DNA of 50,973 nucleotides from a virus: IMG/VR virus record IMGVR_UViG_3300033064_004871, positions 1-50,973 of that record; one strand, given 5' to 3'. Position numbers and translations under genes: made by a program. The notes under the pieces are model-generated. The model saw only the letters and a program-made list of their open reading frames with translations. It had not been told where the DNA came from and searched no databases. Position 1 is the first letter of the stretch. Every line of letters begins with the position of its first letter. This document shows positions 1-50,973 of the stretch, in pieces.

Positions 1-1144
1 AGACTGCATTGCTACGCTGGTAGTACATCTTAGGATAGTTCAGGTCTCTAAGTCTGATGATAGTCGCATAACCAAAGCTATTATTCTCCGGACAGAGAAG
101 TGCTTTATTATACTTCAGACCGTATTCATTAAGCAGATCACCAAATCTATCTGGGGCGATCTTGCCTTTGTACTCAACGACAATCTCACCTGTCATTAAA
201 TCAACGACCTGGAATGCTGAGAAATCTTTTCCATCACCTCTGGCGATGTCTGCAGACATGACATATTTGTGTTCAGATAGCGGATACTTCCATGTCCAGA
301 CATTTCTATCAAATCCTGTTCTTTCAATAGGATTTGCGATAATAGAATGCAACCATTTAAGATCGTCATCGCCTAGAAATGTTTCACCAGATGAAGCAAA
401 ATCGCACAAGTATTCTTGTGCAATCTGTCTTCCTGAGAGATTTTTTGTCTCCTTATCAAACCATGCTTGATCTCTCTCAGGATGCACATCCCAATTAAGC
501 TTGATCGATTTAAACTCATTCTGTTCAGCTTCAGCATCTTTATACAGCTTGTAATACTGACCACCTACACCGTTAGGTGTGGATAGAAGAATTGCTCGAC
601 CACCTGTAGTCAGTGTAGGATACAGGCCTGTCCACAACGTATCGAAATCTCTTACCCATGCTGCCTCATCGACAATGAGCAGTGACAACGCCTCAGAACG
701 ACCTGCATCTTCTGACGTTGGTATCGCCTTAATTGATGATCCATGACTGAACTCAACAAGTTGCTTATTATTTGCAGTGACCTGTGATAACATCAGCCAA
801 GGTGGCAAATTAGTCAGAATCGTTTTGGTTTTCTTGATGAAATTCTGGGCGACTTGCAATTTCGTCGCAATAATCAAGATATTCTTGTCACGCTGAAATA
901 ACGCAAGCCATACTGCGTATGCTGCAACAAGTGTCGAAAGACCCAGCTGTCTACCTTTCACGACAATAACGAATCTATTGTCGATAAAATCTTTGACACA
1001 ATCATCTTGAAATGGAAATGTCTTGAAAGGTATTGTTCCCTTTGTTGGGTGCTGGATCTTGACGTAGTTATTGAAAAAATAAGTTGGATCTTTACCACAC
1101 TTTACAATTTCAGAAACTTGTCTTGATTTATTGACAATAGTCAT
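1..1144 (-). CDS. Terminase large subunit (TerL, gp17-like), C-terminus cut by window edge
   Basis: This is the packaging motor: an ATPase that pumps DNA into the prohead plus a nuclease that cuts the concatemer. Reading from an ATG at 1144, 381 residues are visible and the frame runs off the left edge. The ATPase motifs are clear: a deviant Walker A (KGRQLGLST, residues 63-71, like the T4 type), Walker B LLIVDEAA (155-162, catalytic Glu160) and coupling motif LLSTPNG (186-192). The first acidic motif of the RNase H-like nuclease, MSADIARGDG, follows at about residue 295. The remaining nuclease motifs lie outside the window. Its start overlaps the stop of the 126-aa gene by one base (TAATG), indicating translational coupling. 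No strong ribosome binding site precedes it. Confidence 0.95.
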   Translation of the reverse strand, partial: MTIVNKSRQVSEIVKCGKDPTYFFNNYVKIQHPTKGTIPFKTFPFQDDCVKDFIDNRFVIVVKGRQLGLSTLVAAYAVWLALFQRDKNILIIATKLQVAQNFIKKTKTILTNLPPWLMLSQVTANNKQLVEFSHGSSIKAIPTSEDAGRSEALSLLIVDEAAWVRDFDTLWTGLYPTLTTGGRAILLSTPNGVGGQYYKLYKDAEAEQNEFKSIKLNWDVHPERDQAWFDKETKNLSGRQIAQEYLCDFASSGETFLGDDDLKWLHSIIANPIERTGFDRNVWTWKYPLSEHKYVMSADIARGDGKDFSAFQVVDLMTGEIVVEYKGKIAPDRFGDLLNEYGLKYNKALLCPENNSFGYATIIRLRDLNYPKMYYQRSNAV

Positions 1145-1524
1145 TAGTTATTGACAGTATAGACTGCTCTCCTTCTATAATACGCGGTGCGCTTAGGATT
1201 AAACGAAGACATAGAAATAACTTCTATCTCATCGGTAGATTCACCCTTCTTAAGCTTCAACGTTTCATTTGCTGCAACTTTGTAATCTTTCTTTACTTGT
1301 GCGATAAAGTCTTCAATCAGCTTTTCAGAAATTCTTTCTTGCTCCCGTACTTGATCACGGGCAGGTTTGTCTGTGACAATGTTTGTAATTGTCGTATACA
1401 TCACGTGAATTTCATTGCCAGACATTTTTGTTTTGATTGAAAACGTGGAACTCTTCCCCGTGGAAGATTTTCCAAAAGTTGTATCAAGAATCTGGCCGAG
1501 TGTGTTAATCTGTTGAAAGTTCAT
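1144..1524 (-). CDS. Conserved-looking 126-aa protein directly upstream of terL; function unknown
   Basis: I do not recognise the family with certainty. The protein has a beta-like N-terminal half, a charged helix around residues 55-85 (DQVREQERISEKLIEDF) and a basic, aromatic C-terminus (AYYRRRAVYTV). The ATG at 1524 has a good ribosome binding site, AAAGGA, about eight bases upstream. It overlaps the preceding zinc-ribbon gene by 20 bases and is coupled to terL by TAATG. A position immediately before terL is where T4-like phages carry the small terminase (gp16), but the sequence lacks an obvious gp16-like helix-turn-helix or long coiled coil, so a small terminase is only a possibility; a minor head or neck protein is equally possible. 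A perfect TATAAATA octamer lies about 48 bases upstream of the start. Confidence 0.7.
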   Translation of the reverse strand: MNFQQINTLGQILDTTFGKSSTGKSSTFSIKTKMSGNEIHVMYTTITNIVTDKPARDQVREQERISEKLIEDFIAQVKKDYKVAANETLKLKKGESTDEIEVISMSSFNPKRTAYYRRRAVYTVNN

Positions 1525-1747
1525 TTTGTATCCTTTTAGAATTTAATGCTAACGTAATACGTTCATTTCGATATTTATAAATATCTTCAGCTTGTGGGCG
1601 CCAACCCTTAGACCACTGTTCTCTATTTGCTTCTGCCCATTTCATTGCACAATTTCTACAGCACTTAAAGTGTTTGTAGTGTGTCTGGTCATGCCTGTAG
1701 TCTAATGAAAATTCACAGACTTCACAAAAAAGACTCATGTCATTCAT
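1505..1747 (-). CDS. Small zinc-ribbon-like protein (80 aa), unknown function
   Basis: Short protein with two cysteine knuckles: CEVC at residues 8-11 and CCRNC at 29-33, spaced as in a zinc ribbon, followed by a Trp- and Arg-rich helix-like tail. The start at 1747 overlaps the stop of the Mre11-Rad50 fusion gene by eight bases; a second in-frame ATG three codons later (1738) would give an almost identical product. It ends 20 bases inside the 126-aa gene. Tight coupling between a recombination nuclease and the packaging genes suggests a small DNA- or protein-binding accessory, but this is inference from context. Confidence 0.65.
   Translation of the reverse strand: MNDMSLFCEVCEFSLDYRHDQTHYKHFKCCRNCAMKWAEANREQWSKGWRPQAEDIYKYRNERITLALNSKRIQNELSTD
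1570..1585. repeat. 16-bp perfect palindrome containing TATAAATA on both strands
   Basis: The sequence GATATTTATAAATATC is its own reverse complement. It includes TATAAATA on the minus strand (1572-1579) and on the plus strand (1576-1583). It lies in a coding region of the zinc-ribbon gene. A 16-bp palindrome is expected about once in a window of this size by chance, so the symmetry alone proves little. Confidence 0.6.
1572..1579 (-). promoter_or_regulatory. Candidate gp55-type late promoter (TATAAATA)
   Basis: On the minus strand the octamer reads TATAAATA, the T4 late-promoter consensus. It lies inside the zinc-ribbon gene about 48 bases upstream of the 126-aa gene and terL, with a good AAAGGA ribosome binding site between. 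The placement suits late expression of packaging genes. The octamer is common by chance in AT-rich DNA, so location, not the match alone, supports it. Confidence 0.45.
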
Positions 1748-4700
1748 AATTTACTCTTGATCGTTCGCCGTTAGTCTCTATCACTATCATATTATCAACA
1801 ACATCTTTGATTGCATCAACATGTGAGATAATAACTATCTTCTTAAAATAACCCTTTAAATTCTGAAGTAAACGTGCGCATGCTTCAAGATTACTTTCAT
1901 CGAGTGCACCAAATCCTTCATCGATAATCAACATGTCTGATTTAGGGAGTGATGATATGCTGGTCAGCGCGACACGAATTGCGATTGAAGAAATCATTTT
2001 CTCCATTCCTGATCCGAGTTCAATAATCCTCTTTTTCTCATCATAGACAATGTAGATTTCAATATTGTTTGATTCATCACACTCGATCTCGACTGTGAAT
2101 CCAGATATACCTGTAAGAATTTTGCTGATCTCTGCATTGATCAGTGGCAGATACTTGGCAATAATACTTTGTGGTATTCCTTTCTTTGAGAATGCATTCT
2201 CAAGAAGTGTTAAGACTTCATGCTTTCCAAGAGACTCTTTTAGTTCTTCTATCTGCTTAATTGCGTTGTTGATCTTTTCTTCATTTCTACCGCGATTTGA
2301 CGCAATAACGATCAAATCACGCTCAAGTGCAGAGACTTTATTCTTAGCAGCAATGAATTCTTTGTGTTGGTCTGCAATTCCAGATTTATCTTGAATGTCT
2401 TTCTTTTTTTGAAGTGTCTTAAGCGACTCAACAGCGTCAAATTGCTGGTTCTTCTTTGTTGAAATTCTCTCTTCAAATAGCGGTATGCTCGATTCAGACT
2501 TCAGTTTCTGCTGGATTATCTCATTACTTAGACTTGCAAGCTTACCAATCTTCTCAATCTTTCCCTTGATATCATCTTTGTTGATCTCTTTGATCCTGTC
2601 AGCAAGGATAGTAAGAGTCCTTGCAATAGCATCCTGTGTCTCTTCTTCTGACTTAATAAGACTTTTTCCTTGGTGCGCATCTTTGATAAAGATGCAAGTT
2701 GGATAGCTGTCTCCACACGGAATATCGTCAAGGATCTTAGTTCTCTTTTTAAGCTTTTCAAGATCAGAATTCTTTGTTTCAAGATCTTTTGTATTGATTG
2801 CAAACTTCATCTCAAGATCTTTTAAAGTTTCTTCTTGTTTTCTCAAATCTTCTATGCTGACCGTGCTTTTTACTGCTTCTATCTTCTCGAGCTTTTGTAA
2901 GAAATCCTTAATTGCAGCAATAGTTTCATCTAACTTGTCTTGCAAATCAGTCAATTCGTTCTCAAGACGATTCACTTTTTGCGATGCTGAGGTGATGTCA
3001 GCTTCATTTATAATTTCTGATGATGGGTTATTAATAGATTGTAGCTCTTCTTTTGCGCCATCAAGCAGCGTTGTTGTGTTGTCTGCTTCTTTTTCAAGCA
3101 GACTTTTCTGTTCAATCAATTCATCTCTATTCTTTACAAGCACATCCAGCGTTTGAGTTGTCTTGAGACTCGCCTTAATAGGTGATAAGTCTTGTTTGAC
3201 TTTTTCATGATAGAGATCAAATATTTCAAGATCAAGAAATCTACTCAGTATCTGTTTGCGACTTGTTGACTTTTCATTAATGAACATGTTCATCTGACCT
3301 TGCGGTGCAAGGCATGTGTAGAAGAAATCGTCTGCTGTGCCTATTAGTTTCCTAACAATCTTCTCTGTTTCCCTGCGCTGCTCATCATTTAGGTCTTTAA
3401 GCACATCACCTGTGCTACGCTTCTTAAGTGAAAGCTTTGTTGAAGCAGACACATCAGATTTCTTTGAGAAAACTTTATTGGTCTCTCTCTCAATCTCATA
3501 CACTTCTTCAGCAACAGACATGACTATTTTAGCTTTGCAATCATCTGCATTTGAATTTATGATGTGCAAATTTTTCATCGACCCACGGTCTGATGTGTTG
3601 AATAATGCATATGCAATAGATCCTATCACAGATGATTTACCCGATCTGTTCTTCCCAAAGATCCCTGTTATTCCATTAAGTTTATCAAAATTTATTGAAT
3701 TGCCGGGCCCATAAGAGAATAAGTTGTCAAATTCAAATCGCTTAAGACTCCAGACAATATTTCTTACGACTTCATCATCAATAACAACTGTGTCATAATA
3801 TTTGTCAAATAATGACATTGCAGCTGTGCGACGTCGGTCTTCTATTGACTTAGATTTCAAGTAATCATCAATGATTATCTTCAAAACATTCTTGTCTCTA
3901 ACGTTCTCAGACTTTAACGGTTGAAGTGATGTCGTAGCTTTCTGCTCGACAGTCTCTGACTTCGTTGTAATCTCAGAAAATTTACCTGCTGACTGTGTCT
4001 GTGTGTAGAGAGAACGAACATCGTGTTCATTCACGTCGGCAGGTAATGCGTATCTGATCCTTGCTTTCGGTGTTATTCCTGATAGTTTTCCAAGAGTTTG
4101 TGTAACATCACCTTTCCAATCAATTGTATGAAAGGGCATGTCGTTCTTCACACTAATAAATTTTGTGGTGAAGTTGTTCTTGGTCTTTATGTCCCAAAAC
4201 AAGAAACCTTTATCTACTTCTTCGCCGTAGTTCTGCTGTATTGTCGATCCACAATATGCTATTGTGCCTGCATCGTTGAGAAATTGTTGTTGGTGTATGT
4301 CACCAAGCAATGCAAAATCAAACTTCTCAAATAGATCAATGGTGACTTCACCTTCAAGCTCCATCCCAGAGTCTGATTTGGCGCCTTTTACTGCACCATG
4401 ATAGAATGCAATGTTGATGCTACCCTTGGCAGGTACTACGTCAGGCCATCCGGCAACATCAAATGGTGAGAAGACACACCATTTAAAGCCGTCAATAGGC
4501 GCATCAAAAACACCTGACTGCTTAAACAGACGCAATCGAGGATTGTTCAATGCTGAAATGATAGGTGTGATTGCATCTTGTCGGTCTTTGTTTAGGATCA
4601 GACCGTCGTGATTTCCAAGAATGACGTCAACAGGTGCAATCTTGGTCAGTTCTGTAAACCACCATGATAAGATGTCAATGACCTCAGGTGTTATTCCCTG

Positions 4701-4850
4701 TGTCTTTGAATGGACAATGTCTCCACCGATGTAAATTACATCTGGCTTTTCGACTTTTAACTTCTCAAATGCATCAATAAATGCATCACGATATTCATCA
4801 TGTCGAGCAAGACCACGGAAGTGGACATCAGCAAAATGGGCAATTTTCAT
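1740..4850 (-). CDS. Single-chain Mre11-Rad50 (SbcD-SbcC, T4 gp47-gp46) fusion
   Basis: One 1036-residue frame contains both halves of the recombination/repair nuclease normally made as two proteins. Residues 1-270 form the Mre11/gp47 phosphoesterase, with metal ligands in ADVH (Asp8, His10), GGD (Asp44), GNHD (80-82), His151 and GDIH (Asp184, His186). A linker of roughly 100 residues leads to the Rad50/gp46 ATPase: Walker A GKNRSGKSS (399-407), Q-loop near Gln517, two long coiled-coil arms (about 545-705 and 740-880), a hook at 712-719, signature GSGMEK (947-951 region), Walker B LIIDEG (974-979) and His1010. In T4 the two genes sum to about 900 residues, so nothing appears lost. It would resect DNA ends for recombination-dependent replication. 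The hook has Cys-x6-Cys rather than CxxC. The ATG at 4850 is the only sensible start. Confidence 0.93.
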   Translation of the reverse strand: MKIAHFADVHFRGLARHDEYRDAFIDAFEKLKVEKPDVIYIGGDIVHSKTQGITPEVIDILSWWFTELTKIAPVDVILGNHDGLILNKDRQDAITPIISALNNPRLRLFKQSGVFDAPIDGFKWCVFSPFDVAGWPDVVPAKGSINIAFYHGAVKGAKSDSGMELEGEVTIDLFEKFDFALLGDIHQQQFLNDAGTIAYCGSTIQQNYGEEVDKGFLFWDIKTKNNFTTKFISVKNDMPFHTIDWKGDVTQTLGKLSGITPKARIRYALPADVNEHDVRSLYTQTQSAGKFSEITTKSETVEQKATTSLQPLKSENVRDKNVLKIIIDDYLKSKSIEDRRRTAAMSLFDKYYDTVVIDDEVVRNIVWSLKRFEFDNLFSYGPGNSINFDKLNGITGIFGKNRSGKSSVIGSIAYALFNTSDRGSMKNLHIINSNADDCKAKIVMSVAEEVYEIERETNKVFSKKSDVSASTKLSLKKRSTGDVLKDLNDEQRRETEKIVRKLIGTADDFFYTCLAPQGQMNMFINEKSTSRKQILSRFLDLEIFDLYHEKVKQDLSPIKASLKTTQTLDVLVKNRDELIEQKSLLEKEADNTTTLLDGAKEELQSINNPSSEIINEADITSASQKVNRLENELTDLQDKLDETIAAIKDFLQKLEKIEAVKSTVSIEDLRKQEETLKDLEMKFAINTKDLETKNSDLEKLKKRTKILDDIPCGDSYPTCIFIKDAHQGKSLIKSEEETQDAIARTLTILADRIKEINKDDIKGKIEKIGKLASLSNEIIQQKLKSESSIPLFEERISTKKNQQFDAVESLKTLQKKKDIQDKSGIADQHKEFIAAKNKVSALERDLIVIASNRGRNEEKINNAIKQIEELKESLGKHEVLTLLENAFSKKGIPQSIIAKYLPLINAEISKILTGISGFTVEIECDESNNIEIYIVYDEKKRIIELGSGMEKMISSIAIRVALTSISSLPKSDMLIIDEGFGALDESNLEACARLLQNLKGYFKKIVIISHVDAIKDVVDNMIVIETNGERSRVNYE

Positions 4851-4863
4851 ATACCAATCTTAC

Positions 4864-5163
4864 TTAGAATTTGTAAGATTTACCGGTAAATTTTTTTAAT
4901 TGCTCAATATCATTTCTGATATGAGAGATAATTGAAGCAGCTTCGCTTGTAAGAGTTGCTTCATCGATACAGTCATACACTTCTATCAGTGACTGTATCG
5001 ATTCGAATATGCTGTACTTGATTTCGCCTGAGTCCTGAACATGTCGTTCTACTCTAGGCTCAAATACATCCTGATTACCAGGAATTTCTCTTGAGTGGAA
5101 TAGCGCTTCATCATTCAGGACTTGAATGATCTCTCTGATTTGTTGTTTTAGTTGTGTGCTCAT
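4864..5163 (-). CDS. Hypothetical protein (99 aa)
   Basis: No family recognised. The product is acidic and predicted mostly helical, with no membrane segment and no cysteines. It sits between the primase gene (11 bases upstream) and the Mre11-Rad50 fusion (13 bases downstream), so it is likely co-expressed with replication and recombination functions. It fills its interval neatly and follows the local strand and spacing pattern, which supports it being a real gene. Confidence 0.6.
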   Translation of the reverse strand: MSTQLKQQIREIIQVLNDEALFHSREIPGNQDVFEPRVERHVQDSGEIKYSIFESIQSLIEVYDCIDEATLTSEAASIISHIRNDIEQLKKFTGKSYKF

Positions 5164-5174
5164 GCAACTAATTA

Positions 5175-6137
5175 TCAGATCATTGAGCCACTTTTAATGT
5201 TTGCGATTTTATACTTGAAAGATGTGGTCATATTCCACACTTGCAGGTTTGATTTTGCATAATCACGTTGCTCTTGTGACATTTCTGCAATATCTTTTGC
5301 TGAAGATGTGTCCATGATTGATACATTGCATCCATATTCAGCAAGCAAGTCTGCTATGCGACCAATTTTTCTTGTCATATCGCTGTCGAGACACAGAACT
5401 ACATCAGTCTGATTTGCGGCTATCTTCTTAAAAAGAAGAGAATTCTCAGGAAGTGCTGAACCGAGAAGGCATGTTCCATTTTCTCCTAATGAGATCAGAT
5501 CAAATACACCTTCGACAAGATAGAGTTTCTTGTCCCAGTCTATATCGATATCATTGAAAATAATGCTAGTCTTGTCTGCTGTCGCATTGATGTATCGATA
5601 CTTTGATTTCTTATCAGAAGTTCTGCTTACAAAGTAGTTTACTTCGCCCTCTGTGTCAAGTGAGACAAAAATAGCACGTCCTCTGTGAGAAAAGTCAGGT
5701 GAAACACCAATTCTGTATTTCCAGACTAATTCTTCTGTGATAGACCTGTTAGCAAGATACCTCAAAACAGCCTTGACATCAGGATCACGAGCATTTGCTA
5801 TCAATGGGATTGGAGCATACCCATCAGGTACTTCCACTTTGTGTTCCATCTCAAGTATATCTGCTGATAAGATCTTATCATTCAGATAATTTGACCTGTA
5901 GAAGTCAAGACTTTCTCTTGAACCACACTTCCTGATTATTGGAATCAAAGAATTTCCTTTGCTGCTGCAAACCCAGCAATGGAATTTCCAATTTTCCAGA
6001 TTAACTGCTAATTTCTTTTTTCCTTGCTCGTGACAAAACGGGCAATTAAGAGTGATATCATTTCCATCACGAGAGATACTGCCTTTTCCCAGTATCTTTT
6101 GGATGAAATTAATTCGTTCTGTGTAAGTAGAAGACAC
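5175..6137 (-). CDS. DNA primase (CHC2 zinc finger + TOPRIM; T4 gp61-like role)
   Basis: Primase that would make RNA primers for lagging-strand synthesis. A zinc-binding module at the N-terminus shows CPFC (Cys32, Cys35) and HCWVC (Cys54, Cys57), as in the CHC2 finger of DnaG-type enzymes. A TOPRIM fold follows, with the Glu209-Gly210 motif (YLVEG) and DSD at 251-253, plus Lys281-Asp282. At 320 aa it is close to phage primases and much shorter than bacterial DnaG, lacking a helicase-binding tail of the usual size. The frame begins with GTG at 6137; an ATG at 6141 is in another frame. A weak AAGA-type ribosome binding site lies upstream. A replicative helicase is not present in the window. Confidence 0.9.
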   Translation of the reverse strand: MSSTYTERINFIQKILGKGSISRDGNDITLNCPFCHEQGKKKLAVNLENWKFHCWVCSSKGNSLIPIIRKCGSRESLDFYRSNYLNDKILSADILEMEHKVEVPDGYAPIPLIANARDPDVKAVLRYLANRSITEELVWKYRIGVSPDFSHRGRAIFVSLDTEGEVNYFVSRTSDKKSKYRYINATADKTSIIFNDIDIDWDKKLYLVEGVFDLISLGENGTCLLGSALPENSLLFKKIAANQTDVVLCLDSDMTRKIGRIADLLAEYGCNVSIMDTSSAKDIAEMSQEQRDYAKSNLQVWNMTTSFKYKIANIKSGSMI

Positions 6138-6166
6138 ACATTATCTTATCTTTAGTCGAAGTTAAT

Positions 6167-6688
6167 TTACATTAAAATTGCTGAACGAGCTATAACATAA
6201 GAATCTGCCATATCATAACAACAAGTTTTTAGACTACCTGTTCTAGACTTAGGCCAATCAAATTCTATCTGTTTAGATACCCATTCATAGATCTTGTCTT
6301 TAGTAGATCTTGTCTTGTCTTTATAATCAATCTTAATACCTAGCGAAGATCTAGATTTAATAGCATTGATGAAAATAGGCTCAACATTTAACACATCAAA
6401 ACAAATAAATGAAATTGCGCCATTAAATCTGGCTAATGTGTTTATAGTGCTAGCAGACGACAACCCCGGTCGAAACGCCTGCAAGTTTTGTTCGATCGAG
6501 ACAGCTGTCATTTGATATTTGACATTCAGCTCAATTAGTTTTTCTTTGACAGCAATGCATTTTGCTGAGAATGATTCGATCTTGTCAAGCTTGATATGAC
6601 CTAATTCTACCAGCTTTCCGTCAGATTCTAAAATGCAGTACCCGGTGCATGATGTCGAGATATCAAGACCTAAAGTTCTAGAAGTCAT
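6167..6688 (-). CDS. RuvC-like Holliday-junction resolvase (RNase H fold)
   Basis: At 173 aa this matches the size of RuvC-family resolvases. The RNase H-fold acidic residues are visible: Asp9 in LGLDIST, Glu66 in SIEQNL, and Asp159/Asp162 in YDMADSY. It would cut branched recombination intermediates before packaging, a job that T4 assigns to the unrelated endonuclease VII (gp49), and fits beside the Mre11-Rad50 fusion and primase. Its ATG overlaps the end of the large LamG virion gene by 11 bases, so it is translated from the same message as structural genes. Confidence 0.85.
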   Translation of the reverse strand: MTSRTLGLDISTSCTGYCILESDGKLVELGHIKLDKIESFSAKCIAVKEKLIELNVKYQMTAVSIEQNLQAFRPGLSSASTINTLARFNGAISFICFDVLNVEPIFINAIKSRSSLGIKIDYKDKTRSTKDKIYEWVSKQIEFDWPKSRTGSLKTCCYDMADSYVIARSAILM

Positions 6689-8969
6689 ATTTCAGCCGAA
6701 ATAAGAACTCATCAGAGTTTCTCTTTGCAACAGGTTGTGCTAGATTAGCTCTCATAATCACGTTAAGATTCTCGTCATGAAGATTGATACCAGTGATATA
6801 GACAAACTCATTCTCTCTTTCATTGATGTTCTCAGATACAGGAAACGGTTCAAAACTTGAATTTGAAGATGAGTTTATCAGTGATGAAGGTGCGGGTGCA
6901 TTGACAATAAAGACGTTTGTTCTCTGCTCACCTGTCAGCGTAAGATCGAATTGCTCTTTTCCAAAAAGTGCAAGTGCCGGATTTGTCAACATCGACGTCC
7001 CTTCCACGTAGAAGATATTTCCGACAGAATTCCATTTTGCATGAGGCGTCAAGCAGTCACTTCTGTATATCGTGCCGTTATTATCATCAGAGAGTGAAAT
7101 TGATACTTTTCCGTATGAACCTGACATGTTTACGTCAGTGATTGTGTAAGATCCTGGTTGAATCTTTCTTCCAAAGCCTAGCGTTGTTAAGTCAAAGATC
7201 AATACCAGATTTGATCCTGTGTCTTTAAATCTTTGTGCAATTGTCAATGCAGAAGAAATTTCTACTGTAGGATCTTCTGGAGTTGCGCCACCAAGTGCAT
7301 CAAAATCTGCAGGTAGACCTGCGTAATATGATGATGTAGATGCTACATTTCTCATTGAGATAATTCCATGACTAACATTGCCAAGATCATTCTTGAAAAA
7401 GTCACTTACTTCTGATTCTATTGCTGTGAAGTCTGGAAACTGAAGACCGTTGTCGTTTGGTAATATTGTCAAATTACGCTTGGCAACATTGCGATTTTGA
7501 TACAAGATTGTGTCTGCTGTCATATCAAATGATGACGTGATCATTGATGCAGTTAAGTTATAAAGTCTAGGTGACTGACCTGTCACAAGATCTCTAACAA
7601 AATTTTCTAGATTCATGTAAAAGCCATTAACAGATAATGCCATGTCAACGTTAAATGGGCTTGATGTCACCTTATTGACAGTCTGAAAAGGTGTGACTAG
7701 AACGTCGTGTGCTTTTGTAACTGAGGAGAAGACAGGTGGAACGTAAAGTAAAAGATCTTTATCTGACGAGTTTGATTTAGCTGCAAGTCTACTGATATCT
7801 GTACTGGATAAAAATCGCTTGTAGAGTTTTAGATCGTGAATCTCTGCTTGCAACGGATTAGAAAACGTGAAATTAACTGGGTCTGTAGAAAAACCGGTAA
7901 TCAGTGGAATTCCATCAATCGGTGATATCGTAGAATTGAAGAACTTTGCTGTGTAGTCTGCGCCTTTGAAGTAATTTCCAACAATCAGCGCATCTGATGT
8001 AAGTTTCGTTGATATCGAAGATGATGGAACTGCAAAAGAAGTCTCGCTTGAATCAATGAAGATGCTACCTGATCCGTAACTTCTTGTGTTTGTTCCCCAT
8101 CGCACTGTGACGTGGTGCCAGCAGTTGTGTTTAAGTGAATTGTCTGGTGTGATGAATGCCAGATTATTAGGATAACTTAGACCACTTTCAACAGCTGCGA
8201 GATCCAAGCTGCTTGGAGAAGTATCTGCGCTCTGGCTTAATTGTAGAAGCAGTCGATAACCATCGCCAAGTTGGTTGTTATCGAGACTTGACCCAGAGAC
8301 TAGAGATAATGCAAATGTTGATGATAAGTGCAGGATTGTTCCTGCAACAAAACCTTCGTTCTTAGAAAACTTATATCTGGGATTAATGTAGAAGTCAATA
8401 GAAAATGCACCATCAGGTGTGTAGGGTCTACCTAAAGATGATGTATTTGCATAGATGATCGCGCTATTGTTTGGACCTGCACTTGATGAGAAGAAATTCA
8501 ACGTGTGGTAATTTCCACATGAGAAATCACTTGTGCTGTATCCGTGCCTGTAAAAAGGCATCAAGTTTTCTGTGATAATACGCTTCATCAGGTAGGGTGA
8601 ACCGTTGTAGTCATCAGAAAAATTAACAGGTTGGCGATATCTGACAGGAGAGAAGAATATCGAGTTTCGTGACGGATTGACCTGCGCATTAACATCTGCC
8701 AAGTAGGTAGACATTAGACTCGATACATCTGTTGTACCCTGGTTGATCGCTAAAGAGGCGGCCTTAGTACTACTTATAATTTGTCCTTGCGACCAACCTG
8801 GTGAATTCTGGGTATCTTCGGGTATATTCTTGATGAACACACTAGGTCGTTCTACAAGATTTATCGTACCAGTCACACCACCTGTTGATGATGACATAAT
8901 GTGACGTTGTGGGTGCAACACAAGCGTCACATTTTCAAGATGGTCACGTGTTATTGGTATGAATGCCAT
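6678..8969 (-). CDS. Large virion protein with LamG-like jellyroll domain (763 aa)
   Basis: Probable tail-periphery or fibre protein. Residues about 185-395 form a concanavalin/laminin-G-like sandwich, with the typical run GAFSIDFYI, a central CWHHVTVRW (283-291), a strand ending in FIDSS, and a closing EIHDLKLYKRFLS. Such domains bind carbohydrate or protein. The last 40 residues (ITGINLHDENLNVI onward, ending LKYDF) resemble the end of the neighbouring 414-aa protein, indicating a shared C-terminal module. The remainder is Ser/Thr/Asn-rich beta-type sequence. An AAAAGAGAC ribosome binding site precedes the ATG. It lies at the end of the structural block, overlapping the resolvase gene. Confidence 0.8.
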   Translation of the reverse strand: MAFIPITRDHLENVTLVLHPQRHIMSSSTGGVTGTINLVERPSVFIKNIPEDTQNSPGWSQGQIISSTKAASLAINQGTTDVSSLMSTYLADVNAQVNPSRNSIFFSPVRYRQPVNFSDDYNGSPYLMKRIITENLMPFYRHGYSTSDFSCGNYHTLNFFSSSAGPNNSAIIYANTSSLGRPYTPDGAFSIDFYINPRYKFSKNEGFVAGTILHLSSTFALSLVSGSSLDNNQLGDGYRLLLQLSQSADTSPSSLDLAAVESGLSYPNNLAFITPDNSLKHNCWHHVTVRWGTNTRSYGSGSIFIDSSETSFAVPSSSISTKLTSDALIVGNYFKGADYTAKFFNSTISPIDGIPLITGFSTDPVNFTFSNPLQAEIHDLKLYKRFLSSTDISRLAAKSNSSDKDLLLYVPPVFSSVTKAHDVLVTPFQTVNKVTSSPFNVDMALSVNGFYMNLENFVRDLVTGQSPRLYNLTASMITSSFDMTADTILYQNRNVAKRNLTILPNDNGLQFPDFTAIESEVSDFFKNDLGNVSHGIISMRNVASTSSYYAGLPADFDALGGATPEDPTVEISSALTIAQRFKDTGSNLVLIFDLTTLGFGRKIQPGSYTITDVNMSGSYGKVSISLSDDNNGTIYRSDCLTPHAKWNSVGNIFYVEGTSMLTNPALALFGKEQFDLTLTGEQRTNVFIVNAPAPSSLINSSSNSSFEPFPVSENINERENEFVYITGINLHDENLNVIMRANLAQPVAKRNSDEFLFRLKYDF

Positions 8970-8992
8970 GTCTCTTTTCCGTGTCTAAGAGA

Positions 8993-10237
8993 CTAGAAAT
9001 CAAGCCTCACTCGAACTGTCAGATCTTTCTCATCATTCTTCTCAATAGGCCTGCTCAATTTAGCAACAGCTAGAAGATCTCCTGCAGTGTCGTATAAACC
9101 TACAGATGTGATGAAAGAGAATGTACGCTGCGTGTCTTCCTGACCTGTATCAATCACGGTAAGTCTTCCATTTGTATCAGCAGCTGTTGGATTTGTCGAG
9201 TAGTTGAATTCATCTGCTGTTGCTCTACAGAAAACTAGAGTAGAATTGATATTTGTGATATTCTGGAATGTAATTGCTGTGTCTGATCCTGATGAGAATC
9301 GACACGATGCAATATGTTTCACGATATCATCAATTGATCCAGAGACCAAGAAGTCAGGAATGAATTTTGCATTAGGATTGCCTGATCCTGCAGCATCTCC
9401 GATAATTACTTGATTTGCCGTTGCATTTAAGTAAGCACCATATGATAGACCACCAATGACGCCAGAGACATGTTGAGATCCTGATATGATCTTCTTTAGA
9501 TCCAGGATGGCTATTCCCTGGTCATAGAACATCAAGCCAACGTTATTGGTTGAATTCTCTGTACTCACAATATTGCCTACTTGACCACCGTATGCATACT
9601 GCGTAGATGAAGCAGCACCAACATCAGAGAAGATGATCGATCCCGATGTCGATGTTACATCGACATTAGGCATATTGGGGTATAGCGCAGTTGTCTGGTC
9701 AAGAGATGCTGTTGTGTAGAATCTCATAGCAAACGTCTCAGGCTTGATCTTGTCTCTAGCAAAAAGACGCTTGAAATTAATGAATAATGCTTCATCAATA
9801 GGTGCTGTTGCGCTTGTTGTAGTGAGAGTAAACGGTGATGTAAACTGAAGATTTTTGTCACCTAACAGGACCTGCGCAAATTCTTGATATAGCGAGACTT
9901 TCTCTCTCATCATCAAAGACTGCGATGAGAATAGAAGCTTTCCAGTTGAGTCAACGCCCTGGAAAGAAGATCCTGTCACTGTGCTTGATGAAGCATACAA
10001 ACCTATTGTCATATCAAAGACTTCATTTGCAGTTGCAAGAGTGAAATCTTGATCGTAGATTGTCTGGAATAGAGAAGATGTGATAGCAGCAGTTGATACA
10101 ATAAACGATGATGTCACGAAAACATCATATGTTCGTCTTGTTGCAGAACCACTAATGTTTTCCTGAAGTGCGTCTACAAGCTGATTAAGGTATGATGTGC
10201 TTGTCTTGACATCATCAGGTGCAATTAACTTTATCAT
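8993..10237 (-). CDS. Virion structural protein sharing a C-terminal module (414 aa)
   Basis: No named family recognised. The protein is Ser/Thr-rich and beta-type, with no membrane segment. Its final residues (ITSVGLYDTAGDLL, then LSRPIEK, ending VRLDF) align without gaps over about 40 positions with the end of the 763-aa LamG protein next door, so both probably use this module to attach to a common partner. The start has an excellent ribosome binding site, AAGAGGAAAT, just before the ATG. It follows the 230-aa gene by 15 bases. Probably a baseplate- or fibre-associated protein, by context. Confidence 0.75.
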   Translation of the reverse strand: MIKLIAPDDVKTSTSYLNQLVDALQENISGSATRRTYDVFVTSSFIVSTAAITSSLFQTIYDQDFTLATANEVFDMTIGLYASSSTVTGSSFQGVDSTGKLLFSSQSLMMREKVSLYQEFAQVLLGDKNLQFTSPFTLTTTSATAPIDEALFINFKRLFARDKIKPETFAMRFYTTASLDQTTALYPNMPNVDVTSTSGSIIFSDVGAASSTQYAYGGQVGNIVSTENSTNNVGLMFYDQGIAILDLKKIISGSQHVSGVIGGLSYGAYLNATANQVIIGDAAGSGNPNAKFIPDFLVSGSIDDIVKHIASCRFSSGSDTAITFQNITNINSTLVFCRATADEFNYSTNPTAADTNGRLTVIDTGQEDTQRTFSFITSVGLYDTAGDLLAVAKLSRPIEKNDEKDLTVRVRLDF

Positions 10238-10252
10238 TATTTCCTCTTGTTC

Positions 10253-10945
10253 TTATGTTCCGGTGATCCTGATTTCGAACTCTTTGCTCAGGCCTGAGTT
10301 ACGTCCAACAATTCTCACATATGTGCTGATATATGACCCGCCCGAGAAAGCTGCATATGTGTTGTACACAGCTTGTGAAACATCCCTTGCAATAAACGTC
10401 AACGGCGTTGTTGCGCTTGTTGTTGCAATTTCATATCTTGCTGTGTTAAGCGTAGGATTGTTTGAAAGTGCCTGCGAGTTAATAGGAACTTGTCCTGCGA
10501 CAGACAGGAATAACCTGTTAAGATAGACAATATAGACATTGTCAATAAGCTCAGGAGGAACAGATCCGCCTATTGTTGAACTCATCTGTACGTTTATTGA
10601 AACACCCGATGAAGAAGCACCCTCAGCAAGCGTTAAAATGCCGCTTGTTAATCCATTGATCGTCATGAGTGGCATGTAGATCTGATTTGGATTTGATATT
10701 GACGTTAAAGTATTCTTCATTGAGAGATTTGTATTAGTCAATGCTTCAAACACAGGTGTGTTCTTCTCGATCTTTTCTTTTCCAACAGTCTGTCCGTACT
10801 TGGTTATGACGCTGTAATCGATCTCATCGTCGCTTAATGCAAACGCAAAGATGGAAAAATTGCCTTGTGCAAGTTTTGCTCTACCTGCATCAGTAAGTAC
10901 TGCATCTACAACGATGTTATTTGTATCTTGTCTAAGAAACGCCAT
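10253..10945 (-). CDS. Virion structural protein (230 aa) with shared N-terminal motif
   Basis: The N-terminus (DAVLTDAGRAKLAQGNF, then SDDEIDY) resembles the N-terminus of the 322-aa protein at 18321-19289 (LIMTQEGKRQLASGDF). This LT.xGR..LA.G.F arrangement marks a structural protein module seen in several large T4-related phages; no biochemical role is known to me. The gene follows the largest intergenic gap in the structural block (51 bases), which carries a GATAAATA late-promoter-like octamer and a strong GAGGAAG ribosome binding site. It may therefore begin a transcription unit covering 10945 down to the resolvase. Confidence 0.75.
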   Translation of the reverse strand: MAFLRQDTNNIVVDAVLTDAGRAKLAQGNFSIFAFALSDDEIDYSVITKYGQTVGKEKIEKNTPVFEALTNTNLSMKNTLTSISNPNQIYMPLMTINGLTSGILTLAEGASSSGVSINVQMSSTIGGSVPPELIDNVYIVYLNRLFLSVAGQVPINSQALSNNPTLNTARYEIATTSATTPLTFIARDVSQAVYNTYAAFSGGSYISTYVRIVGRNSGLSKEFEIRITGT

Positions 10946-10967
10946 GTGAGACTTCCTCTTTCATAAT

Positions 10968-10975
10968 TATTTATC
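10968..10975 (-). promoter_or_regulatory. Candidate gp55-type late promoter (GATAAATA)
   Basis: In the 51-base gap between the 615-aa and 230-aa structural genes, the minus strand reads GATAAATA, a one-base variant of the T4-like consensus of the kind seen in T4-related cyanophages. It is followed by GAGGAAG as ribosome binding site and the ATG at 10945, leaving a leader of roughly 15 bases. It may begin a transcription unit for the 230-aa, 414-aa and 763-aa virion proteins and the resolvase. Confidence 0.5.
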
Positions 10976-10996
10976 TACGTGATACCCGTTAAATTA

Positions 10997-12844
10997 TTAA
11001 GTCACTTGTGTGTAAACCTTTGCTTCGCTTATAGGTATCGCTACGGGAATCTTTGTATTTCCAGTCGTAATGTTCACAATTTGATCTTGTGCAAGATTTG
11101 TCTCGAGTATATGGATCTTATACGACGGACGTTTGCTGTTAAATGCTATCAGATTTAATCGATGACCAGCACTGTCAAGCAAGTCTGTATAGTCAGGATC
11201 AAAATAGACAGTCATTCGTTTGTGTTCTGAGTCTTTTACAAGATCTGTAAAAAAATCTTGTTCAAGATAGAGATTTGGATATGGTTTTGGGCATCCTTTT
11301 CTTACAACAACATTGATCACAAGCGACTCAGTGAATAGATCCACACTAACTTGAAATTGTGTCGAGTAATTTGATGTGTAACCATGCGCATCAACAGAGA
11401 TGATTGCGTAGATGAACTTTGAATTTATATTGAACTCTAGGTCGTTGTATAGACAGGTTGGACTTTTCTTACGAGTGACAAGCTGAGCAGGTATAAATTC
11501 TGAGCTTGGTGTCTTTATGACCGAGTCGTCGAAGTCAATCTCACTAATCAGTTCAAATGCAACATTAAGTGAAGACCTTCTAAATACTTGGAATTTCTTT
11601 ATGTCACGCTGCTTATTAAATGGAAATTGCCAACCAATAAAAAGATGACCTTCTGGCAGCAGCTTGAAATAGACGTCCTCCGGTGGTGGAGGTGGTGTAT
11701 TTTCAACACAGAAGATGTCAATATTTTTACCAGAAGTTGCAAATAGCATTTTTGCTTTTGCAATCTGCGCACCGCGTGATGAAGAAGTCTCTGCTGCAGC
11801 ATACACAATAACTTCGTACAGGGCTCTAACTGTGTATGAGTACAGGCCACCATATCTTACAGCATTATCGACATATTCTGTTTCCTTTGAGCTGAGATAA
11901 GTCGTCTCATTGATTGTCACAGTTCTGTCTGAATTCTGTGTAGATTTGTCAATCACAAATCCTACATGATTTACTTCGACGCTAAGATCAGCAGATGTAA
12001 TGTCTGCTTCGTCAAAAAGTTCATAATCATAATAAGGAAGTGTAAGATCGTATTCATCAGCAGATACAACATATGAGTTTGAGCTTTGCCTCGATTTCTT
12101 TTGTATCTTTTCTGATCTTTCTAATGCGGCTGCGAATTCATCTGCAAATATCGAATTCTCATTTTCAAGTATTCGATTAGTAATATCACCTATGAATAGA
12201 TTGCTGAATGTGACGGCAGGTGCGAATCCTTTTACATCATTCAAGAAGTCGTTTTGCATGACACCTACAATATCAGTCTTTGCATATCTGTAGCTTGTAG
12301 ACTGGATATTATTAAGTGCATTAAATAGAAAGCTTCGTTCATTGGCTGTAGAAGATGACATTCTTGTAGAAGACACAGGTGGTGTGGGTATGCCAAAGTC
12401 TAAAGAAGCTATCCCTGTCTCAAACACAGCGTCGCCGACTGTGAGTTCTCCTGTAAAGAGCGGGTCTGAGGAAGATGACATAATGTAATATGATTTAGCA
12501 TCTGCAGATGTGTCTTGAACAACAATAGACGAGAAATTACGTCCAAAAGGTGCGTCTTCATAAAGTATAGGTGCTTTTGCATTGACTAGCGCCTGTATGT
12601 CTAGATTCTTTGTTGTTGCCCATGTTTGATTCATTTTAATCTGCACAAATCTTGGTGACTTGCCTATTCTGGATGCAAAAGCGGCGTTATCTGTAATTCC
12701 ATCTCTACCTAAGATTTGGGATTTTTCATTGACACGTTCATCAGGCATAAAAAAGTTGTAGATAAATTTAGATTCAACAATTTCTGGATTTTTAAGCCCT
12801 GCAACAATCGAAGGAAGCGATGGGTATGTGTAGTTATTTGACAT
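10997..12844 (-). CDS. Virion protein with fibronectin-III-like domain (615 aa)
   Basis: The middle of the protein has a proline run (PPPPPEDV, about residue 385) followed by a strand pattern typical of fibronectin type III: FIGWQFP, a short turn, then KKFQVFRRS and a YAIISVDAHG-type strand before the domain ends near residue 490. Such Ig-fold modules are common on phage tails and baseplates and often bind sugars weakly. The N-terminal 350 residues are unrecognised but open with a PDERVNEK motif and beta-rich sequence. Its ATG overlaps the stop of the 1164-aa gene (TAATG). It is probably a tail or baseplate accessory. Confidence 0.75.
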   Translation of the reverse strand: MSNNYTYPSLPSIVAGLKNPEIVESKFIYNFFMPDERVNEKSQILGRDGITDNAAFASRIGKSPRFVQIKMNQTWATTKNLDIQALVNAKAPILYEDAPFGRNFSSIVVQDTSADAKSYYIMSSSSDPLFTGELTVGDAVFETGIASLDFGIPTPPVSSTRMSSSTANERSFLFNALNNIQSTSYRYAKTDIVGVMQNDFLNDVKGFAPAVTFSNLFIGDITNRILENENSIFADEFAAALERSEKIQKKSRQSSNSYVVSADEYDLTLPYYDYELFDEADITSADLSVEVNHVGFVIDKSTQNSDRTVTINETTYLSSKETEYVDNAVRYGGLYSYTVRALYEVIVYAAAETSSSRGAQIAKAKMLFATSGKNIDIFCVENTPPPPPEDVYFKLLPEGHLFIGWQFPFNKQRDIKKFQVFRRSSLNVAFELISEIDFDDSVIKTPSSEFIPAQLVTRKKSPTCLYNDLEFNINSKFIYAIISVDAHGYTSNYSTQFQVSVDLFTESLVINVVVRKGCPKPYPNLYLEQDFFTDLVKDSEHKRMTVYFDPDYTDLLDSAGHRLNLIAFNSKRPSYKIHILETNLAQDQIVNITTGNTKIPVAIPISEAKVYTQVT

Positions 12845-15800
12845 TACTTCGTGAATCCTGTTTTTCTGACTATTTCGCTGATCTCTCTTGATCTGCTGCT
12901 TGAAGGTTCAGAACGTTCAGACCTTCTCGCTGTCTGCGAAGCAGAAGTTATTGTTGACGTTGTTGTTTCCGTTGCTGTATTTATCGCAGATGTCACTAAT
13001 TCAACAGAGATGATTAAGTCGCAGAGATAAAAATCGCTAGAACCGCTAAGGTCAGACCCGCTTATTGGTATTGCTATAATTTTATCAAATACAAATCCCT
13101 GTAATGCTTCTTTCATGATCTTTTGTTTTTGAAGTTCTACAATATTGTCAACTGTCCTTGTGTATCTTGATTTGACAAGAGGATTGATCTTCAATCCAGC
13201 AACGTAGTTATCAAAGATCGTTTTTATACTCGCAAGGTTAGGGTATGCAGATGTAACATCAACATCTTGATTTTGATGAAATGCATTGATGTCAAAGTCA
13301 AGACCGTAAAGAAGTCGCATATACTCAAGGATCGAATTGCTTTGTATCTCTTGTGTCTTGACTTCTACATCGGTAAAGTTATCAGTTGCAATATTTCCAT
13401 TTTGATCAAGAAACTTCAATGTAGTTGAGTTTACGAGATCTTCTTGGCTGCCTATTGAATTTGTCGTGTATTGTTGTGTTGCTTGATCGACAAAAGAGAC
13501 AGCAGGAAATTTATAAGTTCTTTCAAACTTTGTCGCTGTTCCGTAATTCACATCTCTGAATGTCAATGTGATGTTTACATCTTTTTCAACATTAAGCTTA
13601 AATGCGCCAAGTCGCTCCAACATTCCGTAAGGAATGCCGCATACGACAATGAAACTATCTTCTGCTGTTGGCAAGACCGTATCAGCATAATTTAACATTC
13701 CTAACAGATAGCTGCTAGTTCGATAATAATCAGATGTGTAATGAGAGAAGTCTGATGTCTTTAACCCATTCTGTCGGCATCTTTCAAGCCATGTAACTGA
13801 GTTCCTTGTGTACAAGGAAGCTAAGTTTTCATTATATGCAGGGATGTAGTTTTTAGCTGCTGTAGCTGCGGTAGACAGTAATGAATTTGTTTTTGTAATG
13901 TAGTCAAGTATGTAACTGAATGTGTCATAGACAACTTGTGTCTTATACATGGTCGGTGCTAGAAGACTATCTACTAGAATCTTGACATTTGATTCATACA
14001 CATCTTTCGTATCTTGAGTAGCTACTCTAGATACAGTCAGATATTCTCCATCAAATGTTGCTGATATTATTTCTTCTGTTTGTATGTCAAGAAGCTCGGC
14101 TGCTAAAGCGATATCGTCAATTGAACTAGATGTAGTAACAACAGTCGTTTTAATTTGATTCTCGTAACCAGAGATATCGCTAGGTTGAGCTGTGTCTGTC
14201 GTTGTAAGAATGTTTGTCAATGATAGAACTTTATTGATAATTCCTTTTATATTTGCAAAGAATTTGTAATCGTAATAAAGTGAATAATAGATCTTATCAT
14301 AAGTTCTGCTAGATGCATCACCGCCACCAGAAGATGAGACCTCAGTAAAATTATCTTGATAGCTTGTAAGTTGAAAGATTGAATCGCCATTATCATTAAT
14401 CAGCCCTCTGAACCAATAGATTGTCTTTAAAAAGAATGAAAATGCACGATGATCCCTATTCGATTCTATGAATTGACTTATTATTCCGACTTTTGCTGTG
14501 AAAGGATTGTCATTTGTCATTCCAGCAGATGTCAGTGTCGAAGATTTTTCAAGATTCTTTGCAAATTCATAAAATAAGTCAAGCTGGTTTGCATCATCAG
14601 TCAAAAAAGGATCGAGGACGCTAGGCTTCCACAGATCAGACATGCTATCTGTTTTTATTGAATCTTGTTGATCAGCTCCAGGCGTGACCAAATTTGCAAT
14701 TGAAGGGATCTTGAGATCTAGAAGGCTTAATGTCTTCTCAATAATGTCATCGCCACTCGACAATGCAGGATAGCCTGTGAGTCCTAATAAACTTGCAAGT
14801 CGCGCTTCCTGTGTCTTAATGCCGGCGAGAGCTTTTGCTTTAAAGGCACCCACCTTTGTTGAATCTTGCTCATAATCTTCGGAATTACGCATCCTGTCTC
14901 TAAGACCAGCAATCTTGAACAGCACATTCATCAAGGCAGGATCATCAGCAGATTTCATAATCAGCGTAAATCGTAATGCACTTGCTTCACGATCAACAAT
15001 CGAGACAGGTATCTCTGTCATAAAAGACCTGTCGATGTAAGCAGAAATGCAATTCAAGAACTCAAAAAACATCGTTGTGTCATTATTTAGAATCATCTTC
15101 TTGCGCAACGAGTCAAGATTGTTATAAATATTTTGGTATATCTGCTGAAATTGTTGTGACCTTGTATCGAGAAAGCTAGGATTATTTGCGAGCGGATCAA
15201 TCAGATAATACTGGTCGGCGACTACATAGTCGCTTAAAAATGATTGACTTTGTGATGCATTGTCTAGACTTAAGACAAAGAGACCTTCATTTGTCAAACT
15301 AAGAATTTCGCTAAAGGCACCACAATTCTTGTTTGAACTTAAGTCCTGTTCATTGCCGAGATCTGATAGACCTCCTAATGCAGTTCTAAATACTGTCTTA
15401 ACATCTGCACCAGGATCACTAAAGCCACTCGAATATTGAAGACTTATATCTTTTGAAAGTGTAGTGAAGATACAATCTGCGACTTGTTCTAGCATCGTGC
15501 TATTCAAATTATAAGAATTGTCATAGATTGAACCTAACATCTCAATAGATTGATCATACACGTCATTAGAAACAGATTCAATTGTGAATGTATTGTCTTG
15601 TGATGCTTTTGTCGTTATTCCTGCGTATTTAAGCACGCCATAGCAGTTTCTAGCAAGTTGTGCCATTTTAGTGATATTCAATCTGCTATCTGTATCTGTG
15701 ACACTCAGAATATCTGTTGCCCATGCAGATGTGCTAGATGCTTGCAAAAAACCGCTAAGATTCTTAACAGAAAAATCGATCGAAGTTTTTGTTGTGTTCG

Positions 15801-16338
15801 AAGGACCGGCTGGGTCCTGGCCCACAATTTCTGGATTGATTAGCATCCACGATGTAGCATCTGTTGATTGCAAATTGTAGAAGTCATCGATAAAATCAAG
15901 ATAACTAACTTTTGCACGATAAGCAGCTATGATATTATCAACAGCATTATTGAATTCTGTCGTATAGCCAGAATTAAAGTCAGTAGTCTGGGCCGCTGTA
16001 AATGATCCTGTCAAGCTATTGACAATCTCTGTTGCTGTTGTCAGCACTGCCTTGTTCAATCCACGCTGTACGGTGATGACTGATTCCTCTGCGCTCTCCT
16101 TGCGAAGTGGAACTATTGCTAGCACAGATGCGAGTGTCGAATTAATTCCTTTCGTAGCAATAAATTTATCATAACCCGACTCGCTAAGTGACAATTCATC
16201 ATCAGAATTTGGAGTTATAGTGACTGTGTCTATTATGGCAGATGTTACTCTTTTTGGCACATAGCTTACACCTGACACAATGTCTAGGGGTTGTGAAAGA
16301 GATTCAATACCTGTCTGAAATACTAAAACTGGCTTCAT
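12844..16338 (-). CDS. Very large virion protein (1164 aa), unrecognised
   Basis: No family recognised. The protein is acidic, Asn/Ser/Thr-rich and apparently mostly helical with beta segments, with no signal peptide or transmembrane stretch. The last 45 residues are low complexity: a Thr/Ser run (TATETTTSTITSASQ) and then an Arg/Ser-rich stretch (ARRSERSEPSSSRSR). Length and position among baseplate-type genes suggest a large tail or baseplate component, or perhaps an internal protein ejected with DNA, but neither can be shown here. It is coupled on both sides: ATGA with the preceding 660-aa gene and TAATG with the following 615-aa gene. Confidence 0.7.
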   Translation of the reverse strand: MKPVLVFQTGIESLSQPLDIVSGVSYVPKRVTSAIIDTVTITPNSDDELSLSESGYDKFIATKGINSTLASVLAIVPLRKESAEESVITVQRGLNKAVLTTATEIVNSLTGSFTAAQTTDFNSGYTTEFNNAVDNIIAAYRAKVSYLDFIDDFYNLQSTDATSWMLINPEIVGQDPAGPSNTTKTSIDFSVKNLSGFLQASSTSAWATDILSVTDTDSRLNITKMAQLARNCYGVLKYAGITTKASQDNTFTIESVSNDVYDQSIEMLGSIYDNSYNLNSTMLEQVADCIFTTLSKDISLQYSSGFSDPGADVKTVFRTALGGLSDLGNEQDLSSNKNCGAFSEILSLTNEGLFVLSLDNASQSQSFLSDYVVADQYYLIDPLANNPSFLDTRSQQFQQIYQNIYNNLDSLRKKMILNNDTTMFFEFLNCISAYIDRSFMTEIPVSIVDREASALRFTLIMKSADDPALMNVLFKIAGLRDRMRNSEDYEQDSTKVGAFKAKALAGIKTQEARLASLLGLTGYPALSSGDDIIEKTLSLLDLKIPSIANLVTPGADQQDSIKTDSMSDLWKPSVLDPFLTDDANQLDLFYEFAKNLEKSSTLTSAGMTNDNPFTAKVGIISQFIESNRDHRAFSFFLKTIYWFRGLINDNGDSIFQLTSYQDNFTEVSSSGGGDASSRTYDKIYYSLYYDYKFFANIKGIINKVLSLTNILTTTDTAQPSDISGYENQIKTTVVTTSSSIDDIALAAELLDIQTEEIISATFDGEYLTVSRVATQDTKDVYESNVKILVDSLLAPTMYKTQVVYDTFSYILDYITKTNSLLSTAATAAKNYIPAYNENLASLYTRNSVTWLERCRQNGLKTSDFSHYTSDYYRTSSYLLGMLNYADTVLPTAEDSFIVVCGIPYGMLERLGAFKLNVEKDVNITLTFRDVNYGTATKFERTYKFPAVSFVDQATQQYTTNSIGSQEDLVNSTTLKFLDQNGNIATDNFTDVEVKTQEIQSNSILEYMRLLYGLDFDINAFHQNQDVDVTSAYPNLASIKTIFDNYVAGLKINPLVKSRYTRTVDNIVELQKQKIMKEALQGFVFDKIIAIPISGSDLSGSSDFYLCDLIISVELVTSAINTATETTTSTITSASQTARRSERSEPSSSRSREISEIVRKTGFTK

Positions 16339-18317
16339 TTTGGAAATTCCACTACTAAGGTTTCGCCTGTGACTGAGACTGTTTTCAATTTGTAAGCATC
16401 ATCTTTGCTGCCCTTGATTGTTGCAAAATAATTTGACAATCTTGTTGAAGCAATACAACGATATGTTGCATTATTTGAAATCACTTCAAATCTATCAACA
16501 TCATCTAAGTTTTCTGCTTTCCATGAAAGAATGACTCCGTCATTTCTATTAACGACTTTAAATGTAGTAATCTTTGGAACAATTTTAATATTTTGGTATG
16601 CGAATGTTACAAAGATATTTGTTCTTCCAGACTCTACACCGACACTTGATGACGCCGACGTCTTGCCGTATTTAAGTTGACCTTTTGTAATTACGCTCTT
16701 GTTAAAGAACTTTTGTGTGAAATTGCTGTTATTCTGGATCTGACCAACAGACAAGATCTTTGCCCCGATAAGCGGTGATAATGCATTTTTATGACCGCCA
16801 AGATCAAAAAAGTCCGATGATCCGCCAATCTCTTCTATTACGTCTGGTGCAGATTTTATGCAAATCTCAAATCGATAAACAATGTCTTCAGCAATTGAAT
16901 CAGTTAAAATGATCTGTCCTTGACTAAATGTTCCAACACGCTCTTCAAATCCTGATAGCAGTGTCGTCTTTGTAACAAGAATTCCAATGATAGGGTCTAG
17001 CTGCGTTGACAGATTCTTTATCTCATTTTGGAATAAGTTGTCTATGCCAAGTGTCTTCAGATCATTAAGAACTTTAGAAGTGTTTGATGATTCTTTGTAG
17101 ATAACTGATGCATTAAAGGTTCTTGATGAAGTTGTATTTCCAATAGTTTGATCTACAAGCTCGACTTGAAGTGATGCAATATCTTGTAGTATCTGAGGAA
17201 ATGCCATGTAGTTTGCGTCAGATGTGCGAACATCGCCATTCCTGAATTCCATTTTTACTTTGTAATCATATGAATTGTAAGGCGACAGCGTCTTGTCTTC
17301 AAACGTAACAGTGCTCAGACCAAAGCACTGCTTTCTAAGCACGATTTGGCTAGCCACAGAATCAGATAGTTCTTGCACAGTTTCATAGACAATTTCTCGC
17401 TGCGTAATATTTCTTCTAAGCAACGTCAGTGCAATACAATTAGAAGGTATTGATGACACAGACAATGTGACGCTTGTTGTTGACATTGCAGTCGCATAAA
17501 TCAGGCAATTTGTGTTTGAAAGATTCTGTGTATTGACAATGATCTCCTTATAAAGCGATGACTGGGCTCCTGTTAAAATTGATGTTGGAACAATTCGATA
17601 TGATCTTGCAATTGTATCGATTTCATTGATATCAATGAAAGATTGTCCATTCTGGACTTCAACAGATACAGGTTCATTGTCAACATCTTTTTGTCGTTGA
17701 TAAGCACCATAGAGGTTTGCTGAGTAGATTAAAAATTTCTTGATACGTGTGTCATTTGATGAGATGCCTATACGTCGTTTATTAAATTTCACTATTGATG
17801 AGTCTACAGTAAAATCAGAAAATGGCATTACATATCGTTTGATCTGCTCAGATCTCTCAAATGTTGTATTTGCTATCACACGTGATGCATTTGCATTTCG
17901 CGTGAAAAAATAGACTTGAACAACTTGATAGCTTGTCTGCTTGTTCTCAATAATGACATCAACATAACCTTTCTTTGCGTCTAGCAACGAAATGTCTATC
18001 GTATGAAATGCATTAATCTCTGACGTGAAATTGCTTCCACGTGTTTTATCAAAATTCTTAATAGCATTGATAGCATCATTAGACGTCTTGATATTCTGAT
18101 TCTTGAACATGTTTTTAGGAGACTTGACAGGACTTACAAGCGAAAATGCTAAGTAGACCTTATTGATAAAGAATTCCTTCGATGTGACAGAAAATCTTAC
18201 ACGATAAGTAAAATTCATTACGCCAGTAACAGTGTCTTGCTGATGATCGATTATTTCTGCAGGGTTTACCTGATCAAACTGGGCCCATGCATTATTCGGT
18301 ACAATGATCTTAGGCAT
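16335..18317 (-). CDS. Virion protein (660 aa) with C-terminal fibronectin-like domain
   Basis: Residues about 585-660 look like a fibronectin-III/Ig sandwich: a strand ending in VILSWKAEN, then VDRFEVISNNATYRCIA and a final KLKTVSVTG strand. The rest is beta-rich with repeated strand-turn patterns but no recognised family. It starts three bases after the 322-aa gene stops and overlaps the 1164-aa gene by ATGA, so the three are presumably made together. Two successive large proteins (this and the 615-aa protein) with similar folds suggest an extended tail decoration or fibre assembly, by inference. Confidence 0.72.
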   Translation of the reverse strand: MPKIIVPNNAWAQFDQVNPAEIIDHQQDTVTGVMNFTYRVRFSVTSKEFFINKVYLAFSLVSPVKSPKNMFKNQNIKTSNDAINAIKNFDKTRGSNFTSEINAFHTIDISLLDAKKGYVDVIIENKQTSYQVVQVYFFTRNANASRVIANTTFERSEQIKRYVMPFSDFTVDSSIVKFNKRRIGISSNDTRIKKFLIYSANLYGAYQRQKDVDNEPVSVEVQNGQSFIDINEIDTIARSYRIVPTSILTGAQSSLYKEIIVNTQNLSNTNCLIYATAMSTTSVTLSVSSIPSNCIALTLLRRNITQREIVYETVQELSDSVASQIVLRKQCFGLSTVTFEDKTLSPYNSYDYKVKMEFRNGDVRTSDANYMAFPQILQDIASLQVELVDQTIGNTTSSRTFNASVIYKESSNTSKVLNDLKTLGIDNLFQNEIKNLSTQLDPIIGILVTKTTLLSGFEERVGTFSQGQIILTDSIAEDIVYRFEICIKSAPDVIEEIGGSSDFFDLGGHKNALSPLIGAKILSVGQIQNNSNFTQKFFNKSVITKGQLKYGKTSASSSVGVESGRTNIFVTFAYQNIKIVPKITTFKVVNRNDGVILSWKAENLDDVDRFEVISNNATYRCIASTRLSNYFATIKGSKDDAYKLKTVSVTGETLVVEFPK

Positions 18318-18320
18318 ATG

Positions 18321-19289
18321 TCAGTCCAGTATGATTGTGAAGATATTGGCATACGTTGGTGATCCGTATCTGTCGACAAACACCTTGCCTAAAAAGACGA
18401 CACGTTTTGTTGGATGTTCCAGATCATCAGAGACATTGAACTCGCCAAAATCAACCATATCTAACTTTTTGACTGTGCTTGAACCGAGCTCAAATGCTTG
18501 CAAGCAAATATCATTTGTCTGTGATGTCTCAACAAATCTAATTGTCTGGTTTGGACAACGTGGGCTCTCGGCATCTTTGCCAATAAGATCAGCTACTAGT
18601 TCACTATATGTGTAAGAATCTACTTCTTTCACATTAGGATAATCACCCATTACTTTCATTCCATCTTTAGTCTTGACAACAGGTGGAAGATAACTAAAAT
18701 TGAGAGAATTTGAAAATCGCTTATGTGTAAAGAGCGAAGGTGCCTGGCTGACTGCAGGATACAAGTCATCACCTGGTATCGGACCGCTATTTGAATAGTT
18801 GAACTTAACATTATTTGATGAAACAACAAATTGGTCTGAGTCATCAATTGGATCTCTTGATGCAATAATTCCTTGCTTCCTGAAATTGTGAGTCGTATTA
18901 CCAATTATGTTGTCAACAAGCGATGCAAATCTTGAGTCATTGTTTGCATTATTCAAAAATGGAGAAGAATCTTTAATTGTTGAAATTTTTCCATCTGTCA
19001 CAATAATACGATCACCATTATTATTGACATTCACGCCATTTGGAAGCACATTTCCATGATCATTTGATTCAATTGTGATTGAATCAAATGGAAGACAACA
19101 TGCTTCGAAAAATGGTCGGGTCACTGCATCGTCATAAGATCCTGTGATAGACGACTTGTCATAAAATGTACCACGATCTGTAAAAGACGCATACGCAACT
19201 CTGAAGTCGCCTGAGGCGAGCTGTCGCTTGCCTTCCTGCGTCATGATCAGATCCATGATTCTAGATTTTGGGTTTAGTATTCCTGCCAT
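18321..19289 (-). CDS. Virion structural protein (322 aa), LT-x-GR-type N-terminal module
   Basis: Its N-terminus (MAGILNPKSRIMDLIMTQ, then GKRQLASGDF and ASFTDR) matches the pattern of the 230-aa protein at 10253-10945, suggesting both plug into the virion through the same module. The remainder is unrecognised, with several Asn/Asp-rich turns. A perfect 13-bp inverted repeat (19061-19090) lies inside the coding sequence at residues about 67-76. It ends three bases before the 660-aa gene begins and is preceded by the 835-aa gene with a 25-base gap containing a weak AAAG ribosome binding site. Confidence 0.75.
   Translation of the reverse strand: MAGILNPKSRIMDLIMTQEGKRQLASGDFRVAYASFTDRGTFYDKSSITGSYDDAVTRPFFEACCLPFDSITIESNDHGNVLPNGVNVNNNGDRIIVTDGKISTIKDSSPFLNNANNDSRFASLVDNIIGNTTHNFRKQGIIASRDPIDDSDQFVVSSNNVKFNYSNSGPIPGDDLYPAVSQAPSLFTHKRFSNSLNFSYLPPVVKTKDGMKVMGDYPNVKEVDSYTYSELVADLIGKDAESPRCPNQTIRFVETSQTNDICLQAFELGSSTVKKLDMVDFGEFNVSDDLEHPTKRVVFLGKVFVDRYGSPTYANIFTIILD
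19061..19090. repeat. Perfect 13-bp inverted repeat with 4-base loop inside a virion gene
   Basis: The arms CATTTGATTCAAT (19061-19073) and ATTGAATCAAATG (19078-19090) are perfect reverse complements separated by TGTG. On the minus-strand transcript this makes a 13-bp stem with a CACA loop. It lies within the 322-aa structural gene, encoding FDSITIESN. No T-rich tract follows on the transcript side, so it is not a standard terminator. By a simple chance estimate, arms this long with a short loop are unlikely in a random 51-kb sequence. Confidence 0.85.
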
Positions 19290-19314
19290 GCTTTATTAAC
19301 TATCTTTTGTGCCG

Positions 19315-21822
19315 CTACTTCGAAGACAAAAGAGACGAGGGCTTGTTCAAAACGATTGTGGTCGGAGCGAACGGCGTGTTATTGGTGATTGTGCCACTTG
19401 ATCTATTTCTTGATATGTTATCAAAGAATGGAAGTGAACAAGTAAATTCTGTGCTAAGATTGCTTGACTTAGTAAGTAATGGAAGCACAACTGTATCTGA
19501 TGATTGTGATACAAAAATGCATGCTGTTGGTGATGCTGTAAGTGTTGTAGAAGTTGATTTACTAAAATTTAATTGACCTGTTGATTTTTGGACAAAGCTT
19601 GTGTCATATCTCTTTGAATCATGACGCTGTTCAAGTATATCTCGATAATATCCGAAGTGATTTGCACGAAACACCGTTGTAGGATAAAGTCGATCAGACA
19701 ACACCTGCAATTCTGAGAAACACGCCTGTGATGAGAACCTGTTCATCATAAAATATGGGTAAGTGTTTCCGCTAGAATCTCTTCCAACGACACCTCTTTT
19801 GCCGTCTTTAATGAATGAGCCTGTAATGTAATTATCGAGATAAGATCCTGAATATAGAATTCGTTCACTGATGTCGAATTGATCAACGATTACGTCTTGA
19901 ATTGCTTCGTGTAACGCATTAGACGTCAACTGCTGGTTCAGCATAGGCAGCTTTTCAACATTATTTAATATCAATGATCCGTACAGAAGGACTTTAGCCG
20001 GTTGTGTAGGTATTGTCAACATAGAACCAGTCATGCTAGATGCTGATAAATCTGCTCCAGGTAAATTGTGTGCAACTGGAAAATTCAAAGTACCTGATCC
20101 GAGAGATGCCGAGATTATTGAATGAAATCCTGAATCAAGCCCAAATATCAATTCATCACTTGGAAGTAATAAATAAGGTGTGTTTCTAGAAAAAGCTCCG
20201 CCGTTCTGACCGATCGCTAGCGGCGGCGACGTTCGTACTGTTGTAGCACCAACGTCATATTTAAACACAATGCCGCCTGGACTTGAACCTGTAAAAAATT
20301 CATTTAATAATAATGATTTAGGGCCTGTCTTGCTGTTCCATGTGCTTGAGTGCATAGGTCTAGGATCAAACGTATAATGTTTGATTCCCACAAAGTTTTC
20401 TGGGTGTGTTGCAGGATTAGCCAACAACTGGTCTCTTCCTGGATATGCAAGTGTATTATAATTTACTATATCGTGCTCTAGCGTATTGCTGAATGCACCT
20501 AATGAACCTGACTGATTAGGTGTTTTTGTTCCGCCTCCCCAGAAGTGTGATATACCAAACGGTCGACCAAAACCTGCAGGTGGAAGTGGTGTAGGATTAA
20601 TCTCAAACGGATATTGCGTTACTGCAGTGAACATCTGATCATAGATCTTAGGCGTGAACAGCAATTTTAATGTTGTTCCTTTGAATGAACTATCTGCTAC
20701 AGTTAGCGTCTGGTTATGATTGATCATAACAGGTGGGTCATGTATTGGGATACCGCCAGCAAAAATTGAATTATCGTTATAGAAACAGAAAGATTCATTT
20801 GCAACAAGCGATCTTATACTTGAAGAAACATCAGACACACTATCGATCGTAGAATTTACTCTATTTTGTCTGTAGATGAAAAATACATGATTTGTAATGT
20901 CTTTATACGCGCCTTTTTTAATTGTTGACACCGTTGCATCTTGTATTCTGCGCCCTACAACTGGCATCTCAACATAAACTTTCTCGAGCACAAATGGATG
21001 TTGAATATAATTCGACATTTTGATAGTCTGGCTTGAAGTTGCATGATATCGTGGGGCACGAGGTGCATCAAAAAATGCTGTAGGTGTTCCAATCTTTTCA
21101 TAACCAAGCGATATTAATTTTATTCTTGTATCAAGTTTTGATGATATTGCTACACCAGGAGATGGTGTAAATTGACCGACTTGTTTTTCTAAACTAGATG
21201 GAATAGCCTTAAGATCACTATTAATATTGACACTAATTTTATAGTTTGTTGAAGCACCTGTTCCTGGTTCTACTAAACCAATATCTTCCCATTGCTTTTT
21301 ATCAAAATTGAAGTACATAAACCCACTACCGCGTTGGTACAGTGGATTTTTTGCATAAAATGGATCCATCTTATATGAATCTTTGATTGATGAAGGTGTA
21401 ATGTCTATTTCAATCATCACTTTACTTGTTATTGGTGATGAAAATCCCGGGTATGATGTGTTGCTTGTTCCTGAGATATCTGTCTGATTAAAGAATGCTG
21501 CAGGATTTCTAGATTCTTTGAATGGTGCATATGAATTGTCTACAAATTTTGTCAAGAATTGAGTCGATGGATGAGGAACTTTTGTAATTTCAATCGTTCC
21601 TGTTAGAAATCCTGACGATTGCGCCTGTGTTCTTGAAATATTGTAAGGCATCGAGACTTGCCTAGACTCATATATTTGTGTCTTGCTATCATCAAAAGAA
21701 ATCGGATCATTACCTAGCGATCTTTCATCACCGGAGCGTAGTAATGTTGGATAAGATCCTGGCGCATTATCATTAGCACTAAGCTGCGCCCGAGGTGAGA
21801 TATTCAGAATTCTTGTCTTCAT
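19315..21822 (-). CDS. Large virion structural protein (835 aa), unrecognised
   Basis: No named domain identified. The protein is rich in Ser, Thr, Asn, Pro and aromatic residues and looks entirely beta-structured, typical of tail or baseplate surface proteins. The C-terminal region has the pattern FRANHFGYYRDILEQRHDS followed by a CIFVSQSS strand and LPFFDN, which I associate with structural proteins of large phages without a known role. Its ATG overlaps the stop of the 242-aa gene (ATGA). Calling it a virion protein rests on composition and operon position. Confidence 0.7.
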   Translation of the reverse strand: MKTRILNISPRAQLSANDNAPGSYPTLLRSGDERSLGNDPISFDDSKTQIYESRQVSMPYNISRTQAQSSGFLTGTIEITKVPHPSTQFLTKFVDNSYAPFKESRNPAAFFNQTDISGTSNTSYPGFSSPITSKVMIEIDITPSSIKDSYKMDPFYAKNPLYQRGSGFMYFNFDKKQWEDIGLVEPGTGASTNYKISVNINSDLKAIPSSLEKQVGQFTPSPGVAISSKLDTRIKLISLGYEKIGTPTAFFDAPRAPRYHATSSQTIKMSNYIQHPFVLEKVYVEMPVVGRRIQDATVSTIKKGAYKDITNHVFFIYRQNRVNSTIDSVSDVSSSIRSLVANESFCFYNDNSIFAGGIPIHDPPVMINHNQTLTVADSSFKGTTLKLLFTPKIYDQMFTAVTQYPFEINPTPLPPAGFGRPFGISHFWGGGTKTPNQSGSLGAFSNTLEHDIVNYNTLAYPGRDQLLANPATHPENFVGIKHYTFDPRPMHSSTWNSKTGPKSLLLNEFFTGSSPGGIVFKYDVGATTVRTSPPLAIGQNGGAFSRNTPYLLLPSDELIFGLDSGFHSIISASLGSGTLNFPVAHNLPGADLSASSMTGSMLTIPTQPAKVLLYGSLILNNVEKLPMLNQQLTSNALHEAIQDVIVDQFDISERILYSGSYLDNYITGSFIKDGKRGVVGRDSSGNTYPYFMMNRFSSQACFSELQVLSDRLYPTTVFRANHFGYYRDILEQRHDSKRYDTSFVQKSTGQLNFSKSTSTTLTASPTACIFVSQSSDTVVLPLLTKSSNLSTEFTCSLPFFDNISRNRSSGTITNNTPFAPTTIVLNKPSSLLSSK

Positions 21823-22547
21823 CTTAATAATCCACCAAATGATATAGAATCTGTGCCAGAATTAGATCCATAATATGAGAATCCTCGTGAAAATGTCTTC
21901 TCATTAGGACCGATATACGTGTATTCGATTGATGTTCCAAGGTTTGTCAAGTTATCTTTCTCAATAAATGGATTTGACATTTCGTTAGATCTTATGAATC
22001 CTGGTATGGTGACATTCAGTGATTTGCCTACACCATCTTCAAAAATAATAGCTACATCAGCATTATATGTGTAAGTGTCAGATATGCTCACTGATGTGAT
22101 GCTTCCTCGGACGCCTCTTGCATTATATTGTTGTGTCTGATTTGCAAGTTCTATTTTGCCAGAATCAGAAAATACAACGATTCTTCCATCATTTACTTCG
22201 ACTGCGAGGAGAGGATCAACAGCTGTCTGATAGATCATATTATTTATGAGCACATCTCTAGCAGATACGCGCTCAGATGTGTCTTCGAATGCCACGATAT
22301 TATTGATCTCTACCTGTTGACCCAGGTCTCGCATGTCAAGATCTGGAACAAGACGATCATTAATTGTAGATCTTGCAAAACCTTTTGATGACATATACGG
22401 AAGTGTTGATCTCATGAAATACTTTACAAGATTTACTTCAACACCTTGCCTATATGCATCAATCAAAATTGTGTCATCTGGTTGTACTGAGCCAGTTGTT
22501 ATTTGGCGTTCAAGTTTTTTGATTCCTGAGTCTATAAAGTAATTCAT
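21819..22547 (-). CDS. Virion structural protein (242 aa), unrecognised
   Basis: Medium-sized protein whose first 40 residues look helical (LERQITTGSVQPDDTILIDA) and whose remainder is beta-rich, ending in a Gly/Ser-rich segment (FSYYGSNSGTDSISFGG). No family assigned. The start overlaps the stop of the 1154-aa LamG protein (TAATG) and its own stop overlaps the 835-aa start (ATGA). The strict coupling suggests stoichiometric production of a three-protein assembly. Likely a linker or connector in the baseplate or fibre complex, which is inference. Confidence 0.68.
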   Translation of the reverse strand: MNYFIDSGIKKLERQITTGSVQPDDTILIDAYRQGVEVNLVKYFMRSTLPYMSSKGFARSTINDRLVPDLDMRDLGQQVEINNIVAFEDTSERVSARDVLINNMIYQTAVDPLLAVEVNDGRIVVFSDSGKIELANQTQQYNARGVRGSITSVSISDTYTYNADVAIIFEDGVGKSLNVTIPGFIRSNEMSNPFIEKDNLTNLGTSIEYTYIGPNEKTFSRGFSYYGSNSGTDSISFGGLLR

Positions 22548-25500
22548 TAGTATCTCTTTATCACAGCTTCAACTGCAGTCAAGTATATGTCAAGATCAGT
22601 CTTTGCACGTTCTGCACCAAGATATTGCTTATCAAACAGATACCTGTGCCTGTGTCGTTCAAGAATATGAGACTCAATTACATAGTTCACGCCTAAGAAG
22701 TTTACTTTTCGCGGTATAAGCTGATTGAGAAGCATTGTCAATGATGAGTCAAACCATTTAAAGAGATCAAGATAACGCCTGAGATCGACTGGATCTACAA
22801 GCCTATCAAAATAGACCTTTGAGATCTTTTCAAGATCTGGGTAGATGTTATCAAACATATATGACGTATGTCCTAACGCAGAGTCTATCGCGCCTGTGTC
22901 TCCAAATAATCCTATTATGTCTTCATTCAGCGCCTTGATTGCTGAGTATTCGATTGACAGTCTATTGTCGTCATTAATTGATGTATCTGGTCCAAGTTCA
23001 TAAACAGGAGCAGGTGATGTATATGAGTCTGTCGCCAGTGGATCAAGAAGACTTCTAACTCTAACTTTATCATCTGACTGAAGAAGATCAATGTTAGGCG
23101 ATATCCTGTTTATGGCAAAGTACTCCGGTTTGATAAGTCTTACTGATTGCTGAAAACCGCTACCTGACATATGCAAATTGTTCTGAGAGAAATCAAACAA
23201 TCTTATGCTGCCTGATGCGTTCGATGCTGTTGTTGCTTGGTCGATGCTTACATCGACCCTGAGGCGTTCAAATGTGCCTGATGACTCTGTGTCGAAATTG
23301 AAGTTGATCTTTGGATCTTCTACACCAAGCGATCTGTAATTCCTAAGATGTTCGAGTGTTTCTTGTGAATTCAAGCTCTTAGACCAGAATCTTACTTGTG
23401 ACACAAGGCCATCAAAATGTGATAAAGCATTGTCGCTTGAATTATTCAAGAAATATGTGCTTGTCGATCCCAAGCTTTGTGAACCGATGATTAGATAAGA
23501 TCCAGATGCATTGTATGATGAATTTACATTCTGAAACATGTCTTGTGAATAATCGCTTCCTGTGACTTCGCAGAAATACGATGATGTCGTGAAGTATGTG
23601 TAAGTCACCTTATCTTCTTGATAACCGCACCGCAAGAAATAAGATGATGACACTGAATTTATTAGATCACCTCGATCACGCCCGCATGCAACATGCCACT
23701 TTTCACCGTTAAACATGTTGACACCGGTCAACACAAGATTGAGTGCGGGTGCAAGTGATTGTTTGCTTGATCTAACTTTAAGTGTCAAATAACCAGACTC
23801 AGTGCTAGCATCATGTGCATATACAACATTTAGAAGACACGAACCTGTGTTTGAGGGCTCACTTGATCCTGTTGTCTGAAGCCTTAGCAGACTTTGCGTG
23901 TTGGCATGACTTGTTGAAGATCTAAATTTGACAAAACTTTCAATCGAAAAAGATCCTGATGTCATCAATCCGTCATTTGGTTGATTTGAAATATTAGTTC
24001 CAGCGACATTAACAAATGTTCCAACAACACCGGGTATACCGGGTTCAACTCTAGAACCTGACAGATAAGGTGTGTAGAAGTGAGGAATTTGTGTAAAGAA
24101 GCTTCCAACTTTTGTATATGAAGTGGGTGAAAGCGATCCTGACATATCTAGCATTGCTGATGTTTCTTGTGTCTGTTGTCTTAGACCTGCAAGATCTTGC
24201 AGAGGTGGTCCACCATATTCTCTGATATTGAAGAAATTGTCAGGAATAATACCTGTTGACAAGATTGCCGATCGTATTGACGATCTTGTTCCTTTTGATA
24301 GGGTGAGTTCTTTAAAATTTCCAAGAATGCGACGCCAGATCTGGTGTCTAACGTCTTTTAATGACTGTTGTGCTAGAGCATAATCATTTTGAAGTGATTG
24401 TCCATAGAAGAACTGGTCTGGTGTTGTATTTGAGAAGAAATTTGGAAGTTCAAGACCGTAATATTGTGCAACAAATGGAAGAAACTTGTCGATAGCAGAC
24501 TCAGGGTCATCTAGCTCTACATAGTTGATATGTGAGAAGTAGTCTAAGAATATCTTTAATTCATCAAAGAATTTTGCGTATGTAAGCAAGAATGACAGAA
24601 TAAGCTGCGGTTTTTGTAGATTTCCTGTACCAGGAACAGATGCAGCAGAATATGCTAGACCTAAATTCTGGTCTATCTTTTGAAAGCCTGATGCTGCAGC
24701 GCCAAGCGTAAGATAATGCATCGGTATTAATTTCAATATGAAATTTGGATTTTCATCATCGTATGCAGCGGCATCATCTAGCAGAAAAGAATTGAGACTC
24801 TTTACATCAGCATAATTTGCAAATAAGACAGGTGAATATGCGGTATTCTCATAAATGATTGGGTTGCTTAATAGTGATGTATTTCGTAAGTCTGTCGTGT
24901 AATTATTGATATAAGAATGTAGCTTATTACCTGATGAATCTAATGCGACGTTATTGCCTGCGTAAGAACCTGAAGGTTCATTCAGCTTAAAATATGCAGT
25001 TAAGCTGCCACTTTCTGCATAAATTTCACGCTGTGAGTATGAACGAAGAGTTGTTGATGAACGATATTCTTTGAAGTATCTAATTTCATCAATAGATCCA
25101 GAGAAAGTGTAAGAAGGCATAAAATTATAGTCAAGAATGTTGTGTAACGATCCTGACCCGATGAACATAGATGCGCCGCTGAAAGAGATGCTTCCAAAAT
25201 CTTGGTCATCGCTTGATTCGTATATTGTATTGTTGTCAACATAGATTGCTGCGCGTTTACCACCGTTAAAAGGTGTTAATTGAGCACAAAGATGAACCCA
25301 TTGTCCTTTATTGATAGATCCAGATGCAATAACGTACGCATCAGATGCAGATGAGACAAGAAACAACACTTTGCATTCTGTTGTGCTTGTTGAAGAAGAT
25401 AATGCAAGTGTCATACCTGCTGTTGTTGAGATTCTTTGAGCAATTATCTGATTACTATTTACCTGGCTTGGCACCATAACATGCATTTCAATCGCAAAAG

Positions 25501-26011
25501 GAGAAATGCCGGGATCTAAAATCGCAGACCCATAATCAACATTATTCAATATAGGAAAGTTTAGTGACTTACCATCTCTTACTTCAATATAAGTTCCGTT
25601 AGAAGATCCAGGTGCTGCTGAACCTGAGAAGTTTAGATAACCTGTATTCTTTGGAAAATTGTCATAGACATACTTTTCGTAACCTGTCAATTGATCAAGA
25701 TATAACTCAATGTCAGCTCGAGTTTTATCGTACGGGTATTGATTAATTACAAGATCAAATGCAGTATCAACTTTTCCACGTGCTGAATTAAAGAACGTGT
25801 GGTTCTCAAATCGTGTGTAATCAACAGGAATTTCTTGAGTAGATCTTAGGCCGACACCATCAGGATCATACTTAAATGATGATGTATTAATAGATGAAGC
25901 TTGACGTAAATCTGCATTAATGATATTTTTGAATACATTTTTTTGATTTCCTGCGTTAGAAACAGCATTGCTTGATCTAAAACTTGGTCGATTTCCTGTT
26001 TTTGATCTCAT
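22547..26011 (-). CDS. Giant virion protein with two LamG-like domains (1154 aa)
   Basis: Two laminin-G/concanavalin-like jellyrolls are visible. The first spans about residues 125-345 (AIEMHVMVP, GQWVHLCAQLTPF, AAIYVDNNTIY, GSIDEIRYF), the second roughly 680-910 (GSFSIESFVKF, EKWHVACGRD, FDGLVSQVRFWSKSL). Each shows the diagnostic W-H strand and the closing strand preceding a helix. Between and after them are helical regions; the C-terminus (LFKWFDSSLTMLLNQLIP) is an aromatic, helical segment likely to dock on the tail. This is a good candidate for a carbohydrate-binding adhesin or fibre base. It is coupled to the 242-aa gene downstream by TAATG. Confidence 0.8.
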   Translation of the reverse strand: MRSKTGNRPSFRSSNAVSNAGNQKNVFKNIINADLRQASSINTSSFKYDPDGVGLRSTQEIPVDYTRFENHTFFNSARGKVDTAFDLVINQYPYDKTRADIELYLDQLTGYEKYVYDNFPKNTGYLNFSGSAAPGSSNGTYIEVRDGKSLNFPILNNVDYGSAILDPGISPFAIEMHVMVPSQVNSNQIIAQRISTTAGMTLALSSSTSTTECKVLFLVSSASDAYVIASGSINKGQWVHLCAQLTPFNGGKRAAIYVDNNTIYESSDDQDFGSISFSGASMFIGSGSLHNILDYNFMPSYTFSGSIDEIRYFKEYRSSTTLRSYSQREIYAESGSLTAYFKLNEPSGSYAGNNVALDSSGNKLHSYINNYTTDLRNTSLLSNPIIYENTAYSPVLFANYADVKSLNSFLLDDAAAYDDENPNFILKLIPMHYLTLGAAASGFQKIDQNLGLAYSAASVPGTGNLQKPQLILSFLLTYAKFFDELKIFLDYFSHINYVELDDPESAIDKFLPFVAQYYGLELPNFFSNTTPDQFFYGQSLQNDYALAQQSLKDVRHQIWRRILGNFKELTLSKGTRSSIRSAILSTGIIPDNFFNIREYGGPPLQDLAGLRQQTQETSAMLDMSGSLSPTSYTKVGSFFTQIPHFYTPYLSGSRVEPGIPGVVGTFVNVAGTNISNQPNDGLMTSGSFSIESFVKFRSSTSHANTQSLLRLQTTGSSEPSNTGSCLLNVVYAHDASTESGYLTLKVRSSKQSLAPALNLVLTGVNMFNGEKWHVACGRDRGDLINSVSSSYFLRCGYQEDKVTYTYFTTSSYFCEVTGSDYSQDMFQNVNSSYNASGSYLIIGSQSLGSTSTYFLNNSSDNALSHFDGLVSQVRFWSKSLNSQETLEHLRNYRSLGVEDPKINFNFDTESSGTFERLRVDVSIDQATTASNASGSIRLFDFSQNNLHMSGSGFQQSVRLIKPEYFAINRISPNIDLLQSDDKVRVRSLLDPLATDSYTSPAPVYELGPDTSINDDNRLSIEYSAIKALNEDIIGLFGDTGAIDSALGHTSYMFDNIYPDLEKISKVYFDRLVDPVDLRRYLDLFKWFDSSLTMLLNQLIPRKVNFLGVNYVIESHILERHRHRYLFDKQYLGAERAKTDLDIYLTAVEAVIKRY

Positions 26012-26016
26012 TGTAT

Positions 26017-27519
26017 TTACTCTACACTAAATTTGGCTGCAACATCATTGATTATAAGCTCGAGGCCTTTATTGATTATCTTGAAATCAAATGTGTATGT
26101 TCTTCCACGAGGTAATGATGACATAAAGAAGTCAAAATAATGTGTGGAAGCATCGTTTGATGTAATCGTTCCAGAATCATCAAATGGTATGATGATATCA
26201 CCACTTTCAAAGTCTCTAACTCTGTAGTAACATTTATCAACCACAACGCCTGTATTTTCAAGAGGCAATTTTGAATAAACAATTGGACGATTAAAGTCTT
26301 CTACAAAGAGACGAAATCTGTACGATTCTGTTTCTTTGTATGATGATCGCATATTCGTGATATTGACAAAAAATCTTTGTGGAGTCTGCACGAACGCTGT
26401 TCTTGTAGGCGACTTTATTGTGATCGATCCTGAGAAGTATGCAACAGAAAGATCTAGTGACTTCCACACTTCATTGAATGTTATCGATCCAGAAGTTCCT
26501 AATGCACCAGATAATGCAGAATTAAATGAGCTGACTGCAAAAGACGATGTATAAAAGCCTGTCTGAAAATTGTCGCCAAATTTAAGCTGTGAAACATTGT
26601 AAAACTTGTTGAACGACCCTGTAAAGATGTTCAGATACATACAATTATTTCCTTGAATTGAATTTGCTGCTGCACCTGAGAGTATGTTTGCAGGCAAACC
26701 TCTATCAAAATTATTTAGAAATATCGAACCGCTCGTGTTGTATGTCATACTCTCATGATCGTCATGTATTGTGTCATCATAGATGACAATCAACTTTGGA
26801 CGTTTTGAAGTATTTGTTGTATTTCTTGATGCAAATCTCTTGACAAATCGTGTCTTAGTGTCTGTTTCTTGAGACGATATAAAAGAGATTCTAAAACCGC
26901 AATCAGGTAAAAGACCTGCAATTGTTCCTGATACAATCTTTGTAATATCAACTTCAAGATCCTCAGTTCCTAATGAAAATGCTTGTGTGGCAAAGAGATT
27001 AACAATCCCTAGATCATCATGTAGATTGCCTGACGAAATGATATCAATATCATTGCTACCTAGCAAACCTGTCTTATTAGCACCTGTAAGACTCCATGTG
27101 ACAGGGGTAGAGATCATTGAAGCTGTCACAAAATTACATGAATCAACATCTTCAAATTTGATAACATCTTTTCCTCTGCCTTCATCAAATGATTTTGATA
27201 ATGGAAAGACTGCAAGCGTGAAATTTGAGGGTGTTGTTTGACCACCATAGATGTCTGACAATTTTAGATAGCATTTAAAACTGTCACTTGTTATATCTAA
27301 TGAAGAAGCTGTCAGTGCTTTAATTGAAGAAAGATCAAAATAGACTAAACCTCTAGACAATTCTATTGGATTTGTTTCGCCTGTGATTTCATTTTCATCA
27401 TACAACTTGAATATATCAATAGAACCTGCTTGCCCTACATTAGCATCAGTCACTCTAATTTGACCCACAATCTTATTGGTGATGTATGAGTCTCGTGTTG
27501 CTTGAATGATTTTGTACAT
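26017..27519 (-). CDS. Virion protein with DNRLRE-like N-terminal fold (500 aa)
   Basis: The N-terminal ~235 residues follow the DNRLRE-type surface-protein pattern: an opening ATRDSYI strand, GLVYFDLSSI, a VTWSLTGAN turn and a late VDITKIVSG strand before RPKLIVIYD. These folds occur in extracellular and virion proteins. The C-terminal half is beta-rich with aromatic strands and no recognised family. It sits directly after the gp6-like wedge gene (two-base gap) and before the double-LamG protein (five-base gap), placing it at the interface between baseplate core and periphery. Assignment as a baseplate-attached structural protein is inference from position. Confidence 0.65.
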   Translation of the reverse strand: MYKIIQATRDSYITNKIVGQIRVTDANVGQAGSIDIFKLYDENEITGETNPIELSRGLVYFDLSSIKALTASSLDITSDSFKCYLKLSDIYGGQTTPSNFTLAVFPLSKSFDEGRGKDVIKFEDVDSCNFVTASMISTPVTWSLTGANKTGLLGSNDIDIISSGNLHDDLGIVNLFATQAFSLGTEDLEVDITKIVSGTIAGLLPDCGFRISFISSQETDTKTRFVKRFASRNTTNTSKRPKLIVIYDDTIHDDHESMTYNTSGSIFLNNFDRGLPANILSGAAANSIQGNNCMYLNIFTGSFNKFYNVSQLKFGDNFQTGFYTSSFAVSSFNSALSGALGTSGSITFNEVWKSLDLSVAYFSGSITIKSPTRTAFVQTPQRFFVNITNMRSSYKETESYRFRLFVEDFNRPIVYSKLPLENTGVVVDKCYYRVRDFESGDIIIPFDDSGTITSNDASTHYFDFFMSSLPRGRTYTFDFKIINKGLELIINDVAAKFSVE

Positions 27520-27521
27520 GG

Positions 27522-29369
27522 TTACACCGCATTCCCGATTATATCGTAGTCTGAGTATTTCATCTCAAATATCCCGCCTCGAGGTGGTTTGATAAGACCA
27601 CGAGAAGTATTTGATGTTAGATTGTATGAGATATCTGAGTAAACTCTATCTTCGACATTTCCTGATCGTGTAATGAATCTGTATCTCTCCAATGAGATTA
27701 CACCATACTGGTTTATAATCAGATTCAAGATATCACTAATCACAATAGGCTGATCGATCTGAAAATTGATTACGCTCAGATAAGATGAAATATTATTGTT
27801 GATCTTTTGAAGTGTTGTTGAAGCATCAACGCCATCTGTCAATGCAACTGTGTACGAGAATCCGTAATTCACAATAAGCGCATCGACTATGTCATATGAG
27901 TCTGCAGTCAATCTGAACTCATTGAGATATTTTGCAATATTCTTCTTAAGACTATCAGGTGATATTGTCAAATGAGCATCTTGATCTCTGCTGACAACAT
28001 ATAGAATTGATGCGAGAGGATTTGTTGGATTTGATCGTGTCCCAACTCTAAAAACTCTTCCAAAATTTGGAGGCATTGAATAGACACGTGCGATCAAATC
28101 TTGTCTTGTCACAATACGTGATTGTGAATTTTTAAAGTTCAAAGCAATTGATCTAAACTCATTAAGAGAAGGTATATTTTCACCTCCTATTGCTGATGAT
28201 TCATTTTTCACTTCAATAGATGATCTTATCTGTGCAACTTTTGTTGATGGCACTGATTGACCGAATTTTGTATTTAATGAAATGATTGTTCTGATAGTAT
28301 TTGCAGCAACATTATGAGAAAGACTTCCACCTGATCTATAGTAGATAGACAATGTTGTATTGACAGGTGTTACTCCTAGACTTTTTGTCTGAAGTAGCGC
28401 ATTTGGATCGATTGCAACTCTTGAGAATGTTTTTCTATCACCATACAATGGTAAGGCAACTTCACTAGGATCTGGTATGATGTCATCATCAAGTGTGTCT
28501 ACTCTTCCTGAACCAAATACAAGAGACGTGACTGCTGTGTTGAGTGTTGTCTTTGTATAGAAACGATAGGGTGCAGGAACGATATAAAGATTGTCAGGTA
28601 CAACGTCATTGTCTGATGCTGTGTTAGATACGCGCTTAAAAACAACGTCATTTGTAAGCGACTCAACTTCATAGTACTCGTTTAGATCAGAATCTACAAC
28701 GCTCAGAATCTCTGAAACATTATTTCTTGAAAGAGTAATGTTTCTGAATGGGACAAACGTGTTTGGTATGACAAATTTTTCTTCAATTGTCTCACCTGAT
28801 GAGCATAGGGAACTTCTGAGCAATGAATAAGTGAGAGGATTGCCTGCATTATCAGATGTTAAGACACTTACGTCAGCAGTCAGCGCGCCGTTAGACATAC
28901 TCGCAAAATTGATATCATCTAGCAATTCAAAGACAGTTCCATTGCTTGCTTGTAATTTTGTCTTTGATCTTATGATAGGCAGATAAGCATGTTTAGGTCG
29001 ATAGACACCACTAACAAGCTCAGATTCTACCTTGATGTAGAAACTTACCATACAAGATGCAGGTGATGCGCCTTGTATCTTCACACCTGCAAGTCTGATC
29101 TGGCGTTCGATATTCGTCGGTTCAACGGCAGTTTCAAGATTTAATTCATTGAATTGGTGATCAAGATAGAATGACATTACGTCACCCACGTACGATGTCA
29201 TATCATTGAACATTCCACCAAGCGATGCATCGCTAAAGTCCTGAATCTGGTCAGGAAAGTATGTCTTGACGTATCGCAGCAGTTCAGACTTGAAAGAGTT
29301 GAAATCACGATTGAGATATGATCTCTCTTTTTTCTGAACAAGATTTTTCTTGATGTTGAATGTAGACAT
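27522..29369 (-). CDS. Baseplate wedge protein, gp6/gpJ-like
   Basis: At 615 aa this is close to T4 gp6 (660 aa). The N-terminal region (NRDFNSFKSELLRYVKTYFP, then FSDASLGGMFNDMTSYVGDV and FYLDHQFNELNLETA) is the hallmark of the baseplate J / gp6 family, in which a helical bundle leads into the wedge ring. Later residues (KINNNISSYLSVINFQIDQP, about 535-555) match the conserved C-terminal part of the family. gp6-type proteins form the continuous ring of the contractile-tail baseplate. The gene follows the gp25-like gene by three bases, the usual gp25-gp6 neighbourhood, and supports the myovirus assignment. Confidence 0.9.
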   Translation of the reverse strand: MSTFNIKKNLVQKKERSYLNRDFNSFKSELLRYVKTYFPDQIQDFSDASLGGMFNDMTSYVGDVMSFYLDHQFNELNLETAVEPTNIERQIRLAGVKIQGASPASCMVSFYIKVESELVSGVYRPKHAYLPIIRSKTKLQASNGTVFELLDDINFASMSNGALTADVSVLTSDNAGNPLTYSLLRSSLCSSGETIEEKFVIPNTFVPFRNITLSRNNVSEILSVVDSDLNEYYEVESLTNDVVFKRVSNTASDNDVVPDNLYIVPAPYRFYTKTTLNTAVTSLVFGSGRVDTLDDDIIPDPSEVALPLYGDRKTFSRVAIDPNALLQTKSLGVTPVNTTLSIYYRSGGSLSHNVAANTIRTIISLNTKFGQSVPSTKVAQIRSSIEVKNESSAIGGENIPSLNEFRSIALNFKNSQSRIVTRQDLIARVYSMPPNFGRVFRVGTRSNPTNPLASILYVVSRDQDAHLTISPDSLKKNIAKYLNEFRLTADSYDIVDALIVNYGFSYTVALTDGVDASTTLQKINNNISSYLSVINFQIDQPIVISDILNLIINQYGVISLERYRFITRSGNVEDRVYSDISYNLTSNTSRGLIKPPRGGIFEMKYSDYDIIGNAV

Positions 29370-29372
29370 TCG

Positions 29373-29873
29373 TTAGCTCATTGCTGTAAGAGTGATATCA
29401 AGCTTTCTTGCTTGTATTCCTAATCGTTGTATTGAGTATGTGACAGTTACAATAATTCTTGAAAAGCCGTCATTCTTTGGAGCCTGTGGTGTACAGACAA
29501 CGTTATTCACACTCACTTGCGGCATGTACTTTTGAGTCGTATTGATAATTGCACGTGAAGCTTTCTCATCCCAATCATCTTGTGATACACGTTCAGTTAG
29601 AAGCGAGTTCAGATTTGCACCAAATTCAGGATACATGAGTCTTTCACCGTAATTCGTGAGAATCATGTTCTTAAAGTTATCTATTATGTCTGATTCGATG
29701 TCAAGATGCTGGTCAAATAATTGGCCTCTTTTTGTAGCTTTTCGTAATGGTGTTTTGATGCCTATCGGAGGAGAATCAACTGACGGAACGGTCTCGATTC
29801 TCTGACTTATTACGCTACCGCCGCCCTTAAATGACCTTGTCGTATGTGTAGTTGTTGTAGATGTTGTTGCCAT
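29373..29873 (-). CDS. Baseplate wedge protein gp25-like (GPW/gp25 family)
   Basis: The 166-aa protein carries the gp25 core from about residue 55: DIIDNFKNMILTNYGERLMY followed by PEFGANLNSLL and a C-terminal beta strand (IIVTVTYSIQ). In T4 (132 aa), gp25 nucleates sheath assembly on the baseplate. This version has a longer N-terminus with a Thr run (TTSTTTTHTTR) and a Gly-rich stretch. A 48-base gap separates it from the spike gene; no strong ribosome binding site is visible, and no convincing promoter was found in the gap. Confidence 0.9.
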   Translation of the reverse strand: MATTSTTTTHTTRSFKGGGSVISQRIETVPSVDSPPIGIKTPLRKATKRGQLFDQHLDIESDIIDNFKNMILTNYGERLMYPEFGANLNSLLTERVSQDDWDEKASRAIINTTQKYMPQVSVNNVVCTPQAPKNDGFSRIIVTVTYSIQRLGIQARKLDITLTAMS

Positions 29874-29921
29874 ATAGGTCTAATTATGTTGTTGTCAAGT
29901 TCCCCGATACATCAATTCGAA

Positions 29922-31058
29922 TCAATCGCTCTTCATTATCTTTGAGCTAAATGAATTTGCAGACAAATTTGTCACAAGTGTCGTTACGTTAGGAAGCGGC
30001 ACACCAAGTGTTCCAAATGCTGCAAGAATATCAAATAAAGCATATGCTAATTGACTTTGAAAACCTGCTGCATCAATGATGACACTTGTTGCTTGATTTC
30101 CATCACCTGATGTCACAGTGACATTTGATCCATCCAGCACGATCCCAACAGCACTGGCGTCTGTTTCTGCTGATATCTTGATGTCTTTTCTTGCATGAAG
30201 TCTGATCTTGTCTGATCTTTCAACAATCGATGCACCTGAACCGAGATCAGTGCCAATCTTTATTCCAAAGCTAGAATCAGGATTCATGCCCATGGATGCA
30301 TGAATCCTCGAGAGGTCATTTTTAAGATCTAGATTGCCCTCATCTACATTTCCATAGAACGTCTTGTCATTCTCGTTATATTGACGTGCATTCAAGAATT
30401 CATGCCCAGATGAAGTGTCAGATGTTTGACCTCGTCCTACAACAATGTCCACCATGCCTGTCTTTGGTGAATTTTGTCCTAGAGAAGAAGCACTGCCAAG
30501 TGTAATAAGTGAATTGTTTGATCCCTGTAAAGAGAAATCCGTGCTTATCGCAGAATATCTCGGAACGACTTCACCCTGGAATTCAGCTTTAATAGCATCA
30601 GAGTTATCGTAGACTGTCGTATATGAGATTCCAGCATCGCCGAAGTCAGGAAACAATTTAGCAGGCTGGTTTTTATCAGATGTCAAGTTAACGCTGAATG
30701 CGGATCGATCATTGTGGGTGTAATTAAGATCTTCTGCGATCAAATTCGACACCTTACGTGACATCCAGTATCCAATCTTTCCGCTAAACAGGACGAAGAC
30801 CTGCTCACCTGGCTTGATCGGTGCTTTCATATGGGAAAAGAAAGGATAGAAGACACGCAAATCGACGCCTGTATGAGAGTCTAAAATCCTTCCAATAAAT
30901 GACCCACGTGGCATATTCATCAATCGCTCGGGCGTTGTGAATGACATGTCGAGATCGATATATTTTTTTGAGATTGCGTCTGCTTCATCGTATGATTCAA
31001 CAGGTCGTTTGAAATATTCGACAACAACTGCTGTGTAGATTCTTGACATCAATTCCAT
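29922..31058 (-). CDS. Baseplate central spike, gp5/VgrG-type OB-fold protein
   Basis: Residues about 45-110 (PRGSFIGRILDSHTG, DLRVFYPFFS, KPGEQVFVLF) form the OB-fold typical of contractile-tail spike proteins. Residues about 270-330 (GIKIGTDLGSG, DKIRLHARKDIKISA) have short repeating strands like the beginning of a needle or beta-helix. Unlike T4 gp5, no lysozyme domain is visible between them, so cell-wall digestion would need another protein. Two starts are possible: ATG 31058 with AGAGA eight bases upstream, or ATG 31049 with GGAA four bases upstream. It lies directly upstream of gp25 and gp6 homologues. Confidence 0.8.
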   Translation of the reverse strand: MELMSRIYTAVVVEYFKRPVESYDEADAISKKYIDLDMSFTTPERLMNMPRGSFIGRILDSHTGVDLRVFYPFFSHMKAPIKPGEQVFVLFSGKIGYWMSRKVSNLIAEDLNYTHNDRSAFSVNLTSDKNQPAKLFPDFGDAGISYTTVYDNSDAIKAEFQGEVVPRYSAISTDFSLQGSNNSLITLGSASSLGQNSPKTGMVDIVVGRGQTSDTSSGHEFLNARQYNENDKTFYGNVDEGNLDLKNDLSRIHASMGMNPDSSFGIKIGTDLGSGASIVERSDKIRLHARKDIKISAETDASAVGIVLDGSNVTVTSGDGNQATSVIIDAAGFQSQLAYALFDILAAFGTLGVPLPNVTTLVTNLSANSFSSKIMKSD

Positions 31059-31061
31059 GAT

Positions 31062-31448
31062 TTAATCTCTATCTTCAAAGCTGCCGATTTTGTCATAAAT
31101 CGATGCAGTATCATTTTGTCGTGAGTCTTCTTTTACAATAAGTTCTGCAAGTTTCAAGATTTGATCGTTTGCTTTTGACATCCTTTCAATGTATTTCACA
31201 ATGACAGGTCCTAAAATATTGTGATTAGCAGAATTACCTTTCACTTGTATCAATACATCAGTGAACAAGATAGAAGCATTTTCACGATCTGTCGTGGCAT
31301 TATTATAAATTTCTTGCCATAGAATTCTGCGCTTGTCATCAAGGTCTTTAATGCTCTGAAGCATATCATTGAAATGCTCAACCTTCTTTTCTTTTTCATT
31401 GAACTTTTCAAGTGCATTTGTATAAGTTTCTACGGACGCTTTTGACAT
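31062..31448 (-). CDS. Small helical/coiled-coil protein (128 aa), unknown
   Basis: Highly charged, almost wholly helical sequence (EKFNEKEKKVEHFNDMLQSI and a second helix at about 85-110) suggesting a coiled coil. No family recognised. It has one of the best ribosome binding sites in the window (AGGAGAT before the ATG) and lies between the late sigma gene and the baseplate spike gene. A chaperone or minor tail-assembly factor would fit, but this is inference. Confidence 0.6.
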   Translation of the reverse strand: MSKASVETYTNALEKFNEKEKKVEHFNDMLQSIKDLDDKRRILWQEIYNNATTDRENASILFTDVLIQVKGNSANHNILGPVIVKYIERMSKANDQILKLAELIVKEDSRQNDTASIYDKIGSFEDRD

Positions 31449-31456
31449 GGTATCTC

Positions 31457-32173
31457 CTAAAAGATCAGAGTCTTACTTATTTCTCTGTAATGCTTTCTAA
31501 TTGATGACATTGAGGAAGAAAGCTGTTTAGGTGACAAATTGGTCATGTCTCTAACATAGACAAAAATTGCACGTTTATTGAGGCTTTCTAATGTGTCAGC
31601 TTTGTCAAATAGCTTCAAGATGCAGTCCATGCAGATCTTGTCATTCTCGCAAGAGAGACGATTTTTGACTCTATTTAAGATTGTATTGATGTTTTCAAGC
31701 GTATTTGCTTGAATTGTTTCTGTCGTAAGAAGCGGATCATGCTTGTGAATATCAAAAGGAATGATCTCAATTTCTGAGATTACGCCTGCATCTTCCATGC
31801 TAACATGTCTATTTGAATACTTTTGCTTTTGACGACTTTTAACGATTATCCAGTTTTTAGCAACAACATTAAAATAGCTGAATGCTTTTGAGCCGCGGCT
31901 TGCATCAAATTTCTTAAGTGTCTCATACAAAAATGTGACACAATCGTTTTTGAATTCATCAGACATGATCACACTTACTGCTCCATGTATGAATATCAGA
32001 TTTTCCACAAGCTTATTGAATGCAGGAAAAATTTCATCAACATAGATCTGTGATTTGATCTTAGCATCATTTTCTGCTTGAAAACTTACGATTGCATCGT
32101 GTGTTCCAGAATGAAAGTAATGCTTGAGATCATTCGCTCGGGCGACTCTTTTCTTTTTGATTGTTGTCTTCAT
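31457..32173 (-). CDS. Late-transcription sigma factor, T4 gp55-like
   Basis: Sigma-70-family, region 2-like factor that would direct host RNA polymerase to phage late promoters. The key part is residues about 70-115: SDEFKNDCVTFLYETLKKFD, then ASRGSKAFSYFNVVAKNWI, which corresponds to the core-binding and -10 recognition helices of gp55. The C-terminal segment (about 165-238) is helical and may replace the usual region 4. The open frame extends to 32251, but only through a TTG codon and 26 residues overlapping the upstream membrane-protein gene. I prefer ATG 32173 (MKTTIKKKR), giving 238 aa, nearer to T4 gp55 (185 aa). Perfect or near TATAAATA octamers elsewhere on the same strand support its role. 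Confidence 0.85.
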   Translation of the reverse strand: MKTTIKKKRVARANDLKHYFHSGTHDAIVSFQAENDAKIKSQIYVDEIFPAFNKLVENLIFIHGAVSVIMSDEFKNDCVTFLYETLKKFDASRGSKAFSYFNVVAKNWIIVKSRQKQKYSNRHVSMEDAGVISEIEIIPFDIHKHDPLLTTETIQANTLENINTILNRVKNRLSCENDKICMDCILKLFDKADTLESLNKRAIFVYVRDMTNLSPKQLSSSMSSIRKHYREISKTLIF

Positions 32174-32462
32174 CTGTACTCGTCTCTTGCGAACTAGATA
32201 GTCTACTAGCAACGAAGAGGATAGCATCTCTAGAAACAGAGATGTCCTCAATAACCTGTCTTATTTCGATGGAGTCAAAAAAGACAGGCTTCTGCATAAT
32301 GTCAGTCATTTTTGCATATCTTTCATCAAATACGTCAAGCGCATCTTCAATTGCATCTTGTGTGCGAAGAATAACTAGACCAAATTTATATGACTTATAT
32401 GCAAAATAAGCTGTTGCAATTGACAAGGCGATTAGTGTTAAAACAAGTAGTAGTATGATCAT
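32130..32462 (-). CDS. Small membrane protein (110 aa) with N-terminal anchor
   Basis: One hydrophobic segment at residues 2-22 (IILLLVLTLIALSIATAYF) is followed by a helical cytoplasmic-type domain and a polar tail (SSSQETSTDEDNNQKEKSR). Short single-pass proteins of this shape sit beside late genes in T4-related marine phages, but I know no assigned role. It overlaps the late sigma gene by 44 bases if that starts at 32173, and begins just after the glycosyltransferase stop at 32464. Confidence 0.65.
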   Translation of the reverse strand: MIILLLVLTLIALSIATAYFAYKSYKFGLVILRTQDAIEDALDVFDERYAKMTDIMQKPVFFDSIEIRQVIEDISVSRDAILFVASRLSSSQETSTDEDNNQKEKSRPSE

Positions 32463-32463
32463 T

Positions 32464-33627
32464 TTATTTAATGACGCTTTCTAGGGTTTTAGTGTAATTT
32501 TGCACAATTGCAGTTCTTGAGAATGACTTCTTGCATTTTAATGACAACTCATTTGCCCAACCTTTTGGGACATCAAAGCTATCTCTAAACTTCTTAAGCT
32601 TCTTTTTAAAGTCTTGCTCCTTGGGATTTGCCCAACGTGAGTTTTCTACAAATATCCGTTGATCGATCTTGTTTGCAGGCACATTGACTAGATCATAGTC
32701 TATCGAGATAAACTTGCCTAAATTCATAAAATCGAGCTGGCCTGACCAGTTTGTTGTGATAACAGGTAGGCCAGCAATAGATGCATCTAATATAGGTATA
32801 CCGAAGCCTTCTCCGCGTGTAAGGCTTATAAAGCACTTGACAGATGGGTGCCTGTATACAGATGCTATCTCATGATCAGAGAGATTTCCATGCAAGACAT
32901 GAATCTTTGGAAAGCTTCCTTTTCTGAATGCGTTAAGTGCTTGTGTGATCACACTAAACACATTTTCTCTATCAATCTCTGTGCCACGCCCTAGATTTGT
33001 CTTAAGAATTAGACCCACATTTGGATCATTCTCAAATGTCTCGCAAAACCATCGTAGCGTATTGAATATATTTTTTCTATCGCCTGACTCTTCCAATGAA
33101 GTAAGCTGTGAAACAATTAAAAAGTTGAATGATGTGTCAAATTTAATTGATGTAATTGATTCAAGCGGCTCCAAGTCAAGTTCTTCTTGATACCATTCGC
33201 CAATGACTTCAATCGGCGTTGTGATTGTTCCAGATCGCATAAACGTGTTTTTTACATGCTTGCTTGGAACAATCACTAAATTCATCTTGTTGATGGCATC
33301 AATCCAGCCAGGATTACAAATATCTGTTTCAACACCTGCTGTTATGCCTATATTGAATGCAGCTAGATCAGTTGCCCATTCATCTGGAAGCTGGACTTGG
33401 AATGAAACATCAAACCCGCTTGTGTCGTTTGTCGATTGTGACATTATCTTTTCAACGTCACCATTAAATCCTGCAGGATTTATACACCATGCTGTATTGC
33501 CCCATTGAACAATTTGTGTCTTGAGTGTGATATTATCACGACTTGACAAGAATCGATATATCTGTCTAGAATGCTCGCCGTACCCAGAGATACTAAGCAT
33601 CGGCGCACGAATAACTACATTTTTCAT
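32464..33627 (-). CDS. Glycosyltransferase, GT4 family (387 aa)
   Basis: GT-B-fold retaining glycosyltransferase. An N-terminal glycine-rich turn (ISGYGEHSRQ, residues 13-22) and a C-terminal donor-binding motif, RGEGFGIPILDASIAGLPVI (271-290), are typical of GT4. The second acidic residue of the E-x7-E motif is Asp281 instead of Glu (E273). It would transfer a nucleotide-activated sugar to an acceptor not identifiable here. The gene starts at the stop of the neighbouring GT4 (TAATG), so the pair is translated together and may build one disaccharide. It marks the boundary between the virion genes and the sugar island. Confidence 0.88.
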   Translation of the reverse strand: MKNVVIRAPMLSISGYGEHSRQIYRFLSSRDNITLKTQIVQWGNTAWCINPAGFNGDVEKIMSQSTNDTSGFDVSFQVQLPDEWATDLAAFNIGITAGVETDICNPGWIDAINKMNLVIVPSKHVKNTFMRSGTITTPIEVIGEWYQEELDLEPLESITSIKFDTSFNFLIVSQLTSLEESGDRKNIFNTLRWFCETFENDPNVGLILKTNLGRGTEIDRENVFSVITQALNAFRKGSFPKIHVLHGNLSDHEIASVYRHPSVKCFISLTRGEGFGIPILDASIAGLPVITTNWSGQLDFMNLGKFISIDYDLVNVPANKIDQRIFVENSRWANPKEQDFKKKLKKFRDSFDVPKGWANELSLKCKKSFSRTAIVQNYTKTLESVIK

Positions 33628-34874
33628 TAAAATGTCCTCACTACCCAGTCTGTTTTCTTTTCACGCCACGTATTAATCAAGTTTAATGCTGTATCATGCC
33701 ATGCATCAATTGTATCCTGATAGGCGAATTCACTTGTTGCATAATCTCTAACTTTCTTTCGAAGTGCTTGCTTCTTATCATCAGGTAATTTGTACAAATC
33801 CATGATTCCCTTTGCAATGCTCTCATTAGAGACGTAATCTTCCCAAATGTAAGGAACCATTTGACTTCCAACCAAAGTCCTACAATCAACATCTAATGCA
33901 ATTCCATTTTGTGAACCGTCACGATGGTCTACAACTTGCCTCGTGAGTCCGCCTGTCTTGCAGGCAATAATAGGAACGCCTGCGCTCATTGCCTCAAGTG
34001 TTCCTAGACCAAATCCTTCTGCAAAGCTGATATTAATGCAGAAGTCTGATATATTGTAAAGAAGATTTAGCTTGTCAAATTCGATTCGTTCTTTCGAGAA
34101 GATGACATTATCTGCGATCCCAAGCATATCAGCCACTGCAACAAGGTTAGGACCTTCCTGATCAAATGGATCTGTGTGCATAACCATTGTTGCTTTCTTG
34201 TGACCCGTTTGTTTATGGAGCTCTTCAAGAAATAATTTCCAAGATACTAACACATCGCCAGGCCTCTTGCGGCGAGCATTTCTATTGATCCACATGCCAA
34301 TAAAATGATCGTCCTTATCAGGTCCTAACATGCTTCTACGATACGACTTCCTAACATGATCATCAAGAGGAAAGAAGACGTCATCAGGGATTGCATGTGG
34401 GATGAAATTTACCTTGTCGGGAAACTGGTCCTTGATTAGTTCATATGTCATGTGTGAATGACAATTAATCAAGTCAGTAGACTTATAAAAGACATCATTG
34501 AATTTTGGAAAAGGCGCATTATCCCAAACATGCCACCATGCAATGGGGCACATCTGGTGTATCTCATCTTCCATCTCAAACAACCACGTAAAGAATCGTG
34601 GGTCTGTAAAGATCAAGAGTAGATCTGGTTTTTCTGTAGCAATTGTCAACCTTAGCAGGTCTCTATTACCAAAACCGTCAATAGGCTTGATAATTAAGTC
34701 ATCATTTACGACAATTGTTCTATAGTCTGTATGCTTGACTGCAGCACCAAACTGCCTGAATGTCCAACAACTCTTCTTGATCATTCCCATTAGAAGATGT
34801 CGTGTTTGAGTGCCTACACCACTTGTTGATAAGGCGTGATCAGAGAGAACTAAAACTTTGAATTTCTTATTCAT
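33627..34874 (-). CDS. Glycosyltransferase, GT4 family (415 aa)
   Basis: Full-length GT-B enzyme. The N-terminal loop TSGVGTQTRHLL (17-28) and the donor-site motif FAEGFGLGTLEAMSAGVPII (284-303) give an intact E-x7-E pair (Glu286, Glu294). The middle shows a strongly basic turn (INRNARRKRPGD, 196-207), where diphosphate of the sugar donor is usually bound. An AGGGAG ribosome binding site precedes the ATG. It is followed by a second GT4 through a TAATG junction. The substrate cannot be predicted from sequence alone. Confidence 0.9.
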   Translation of the reverse strand: MNKKFKVLVLSDHALSTSGVGTQTRHLLMGMIKKSCWTFRQFGAAVKHTDYRTIVVNDDLIIKPIDGFGNRDLLRLTIATEKPDLLLIFTDPRFFTWLFEMEDEIHQMCPIAWWHVWDNAPFPKFNDVFYKSTDLINCHSHMTYELIKDQFPDKVNFIPHAIPDDVFFPLDDHVRKSYRRSMLGPDKDDHFIGMWINRNARRKRPGDVLVSWKLFLEELHKQTGHKKATMVMHTDPFDQEGPNLVAVADMLGIADNVIFSKERIEFDKLNLLYNISDFCINISFAEGFGLGTLEAMSAGVPIIACKTGGLTRQVVDHRDGSQNGIALDVDCRTLVGSQMVPYIWEDYVSNESIAKGIMDLYKLPDDKKQALRKKVRDYATSEFAYQDTIDAWHDTALNLINTWREKKTDWVVRTF

Positions 34875-34897
34875 GCTCCCTAATCATATGCCGTCCT

Positions 34898-35707
34898 TCA
34901 ACTGGTAAATGGCTTAAAATCATTTGATCCTGGACAACTATCAGTTGATTTGAAATCACAATATGTGCATGACATTCTATTTTTGACAGTGACGCCAGAC
35001 ATGACACCGTTGATCATTGATGAGACAAGTTTGTTTGATTTTTCCAGCATTACAGGACCTGCGGAAATTTCAACAAGCTCACAAGATTTTCCTTGTTTTG
35101 AGCCGCGCTTAAGAAGCACAAAACCGCACTTAATGTCTTTTGGATCAATTTCAAATTTCTGTGAACAATAGGATTTGTACAGTGCAATCTGTGCTTGAAC
35201 TAAAAAGTCTTGCTTTTTTTCTGTTCGCCATCCTCTAGATGAAGATGTCTTCCAGTCTATAACCCATAGACAATCTTTTCCGCGCTTGTTCTTTGCACGA
35301 ATCATACCGTCTATGAAACCCTTGAATTTGATATCATGATTTTCAATAGGCTCATATAATGCATGTTCTGCAGAAATACAAGTCCAATTTTCAAAAGTTG
35401 CATCTAAATATGCAGGTATTTCATCAAGGAGGAACAGGCCTTCCTTAAGCCATTTTTCACAATCAGCAAACTGGTGTTTGTCCCATGTCTCACGCAGAGT
35501 TTTCTCAAGACGAGCTCGATCAAATTGCCGTGTCTTCAGATAAGTTTCACATTCAGCGTGAACAATTGTTCCAAATGAGACATTAGCATTAGGCTTGAAG
35601 AGATCAATCTTATCAATGTAGACAAGCTTGTGCTTCCACGGACATTCTTTCCATGTCTTTACTTCAGAATACGATATATGAGGCTTGCCAGTAGGGAATG
35701 AGGTCAT
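34898..35707 (-). CDS. PD-(D/E)XK nuclease with Cas4/AddB-type Fe-S cysteines
   Basis: RecB-family nuclease of 269 aa. Catalytic residues are readable: His50 (GTIVHAE), Asp133 in GFIDGM, Asp151 and Lys153 in IDWKTS, followed by a Gln-containing helix (QAQIALYKSY). Cys22 plus Cys247, Cys250 and Cys258 (CTYCDFKSTDSC) have the spacing of the 4Fe-4S-binding cysteines of Cas4 and AddB nucleases. It is most likely a 5'-3' exonuclease for recombination or host DNA degradation. No Cas1, Cas2 or CRISPR array is nearby, so a CRISPR role is not supported. It is the only DNA enzyme in the sugar island. A hairpin (35713-35734) lies six bases upstream of its ATG. Confidence 0.88.
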   Translation of the reverse strand: MTSFPTGKPHISYSEVKTWKECPWKHKLVYIDKIDLFKPNANVSFGTIVHAECETYLKTRQFDRARLEKTLRETWDKHQFADCEKWLKEGLFLLDEIPAYLDATFENWTCISAEHALYEPIENHDIKFKGFIDGMIRAKNKRGKDCLWVIDWKTSSSRGWRTEKKQDFLVQAQIALYKSYCSQKFEIDPKDIKCGFVLLKRGSKQGKSCELVEISAGPVMLEKSNKLVSSMINGVMSGVTVKNRMSCTYCDFKSTDSCPGSNDFKPFTS

Positions 35708-35712
35708 AGACT

Positions 35713-35734
35713 ATTCTATGCATAATCATAGAAT
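35713..35734. repeat. 8-bp inverted repeat (hairpin) upstream of the nuclease gene
   Basis: Arms ATTCTATG (35713-35720) and CATAGAAT (35727-35734) are perfect reverse complements with a six-base loop. They lie in the 34-base gap between the dehydrogenase stop and the nuclease ATG (35707) and would form a stem ending six bases before the start codon in the mRNA. No separate strong ribosome binding site is visible, so the stem could mask translation. Arms of eight bases occur by chance, so only the location is suggestive. Confidence 0.55.
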
Positions 35735-35741
35735 TTTACAA

Positions 35742-36590
35742 CTAAGATTTTCTTGTGACTGCGCCTTTGATGTCCAGCCAGTCATGCTTTGATCTAACTT
35801 CAATATTTTTATCCCACGCAGCCTTCATGATCTTTGCATCTATTCCAATCTCATCAAAGTAATTAATAAATGCATTGATGTCTTTTGGAAAACACTTACC
35901 ACCAAATCCCATCATGCCATCATGACCTGGAACATCAATATGCGAATTTCCAATACGACCGTCTAGAAGGAAACCATTTACAGCAGTTCTCCAATCTACA
36001 CCAGTCACATCAGCTGCTTGCTTCATTTCATTCATGAATGAGACTTTTGTTGCAAAAAAGCAATTGCTCATGTACTTAATGAATTGTGCAGTCGTTACAT
36101 CTGTCTTGATGATAGGTGTATGCGGGAATCTGTCTCGGAACATTAGCTCAGCTCTATTGACAAGATCATCACGACCGCCGATGATGATCCTTGCTGCGTT
36201 GATGAAGTCGAGCTTTGCATTTCGCTCAGTCAAGAATTCTGGGCTGAAGACGATATTAAGACCTGGGTAAGACTCTACTAACTTTTCTACAGACCCAGGA
36301 ATCACTGTTGACTTAATGATAAAGATATTGTCATCTCGCTTATTGACCTTAGAGACTCTATCAAATACACTCTCAATAATTGAGAGGTCGATCTTGCCAG
36401 TCTCCAGCGACATTGGTGTGGGAACACAGACAAAAACAAACTCAGACTCATTGATTGTCTCTTCAAATGAGTCGATTGATGCCTTTGGATTCTCATCATA
36501 GACTCTTACATTTGCATGCAATGAAAATCCTGCGACAGTTGCAGAACCTACGAAACCATTTCCTATGATGCCTAAATTGTACTTTGTCAT
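35742..36590 (-). CDS. Short nucleotide-sugar (UDP-glucose type) 6-dehydrogenase
   Basis: NAD-dependent enzyme oxidising a UDP-hexose to the uronic acid. The Rossmann motif GNGFVG lies at residues 10-15, FSPEFL carries Glu118, the Lys172-Asn176 segment (FIKYMSNCF) is intact and the catalytic cysteine is Cys233 in FGGKCFPKD. At 282 aa it is much shorter than bacterial UGD/WbpA (390-440 aa): the C-terminal Rossmann-like domain is essentially missing, with only about 40 residues after the catalytic loop. Truncated versions occur in other large phages, so it may be active. The substrate could be UDP-glucose or UDP-GlcNAc. It overlaps rmlB-like gene 1 by four bases. Confidence 0.85.
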   Translation of the reverse strand: MTKYNLGIIGNGFVGSATVAGFSLHANVRVYDENPKASIDSFEETINESEFVFVCVPTPMSLETGKIDLSIIESVFDRVSKVNKRDDNIFIIKSTVIPGSVEKLVESYPGLNIVFSPEFLTERNAKLDFINAARIIIGGRDDLVNRAELMFRDRFPHTPIIKTDVTTAQFIKYMSNCFFATKVSFMNEMKQAADVTGVDWRTAVNGFLLDGRIGNSHIDVPGHDGMMGFGGKCFPKDINAFINYFDEIGIDAKIMKAAWDKNIEVRSKHDWLDIKGAVTRKS

Positions 36591-37489
36591 GAATTCTCCA
36601 CTGTTTCCTTTAATGCTGTATTAAAATTAGTAAATTCCATTTCAATAAGCCAATTGATCTTTCGACTGGTTATCCAGTACATTTTATCATGCCCAGGCCT
36701 GTCTTTGACGTAAGTTTTTAGATTGGTGTCACAATTCATTAATCCAAGTATGTGATCAACAATATCATTGTTTGTGAAAACATTGCTATCACTAATATTG
36801 TAGACGCCATCTAGGCATTCTGTTGCGATCTTGTAGATGATTTTTGCTGTGTCTTTAACATATGTCCATTGACGTTTTTGACTTCCATCACCGTAGATCG
36901 GAATATTGCTTCTTTCTCTCACAGATTTGACAATCTTGGGAATGAACTTTTCACTATGCTGTCGCTGACCAAAATTATTTGATGGTCGTACAATCTTGCA
37001 TTTAATTCCATAGGTGTTCACATATGAGAAGATCAAGTGATCTGCAGCAGCTTTTGTTGCTGCATATGGATTCTTAGGATTCAGTGGTGTTAATTCATCA
37101 AATGGAATATGAGATGCAGGCCCATAGACTTCATCTGTCGACAAGTGTATAAGCTCAATGTTGTGTTCTCTACAGACATTCAAGATTGATAGCACACCCT
37201 TGATGTTTGTCCTAACAAATGATGATGCATCGCTGATCGAATTATCGACGTGAGTCTCAGCAGCGAAATTCACAATCTTGTCAATATTATGTATTTTTAC
37301 AATTTTTTCTAATATCACAGTCTCATTGATGTCAAGGTGGTAGAACGTGCATTTATTTAGATCAATATTACCGATATTACCGGCATATGTGAGTCTATCA
37401 ACGACGACAATATTATGACCATGACGAATAAATTCATCAAATGCATGACTTCCAATAAATCCACACGCACCTGTCAATAAGAAATTCAT
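36587..37489 (-). CDS. rmlB: dTDP-glucose 4,6-dehydratase-like SDR (copy 1)
   Basis: Extended short-chain dehydrogenase of 300 aa. The NAD-binding motif TGACGFIG (residues 6-13), the dehydratase triad STDEVYG (117-123) and the catalytic Tyr142/Lys146 (PYAATKAA) all match RmlB. It would convert dTDP-glucose to dTDP-4-keto-6-deoxyglucose. The gene follows the thymidylyltransferase gene with an ATGA overlap, making a two-step rmlA-rmlB module. It is shorter than typical RmlB (about 350 aa), mainly in the C-terminal substrate region, so a related NDP-sugar substrate cannot be ruled out. Confidence 0.85.
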   Translation of the reverse strand: MNFLLTGACGFIGSHAFDEFIRHGHNIVVVDRLTYAGNIGNIDLNKCTFYHLDINETVILEKIVKIHNIDKIVNFAAETHVDNSISDASSFVRTNIKGVLSILNVCREHNIELIHLSTDEVYGPASHIPFDELTPLNPKNPYAATKAAADHLIFSYVNTYGIKCKIVRPSNNFGQRQHSEKFIPKIVKSVRERSNIPIYGDGSQKRQWTYVKDTAKIIYKIATECLDGVYNISDSNVFTNNDIVDHILGLMNCDTNLKTYVKDRPGHDKMYWITSRKINWLIEMEFTNFNTALKETVENS

Positions 37490-38211
37490 TTATTATTCAT
37501 CCCAAGCACTAATGAGAATGCTTTTTCATATGATTCAAATGTTCCTGCGTCAATCCACCAACCCGATTCTATTGTATACGTTGACGTCTTATTTTCAATG
37601 AACATGTTATTGATGTCTGTTATCTCTAGCTCATTTCTCTTTGATTTTTCGATGGAACTAATCATTGAAAATACTGAGCTATCAAACATGTAGAAACCTG
37701 TGCATGCCAAGTCACTGGGTGGCTTTATAGGCTTCTCGATGACCTTAACAAGATCATTTCCACTGAATATGCCTACACCAAATCTCTCTGGATCTGTAAC
37801 TTTGCTAAACAGCAGTTGGCATCGGATTGCATTGTCACGTGACATAAACTTCTCAACATGCACCTTAAGGCTGTGTTCAAAGATATTGTCACCGAGAAGC
37901 ACTGCTATATCACTCTCACCGGCATAGGATTCACATAGGCGTAATGCACCAGCAATTCCATCAGGACTATCTTGAATGCGATATGTGATCTCACAATCAA
38001 AGTCTTTACCAGATCCTGCAATACTTGCTATTTGACCAACATGTGGAAAGCTTGTAATAATAAGAATGTCATTTATTCCGGCACTAACAAGATTCTCAAT
38101 AGCATATTGAATCATTGGCTTTCTACCCACAGGTAGAATATGCTTATTGAAAACATTAGTGAGAGGAGATAGTCTGCTTCCTGTTCCGCCAGCGAGGATA
38201 ATGCCCTTCAT
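37486..38211 (-). CDS. rmlA: Glucose-1-phosphate thymidylyltransferase
   Basis: Sugar nucleotidyltransferase with the signature MKGIILAGGTGSRLSPLT at the N-terminus and PMIQYAIENL near residue 40; GDNIFE near residue 110 supplies the metal-binding aspartate. It would join dTTP and glucose-1-phosphate to give dTDP-glucose, the entry step for dTDP-deoxysugars. The frame is open to 38268 but the extra 19 residues do not look like the family; the ATG at 38211 starts exactly at the signature, giving 241 aa, and sits one base before the preceding gene's stop region. At 241 aa it is shorter than RmlA (about 290), so the C-terminal allosteric part is reduced. Confidence 0.9.
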   Translation of the reverse strand: MKGIILAGGTGSRLSPLTNVFNKHILPVGRKPMIQYAIENLVSAGINDILIITSFPHVGQIASIAGSGKDFDCEITYRIQDSPDGIAGALRLCESYAGESDIAVLLGDNIFEHSLKVHVEKFMSRDNAIRCQLLFSKVTDPERFGVGIFSGNDLVKVIEKPIKPPSDLACTGFYMFDSSVFSMISSIEKSKRNELEITDINNMFIENKTSTYTIESGWWIDAGTFESYEKAFSLVLGMNNK

Positions 38212-38212
38212 T

Positions 38213-39085
38213 TTAGAGCTTGTGCCCAAAATTATCATAACCCCAGAAATCAGGAGTGAGCTTTTCAATCTTGTCTAGAATGAATATAGGATGTTTGATA
38301 TTAGAAGCACTGTTGCTTGCAGCTTTCTTCTTCCTGTATCTAACATAGTCATCTATTACCTGATCATCTGTCATCCTGCTAATTGTGTTATCAAGACCCG
38401 TCGTATGCTCATAAGCATCAGCTGTCTTTCGCCAGAATTCAATAATTCTGTGTCGATTGAAAAAAGTAGCATCATAATTGATTGGCATATACTGCATATC
38501 AGCAACAATATAATGACAGTAATTTCCACTAATCTCTGCTCTACACCAGTTTCTAGGATCTTTGCTAACACTGTAATCTTTCTTATTGTTCCTAAGAAGA
38601 CTTGTATTGAATGCATAGATGTCTCTTGAGGCATTATTTAAGATAAATTTACTTTTATTGATTACGTCAATTCGCGGAAATGAGACAAGATGATATTCAT
38701 CTTTTAAGTTTTCAAGTAAATTCCTGACACCTTTTGCGTCCTGAAATACATTGTCGCTGTCGCATTTCAAAAACCAGCCATCATTGATTTCATCAAGTAC
38801 GTTTTGAATATTACATCTTATCTCATTGTACGTTTGCTCATGTTGATATGAGCAAGTTTCATTCATGAGTATTTTGATCTCGCATGTCAGCGAGAATTTC
38901 TCACGAAGCATGAGAAGTTTATCATAGCTTTCTTTTTCAAATTGTCTGTATCGAGGATTTCTTGATGCAGCAAAATTGACAATCACACAATCAGAGAAAC
39001 TTGCAAGTGATGCAATGCTCTCTGCATAAGGATATTGCAGTCGCTGGGGCTCTGCAAGCATTAAAAAAGAAGTTATCTTTGTCAT
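38213..39085 (-). CDS. GT-A-like glycosyltransferase (290 aa)
   Basis: Probable glycosyltransferase with a GT-A fold. The N-terminus begins with a beta strand and the motif DCVIVNFAASR, and the metal/donor motif is KCDSDNVF near residue 109-116, the DxD equivalent. No membrane segment is visible, so it would act in the cytoplasm. The C-terminus is charged (YRKKKAASNSASN). It lies between the PhyH dioxygenase (TAATG overlap) and rmlA, suggesting that it uses a dTDP-sugar made by this block, though that is inference. Confidence in the fold is moderate because only the DSD and strand order support it. Confidence 0.65.
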   Translation of the reverse strand: MTKITSFLMLAEPQRLQYPYAESIASLASFSDCVIVNFAASRNPRYRQFEKESYDKLLMLREKFSLTCEIKILMNETCSYQHEQTYNEIRCNIQNVLDEINDGWFLKCDSDNVFQDAKGVRNLLENLKDEYHLVSFPRIDVINKSKFILNNASRDIYAFNTSLLRNNKKDYSVSKDPRNWCRAEISGNYCHYIVADMQYMPINYDATFFNRHRIIEFWRKTADAYEHTTGLDNTISRMTDDQVIDDYVRYRKKKAASNSASNIKHPIFILDKIEKLTPDFWGYDNFGHKL

Positions 39086-39897
39086 TAAATTCCGCTGAGT
39101 GTCTTCTTAATATACGCGTTATCAGGTACATTTACTAAATTTCTATCGACAATTCTAACATACGCACATGGAAATGAACGATCAATGAATGACTTTTCAA
39201 ACATATTATCGAATCTATTACTGACTGCAATCCTTGCAGAATCACCTGCAAGTTTAGTTCTATGAATTAAGAATGTTGAGAAGATGACCACATCACCTGG
39301 ATTGCACACGACATCGACGTATCTCATTTCCTCATCATTTGTTAGTGTTATTTGACTGACATTGCTTTTAGCAGAGCATTCACGAAGTCCTTCTGTATGT
39401 GATCCAGGAATTATCTGAACTGGGTGTGCATTCTCATTCACATTTGTCAATGGAATCCACACAATTAACGAGTCAATGCTTCCTTGGATTGACGGCCAAT
39501 CTTGATGACTCGTTGTAGCAACCTTTTCTATTCCGTCATCGCTTAGCTTTTCTGAGACGATATGTGTGACTGGCGTTGTAGGTGTCGAAGGCTCAACCAC
39601 GCCAAGATCTTCTATAACACCTAGAATTTTCTCATTTAGGAAGAGTATTTGTACCTTGACTGACTTTGCAAATGTCCTGAGGTATGCTCGGTACTGTTCT
39701 GATGATTTTTGAAATGCCGACGTGAGACTTTCAATTAGTTCTATTGTGTCTTGACCCGAGATCTTGTCCATCCCGTATTTCAACGTAGCATTACATGCTA
39801 TAATATCTTGTGGATCTAGCAAACCTCTGATAATGATGACACCGTTCTTTTTGAATAATTCCTTTGCGTTGATTCGATCGTACACGTTTAGATCCAT
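39085..39897 (-). CDS. PhyH-family Fe(II)/2-oxoglutarate dioxygenase
   Basis: Phytanoyl-CoA dioxygenase-type enzyme, 270 aa. Iron ligands His131-x-Asp133 (TSHQDWPS) and His212 (FLIHRTK), with 2-oxoglutarate-binding Arg222 (SARIAVSNR), are all present; QIIPGSHTEGL is the conserved loop before the second half. It would hydroxylate or otherwise oxidise a small organic substrate, plausibly a sugar nucleotide or lipid-linked intermediate given the neighbours. It overlaps the propeller protein by ten bases and the GT-A-like gene by TAATG, so it belongs to this operon. Substrate unknown. Confidence 0.88.
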   Translation of the reverse strand: MDLNVYDRINAKELFKKNGVIIIRGLLDPQDIIACNATLKYGMDKISGQDTIELIESLTSAFQKSSEQYRAYLRTFAKSVKVQILFLNEKILGVIEDLGVVEPSTPTTPVTHIVSEKLSDDGIEKVATTSHQDWPSIQGSIDSLIVWIPLTNVNENAHPVQIIPGSHTEGLRECSAKSNVSQITLTNDEEMRYVDVVCNPGDVVIFSTFLIHRTKLAGDSARIAVSNRFDNMFEKSFIDRSFPCAYVRIVDRNLVNVPDNAYIKKTLSGI

Positions 39898-40799
39898 ATT
39901 GCAAGACCTATCCCTGTGTTTCCAAAACCATTTCCATTGTACAACATATAACGATTTCCTCTATCACTGAAGACGCATGGATATTCTACCATCAAAGAAT
40001 CCCAGCCGGTGTGAGAGACATCCAGCGAAATACCTGTGTCTCTTGACCAATTGATACCATCAGATGATCTTGCGCTTAAGATTCGATAAGAATTCGCAGG
40101 ATTTTGCCTGAAGTCTTTTGTTTTTCTTGATGAGAACCACATGAGATACTCCTCACCGTCCTTGATGACAGAGGCTTGTGATAGACCCCCTTCATCTTTA
40201 TTGTGATCTAGATCAATGCAAATATTTCCGGTTGGAATCCAGTCAATACCATCTAGTGATGTTGCATACTTGATATTATAAATGGGTTCATACTTCCCAT
40301 CATCTTCGACCCATCTTTCACATGAAAGATACCAGCCCACATAAAGATTCCTTTTTCTGTTGTGAAGGATCGAAATGGTTCCTACATATCCTGGCTCACG
40401 CCACGACGTTGATAGAACAGGGCCTCGTGAGAATTTCTGGTATGTCTTGCCAGCATCTTTGCTGATCATGAGTCCGAGATTATTATGATAAGGAACGTCT
40501 GACCTGACTGACCACCCGATGTAGTACAGGTACTTCGTCATCTGATCGATGTCGACTAGGGCCGTTGGCATAATTCCTGCCCAGTCAAATGATCCTCTAT
40601 CACCAAGTTCTACATTGACTCGCGTAGGTTGTGTGATGATTATGCTTGGATTGTATCTACACACTTCTACGTAGTAAGGATGACTTTTTCCTTCAATTCT
40701 AGTTGAATAGAATATTCTCCATCGATCTTCTTGGATATCGATGACAGGAACCTGTGCATGATGACCGCTAAAGATATTTCCTAATTTTGACCAGCTCAT
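39888..40799 (-). CDS. Glycosidase-like five-bladed beta-propeller protein (303 aa)
   Basis: Repeated blade patterns (IFYSTRIEG, YYIGWSVRS, VGWYLSCERW, LMWFSSRKT, YMLYNGNGFG) and SxDxxxxW/F turns (SKDAGKTYQKF, SLDGIDWIP, SSDGINWSR) mark a glycoside-hydrolase type (GH43/GH32-like) five-bladed propeller. Whether it retains the catalytic acids cannot be decided by eye, so it may bind or trim sugar rather than hydrolyse it. The frame is open to 40826 only through a GTG and nine residues; ATG 40799 (MSWSKLGNIF) begins at the first blade and avoids most of the overlap with the methyltransferase gene. No signal peptide, so it is cytoplasmic or virion-associated. Confidence 0.75.
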   Translation of the reverse strand: MSWSKLGNIFSGHHAQVPVIDIQEDRWRIFYSTRIEGKSHPYYVEVCRYNPSIIITQPTRVNVELGDRGSFDWAGIMPTALVDIDQMTKYLYYIGWSVRSDVPYHNNLGLMISKDAGKTYQKFSRGPVLSTSWREPGYVGTISILHNRKRNLYVGWYLSCERWVEDDGKYEPIYNIKYATSLDGIDWIPTGNICIDLDHNKDEGGLSQASVIKDGEEYLMWFSSRKTKDFRQNPANSYRILSARSSDGINWSRDTGISLDVSHTGWDSLMVEYPCVFSDRGNRYMLYNGNGFGNTGIGLAIWI

Positions 40800-40801
40800 T
40801 A

Positions 40802-41416
40802 TTACTTCTTGTTTAAGATCCAACACATGCTAGGAGACACTTCGACATCAAAATCGTTGCGATTAGCATAATCGTGGACAGCTTTTCTAACAGTATCCCA
40901 GCCGTAATCATCTCCTATGATCTTCGCATCAGGCCAATTTCTTAGAGAATCACTTATGTCGGCATAGACATTTTCATAACTGTGCGATGCATCAATATAG
41001 ACAACATCCATCTGTATGTCAAATTCACCTAATGCCTTAAGACCTTCATTTGTGTACATTCTGATAGGATGTAATCTCTCACGATAATCCCAACAATTTG
41101 CTAGAAATTGATTCCAGAGAGTTGAGATTTTTTCTATTCCAGGATCGCTAGGGAGCGCTTTTTCACCATTACCATAATCTTTAATATCATCTGACCAATG
41201 ATCAATTGAGTAAAGGTGACAATTAGGTGAACAATTAAGTATAAATCTTGTCGACGATCCTAACCATGATCCTAACTCACAGACATTTTTTACATCTTTT
41301 GTGAAGATCTTCTCAAAGACGATCTCATGACAAAACCATCCATGTAAATCAAAAGCTAAGTCCGGTTTCTCGCCAGGCCAGATATTTGGCAGAGTATTGA
41401 TGTCAAGTTTCATCAT
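40802..41416 (-). CDS. SAM-dependent methyltransferase, class I (204 aa)
   Basis: The SAM-binding motif I is VCELGSWLGSSTRF and the second half has VVYIDASHSYENV followed by IIGDDYGWD, matching the Methyltransf_24-type sugar/small-molecule methyltransferases. The open frame reaches a GTG at 41455, but ATG 41416 has a proper AAGG ribosome binding site five bases before it and avoids a 30-base overlap with the upstream gene, so 204 aa is preferred. Likely decorates a sugar made by the island; the target atom is not predictable. Confidence 0.82.
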   Translation of the reverse strand: MMKLDINTLPNIWPGEKPDLAFDLHGWFCHEIVFEKIFTKDVKNVCELGSWLGSSTRFILNCSPNCHLYSIDHWSDDIKDYGNGEKALPSDPGIEKISTLWNQFLANCWDYRERLHPIRMYTNEGLKALGEFDIQMDVVYIDASHSYENVYADISDSLRNWPDAKIIGDDYGWDTVRKAVHDYANRNDFDVEVSPSMCWILNKK

Positions 41417-41423
41417 ATTAACC

Positions 41424-42011
41424 TTAAGAAATCTTCTGTATGAACCATGTCTCACCGTTTACATTTAGGACACTATCCACTTTTTTGAGTATCACGATAT
41501 TCTGTCTTTGCGCTAGATAATTTGTAACACTTTCCCGCGTAAATGAACAAATGTCTGTTATGCTGGTGACAGTACCATAATTCATTCCAAGCATCAAGAT
41601 ACCGCTGGGCTTAAGCACCCGAATCCATTCTTTAAATGTCGATGTGGGATCGTAACTGTGGTCGATACTATTGGAATAGATCAAATCCCATTTGCAATTC
41701 CAATCTTTCGGAAATTTTGTAAAATCCATAATGAAATCGGCACTTGACTCTGGGCCGATGTCAAGGGAGTGAACATTGACTTCCGGCAATTCAGCGGCAA
41801 AGGTGTCTCGCTCGTGATTATTCCTTGTGCCTAAGCAGACCATCTCATTCTCATTCAGTTCACGAAGTGAACGAAGTTCTACAGCAACTTTAACATATTC
41901 TCTGGCATCTTCTTCTTTGCCAGACTTAACAAGATGTCGTTTGATCTGAACTTCAGCGTAATTAACAGGCTTTAAATTATTGACAAAATTCTCTGTTTCT
42001 AATCTGATCAT
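41424..42011 (-). CDS. SAM-dependent methyltransferase-like protein (195 aa)
   Basis: Methyltransferase-like Rossmann core: the MVCLGTRNNHERD turn (residues 58-70) takes the place of motif I, HSLDIGPESSADFIMDF supplies the ribose-binding acid and WDLIYSNSIDHSYDP is the post-motif, ending with LKPSGILMLGM. Motif I is unusual (GTRNN rather than GxGxG), so the enzyme may bind SAM differently or be a degenerate partner. It precedes the second methyltransferase by seven bases after its TAA, and the two may be functionally linked. Confidence 0.75.
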   Translation of the reverse strand: MIRLETENFVNNLKPVNYAEVQIKRHLVKSGKEEDAREYVKVAVELRSLRELNENEMVCLGTRNNHERDTFAAELPEVNVHSLDIGPESSADFIMDFTKFPKDWNCKWDLIYSNSIDHSYDPTSTFKEWIRVLKPSGILMLGMNYGTVTSITDICSFTRESVTNYLAQRQNIVILKKVDSVLNVNGETWFIQKIS

Positions 42012-42022
42012 ATTTCTTCCAT

Positions 42023-42691
42023 TTAGTAAGCTTCAATAGATGATTTGATTTGTTTCTTTGCAGGTGATCCCATATAGAAACCAAAATCATCTGTGTCCTT
42101 TGTAACCAGCGAACCCATCGCAATCAATGAAGATTCACCTATTACCGTTGTATCTCTGATTGTTGTATTAACACCGAACCAGCTGCTGTCTTTCACATGG
42201 CAATGTCCTGATAGGACTACATGTGATGTGAAGAAGACATGGTCACCTATCTTGCTATGGTGACCTATGTGATTTCCACTCCAAAGTACGACATTGCTAC
42301 CAATCTCGACGAAGGGTTGTATCGTGTTATCTTCAAGAATGAAACAATTGTCACCTATTTTCTCTGTGAAGACAGATGACTTTGAGCTCACATATGAGAT
42401 CATCTCATAGCCTTTCTTCTTGATCTGCTCATAGATCGCTTTTCTAATAGAATTCATCTTGACACCCGTCATGGGTGCAAAGAATTTAACTGTATTGGGA
42501 GCATACAGCGATTCTATTGTTTCAAATGAAAAGACTGGCAAATTTTCAAACGTAGCTTGAGATCTGTAGCTTTCATTGATAACAAAACCGATGACGTTAT
42601 ATCGATCTTTATATGCGGGATCATTTTCAAGATAGAACTTTGCTAGTTGTGCTGTGTCTTTGACGCCAAAGATGAGGATCTGTTCTTTCAT
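42023..42691 (-). CDS. NeuD/PglD-like sugar acyltransferase (left-handed beta-helix)
   Basis: The first ~90 residues form a nucleotide-sugar binding domain typical of the NeuD/PglD group (ILIFGVKDTAQLAKFYL). The rest has hexapeptide repeats that build a left-handed beta-helix (IGDNCFILED, IGSNVVLWSG, IGDHVFFTSH, IGESSLIAMG). The active-site histidine is probably in GNHIGHHS (about residue 139-146), and the end MGSPAKKQ is typical. It would acetylate an amino-sugar nucleotide, using acetyl-CoA. It is next to the WbqC-family gene (ATGA overlap) and close to the DegT aminotransferase that could supply the amine. Confidence 0.85.
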   Translation of the reverse strand: MKEQILIFGVKDTAQLAKFYLENDPAYKDRYNVIGFVINESYRSQATFENLPVFSFETIESLYAPNTVKFFAPMTGVKMNSIRKAIYEQIKKKGYEMISYVSSKSSVFTEKIGDNCFILEDNTIQPFVEIGSNVVLWSGNHIGHHSKIGDHVFFTSHVVLSGHCHVKDSSWFGVNTTIRDTTVIGESSLIAMGSLVTKDTDDFGFYMGSPAKKQIKSSIEAY

Positions 42692-43347
42692 AGAAGCGAA
42701 TACTCCTGTAGATATTTCTTACTCAACTTACCATTATTCATTAAGACATCGATGATTGACAACTTTGATTCATAATTTGTCTTTAGAAAGCTTAATTTGA
42801 TTCCTTCGAGCTCAAAGTGATCTTTTGAATAGAGCGCTTGCCCACCAATAGGATTGATGTATTCATCAGCACCGACTACCTTACAAATATCCAAGATGCG
42901 TTGCTCTCTTGTTGTAACTATCTTCAGTTCGCTAGACAGCGCAAAGTTACAAGTGATGTCCAGATAGTTACAGATATTCTTGATCGATGACGTCGTTATC
43001 TGTGTAAGAGAAGTCTGATTGTCCAGCGACAATTGGATCAGATCGATAACTTCGTTATAGAATCTGTGATTTTTATACGCGAACTCCAGCGTCTTATAGA
43101 AATCTTTCTTCCATTCGCTGTAAGTCAATGAGACACTATGTTCATTAATCTTCTTATTCAATGATGCATTTGCAATGGGTATAGTGAACATATTTTCTGC
43201 ATTATTGACGATGATATTGTTCCTGTTAATCCAGCCGCGTTTGATGTAATTGACATCGTCTAGAAACACGAAATGATCAACAGCTGACACGAGCTGGTAG
43301 TAACCCATGTAAGGAAAAGCATAGGGTTGCATGATCCCTAACTTCAT
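42688..43347 (-). CDS. WbqC-family protein (219 aa)
   Basis: Clear WbqC-family pattern: MQPYAFPYMGYYQLV at residues 6-20, then DHFVFLDDVNYIKRGWINRN (24-43) and the C-terminal GGQALYSKDHF. WbqC proteins occur in O-antigen and capsule clusters next to DegT aminotransferases and are thought to help assemble amino-acyl or amide-modified sugars, but the biochemistry is not settled. Here the gene is linked to a DegT aminotransferase (ATGA overlap upstream) and a sugar acyltransferase (ATGA overlap downstream), which is the usual company. Confidence 0.88.
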   Translation of the reverse strand: MKLGIMQPYAFPYMGYYQLVSAVDHFVFLDDVNYIKRGWINRNNIIVNNAENMFTIPIANASLNKKINEHSVSLTYSEWKKDFYKTLEFAYKNHRFYNEVIDLIQLSLDNQTSLTQITTSSIKNICNYLDITCNFALSSELKIVTTREQRILDICKVVGADEYINPIGGQALYSKDHFELEGIKLSFLKTNYESKLSIIDVLMNNGKLSKKYLQEYSLL

Positions 43348-44351
43348 TTCATTTTCTCAATGACATATAACACTTGACTTTCTGTCAATTGATCGTGTAG
43401 CGGAAAGTTTATGATCCTCTTGAATAAGTTCATTGCGACAGGTGTCTCGCGCAATGGCCTGTAGTATTTATTTGCTTCAATTCCAAGTTCTCGGAATTTT
43501 TCTTTATTGACTTCTTTTTCAAAGATGACGGGCAAATTTCCATAAATGACGTTACTGTCGTAGTTGAACAGCTCAAATCTGCTTTGAAGCTTATCAACAA
43601 AAATACTCTGTAAATGCTGATGTTTAGAGAGATTATAGTGCCGCACATGACTTAGAATGTATGCCGCAGAGATCTCAGACATTTTGAAATTAGATGAAAG
43701 TGGATCAAATTCTCTTTCGTCGTTGAAACCAAAATTGCAGATCTTATTGATCTTATCGTAATGTTTTTGCTTGACAACGACAAAACCGCCTTCACCGACG
43801 CCCAGGTATTTTGTGTGATGCAGGCTGCCAAAACTTGCATCACCAAGATTCATTAGCCCGATTCCATTGTGAGTTCCTAGCGGTGAACTTGCATTATCAA
43901 ATATGCAAATCTTTCTTTCAGACTTACACCGCGTTTGCCAGTAATCAACATCTGTCTTTGTTCCAAACAAGTTGGTGATAATGATTCCATCGACATTGTC
44001 AAGTGATGTCGATCTTGGAATAGTGTAAGTTTGTGGGTCAATATCAACAATGACTGCATCAAATCCTGCAACGCAAGGTGTAGGAAAAGTGTATGAAGGT
44101 GTCATCCAGCGCAGCTTTCTACCCAATATTTTCTCATAAAGATAGAATAGGGCATGAAGTGCAGTCGATCCATTAGAGACACAGACGACTCTTTTGTCGT
44201 CTTGAATTTGAAGCAGTGATTCCAGCTCTTTTTCCAAGATCTTCTTGACAGGCCCGTCATTTGAGAATTTCTTATATTTCTGTGAAATTGAAAGATAGCT
44301 TTCAATCTCTGGGTAAGTGAATCGCTTCTGTGCAATGTAGTCTACGTTCAT
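43344..44351 (-). CDS. DegT/DnrJ/EryC1-family sugar aminotransferase (copy 1, 335 aa)
   Basis: PLP-dependent enzyme with all key residues: NGSTALHAL (60-68) for phosphate contact, Asp152 in IFDNASS for the ring nitrogen and Lys181 in HHTKYLGVGEGGF for the Schiff base. It would convert a keto-sugar nucleotide to the amino sugar. It is shorter than typical members (about 370 aa). Its neighbours (WbqC, acyltransferase) suggest 4- or 3-amino-sugar formation followed by acylation. It overlaps the methyltransferase at 44348 by four bases. Confidence 0.9.
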   Translation of the reverse strand: MNVDYIAQKRFTYPEIESYLSISQKYKKFSNDGPVKKILEKELESLLQIQDDKRVVCVSNGSTALHALFYLYEKILGRKLRWMTPSYTFPTPCVAGFDAVIVDIDPQTYTIPRSTSLDNVDGIIITNLFGTKTDVDYWQTRCKSERKICIFDNASSPLGTHNGIGLMNLGDASFGSLHHTKYLGVGEGGFVVVKQKHYDKINKICNFGFNDEREFDPLSSNFKMSEISAAYILSHVRHYNLSKHQHLQSIFVDKLQSRFELFNYDSNVIYGNLPVIFEKEVNKEKFRELGIEANKYYRPLRETPVAMNLFKRIINFPLHDQLTESQVLYVIEKMK

Positions 44352-44980
44352 GCTTTCACAAATGTTGTTAGAATATAAAGTTGAGGAGCATCAGGCCATG
44401 ATGTTAAGAATTTAACAGACTTTAGCATTGGGTGGTCTTCTATCAATGAAGGAACTTCACAATGAATTATATCTGTGAGAGACGATCCTTTGTAGCCGTG
44501 GTTGTTAATAAGCTCGATAAATTCACGCACTGTTGGATCATCTGACCACTTGTCATTCCACATGCAAGAATACAAAAAGTTTTTTTGGCCTGCGTAGACA
44601 GCATATTCGTGCTCATCATCGTCTTTCCAACCTACTCTAAATTTTGGAAATCGCCAATGATCACCTAAACCCCAATCAATAAATAAATGCCCATCTGTGC
44701 AAAGTAGCTTCATACATCTGTCAATTAGGCTACGTGGATCTTTGCTAAAGTATGCGCATCTTGTGATGACGACAAGATCATAAGAACACGCTTCAATGTT
44801 CCATACGTCAGAATTAATGTCCCAATTTCCTAGCTGGATGTCATACAACTTTATTTCTGCATTTGGATATTTTTGATGCACAAATGAGTCTGATGTGCTA
44901 CCTAAGATTGCTACACGTTTTGCATTCTCCGGTAGATTCTTGATGTACCACGGAAATACTAGCTCATTAGATTTTCCCAT
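44348..44980 (-). CDS. SAM-dependent methyltransferase, class I (210 aa)
   Basis: Rossmann-like core: AILGSTSDSF (23-32) in place of motif I, IKLYDIQLG as the acid loop, YDLVVITRCAYFSKDP and CMKLLCTDGHLFIDWGLGDHW as the catalytic half. The GxxDxF form of motif I recalls sugar methyltransferases from surface-glycan loci. It follows the GT-A-like gene with a 14-base overlap and is coupled to the DegT aminotransferase by ATGA. Substrate unknown; probably a sugar of this pathway. Confidence 0.75.
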   Translation of the reverse strand: MGKSNELVFPWYIKNLPENAKRVAILGSTSDSFVHQKYPNAEIKLYDIQLGNWDINSDVWNIEACSYDLVVITRCAYFSKDPRSLIDRCMKLLCTDGHLFIDWGLGDHWRFPKFRVGWKDDDEHEYAVYAGQKNFLYSCMWNDKWSDDPTVREFIELINNHGYKGSSLTDIIHCEVPSLIEDHPMLKSVKFLTSWPDAPQLYILTTFVKA

Positions 44981-45770
44981 CTAACCACACACTTACCCTT
45001 GACTTCCATGCATCGACTATGGGATCAGACACAAAATTTCTTGAAAGTGATCGTCCTATGTGTGTGCATATGACAATATCACCCATGTGATATTCTTCAC
45101 CTTTCTCGTTATTCTTCAATAACTTGATCTTCCCAACTGTGTCTTCATAACGAGGTGAGATGATCTTGAGCGTCTTAGTTGTGTATCCTGCATCAATTAG
45201 TTGCTTGATCATATCACAACCTGTATCCAGAAAGAATGTTTGTGATAATTTACAGCCAAAAACCTTTGCAAGGTGCTCGTCGGCAACAAGTCTTGTCAAG
45301 CTTGGCATAAAATTGACTGATAGTGATTTAAGCACATTTGTGTCAAATGCACATGTGATGACATTTGGCCTGTCGACCATCTTGCCGTCTGTTGGGTGGT
45401 ATTCACTGCCTATCATAACAGTGAATGAGTCAAGCTGATCGATCAGACATACATCCCAGTTCTTGCAAAGAAAAGCAACATCTGCATCTACAAGGACACC
45501 AAATTTTGATGTCATATGTTCAAAGATCAGATTCAAACAATCACCATGACCTCTGCTGCCATCATGTGAAGATATCCTCTCATGATAGACAATGTCGATG
45601 TTTTCTAGATTTTTCTGTATAATGCTCCGGTCGACTCCGGCCTTATTGATTCCGACGACGTACTGATATGTGAATTTCCTTGATATTGTTCTCTCGATGG
45701 AACTGATCAGGAAGTTAGCATAATGTTCACTATTAGGACCACATGGAATTCCTATTTGTAGGTAATACAT
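44967..45770 (-). CDS. GT-A-like glycosyltransferase (267 aa)
   Basis: The core LVDADVAFLCKNWDV (about residues 92-107) provides the DxD metal site of GT-A glycosyltransferases, and the early IGIPCGPNSEHYANFLISSI matches the donor-binding start of such enzymes. The C-terminus is charged and has no membrane anchor. The open frame begins with TTG at 45773, but the adjacent ATG at 45770 overlaps the GNAT stop as TGATG and is preferred. It may add the amino-sugar built by the neighbouring genes, which is inference. Confidence 0.7.
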   Translation of the reverse strand: MYYLQIGIPCGPNSEHYANFLISSIERTISRKFTYQYVVGINKAGVDRSIIQKNLENIDIVYHERISSHDGSRGHGDCLNLIFEHMTSKFGVLVDADVAFLCKNWDVCLIDQLDSFTVMIGSEYHPTDGKMVDRPNVITCAFDTNVLKSLSVNFMPSLTRLVADEHLAKVFGCKLSQTFFLDTGCDMIKQLIDAGYTTKTLKIISPRYEDTVGKIKLLKNNEKGEEYHMGDIVICTHIGRSLSRNFVSDPIVDAWKSRVSVWLDGKI

Positions 45771-46228
45771 CAAATCACCTTATGCACCATGGTGACACAC
45801 GGCCTTTTATCAATGTTCCTCTTGATACGTCCTACCTCGATGAAACCTAGCTTCTTGTACAGATTGTAAGCAATCACATTGTCCCTAAAGACTTCAAGCC
45901 AGATCAAAACATAGCCACGGTTGTAGAGATCTTCGATTAGAAGATTGTAGGCACTTTTTGAGTGTCCCTTGCCTCTATGCTCAGGATGAATATCACATCC
46001 ACAGCAGATTGTTTCACCTGTGTCGTGACTTGTCCTAATGTACCCAACTTTTTGACCGTCAACATCAATGATAAACCACTTAGGTGAGCTTGTTCGAAAC
46101 CATGTGTATGTCGCATCTAGCGAAATCAGCTTATTGTTTCGTAGGTAGCACCTAGTTGAGCTATCATTTCTGATCTCATTCACGAATGCAAGATCATCTT
46201 CTTTCATCTCTACTAACGTAGTTGTCAT
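45770..46228 (-). CDS. GNAT-family N-acetyltransferase (152 aa)
   Basis: Typical GNAT: an N-terminal MTTTLVEMKEDDLAFVNEIR helix-strand, strand WFIIDVDGQKVGYIR (51-65), acetyl-CoA motif HRGKGHS (84-90) and the end NLYKKLGFIEVGR. The layout resembles PseH-type sugar N-acetyltransferases that act on UDP- or dTDP-amino-sugars. Directly following a DegT aminotransferase and RmlB-like dehydratase, it would finish an acetamido-sugar. A GGTGA ribosome binding site precedes the ATG, and its stop is shared with the next start. Confidence 0.85.
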   Translation of the reverse strand: MTTTLVEMKEDDLAFVNEIRNDSSTRCYLRNNKLISLDATYTWFRTSSPKWFIIDVDGQKVGYIRTSHDTGETICCGCDIHPEHRGKGHSKSAYNLLIEDLYNRGYVLIWLEVFRDNVIAYNLYKKLGFIEVGRIKRNIDKRPCVTMVHKVI

Positions 46229-46263
46229 AATTCACCACAATTCTTAATAGATTAGGACGTCAT

Positions 46264-47355
46264 TTAGTATGCATTGACTACACACACAATCTTTTCTAGA
46301 TCATTGTCAGCAAGCCAATAACCAACTGGGATATTAATCATTTTGTTGCAGAATTCTTCTGTTCCCACAAGGTCATCTTGTCTGTATTGATCAAATACAG
46401 TGTATCGATCATTCCTGACATGGACGACATCTGATGCAATCCCATGCTCGTGGAGGTATGTCTTAAAATCATCACGATCATCTGCGAGAATCGTGTAGAT
46501 CCAGTAAGAAGATTCTGCATTAGGATCCCTCCGGAGTTTTGTGAGTTTGTTATTCTTAATGTGTTTATCAAAAAACATTCCGTTCTTCTTGTGTGCTGCT
46601 ACAATGTCATTTATATACTTCATCTGCTCAAGACCAATCATCGCATTGACGTTATTCATGTGAAACTTGTAGCCTGCTTCAGTAATGTCTTGTTCCCATC
46701 GCGAGCCCGGATATTTTCTATCAAGGCCAAACCACCTGAGACGCTTGATCCTCGCATCATCTTCTGGTCTGAGTGAGCAGATTGCACCTCCATCAATTGT
46801 CGTGAGATGCTTAATTGCTTGGAATGAGAAACACACGAAGTCACTGTGCGTTCCGATAGGCTTACCCATGTAAGAAGCACCGAGAGCATGTGCAGCATCT
46901 TCAATCACGCTGATTGTAGGATCATAATCCTTGACAATGTCTGTTATTGTCTTTATATCAAATGGCTGTCCTGCCCAATGTACACCGACAACTGCTCTTG
47001 TCTTCTTAGTGAGGCGCTTCTTGACAGACTCAGGATCAATATTTCCTGTCGTAGGATCAATATCAGCAAAAACAAGTCTTGCACCTGCTAGGTGCGCAGG
47101 TTCATTTGTTGCCATACATGTCATAGGTGTAGTGATAATTTCTGTATCGCGATCAAGATTAGCAAGTTTGTATGCCAATGTCAGCGCTGAAGTTCCACTA
47201 TTAAGAAGTGAGACGTTTTTGTTGCCGACTAGCTCACCAAATTCCTTCTCAAAGGTATCAGCATAAATTCCCTCTGTTATGACACCTTCATCAAATACCT
47301 GCTGGATCTTTTGACCGATATTCGGTGGGACATGGACCTTGAATAATGGAATCAT
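46264..47355 (-). CDS. DegT/DnrJ/EryC1-family sugar aminotransferase (copy 2, 363 aa)
   Basis: Full-length member, close to perosamine/ArnB-type enzymes. Key residues: NSGTSALTL (52-60), Asp153 in IEDAAHALG and the PLP Lys182 in FQAIKHLTTIDGG; MNNVNAMIGLEQM (236-248 region) is the conserved C-terminal signature. It would transaminate a 4-keto (or 3-keto) sugar made by the RmlB-like dehydratase whose gene ends two bases before it. The pair with the GNAT forms a compact dehydratase-aminotransferase-acetyltransferase unit. Confidence 0.93.
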   Translation of the reverse strand: MIPLFKVHVPPNIGQKIQQVFDEGVITEGIYADTFEKEFGELVGNKNVSLLNSGTSALTLAYKLANLDRDTEIITTPMTCMATNEPAHLAGARLVFADIDPTTGNIDPESVKKRLTKKTRAVVGVHWAGQPFDIKTITDIVKDYDPTISVIEDAAHALGASYMGKPIGTHSDFVCFSFQAIKHLTTIDGGAICSLRPEDDARIKRLRWFGLDRKYPGSRWEQDITEAGYKFHMNNVNAMIGLEQMKYINDIVAAHKKNGMFFDKHIKNNKLTKLRRDPNAESSYWIYTILADDRDDFKTYLHEHGIASDVVHVRNDRYTVFDQYRQDDLVGTEEFCNKMINIPVGYWLADNDLEKIVCVVNAY

Positions 47356-47357
47356 AT

Positions 47358-48317
47358 TTACCGCCTGTAGAAAGAGATGATCTCAGGAAGAGCATCAGTT
47401 AGATTGCGTTGTTGTGACCAGCCTAATTGCTTGATCTTATCACAATTCAGTGCATAACGAAGATCTGCACCTGCCCTGTCTGAGCTGAAGTCTGTATTGT
47501 CATTGAAATCTAATCTTAGCGCATCGCAGACTTTTCCTACGATCTGGTTCACATTGTATTCTTCATTTGATGCAATATGATAGACTTCATTTAAGACGCC
47601 TTTATTGATCACAGTCAAAATTGCATCTACATTATCTTCAACATGAATCCAGTTTCTAACATATGAACCGTTTCCATGAATAGGAACCTTCTTGCCAGTA
47701 AGCAGCTTCGTGATTGCGCATGGAATCAATTTTTCTGGGTGCTGGTGCTTGCCGTAATTGTTTGTTGTTCGCGTCATTAAGAAAGGTATGTCATAAGTTC
47801 TTGACCATGCAAAGACAATTTGCTCAGCAGCAGATTTTGTTGCTGAGTATGGATTGCTTGCTTTGTGCCTATCGTCCTCTAGAAAGAAGCCTTCATCTAT
47901 ATCACCAAAAACTTCATCTGTGCTGATCTGCATGAATATAGGACAGTCGTATTTTTGTGCTGTGAGGCTGCTACGAAGCTTATTGTTCTTTATAATCTCA
48001 AGAATGTTGTAGACACCTTTCACATTTGAGTTCAGAAAATTAAAGCTCTCAGTGATTGAATTGTCGACATGAGACTCAGCAGCAAAATTGACAATGATAT
48101 CACATCTCGGTATCTCTTTAAGATCACAGATGTCTTTCTTTATGAACCTGTAGTGCTTTTCAAATTTTAGGCTTGTATTTGATGCATATGTGACTTTATC
48201 GATATTCGTCACAAAGTGCCCTAATGACAGACACTTTTCTATGAAATGACTTCCTATAAATCCTAAGCCTCCAGTCACTAAAAAGTGTCTAGGCTTTGTC
48301 AGTCTTTCTGCTTCCAT
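47358..48317 (-). CDS. rmlB: dTDP-glucose 4,6-dehydratase-like SDR (copy 2)
   Basis: Second RmlB-like enzyme (319 aa) with GGLGFIG (16-22), STDEVFG (132-138) and Tyr157/Lys161 (PYSATKSAA). It differs from copy 1 in sequence and length, and its NRP-type loop (RTTNNYGKHQHPEKLIP) is canonical. With the aminotransferase and GNAT downstream and a cupin upstream it could provide the keto-sugar for an amino-deoxysugar branch, while copy 1 serves the rmlA pair. The ATG at 48317 overlaps the cupin by 19 bases. Confidence 0.88.
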   Translation of the reverse strand: MEAERLTKPRHFLVTGGLGFIGSHFIEKCLSLGHFVTNIDKVTYASNTSLKFEKHYRFIKKDICDLKEIPRCDIIVNFAAESHVDNSITESFNFLNSNVKGVYNILEIIKNNKLRSSLTAQKYDCPIFMQISTDEVFGDIDEGFFLEDDRHKASNPYSATKSAAEQIVFAWSRTYDIPFLMTRTTNNYGKHQHPEKLIPCAITKLLTGKKVPIHGNGSYVRNWIHVEDNVDAILTVINKGVLNEVYHIASNEEYNVNQIVGKVCDALRLDFNDNTDFSSDRAGADLRYALNCDKIKQLGWSQQRNLTDALPEIISFYRR

Positions 48318-48736
48318 TTGTTGAAATCACTCCAAGATTTGAACTTTATTGTGTCCTGGTCATCTGGATGCCATGATGGATTTGGACAATTTAAGATGAT
48401 AGATGTCTGCTTGCTCAAATTGCGCAATTTCATAGGAATATTCTGCGGTATGATGATCAAATTTACCTGATCGTCAGCGCCATCGAAATCCAGTATGAAA
48501 TTCTCAAATTGATCATCGATCATAGTTTCTAGCGACACACACCCAGCGATGCATGTCATATATGCAGATCTTCTCTCGTGTAGAATAATGTCTTTCTCTA
48601 CACTAGGAAATAGCGATGTTGTATAGACCATCTTTGGCGTATGACCACAATTTGCGTCTATATCCCAATCACGATAGGCGGGAACCATGTGTCCGTCTTG
48701 AGTTGATATTTTAGGGATCTTCTTGATCTTGATCAT
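48299..48736 (-). CDS. RmlC-like cupin, dTDP-sugar epimerase/isomerase family (145 aa)
   Basis: Cupin-type barrel. The run MVYTTSLFPSVEKDIILHER, then YMTCIAGCVSL, followed by IIIPQNIPMKLRNLS and ILNCPNPSWHPDDQD, matches the short archaeal-style RmlC-like (dTDP-4-keto-6-deoxyglucose 3,5-epimerase) family; its length also fits FdtA/QdtA 3,4-ketoisomerases, so the exact reaction cannot be chosen by eye. The usual catalytic His is probably His53 (ILHERRSA). It connects rmlB copy 2 with the deacetylase gene, overlapping both. Confidence 0.75.
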   Translation of the reverse strand: MIKIKKIPKISTQDGHMVPAYRDWDIDANCGHTPKMVYTTSLFPSVEKDIILHERRSAYMTCIAGCVSLETMIDDQFENFILDFDGADDQVNLIIIPQNIPMKLRNLSKQTSIILNCPNPSWHPDDQDTIKFKSWSDFNKWKQKD

Positions 48737-49458
48737 ACAGCTAATTCCCTAATAAAATTAAATTGAATGTTTTTACCTCGCAGGAACTCATTTAAGCTTC
48801 CTGTAAGATTCTCATTCAAGTAATTTTTGTCCCATTGACATGCATGATAGACAATTTCATTTTGTTTGTGATCAACAAGTTCATCAAATGGTGGATTACA
48901 GTCATAATACACCACTTTACCTTTCCAATCTTCACTCTTATCTTTACCACAATATGTCTTTTGAGCATAATCTTTTGGTGAAAGAGCAAGCATCTCATAC
49001 TTTGAGTCTCTCGCAGCATCAAATGCGCCCGGTGACATTCTCCATGCAGGTGGCCTGAAGACTTTTACGAAGTGTTCTTCCATCCCTGCTTTTTTGACAA
49101 TATCATCCATCATGGCAAATTTTTCCATCGCATTTGCATAGCTGAGTTCTTGGAACTCATCATTGTCACTTCTGTGCGGGATTCCGTGATAGAGGCCATG
49201 ATAACAAATCTCAAAGTTTCTCGGTGAGAGACTTCTCATGGTTCGACAGAAATCTGGAAATCTGTTGATATGAAGCGGCTCTTGTGTCTTGGCTTCTGCG
49301 CGCATTGTTCGCCAGTAAGCAATAGGCACAAACAGCGTAAACTTGATATCAGGATAGACCTTGATCAGAGAATGACATCTATCCAGCACTTCTGTGGATG
49401 AAAGTAGGTGAGGAGAGACATCATCAATGCTTATATTGAGACGCAAAGACACACTCAA
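48733..49458 (-). CDS. Polysaccharide deacetylase-like (NodB fold) protein (241 aa)
   Basis: NodB-type metal hydrolase pattern: paired Asp12-Asp13 in ISIDDVSP, His87-x3-His91 in CYHGLYHGIPH and the arginine motif FRPPAWR (134-140). It would remove N- or O-acetyl groups from a sugar polymer or precursor. No signal peptide is present, so it probably acts on a cytoplasmic intermediate. No in-frame ATG exists at the front: candidates are TTG 49458, GTG 49452 and TTG 49446, all inside the end of the upstream GT4 gene; the conserved DD motif requires one of these. The stop overlaps the cupin start by ATGA. Confidence 0.82.
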   Translation of the reverse strand: MSVSLRLNISIDDVSPHLLSSTEVLDRCHSLIKVYPDIKFTLFVPIAYWRTMRAEAKTQEPLHINRFPDFCRTMRSLSPRNFEICYHGLYHGIPHRSDNDEFQELSYANAMEKFAMMDDIVKKAGMEEHFVKVFRPPAWRMSPGAFDAARDSKYEMLALSPKDYAQKTYCGKDKSEDWKGKVVYYDCNPPFDELVDHKQNEIVYHACQWDKNYLNENLTGSLNEFLRGKNIQFNFIRELAV

Positions 49459-50335
49459 TCATGTCAACGTAAGATTTTGCCATGATGTCTGAACTATATG
49501 TGTATTTGGGCATTTTTAACATGTTGTGTAGATCTTCTTTCTCAAGAATCTCAATCAACATTCTTGTATTATCGTATGCAAGGCCGCGTTCACTGCAATA
49601 TTCATTTATGCTGCCACCATCTGAGTGATATAGGACAGGCAATCCCATTCCCATCGCTTCAAGGACGTGATTTGCACCTGCTTCTTGTCTAGATGCAGTG
49701 ATGTAGATATCGTGTTTTGGAAGTAAGTGAAGAAGTCCTTGAATGTCTTGCGGCGGTATGTGGTTCTGTAACAGAACGTTATCAGGCTTTCTTCCAATAA
49801 ATGTGAATGTGAATTTTCCGCTTCTCTTGCAGAAATTATCAAGCTCTTCATATACGTCAAATCCTTTCATTGTGTTATTTGACCAATGATGTGTGACAAG
49901 TCGTATTGGATTGCCAAGTCTACATGATTCACGTTCAACAATAAAGTCTCTGAGAGGCGCATTTGGAATGACTGACAGATTTTTATTGTTGATCGCAGCC
50001 TTGTCTCTTGCCCATGCACTTGGAAAGATAACAAGATCGGCCATTTGTGCAGTCAGTCTAACGAGATCTAATAATTCTGGTTTTCCATGTGTCCCAAGAT
50101 CACCTACTCGCTGGATTATCTTACAACCATTGTGGGCTCTTGATTTTATGAGTCTATGAAAATCTGATTTTGTATCTGGTCGTGGGTCAAAACAAAAGAT
50201 AAGATCGACTTTTGTATCAAGCTCATATGTGACTTCATGATCACGATCCACGCACTCTTTGACTATCGCGGAAAGAACTTTAGATCCGCCGCCCCATGGC
50301 CCTGCGACAGGTTGCCTATTGAAGAATATCCTCAT
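49424..50335 (-). CDS. Glycosyltransferase, GT4 family (303 aa)
   Basis: Compact GT4. The C-terminal donor-site motif SRQEAGANHVLEAMGMGLPV has the intact E-x7-E pair (Glu218, Glu226), the N-terminus carries a glycine-rich WGGGSKVL loop, and SVIPNAPLRDF is the usual middle motif. The N-terminal acceptor domain is shorter than in the two GT4 enzymes at 32464-34874. It overlaps the deacetylase by 35 bases and the oxidoreductase stop by four (ATGA), which ties sugar transfer and deacetylation to one message. Confidence 0.88.
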   Translation of the reverse strand: MRIFFNRQPVAGPWGGGSKVLSAIVKECVDRDHEVTYELDTKVDLIFCFDPRPDTKSDFHRLIKSRAHNGCKIIQRVGDLGTHGKPELLDLVRLTAQMADLVIFPSAWARDKAAINNKNLSVIPNAPLRDFIVERESCRLGNPIRLVTHHWSNNTMKGFDVYEELDNFCKRSGKFTFTFIGRKPDNVLLQNHIPPQDIQGLLHLLPKHDIYITASRQEAGANHVLEAMGMGLPVLYHSDGGSINEYCSERGLAYDNTRMLIEILEKEDLHNMLKMPKYTYSSDIMAKSYVDMIECVFASQYKH

Positions 50336-50973
50336 CTTTCTAAGACCACCGGCATACCTTGATTCTGTGCTGACTGTCTTGCAAGTATGAACAGATGATA
50401 ATCTAACAGCGCATCTTCATATGTGTACAGGATTTTTCCATTGAGTGCTGTTGATAGGTGCATGTGAATTCCAACCTCATGATCTGTGAGCTGCGCGTCT
50501 GGTGAATTCCATTCTACAACAGAAGAATGTATCTTCACAATCCTATCTTCTTGTCTCCAGATCGTGACATCTTCAGATATTACAGTACCTGCTGCATCAA
50601 CGTAAGCCAGAATCACAGTCTCAGTGTCATTAGACTTTTCCCTAAGTGCCTGCGTAAAGATGCTTCCTGATTTTCCAAACACCTTGATACTCTGAGGTGA
50701 TCTTGTTGAAGATTTCTTAAACTCGTAATTGAACTTATGAAGTGCAATTGAGTTTGCGAATCTTAATGTGACAATATCCCAAATCTCATTTCTTTTTTGA
50801 GCCAGCTGGCCGGTAATACCACACATCATCTCATCAAGATGTATATGACCTGTTATTGTCTTTGGGATTTTCTCGGCATGATATGATCGCAGTTGTGAAA
50901 TTCCATGGTAATCGAATGTCCTGAAATCATTTTCAGAGAACACGATGTCACCGATCACACCTGAGTCGATTAC
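50332..50973 (-). CDS. Gfo/Idh/MocA-family oxidoreductase, N-terminus outside window
   Basis: C-terminal 213 residues of a frame that runs off the right edge. The opening IDSGVIGDIVFSE is the typical junction after the NAD domain in this family, and the following alpha/beta domain (MMCGITGQLAQKRNEIWD, IKVFGKSGSIFTQ) matches its substrate half. Members oxidise NDP-sugars, for example at C3 in the route to diamino-uronic acids, so it fits beside the UGD-like dehydrogenase and DegT enzymes. GTG at 50958 is only an internal codon; there is no evidence it is a start. Confidence 0.7.
   Translation of the reverse strand, partial: VIDSGVIGDIVFSENDFRTFDYHGISQLRSYHAEKIPKTITGHIHLDEMMCGITGQLAQKRNEIWDIVTLRFANSIALHKFNYEFKKSSTRSPQSIKVFGKSGSIFTQALREKSNDTETVILAYVDAAGTVISEDVTIWRQEDRIVKIHSSVVEWNSPDAQLTDHEVGIHMHLSTALNGKILYTYEDALLDYHLFILARQSAQNQGMPVVLER

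Follow-up and report, generated by a model that had tools for sequence, protein, structure and literature searches.

A sugar island in a large T4-like-tailed aquatic phage combines a core nuclease–glycosyltransferase block with an exchangeable sugar-synthesis cassette

The window analysed here, the whole 50,973-nt virus record IMGVR_UViG_3300033064_004871, ends in a run of sugar genes from a large, aquatic, T4-like-tailed phage lineage. From 32464 to 50973, all 23 of 23 open reading frames (ORFs) lie on the minus strand and most overlap by a few bases, bearing out the 20 or so consecutive co-directional genes of the original prediction, and a same-direction gene run leads from this island into baseplate genes. 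The predicted link to baseplate and sigma-factor genes held in its first half, with gp25 (baseplate wedge) in the window supported by PHROGs; the supposed sigma factor (31457–32251), a conserved neighbour of the island, gave no PHROG and no Pfam match. Counts of T4-late (TATAAATA) and sigma-70 promoters around the island were not above those in shuffled sequence. An assembly join at 32464, which had been named as what would refute the prediction, was ruled out because an independent 24.2-kb contig (IMGVR_UViG_3300032607_001821, L051) matches positions 28270–50973 at 99.8–99.95% identity and thus repeats the whole stretch across that junction, where neither G+C content nor strand shifts. In the same contig the island extends at least 1.5 kb beyond the end of the window. 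The genes and the cassette are as follows.

32464..33627, minus strand: GT4a, GT4-family glycosyltransferase, lineage core (Pfam Glycos_transf_1, 3.4e-8; phrog_2170, 2.3e-19)
33627..34874, minus strand: GT4b, GT4-family glycosyltransferase, lineage core (Pfam, 4.2e-12)
34898..35707, minus strand: PD-(D/E)XK exonuclease with a conserved four-Cys set, core (PF12705, 6e-21; phrog_1218, exonuclease)
35742..36590, minus strand: short UGD-like nucleotide-sugar dehydrogenase without the C-terminal UDP domain (PF03721, PF00984)
36567..44600, minus strand: exchangeable cassette, viosamine-type allele (NeuB/NeuA allele instead in G013)
36587..37489, minus strand: RmlB1, dTDP-glucose 4,6-dehydratase (TIGR01181, 1.5e-87, 293.7 bits, cut-off 365.1)
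37486..38211, minus strand: RmlA, glucose-1-phosphate thymidylyltransferase (PDB 3hl3, 8e-69; TIGR01208/TIGR01207)
38213..39085, minus strand: GTA1, putative GT-A-like transferase (by eye, DxD motif)
39085..39897, minus strand: PhyH-type 2-oxoglutarate dioxygenase (PF05721, 1.9e-12)
39888..40826, minus strand: possibly β-propeller glycosidase-like (by eye only)
40802..41455, minus strand: methyltransferase MT1 (PF13578, 1.2e-11)
41424..42011, minus strand: methyltransferase-like MT2 (PF08241, 5.5e-4, slightly under the cut-off)
42023..42691, minus strand: LbH acyltransferase, NeuD/PglB/VioB type (TIGR03570, 3.4e-43, 147.6 bits, cut-off 160.8)
42688..43347, minus strand: WbqC-family protein (PF08889, 4.2e-60)
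43344..44351, minus strand: DegT2, sugar aminotransferase, nearest Mimivirus L136 (PDB 7mfo/7mfp, 7e-49)
44348..44980, minus strand: MT3, methyltransferase-like (homologue in G013)
44967..45773, minus strand: GTA2, putative GT-A-like transferase (by eye, DxD motif)
45770..46228, minus strand: GNAT N-acetyltransferase, PseH/RimI-like (PF00583, 1.5e-15)
46264..47355, minus strand: DegT1, sugar aminotransferase (PF01041, 4.6e-82; PDB 4zwv, 4xau and CalS13 4zas)
47358..48317, minus strand: RmlB2, dTDP-glucose 4,6-dehydratase (TIGR01181, 1.6e-92, 310 bits, cut-off 365.1; PDB 2hun)
48299..48736, minus strand: FdtA/WxcM-like cupin (PF05523, 26.6 bits, cut-off 23)
48733..49458, minus strand: DUF2334 polysaccharide-deacetylase-like (PF10096, 2e-11)
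49424..50335, minus strand: GT4c, GT4-family glycosyltransferase (PF13692, 27.2 bits against 27; phrog_2170)
50332..50973, minus strand: Gfo/Idh/MocA oxidoreductase, truncated where the contig stops (full-length copy in L051)

Profile and structure-sequence matches supported the predicted nucleotide-sugar set (RmlA, two RmlB, cupin, two DegT, UGD-like and Gfo/Idh/MocA) as well as the acylation (GNAT, LbH), oxidation (PhyH) and deacetylation genes. TIGR01181 was the best NCBIfam model for both RmlB proteins, each scoring under its cut-off, and the PDB matches of RmlB1 were dTDP-glucose 4,6-dehydratases. The UGD-like protein scored 177.9 bits with TIGR03026 (cut-off 189.8), its N-terminal and central domains being found; the start of RmlA was placed at the conserved MKGIILAGG; and the full-length Gfo/Idh/MocA copy (L051:1070–2143) exceeded the Pfam cut-off with PF01408 (2.1e-6). 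Of three proposed methyltransferases, MT1 passed its cut-off, MT2 fell just below and MT3 had no Pfam match. Likewise, of the five or more glycosyltransferases, the three GT4 proteins have profile support, and GTA1 and GTA2, glycosyltransferase-like by eye, gave no Pfam, PHROG or PDB match; a GTA1 AF2 model built without an alignment reached a pLDDT of 36, and GTA2 is under purifying selection (dN/dS 0.17). Homologues of GT4c are frequent among related islands. The possible β-propeller protein had no profile match and nothing credible in the PDB, the cupin had no PDB match and a literature search on WbqC yielded no function. A 4,6-dehydratase, an L136-type aminotransferase and a NeuD/VioB-type acyltransferase, which mark the viosamine (L136/VioA–VioB) pathway, are all present, and a viosamine-like product is predicted from RmlB1/RmlB2, DegT2 and LbH.

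The baseplate-side end of the island is a PDDEXK–GT4b–GT4a block. Its nuclease gene was rejected as a sugar gene on the basis of PF12705, phrog_1218 and conserved residues (D133, D151, K153, C22, C247, C250 and C258). The order of the block is kept in all close relatives and in Flavobacterium and Microcystis phages, and also in phages without sugar genes, where tail-fibre genes adjoin it; in five cassette-less contigs it lies directly next to tail proteins, and the two longest of those checked (G008 and G011) hold no GT4 gene besides the pair. Divergence of GT4a and GT4b follows that of the baseplate wedge (r = 0.92 and r = 0.85, n = 21); UGD departs from this pattern (r = 0.28, n = 12). One mark of a virion-protein glycosylation system, core glycosyltransferase genes that are kept next to structural ones, is present here. 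GT4b was present in 21 of the 24 records searched; its core status is not absolute, as G016, G022 and G026, all fragments, gave no match. For structure prediction, the alignment was rebuilt without rows from phage records. The AF2 model of GT4b (pLDDT 88) has a GT-B fold, with MshA as top PDB match (TM 0.71) and the chlorovirus NY2A glycosyltransferase next; the E-x7-E motif (E286 invariant, E294 at least 90% conserved) agrees with GT4 (GT-B) membership.

Beyond this block, the sugar-synthesis part is a cassette that can be exchanged. One contig matches over 19 kb at 98.9% identity until homology stops sharply at 36566, where a different allele takes over; the break lies at this position, inside the UGD-like gene, in both L003 and L004. 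G013 (87% identity) is homologous on both flanks and has NeuB/NeuA (nonulosonate-type) genes in place of the dTDP-viosamine-type genes at 36.57–44.6 kb. The other crossover lies in MT3, whose identity to the G013 homologue declines along the gene until DNA homology stops at 44601. L003 combines a window-like backbone with a G013-type cassette; that it is a chimeric contig is unlikely, because the independent G013 contig has the same UGD junction. Unswapped island genes are under purifying selection (dN/dS 0.04–0.17) in conserved order, and independent islands recur at one site among related phages. Both marks of a phage O-antigen-like/LPS island, a cluster of nucleotide-sugar synthesis and glycosyltransferase genes in a phage genome and hypervariability at a fixed site between related phages, were found. 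The 18.5-kb sugar island of the original prediction kept its gene content and baseplate linkage, but it is a composite of the core nuclease–GT4b–GT4a block and the cassette rather than a single unit.

We suggest, with confidence evenly balanced, that the island serves cytosolic glycosylation of a virion protein, probably of the tail, and that cassette exchange would switch the sugar. The island would then be the glycan-assembly module of this lineage. GT4a and GT4b, whose genes lie between those for the tail fibres and the baseplate, would act in the host cytosol and add a sugar to a virion protein, most likely a fibre protein or another component of the tail; fibre adjacency is known from relatives only, because the window contig stops before a tail-fibre gene is reached. 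The cassette may supply unusual nucleotide sugars that extend or decorate the sugar placed by the pair: RmlA and RmlB would make dTDP-4-keto-6-deoxyglucose, DegT2 (L136-like), LbH, WbqC and the methyltransferases an acylated, methylated viosamine-like sugar, and RmlB2–cupin–DegT1–GNAT a second amino sugar. The cassette would be swapped by homologous recombination within UGD and MT3, the genes at its flanks, so that phages with the same backbone would carry chemically different sugars. The benefit could be that particles evade recognition or bind receptors differently; acceptor, sugar identity and benefit are what we infer. The swap has the look of a virus altering the sugars that coat its particle, the acceptor being putative. 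Counting against virion glycosylation, the gene repertoire equally suits an O-antigen locus, this reading does not account for the nuclease gene that stays linked to the GT pair, and the GT block of immuto and Mel-JY01 lies away from the baseplate genes.

The main rival, which we consider somewhat unlikely, is that the phage sugars and transferases feed a host-surface polysaccharide, altering LPS or capsule through the lipid carrier, flippase and ligase of the host to block rival phages or the adsorption of progeny to debris. The repertoire, including the DUF2334 deacetylase and the nonulosonate alleles, is O-antigen-like, and similar readings have been published for cyanophage clusters (PMC7824862), pelagimyophage clusters (PMC7029224) and P-SSM2 (PMC2984593). 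However, the flippase search recommended with the original prediction came back empty: profiles detected no Wzx flippase or phosphoglycosyltransferase in 20 records (PF01943, 0/20 versus 13/14 controls; PF02397, 0/20 versus 9/14 controls), and none of 229 ORFs on 15 contigs had two or more predicted transmembrane segments (0/206 in relatives, 0/23 in the window), a prediction that did reveal polytopic proteins in three of six bacterial control contigs. The island therefore does not qualify as a Wzx/Wzy-type O-antigen locus, which a flippase, polymerase or initiating phosphoglycosyltransferase would mark, and the lack of anything membrane-embedded in 15 islands speaks against an O-antigen-like surface pathway that is complete in itself. 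Co-direction with baseplate genes and retention of the core pair in phages without any sugar cassette also speak against host-surface remodelling.

Could the core pair instead modify phage bases, with the cassette providing sugars and the nuclease acting in the same pathway? Phage glycosyltransferases can modify DNA, according to work cited in PMC12619734, and a PDDEXK nuclease lies beside GT4b across most of the lineage (a DNA-polymerase-I-like gene in RM378). We nevertheless regard DNA glycosylation as improbable. The search for hypermodified-base enzymes gave a divided result: a thymidylate-synthase-fold hydroxymethylase is present in immuto, G007 and LR756508, but the gene is absent from the complete Mel-JY01 and RM378 and from G004 (137 kb) and G011 (153 kb), all of which carry GT4b. 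As complete relatives have the GT pair without this hydroxymethylase, which together with a glycosyltransferase would mark the T4 type, T4-style DNA glucosylation is argued against. In fold, GT4b comes closest to GT4 enzymes that act on small molecules, LPS and sugars and to the chlorovirus enzyme, and T4 AGT/BGT are absent from its top 50 structural matches; the Tet_JBP oxygenase profile matched 0/20 records, with controls silent too. The original choice among virion, host surface and DNA as acceptor is narrowed by the missing membrane proteins and by the GT pairs lacking the hydroxymethylase. Finally, it is very improbable that the cassette is acquired bacterial DNA with no particle or surface role, or makes a diffusible product. 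Cyanophage LPS genes have been proposed to be 'stuffer DNA' (PMC3037559), and a second cyanophage cluster to make a secondary metabolite (PMC7824862), but the low dN/dS and conserved order of the unswapped genes, and the recurrence of independent islands at one site, oppose both.

Sugar islands of marine myophages are already known; what is new is the anatomy of a core joined to a swappable cassette. Pelagimyophage host-recognition clusters (tail fibres, glycosyltransferases, UGD and rfaE; PMC7029224) are likewise hypervariable islands in the structural region of large marine myophages. The present lineage differs (its baseplate wedge matched only Flavobacterium, Microcystis and uncultured phages among phage records), and here a nuclease–GT4–GT4 block bounds the island, near-identical genomes exchange cassettes and the search for membrane proteins came back empty. 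Cyanophage clusters (P-SSM2, S-SSM7 and jumbo; PMC3037559, PMC2984593, PMC7824862) also bring many nucleotide-sugar and glycosyltransferase genes into marine T4-like phages, but they lie near hli03 or phoH, are described without a bounding lineage-core GT pair and are read as host surface. Moraphages, as described in the available part of PMC12619734, are large aquatic phages whose core includes four putative glycosyltransferases, a sigma factor and baseplate genes; that part describes no cassette anatomy, and the likeness is by description, not sequence. The same part cites glycosylation of mycobacteriophage capsid and tail tube by phage-encoded glycosyltransferases, an action on virion proteins that is proposed here; it mentions no large sugar-synthesis cassette, and this likeness too is by description, not sequence. 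In Mimivirus, fibril viosamine is made via L136/R141/L142 (PMC10117803), with an L136-type aminotransferase, 4,6-dehydratase, N-acyltransferase, methyltransferase and glycosyltransferases as here. There the virus-made sugar sits on the particle, whereas a virion location is putative for the phage sugar; the phage set adds WbqC and PhyH, and its RmlA makes dTDP- rather than UDP-sugars likely.

Marine phage sugar islands were first recognised about 20 years ago and have mostly been interpreted, without test, as host-surface remodelling. In this lineage the core transferase pair is separate from the exchangeable cassettes that make the sugars. Cassette-less phages that keep the pair serve as natural controls, and relatives bearing it are in culture (Flavobacterium immuto phages and Microcystis phage Mel-JY01), so the acceptor can be tested directly. 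Should it prove to be the virion, cassette recombination would alter particle surface chemistry. A wider proposal, possible but tentative, is a widespread aquatic lineage with dedicated tail glycosylation, in which an ancient GT4 pair would add the first sugar and recombining cassettes would swap the terminal one; viosamine-type and nonulosonic-acid-type terminal sugars on near-identical phages would then be the viral counterpart of bacterial serotype switching. The relatives of DegT1 in genome contigs are mixed bacteria (Omnitrophota, an alphaproteobacterium, Caldithrix, KSB1 and Legionella) and indicate no host, and the RmlB–DegT–GNAT–GT4 gene order recurs in a bacterial contig (L153).

The island (32464–50973) comprises 23 open reading frames (ORFs), all on the minus strand and most overlapping, within a linear fragment of 50,973 bases, which makes up an entire IMG/VR virus record and cuts a terminase large subunit gene at one end and a Gfo/Idh/MocA gene at the other. 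Between these lie genes for an SbcD–SbcC-like protein, a primase and RuvC, together with an extended tail-gene region and baseplate genes of the gp25/gp6 type. Base composition showed no shift at the island relative to the rest. An assembly join with a bacterial genome at 32464 was ruled out: a separate contig, IMGVR_UViG_3300032607_001821, aligns to 28270–50973 at 99.8–99.95% identity and spans this junction, and the island is therefore joined to the baseplate genes in two separate assemblies. Gene families named in the original prediction agreed overall, but five corrections were needed. One supposed sugar gene encodes a PD-(D/E)XK nuclease, two 'glycosyltransferases' and one 'methyltransferase' lacked profile support, the sigma-factor identity could not be confirmed, UGD is missing its C-terminal domain, and the island, rather than ending at 50973, extends beyond the contig end by 1.5 kb or more.

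Sugar islands, some beside tail fibres, have been published for marine myophages (PMC7824862, PMC3037559, PMC2984593, PMC7029224), and core glycosyltransferases whose acceptor is not known have been reported for moraphages (PMC12619734). New here are the split of the island into a core nuclease–GT4–GT4 block and an exchangeable cassette, phages with an empty site (the GT pair but no cassette), the exchange of alleles between genomes that are nearly identical, and islands devoid of membrane proteins. The genes around the split are:

32464–33627, minus strand, glycosyltransferase GT4a
33627–34874, minus strand, glycosyltransferase GT4b
34898–35707, minus strand, PD-(D/E)XK nuclease (PDDEXK)
35742–36590, minus strand, short UGD-like protein

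The order PDDEXK–GT4b–GT4a–h5–'sigma'–h4–gp5like–gp25–wedge was found in every relative with coverage. Flavobacterium phage immuto likewise has nuclease–GT4b–GT4a, as does Microcystis phage Mel-JY01, where a GuaB gene interrupts the block and GT4b occupies two ORFs (L060:7998–9489), a frameshift or sequencing error in the published genome; Rhodothermus phage RM378 carries both GT4 homologues after a gene annotated DNA-polymerase-I-like. A GT4b profile search was positive for all 12 records of one set and for 9 of the 12 in a second; the three without a hit are fragments. Two more distant phages (G016 and G017) have the UGD–sigma neighbourhood without an adjoining GT block, and G017 encodes GT4b elsewhere. 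Pairwise identity tracks that of the baseplate wedge gene for GT4a (r = 0.92) and GT4b (r = 0.85) but not for UGD (r = 0.28). The predicted structure of GT4b (pLDDT 88) is that of a GT-B enzyme, with MshA and a chlorovirus glycosyltransferase as its closest structural matches. The nuclease is constantly linked to the GT4 pair; its conserved cysteines (C22, C247, C250 and C258) suggest a Cas4/AddB-like iron–sulphur cluster.

Related contig L003 matches the window at 98.8–98.9% identity over 19 kb until homology ends at 36566, 24 bases inside UGD, and G013, at 86.8% identity, breaks at the identical base. Beyond it L003 and G013 resemble each other (82%); L003 therefore has a backbone like that of the window and a cassette of the G013 type. 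Homology of G013 to the window restarts and covers 44601–47244 (86.6%; MT3, GTA2, GNAT and DegT1). In place of RmlB1, RmlA, GTA1, PhyH, a propeller-like protein, MT1, MT2, LbH, WbqC and DegT2, G013 encodes an unassigned protein, two methyltransferases, NeuB (also in G003, G005 and LR756508), a NeuA-type cytidylyltransferase, a 2-hydroxyacid dehydrogenase and a GT2. Unswapped genes are under purifying selection (dN/dS 0.04–0.17). The window and its near-identical relative L003 also differ by a local replacement in the gp5-like baseplate gene, within the stretch encoding its C-terminal part (29988–30020, 33 bases, versus L003:8382–8504, 123 bases).

In five relatives (G008, G009, G010, G011 and L045), tail proteins directly precede PDDEXK with zero sugar genes between, and in G008 and G011 GT4b and GT4a are the sole GT4 genes. 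UGD is found four genes or fewer from PDDEXK in 13 of the 15 contigs that carry an island. Where the far edge is visible, islands span about 10 to 27 kb and are preceded by tail-fibre-like genes (G001, G002, G004 and G007) or a PhoH-like gene (G005). In all five of these, the first island gene at that edge encodes a protein of 500–650 aa, and the proteins have in common the N-terminal motif DLF..DY.GGAELTT.ALI (G001_80, G002_2, G004_33, G005_92 and G007_5).

Judged from gene families, RmlA and RmlB would yield dTDP-4-keto-6-deoxyglucose. The nearest match to DegT2 is Mimivirus L136, which acts in viosamine synthesis (PMC10117803), and LbH is of the NeuD/PglB/VioB type; together these suggest an N-acylated viosamine. 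DegT1 with RmlB2 and GNAT, a gene order shared with a bacterial contig, suggests a second amino sugar. WbqC recurs in four other islands, adjoining DegT in two.

A simple hydropathy scan found no ORF with at least two hydrophobic segments in the islands of the window (23 ORFs) and 14 relatives (206 ORFs), and detected polytopic proteins in three of six bacterial control contigs. The flippase search proposed in the original prediction came back empty: Wzx and phosphoglycosyltransferase profiles matched none of 20 records, while the controls gave hits. Every step would thus appear to take place in the cytosol unless export is provided by the host. Two complete phages that bear GT4b lack TS-fold genes, which speaks against DNA glycosylation of the hmC/hmU-based kind. 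Two options remain, a virion protein and the host's own surface pathway. Retention of the core in cassette-less phages, the link to tail genes and a shared orientation with the baseplate genes incline us to a virion protein, with about even confidence.

Elsewhere in the window, the 1036-aa ORF at 1740–4850 (minus strand) encodes a fused SbcD–SbcC (Mre11–Rad50; T4 gp47–gp46) protein, with a calcineurin-like phosphoesterase domain at its N terminus and AAA/Walker B domains of the SbcC type. A 1154-aa tail-region protein (22547–26011) has a concanavalin-A-like (Laminin_G_3) domain and is possibly a carbohydrate-binding tail component. The short UGD-like family (35742–36590 and L129–L136; 280–330 aa, without the UDP-binding domain at the C terminus) turns up repeatedly, beside different sugar islands, in several groups of marine phages. 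By eye, two relatives' islands contain split transketolase-like gene pairs (G005_105/106 and G007_20/21) as well as HldE-like nucleotidyltransferases, a hint of sugars resembling heptoses.
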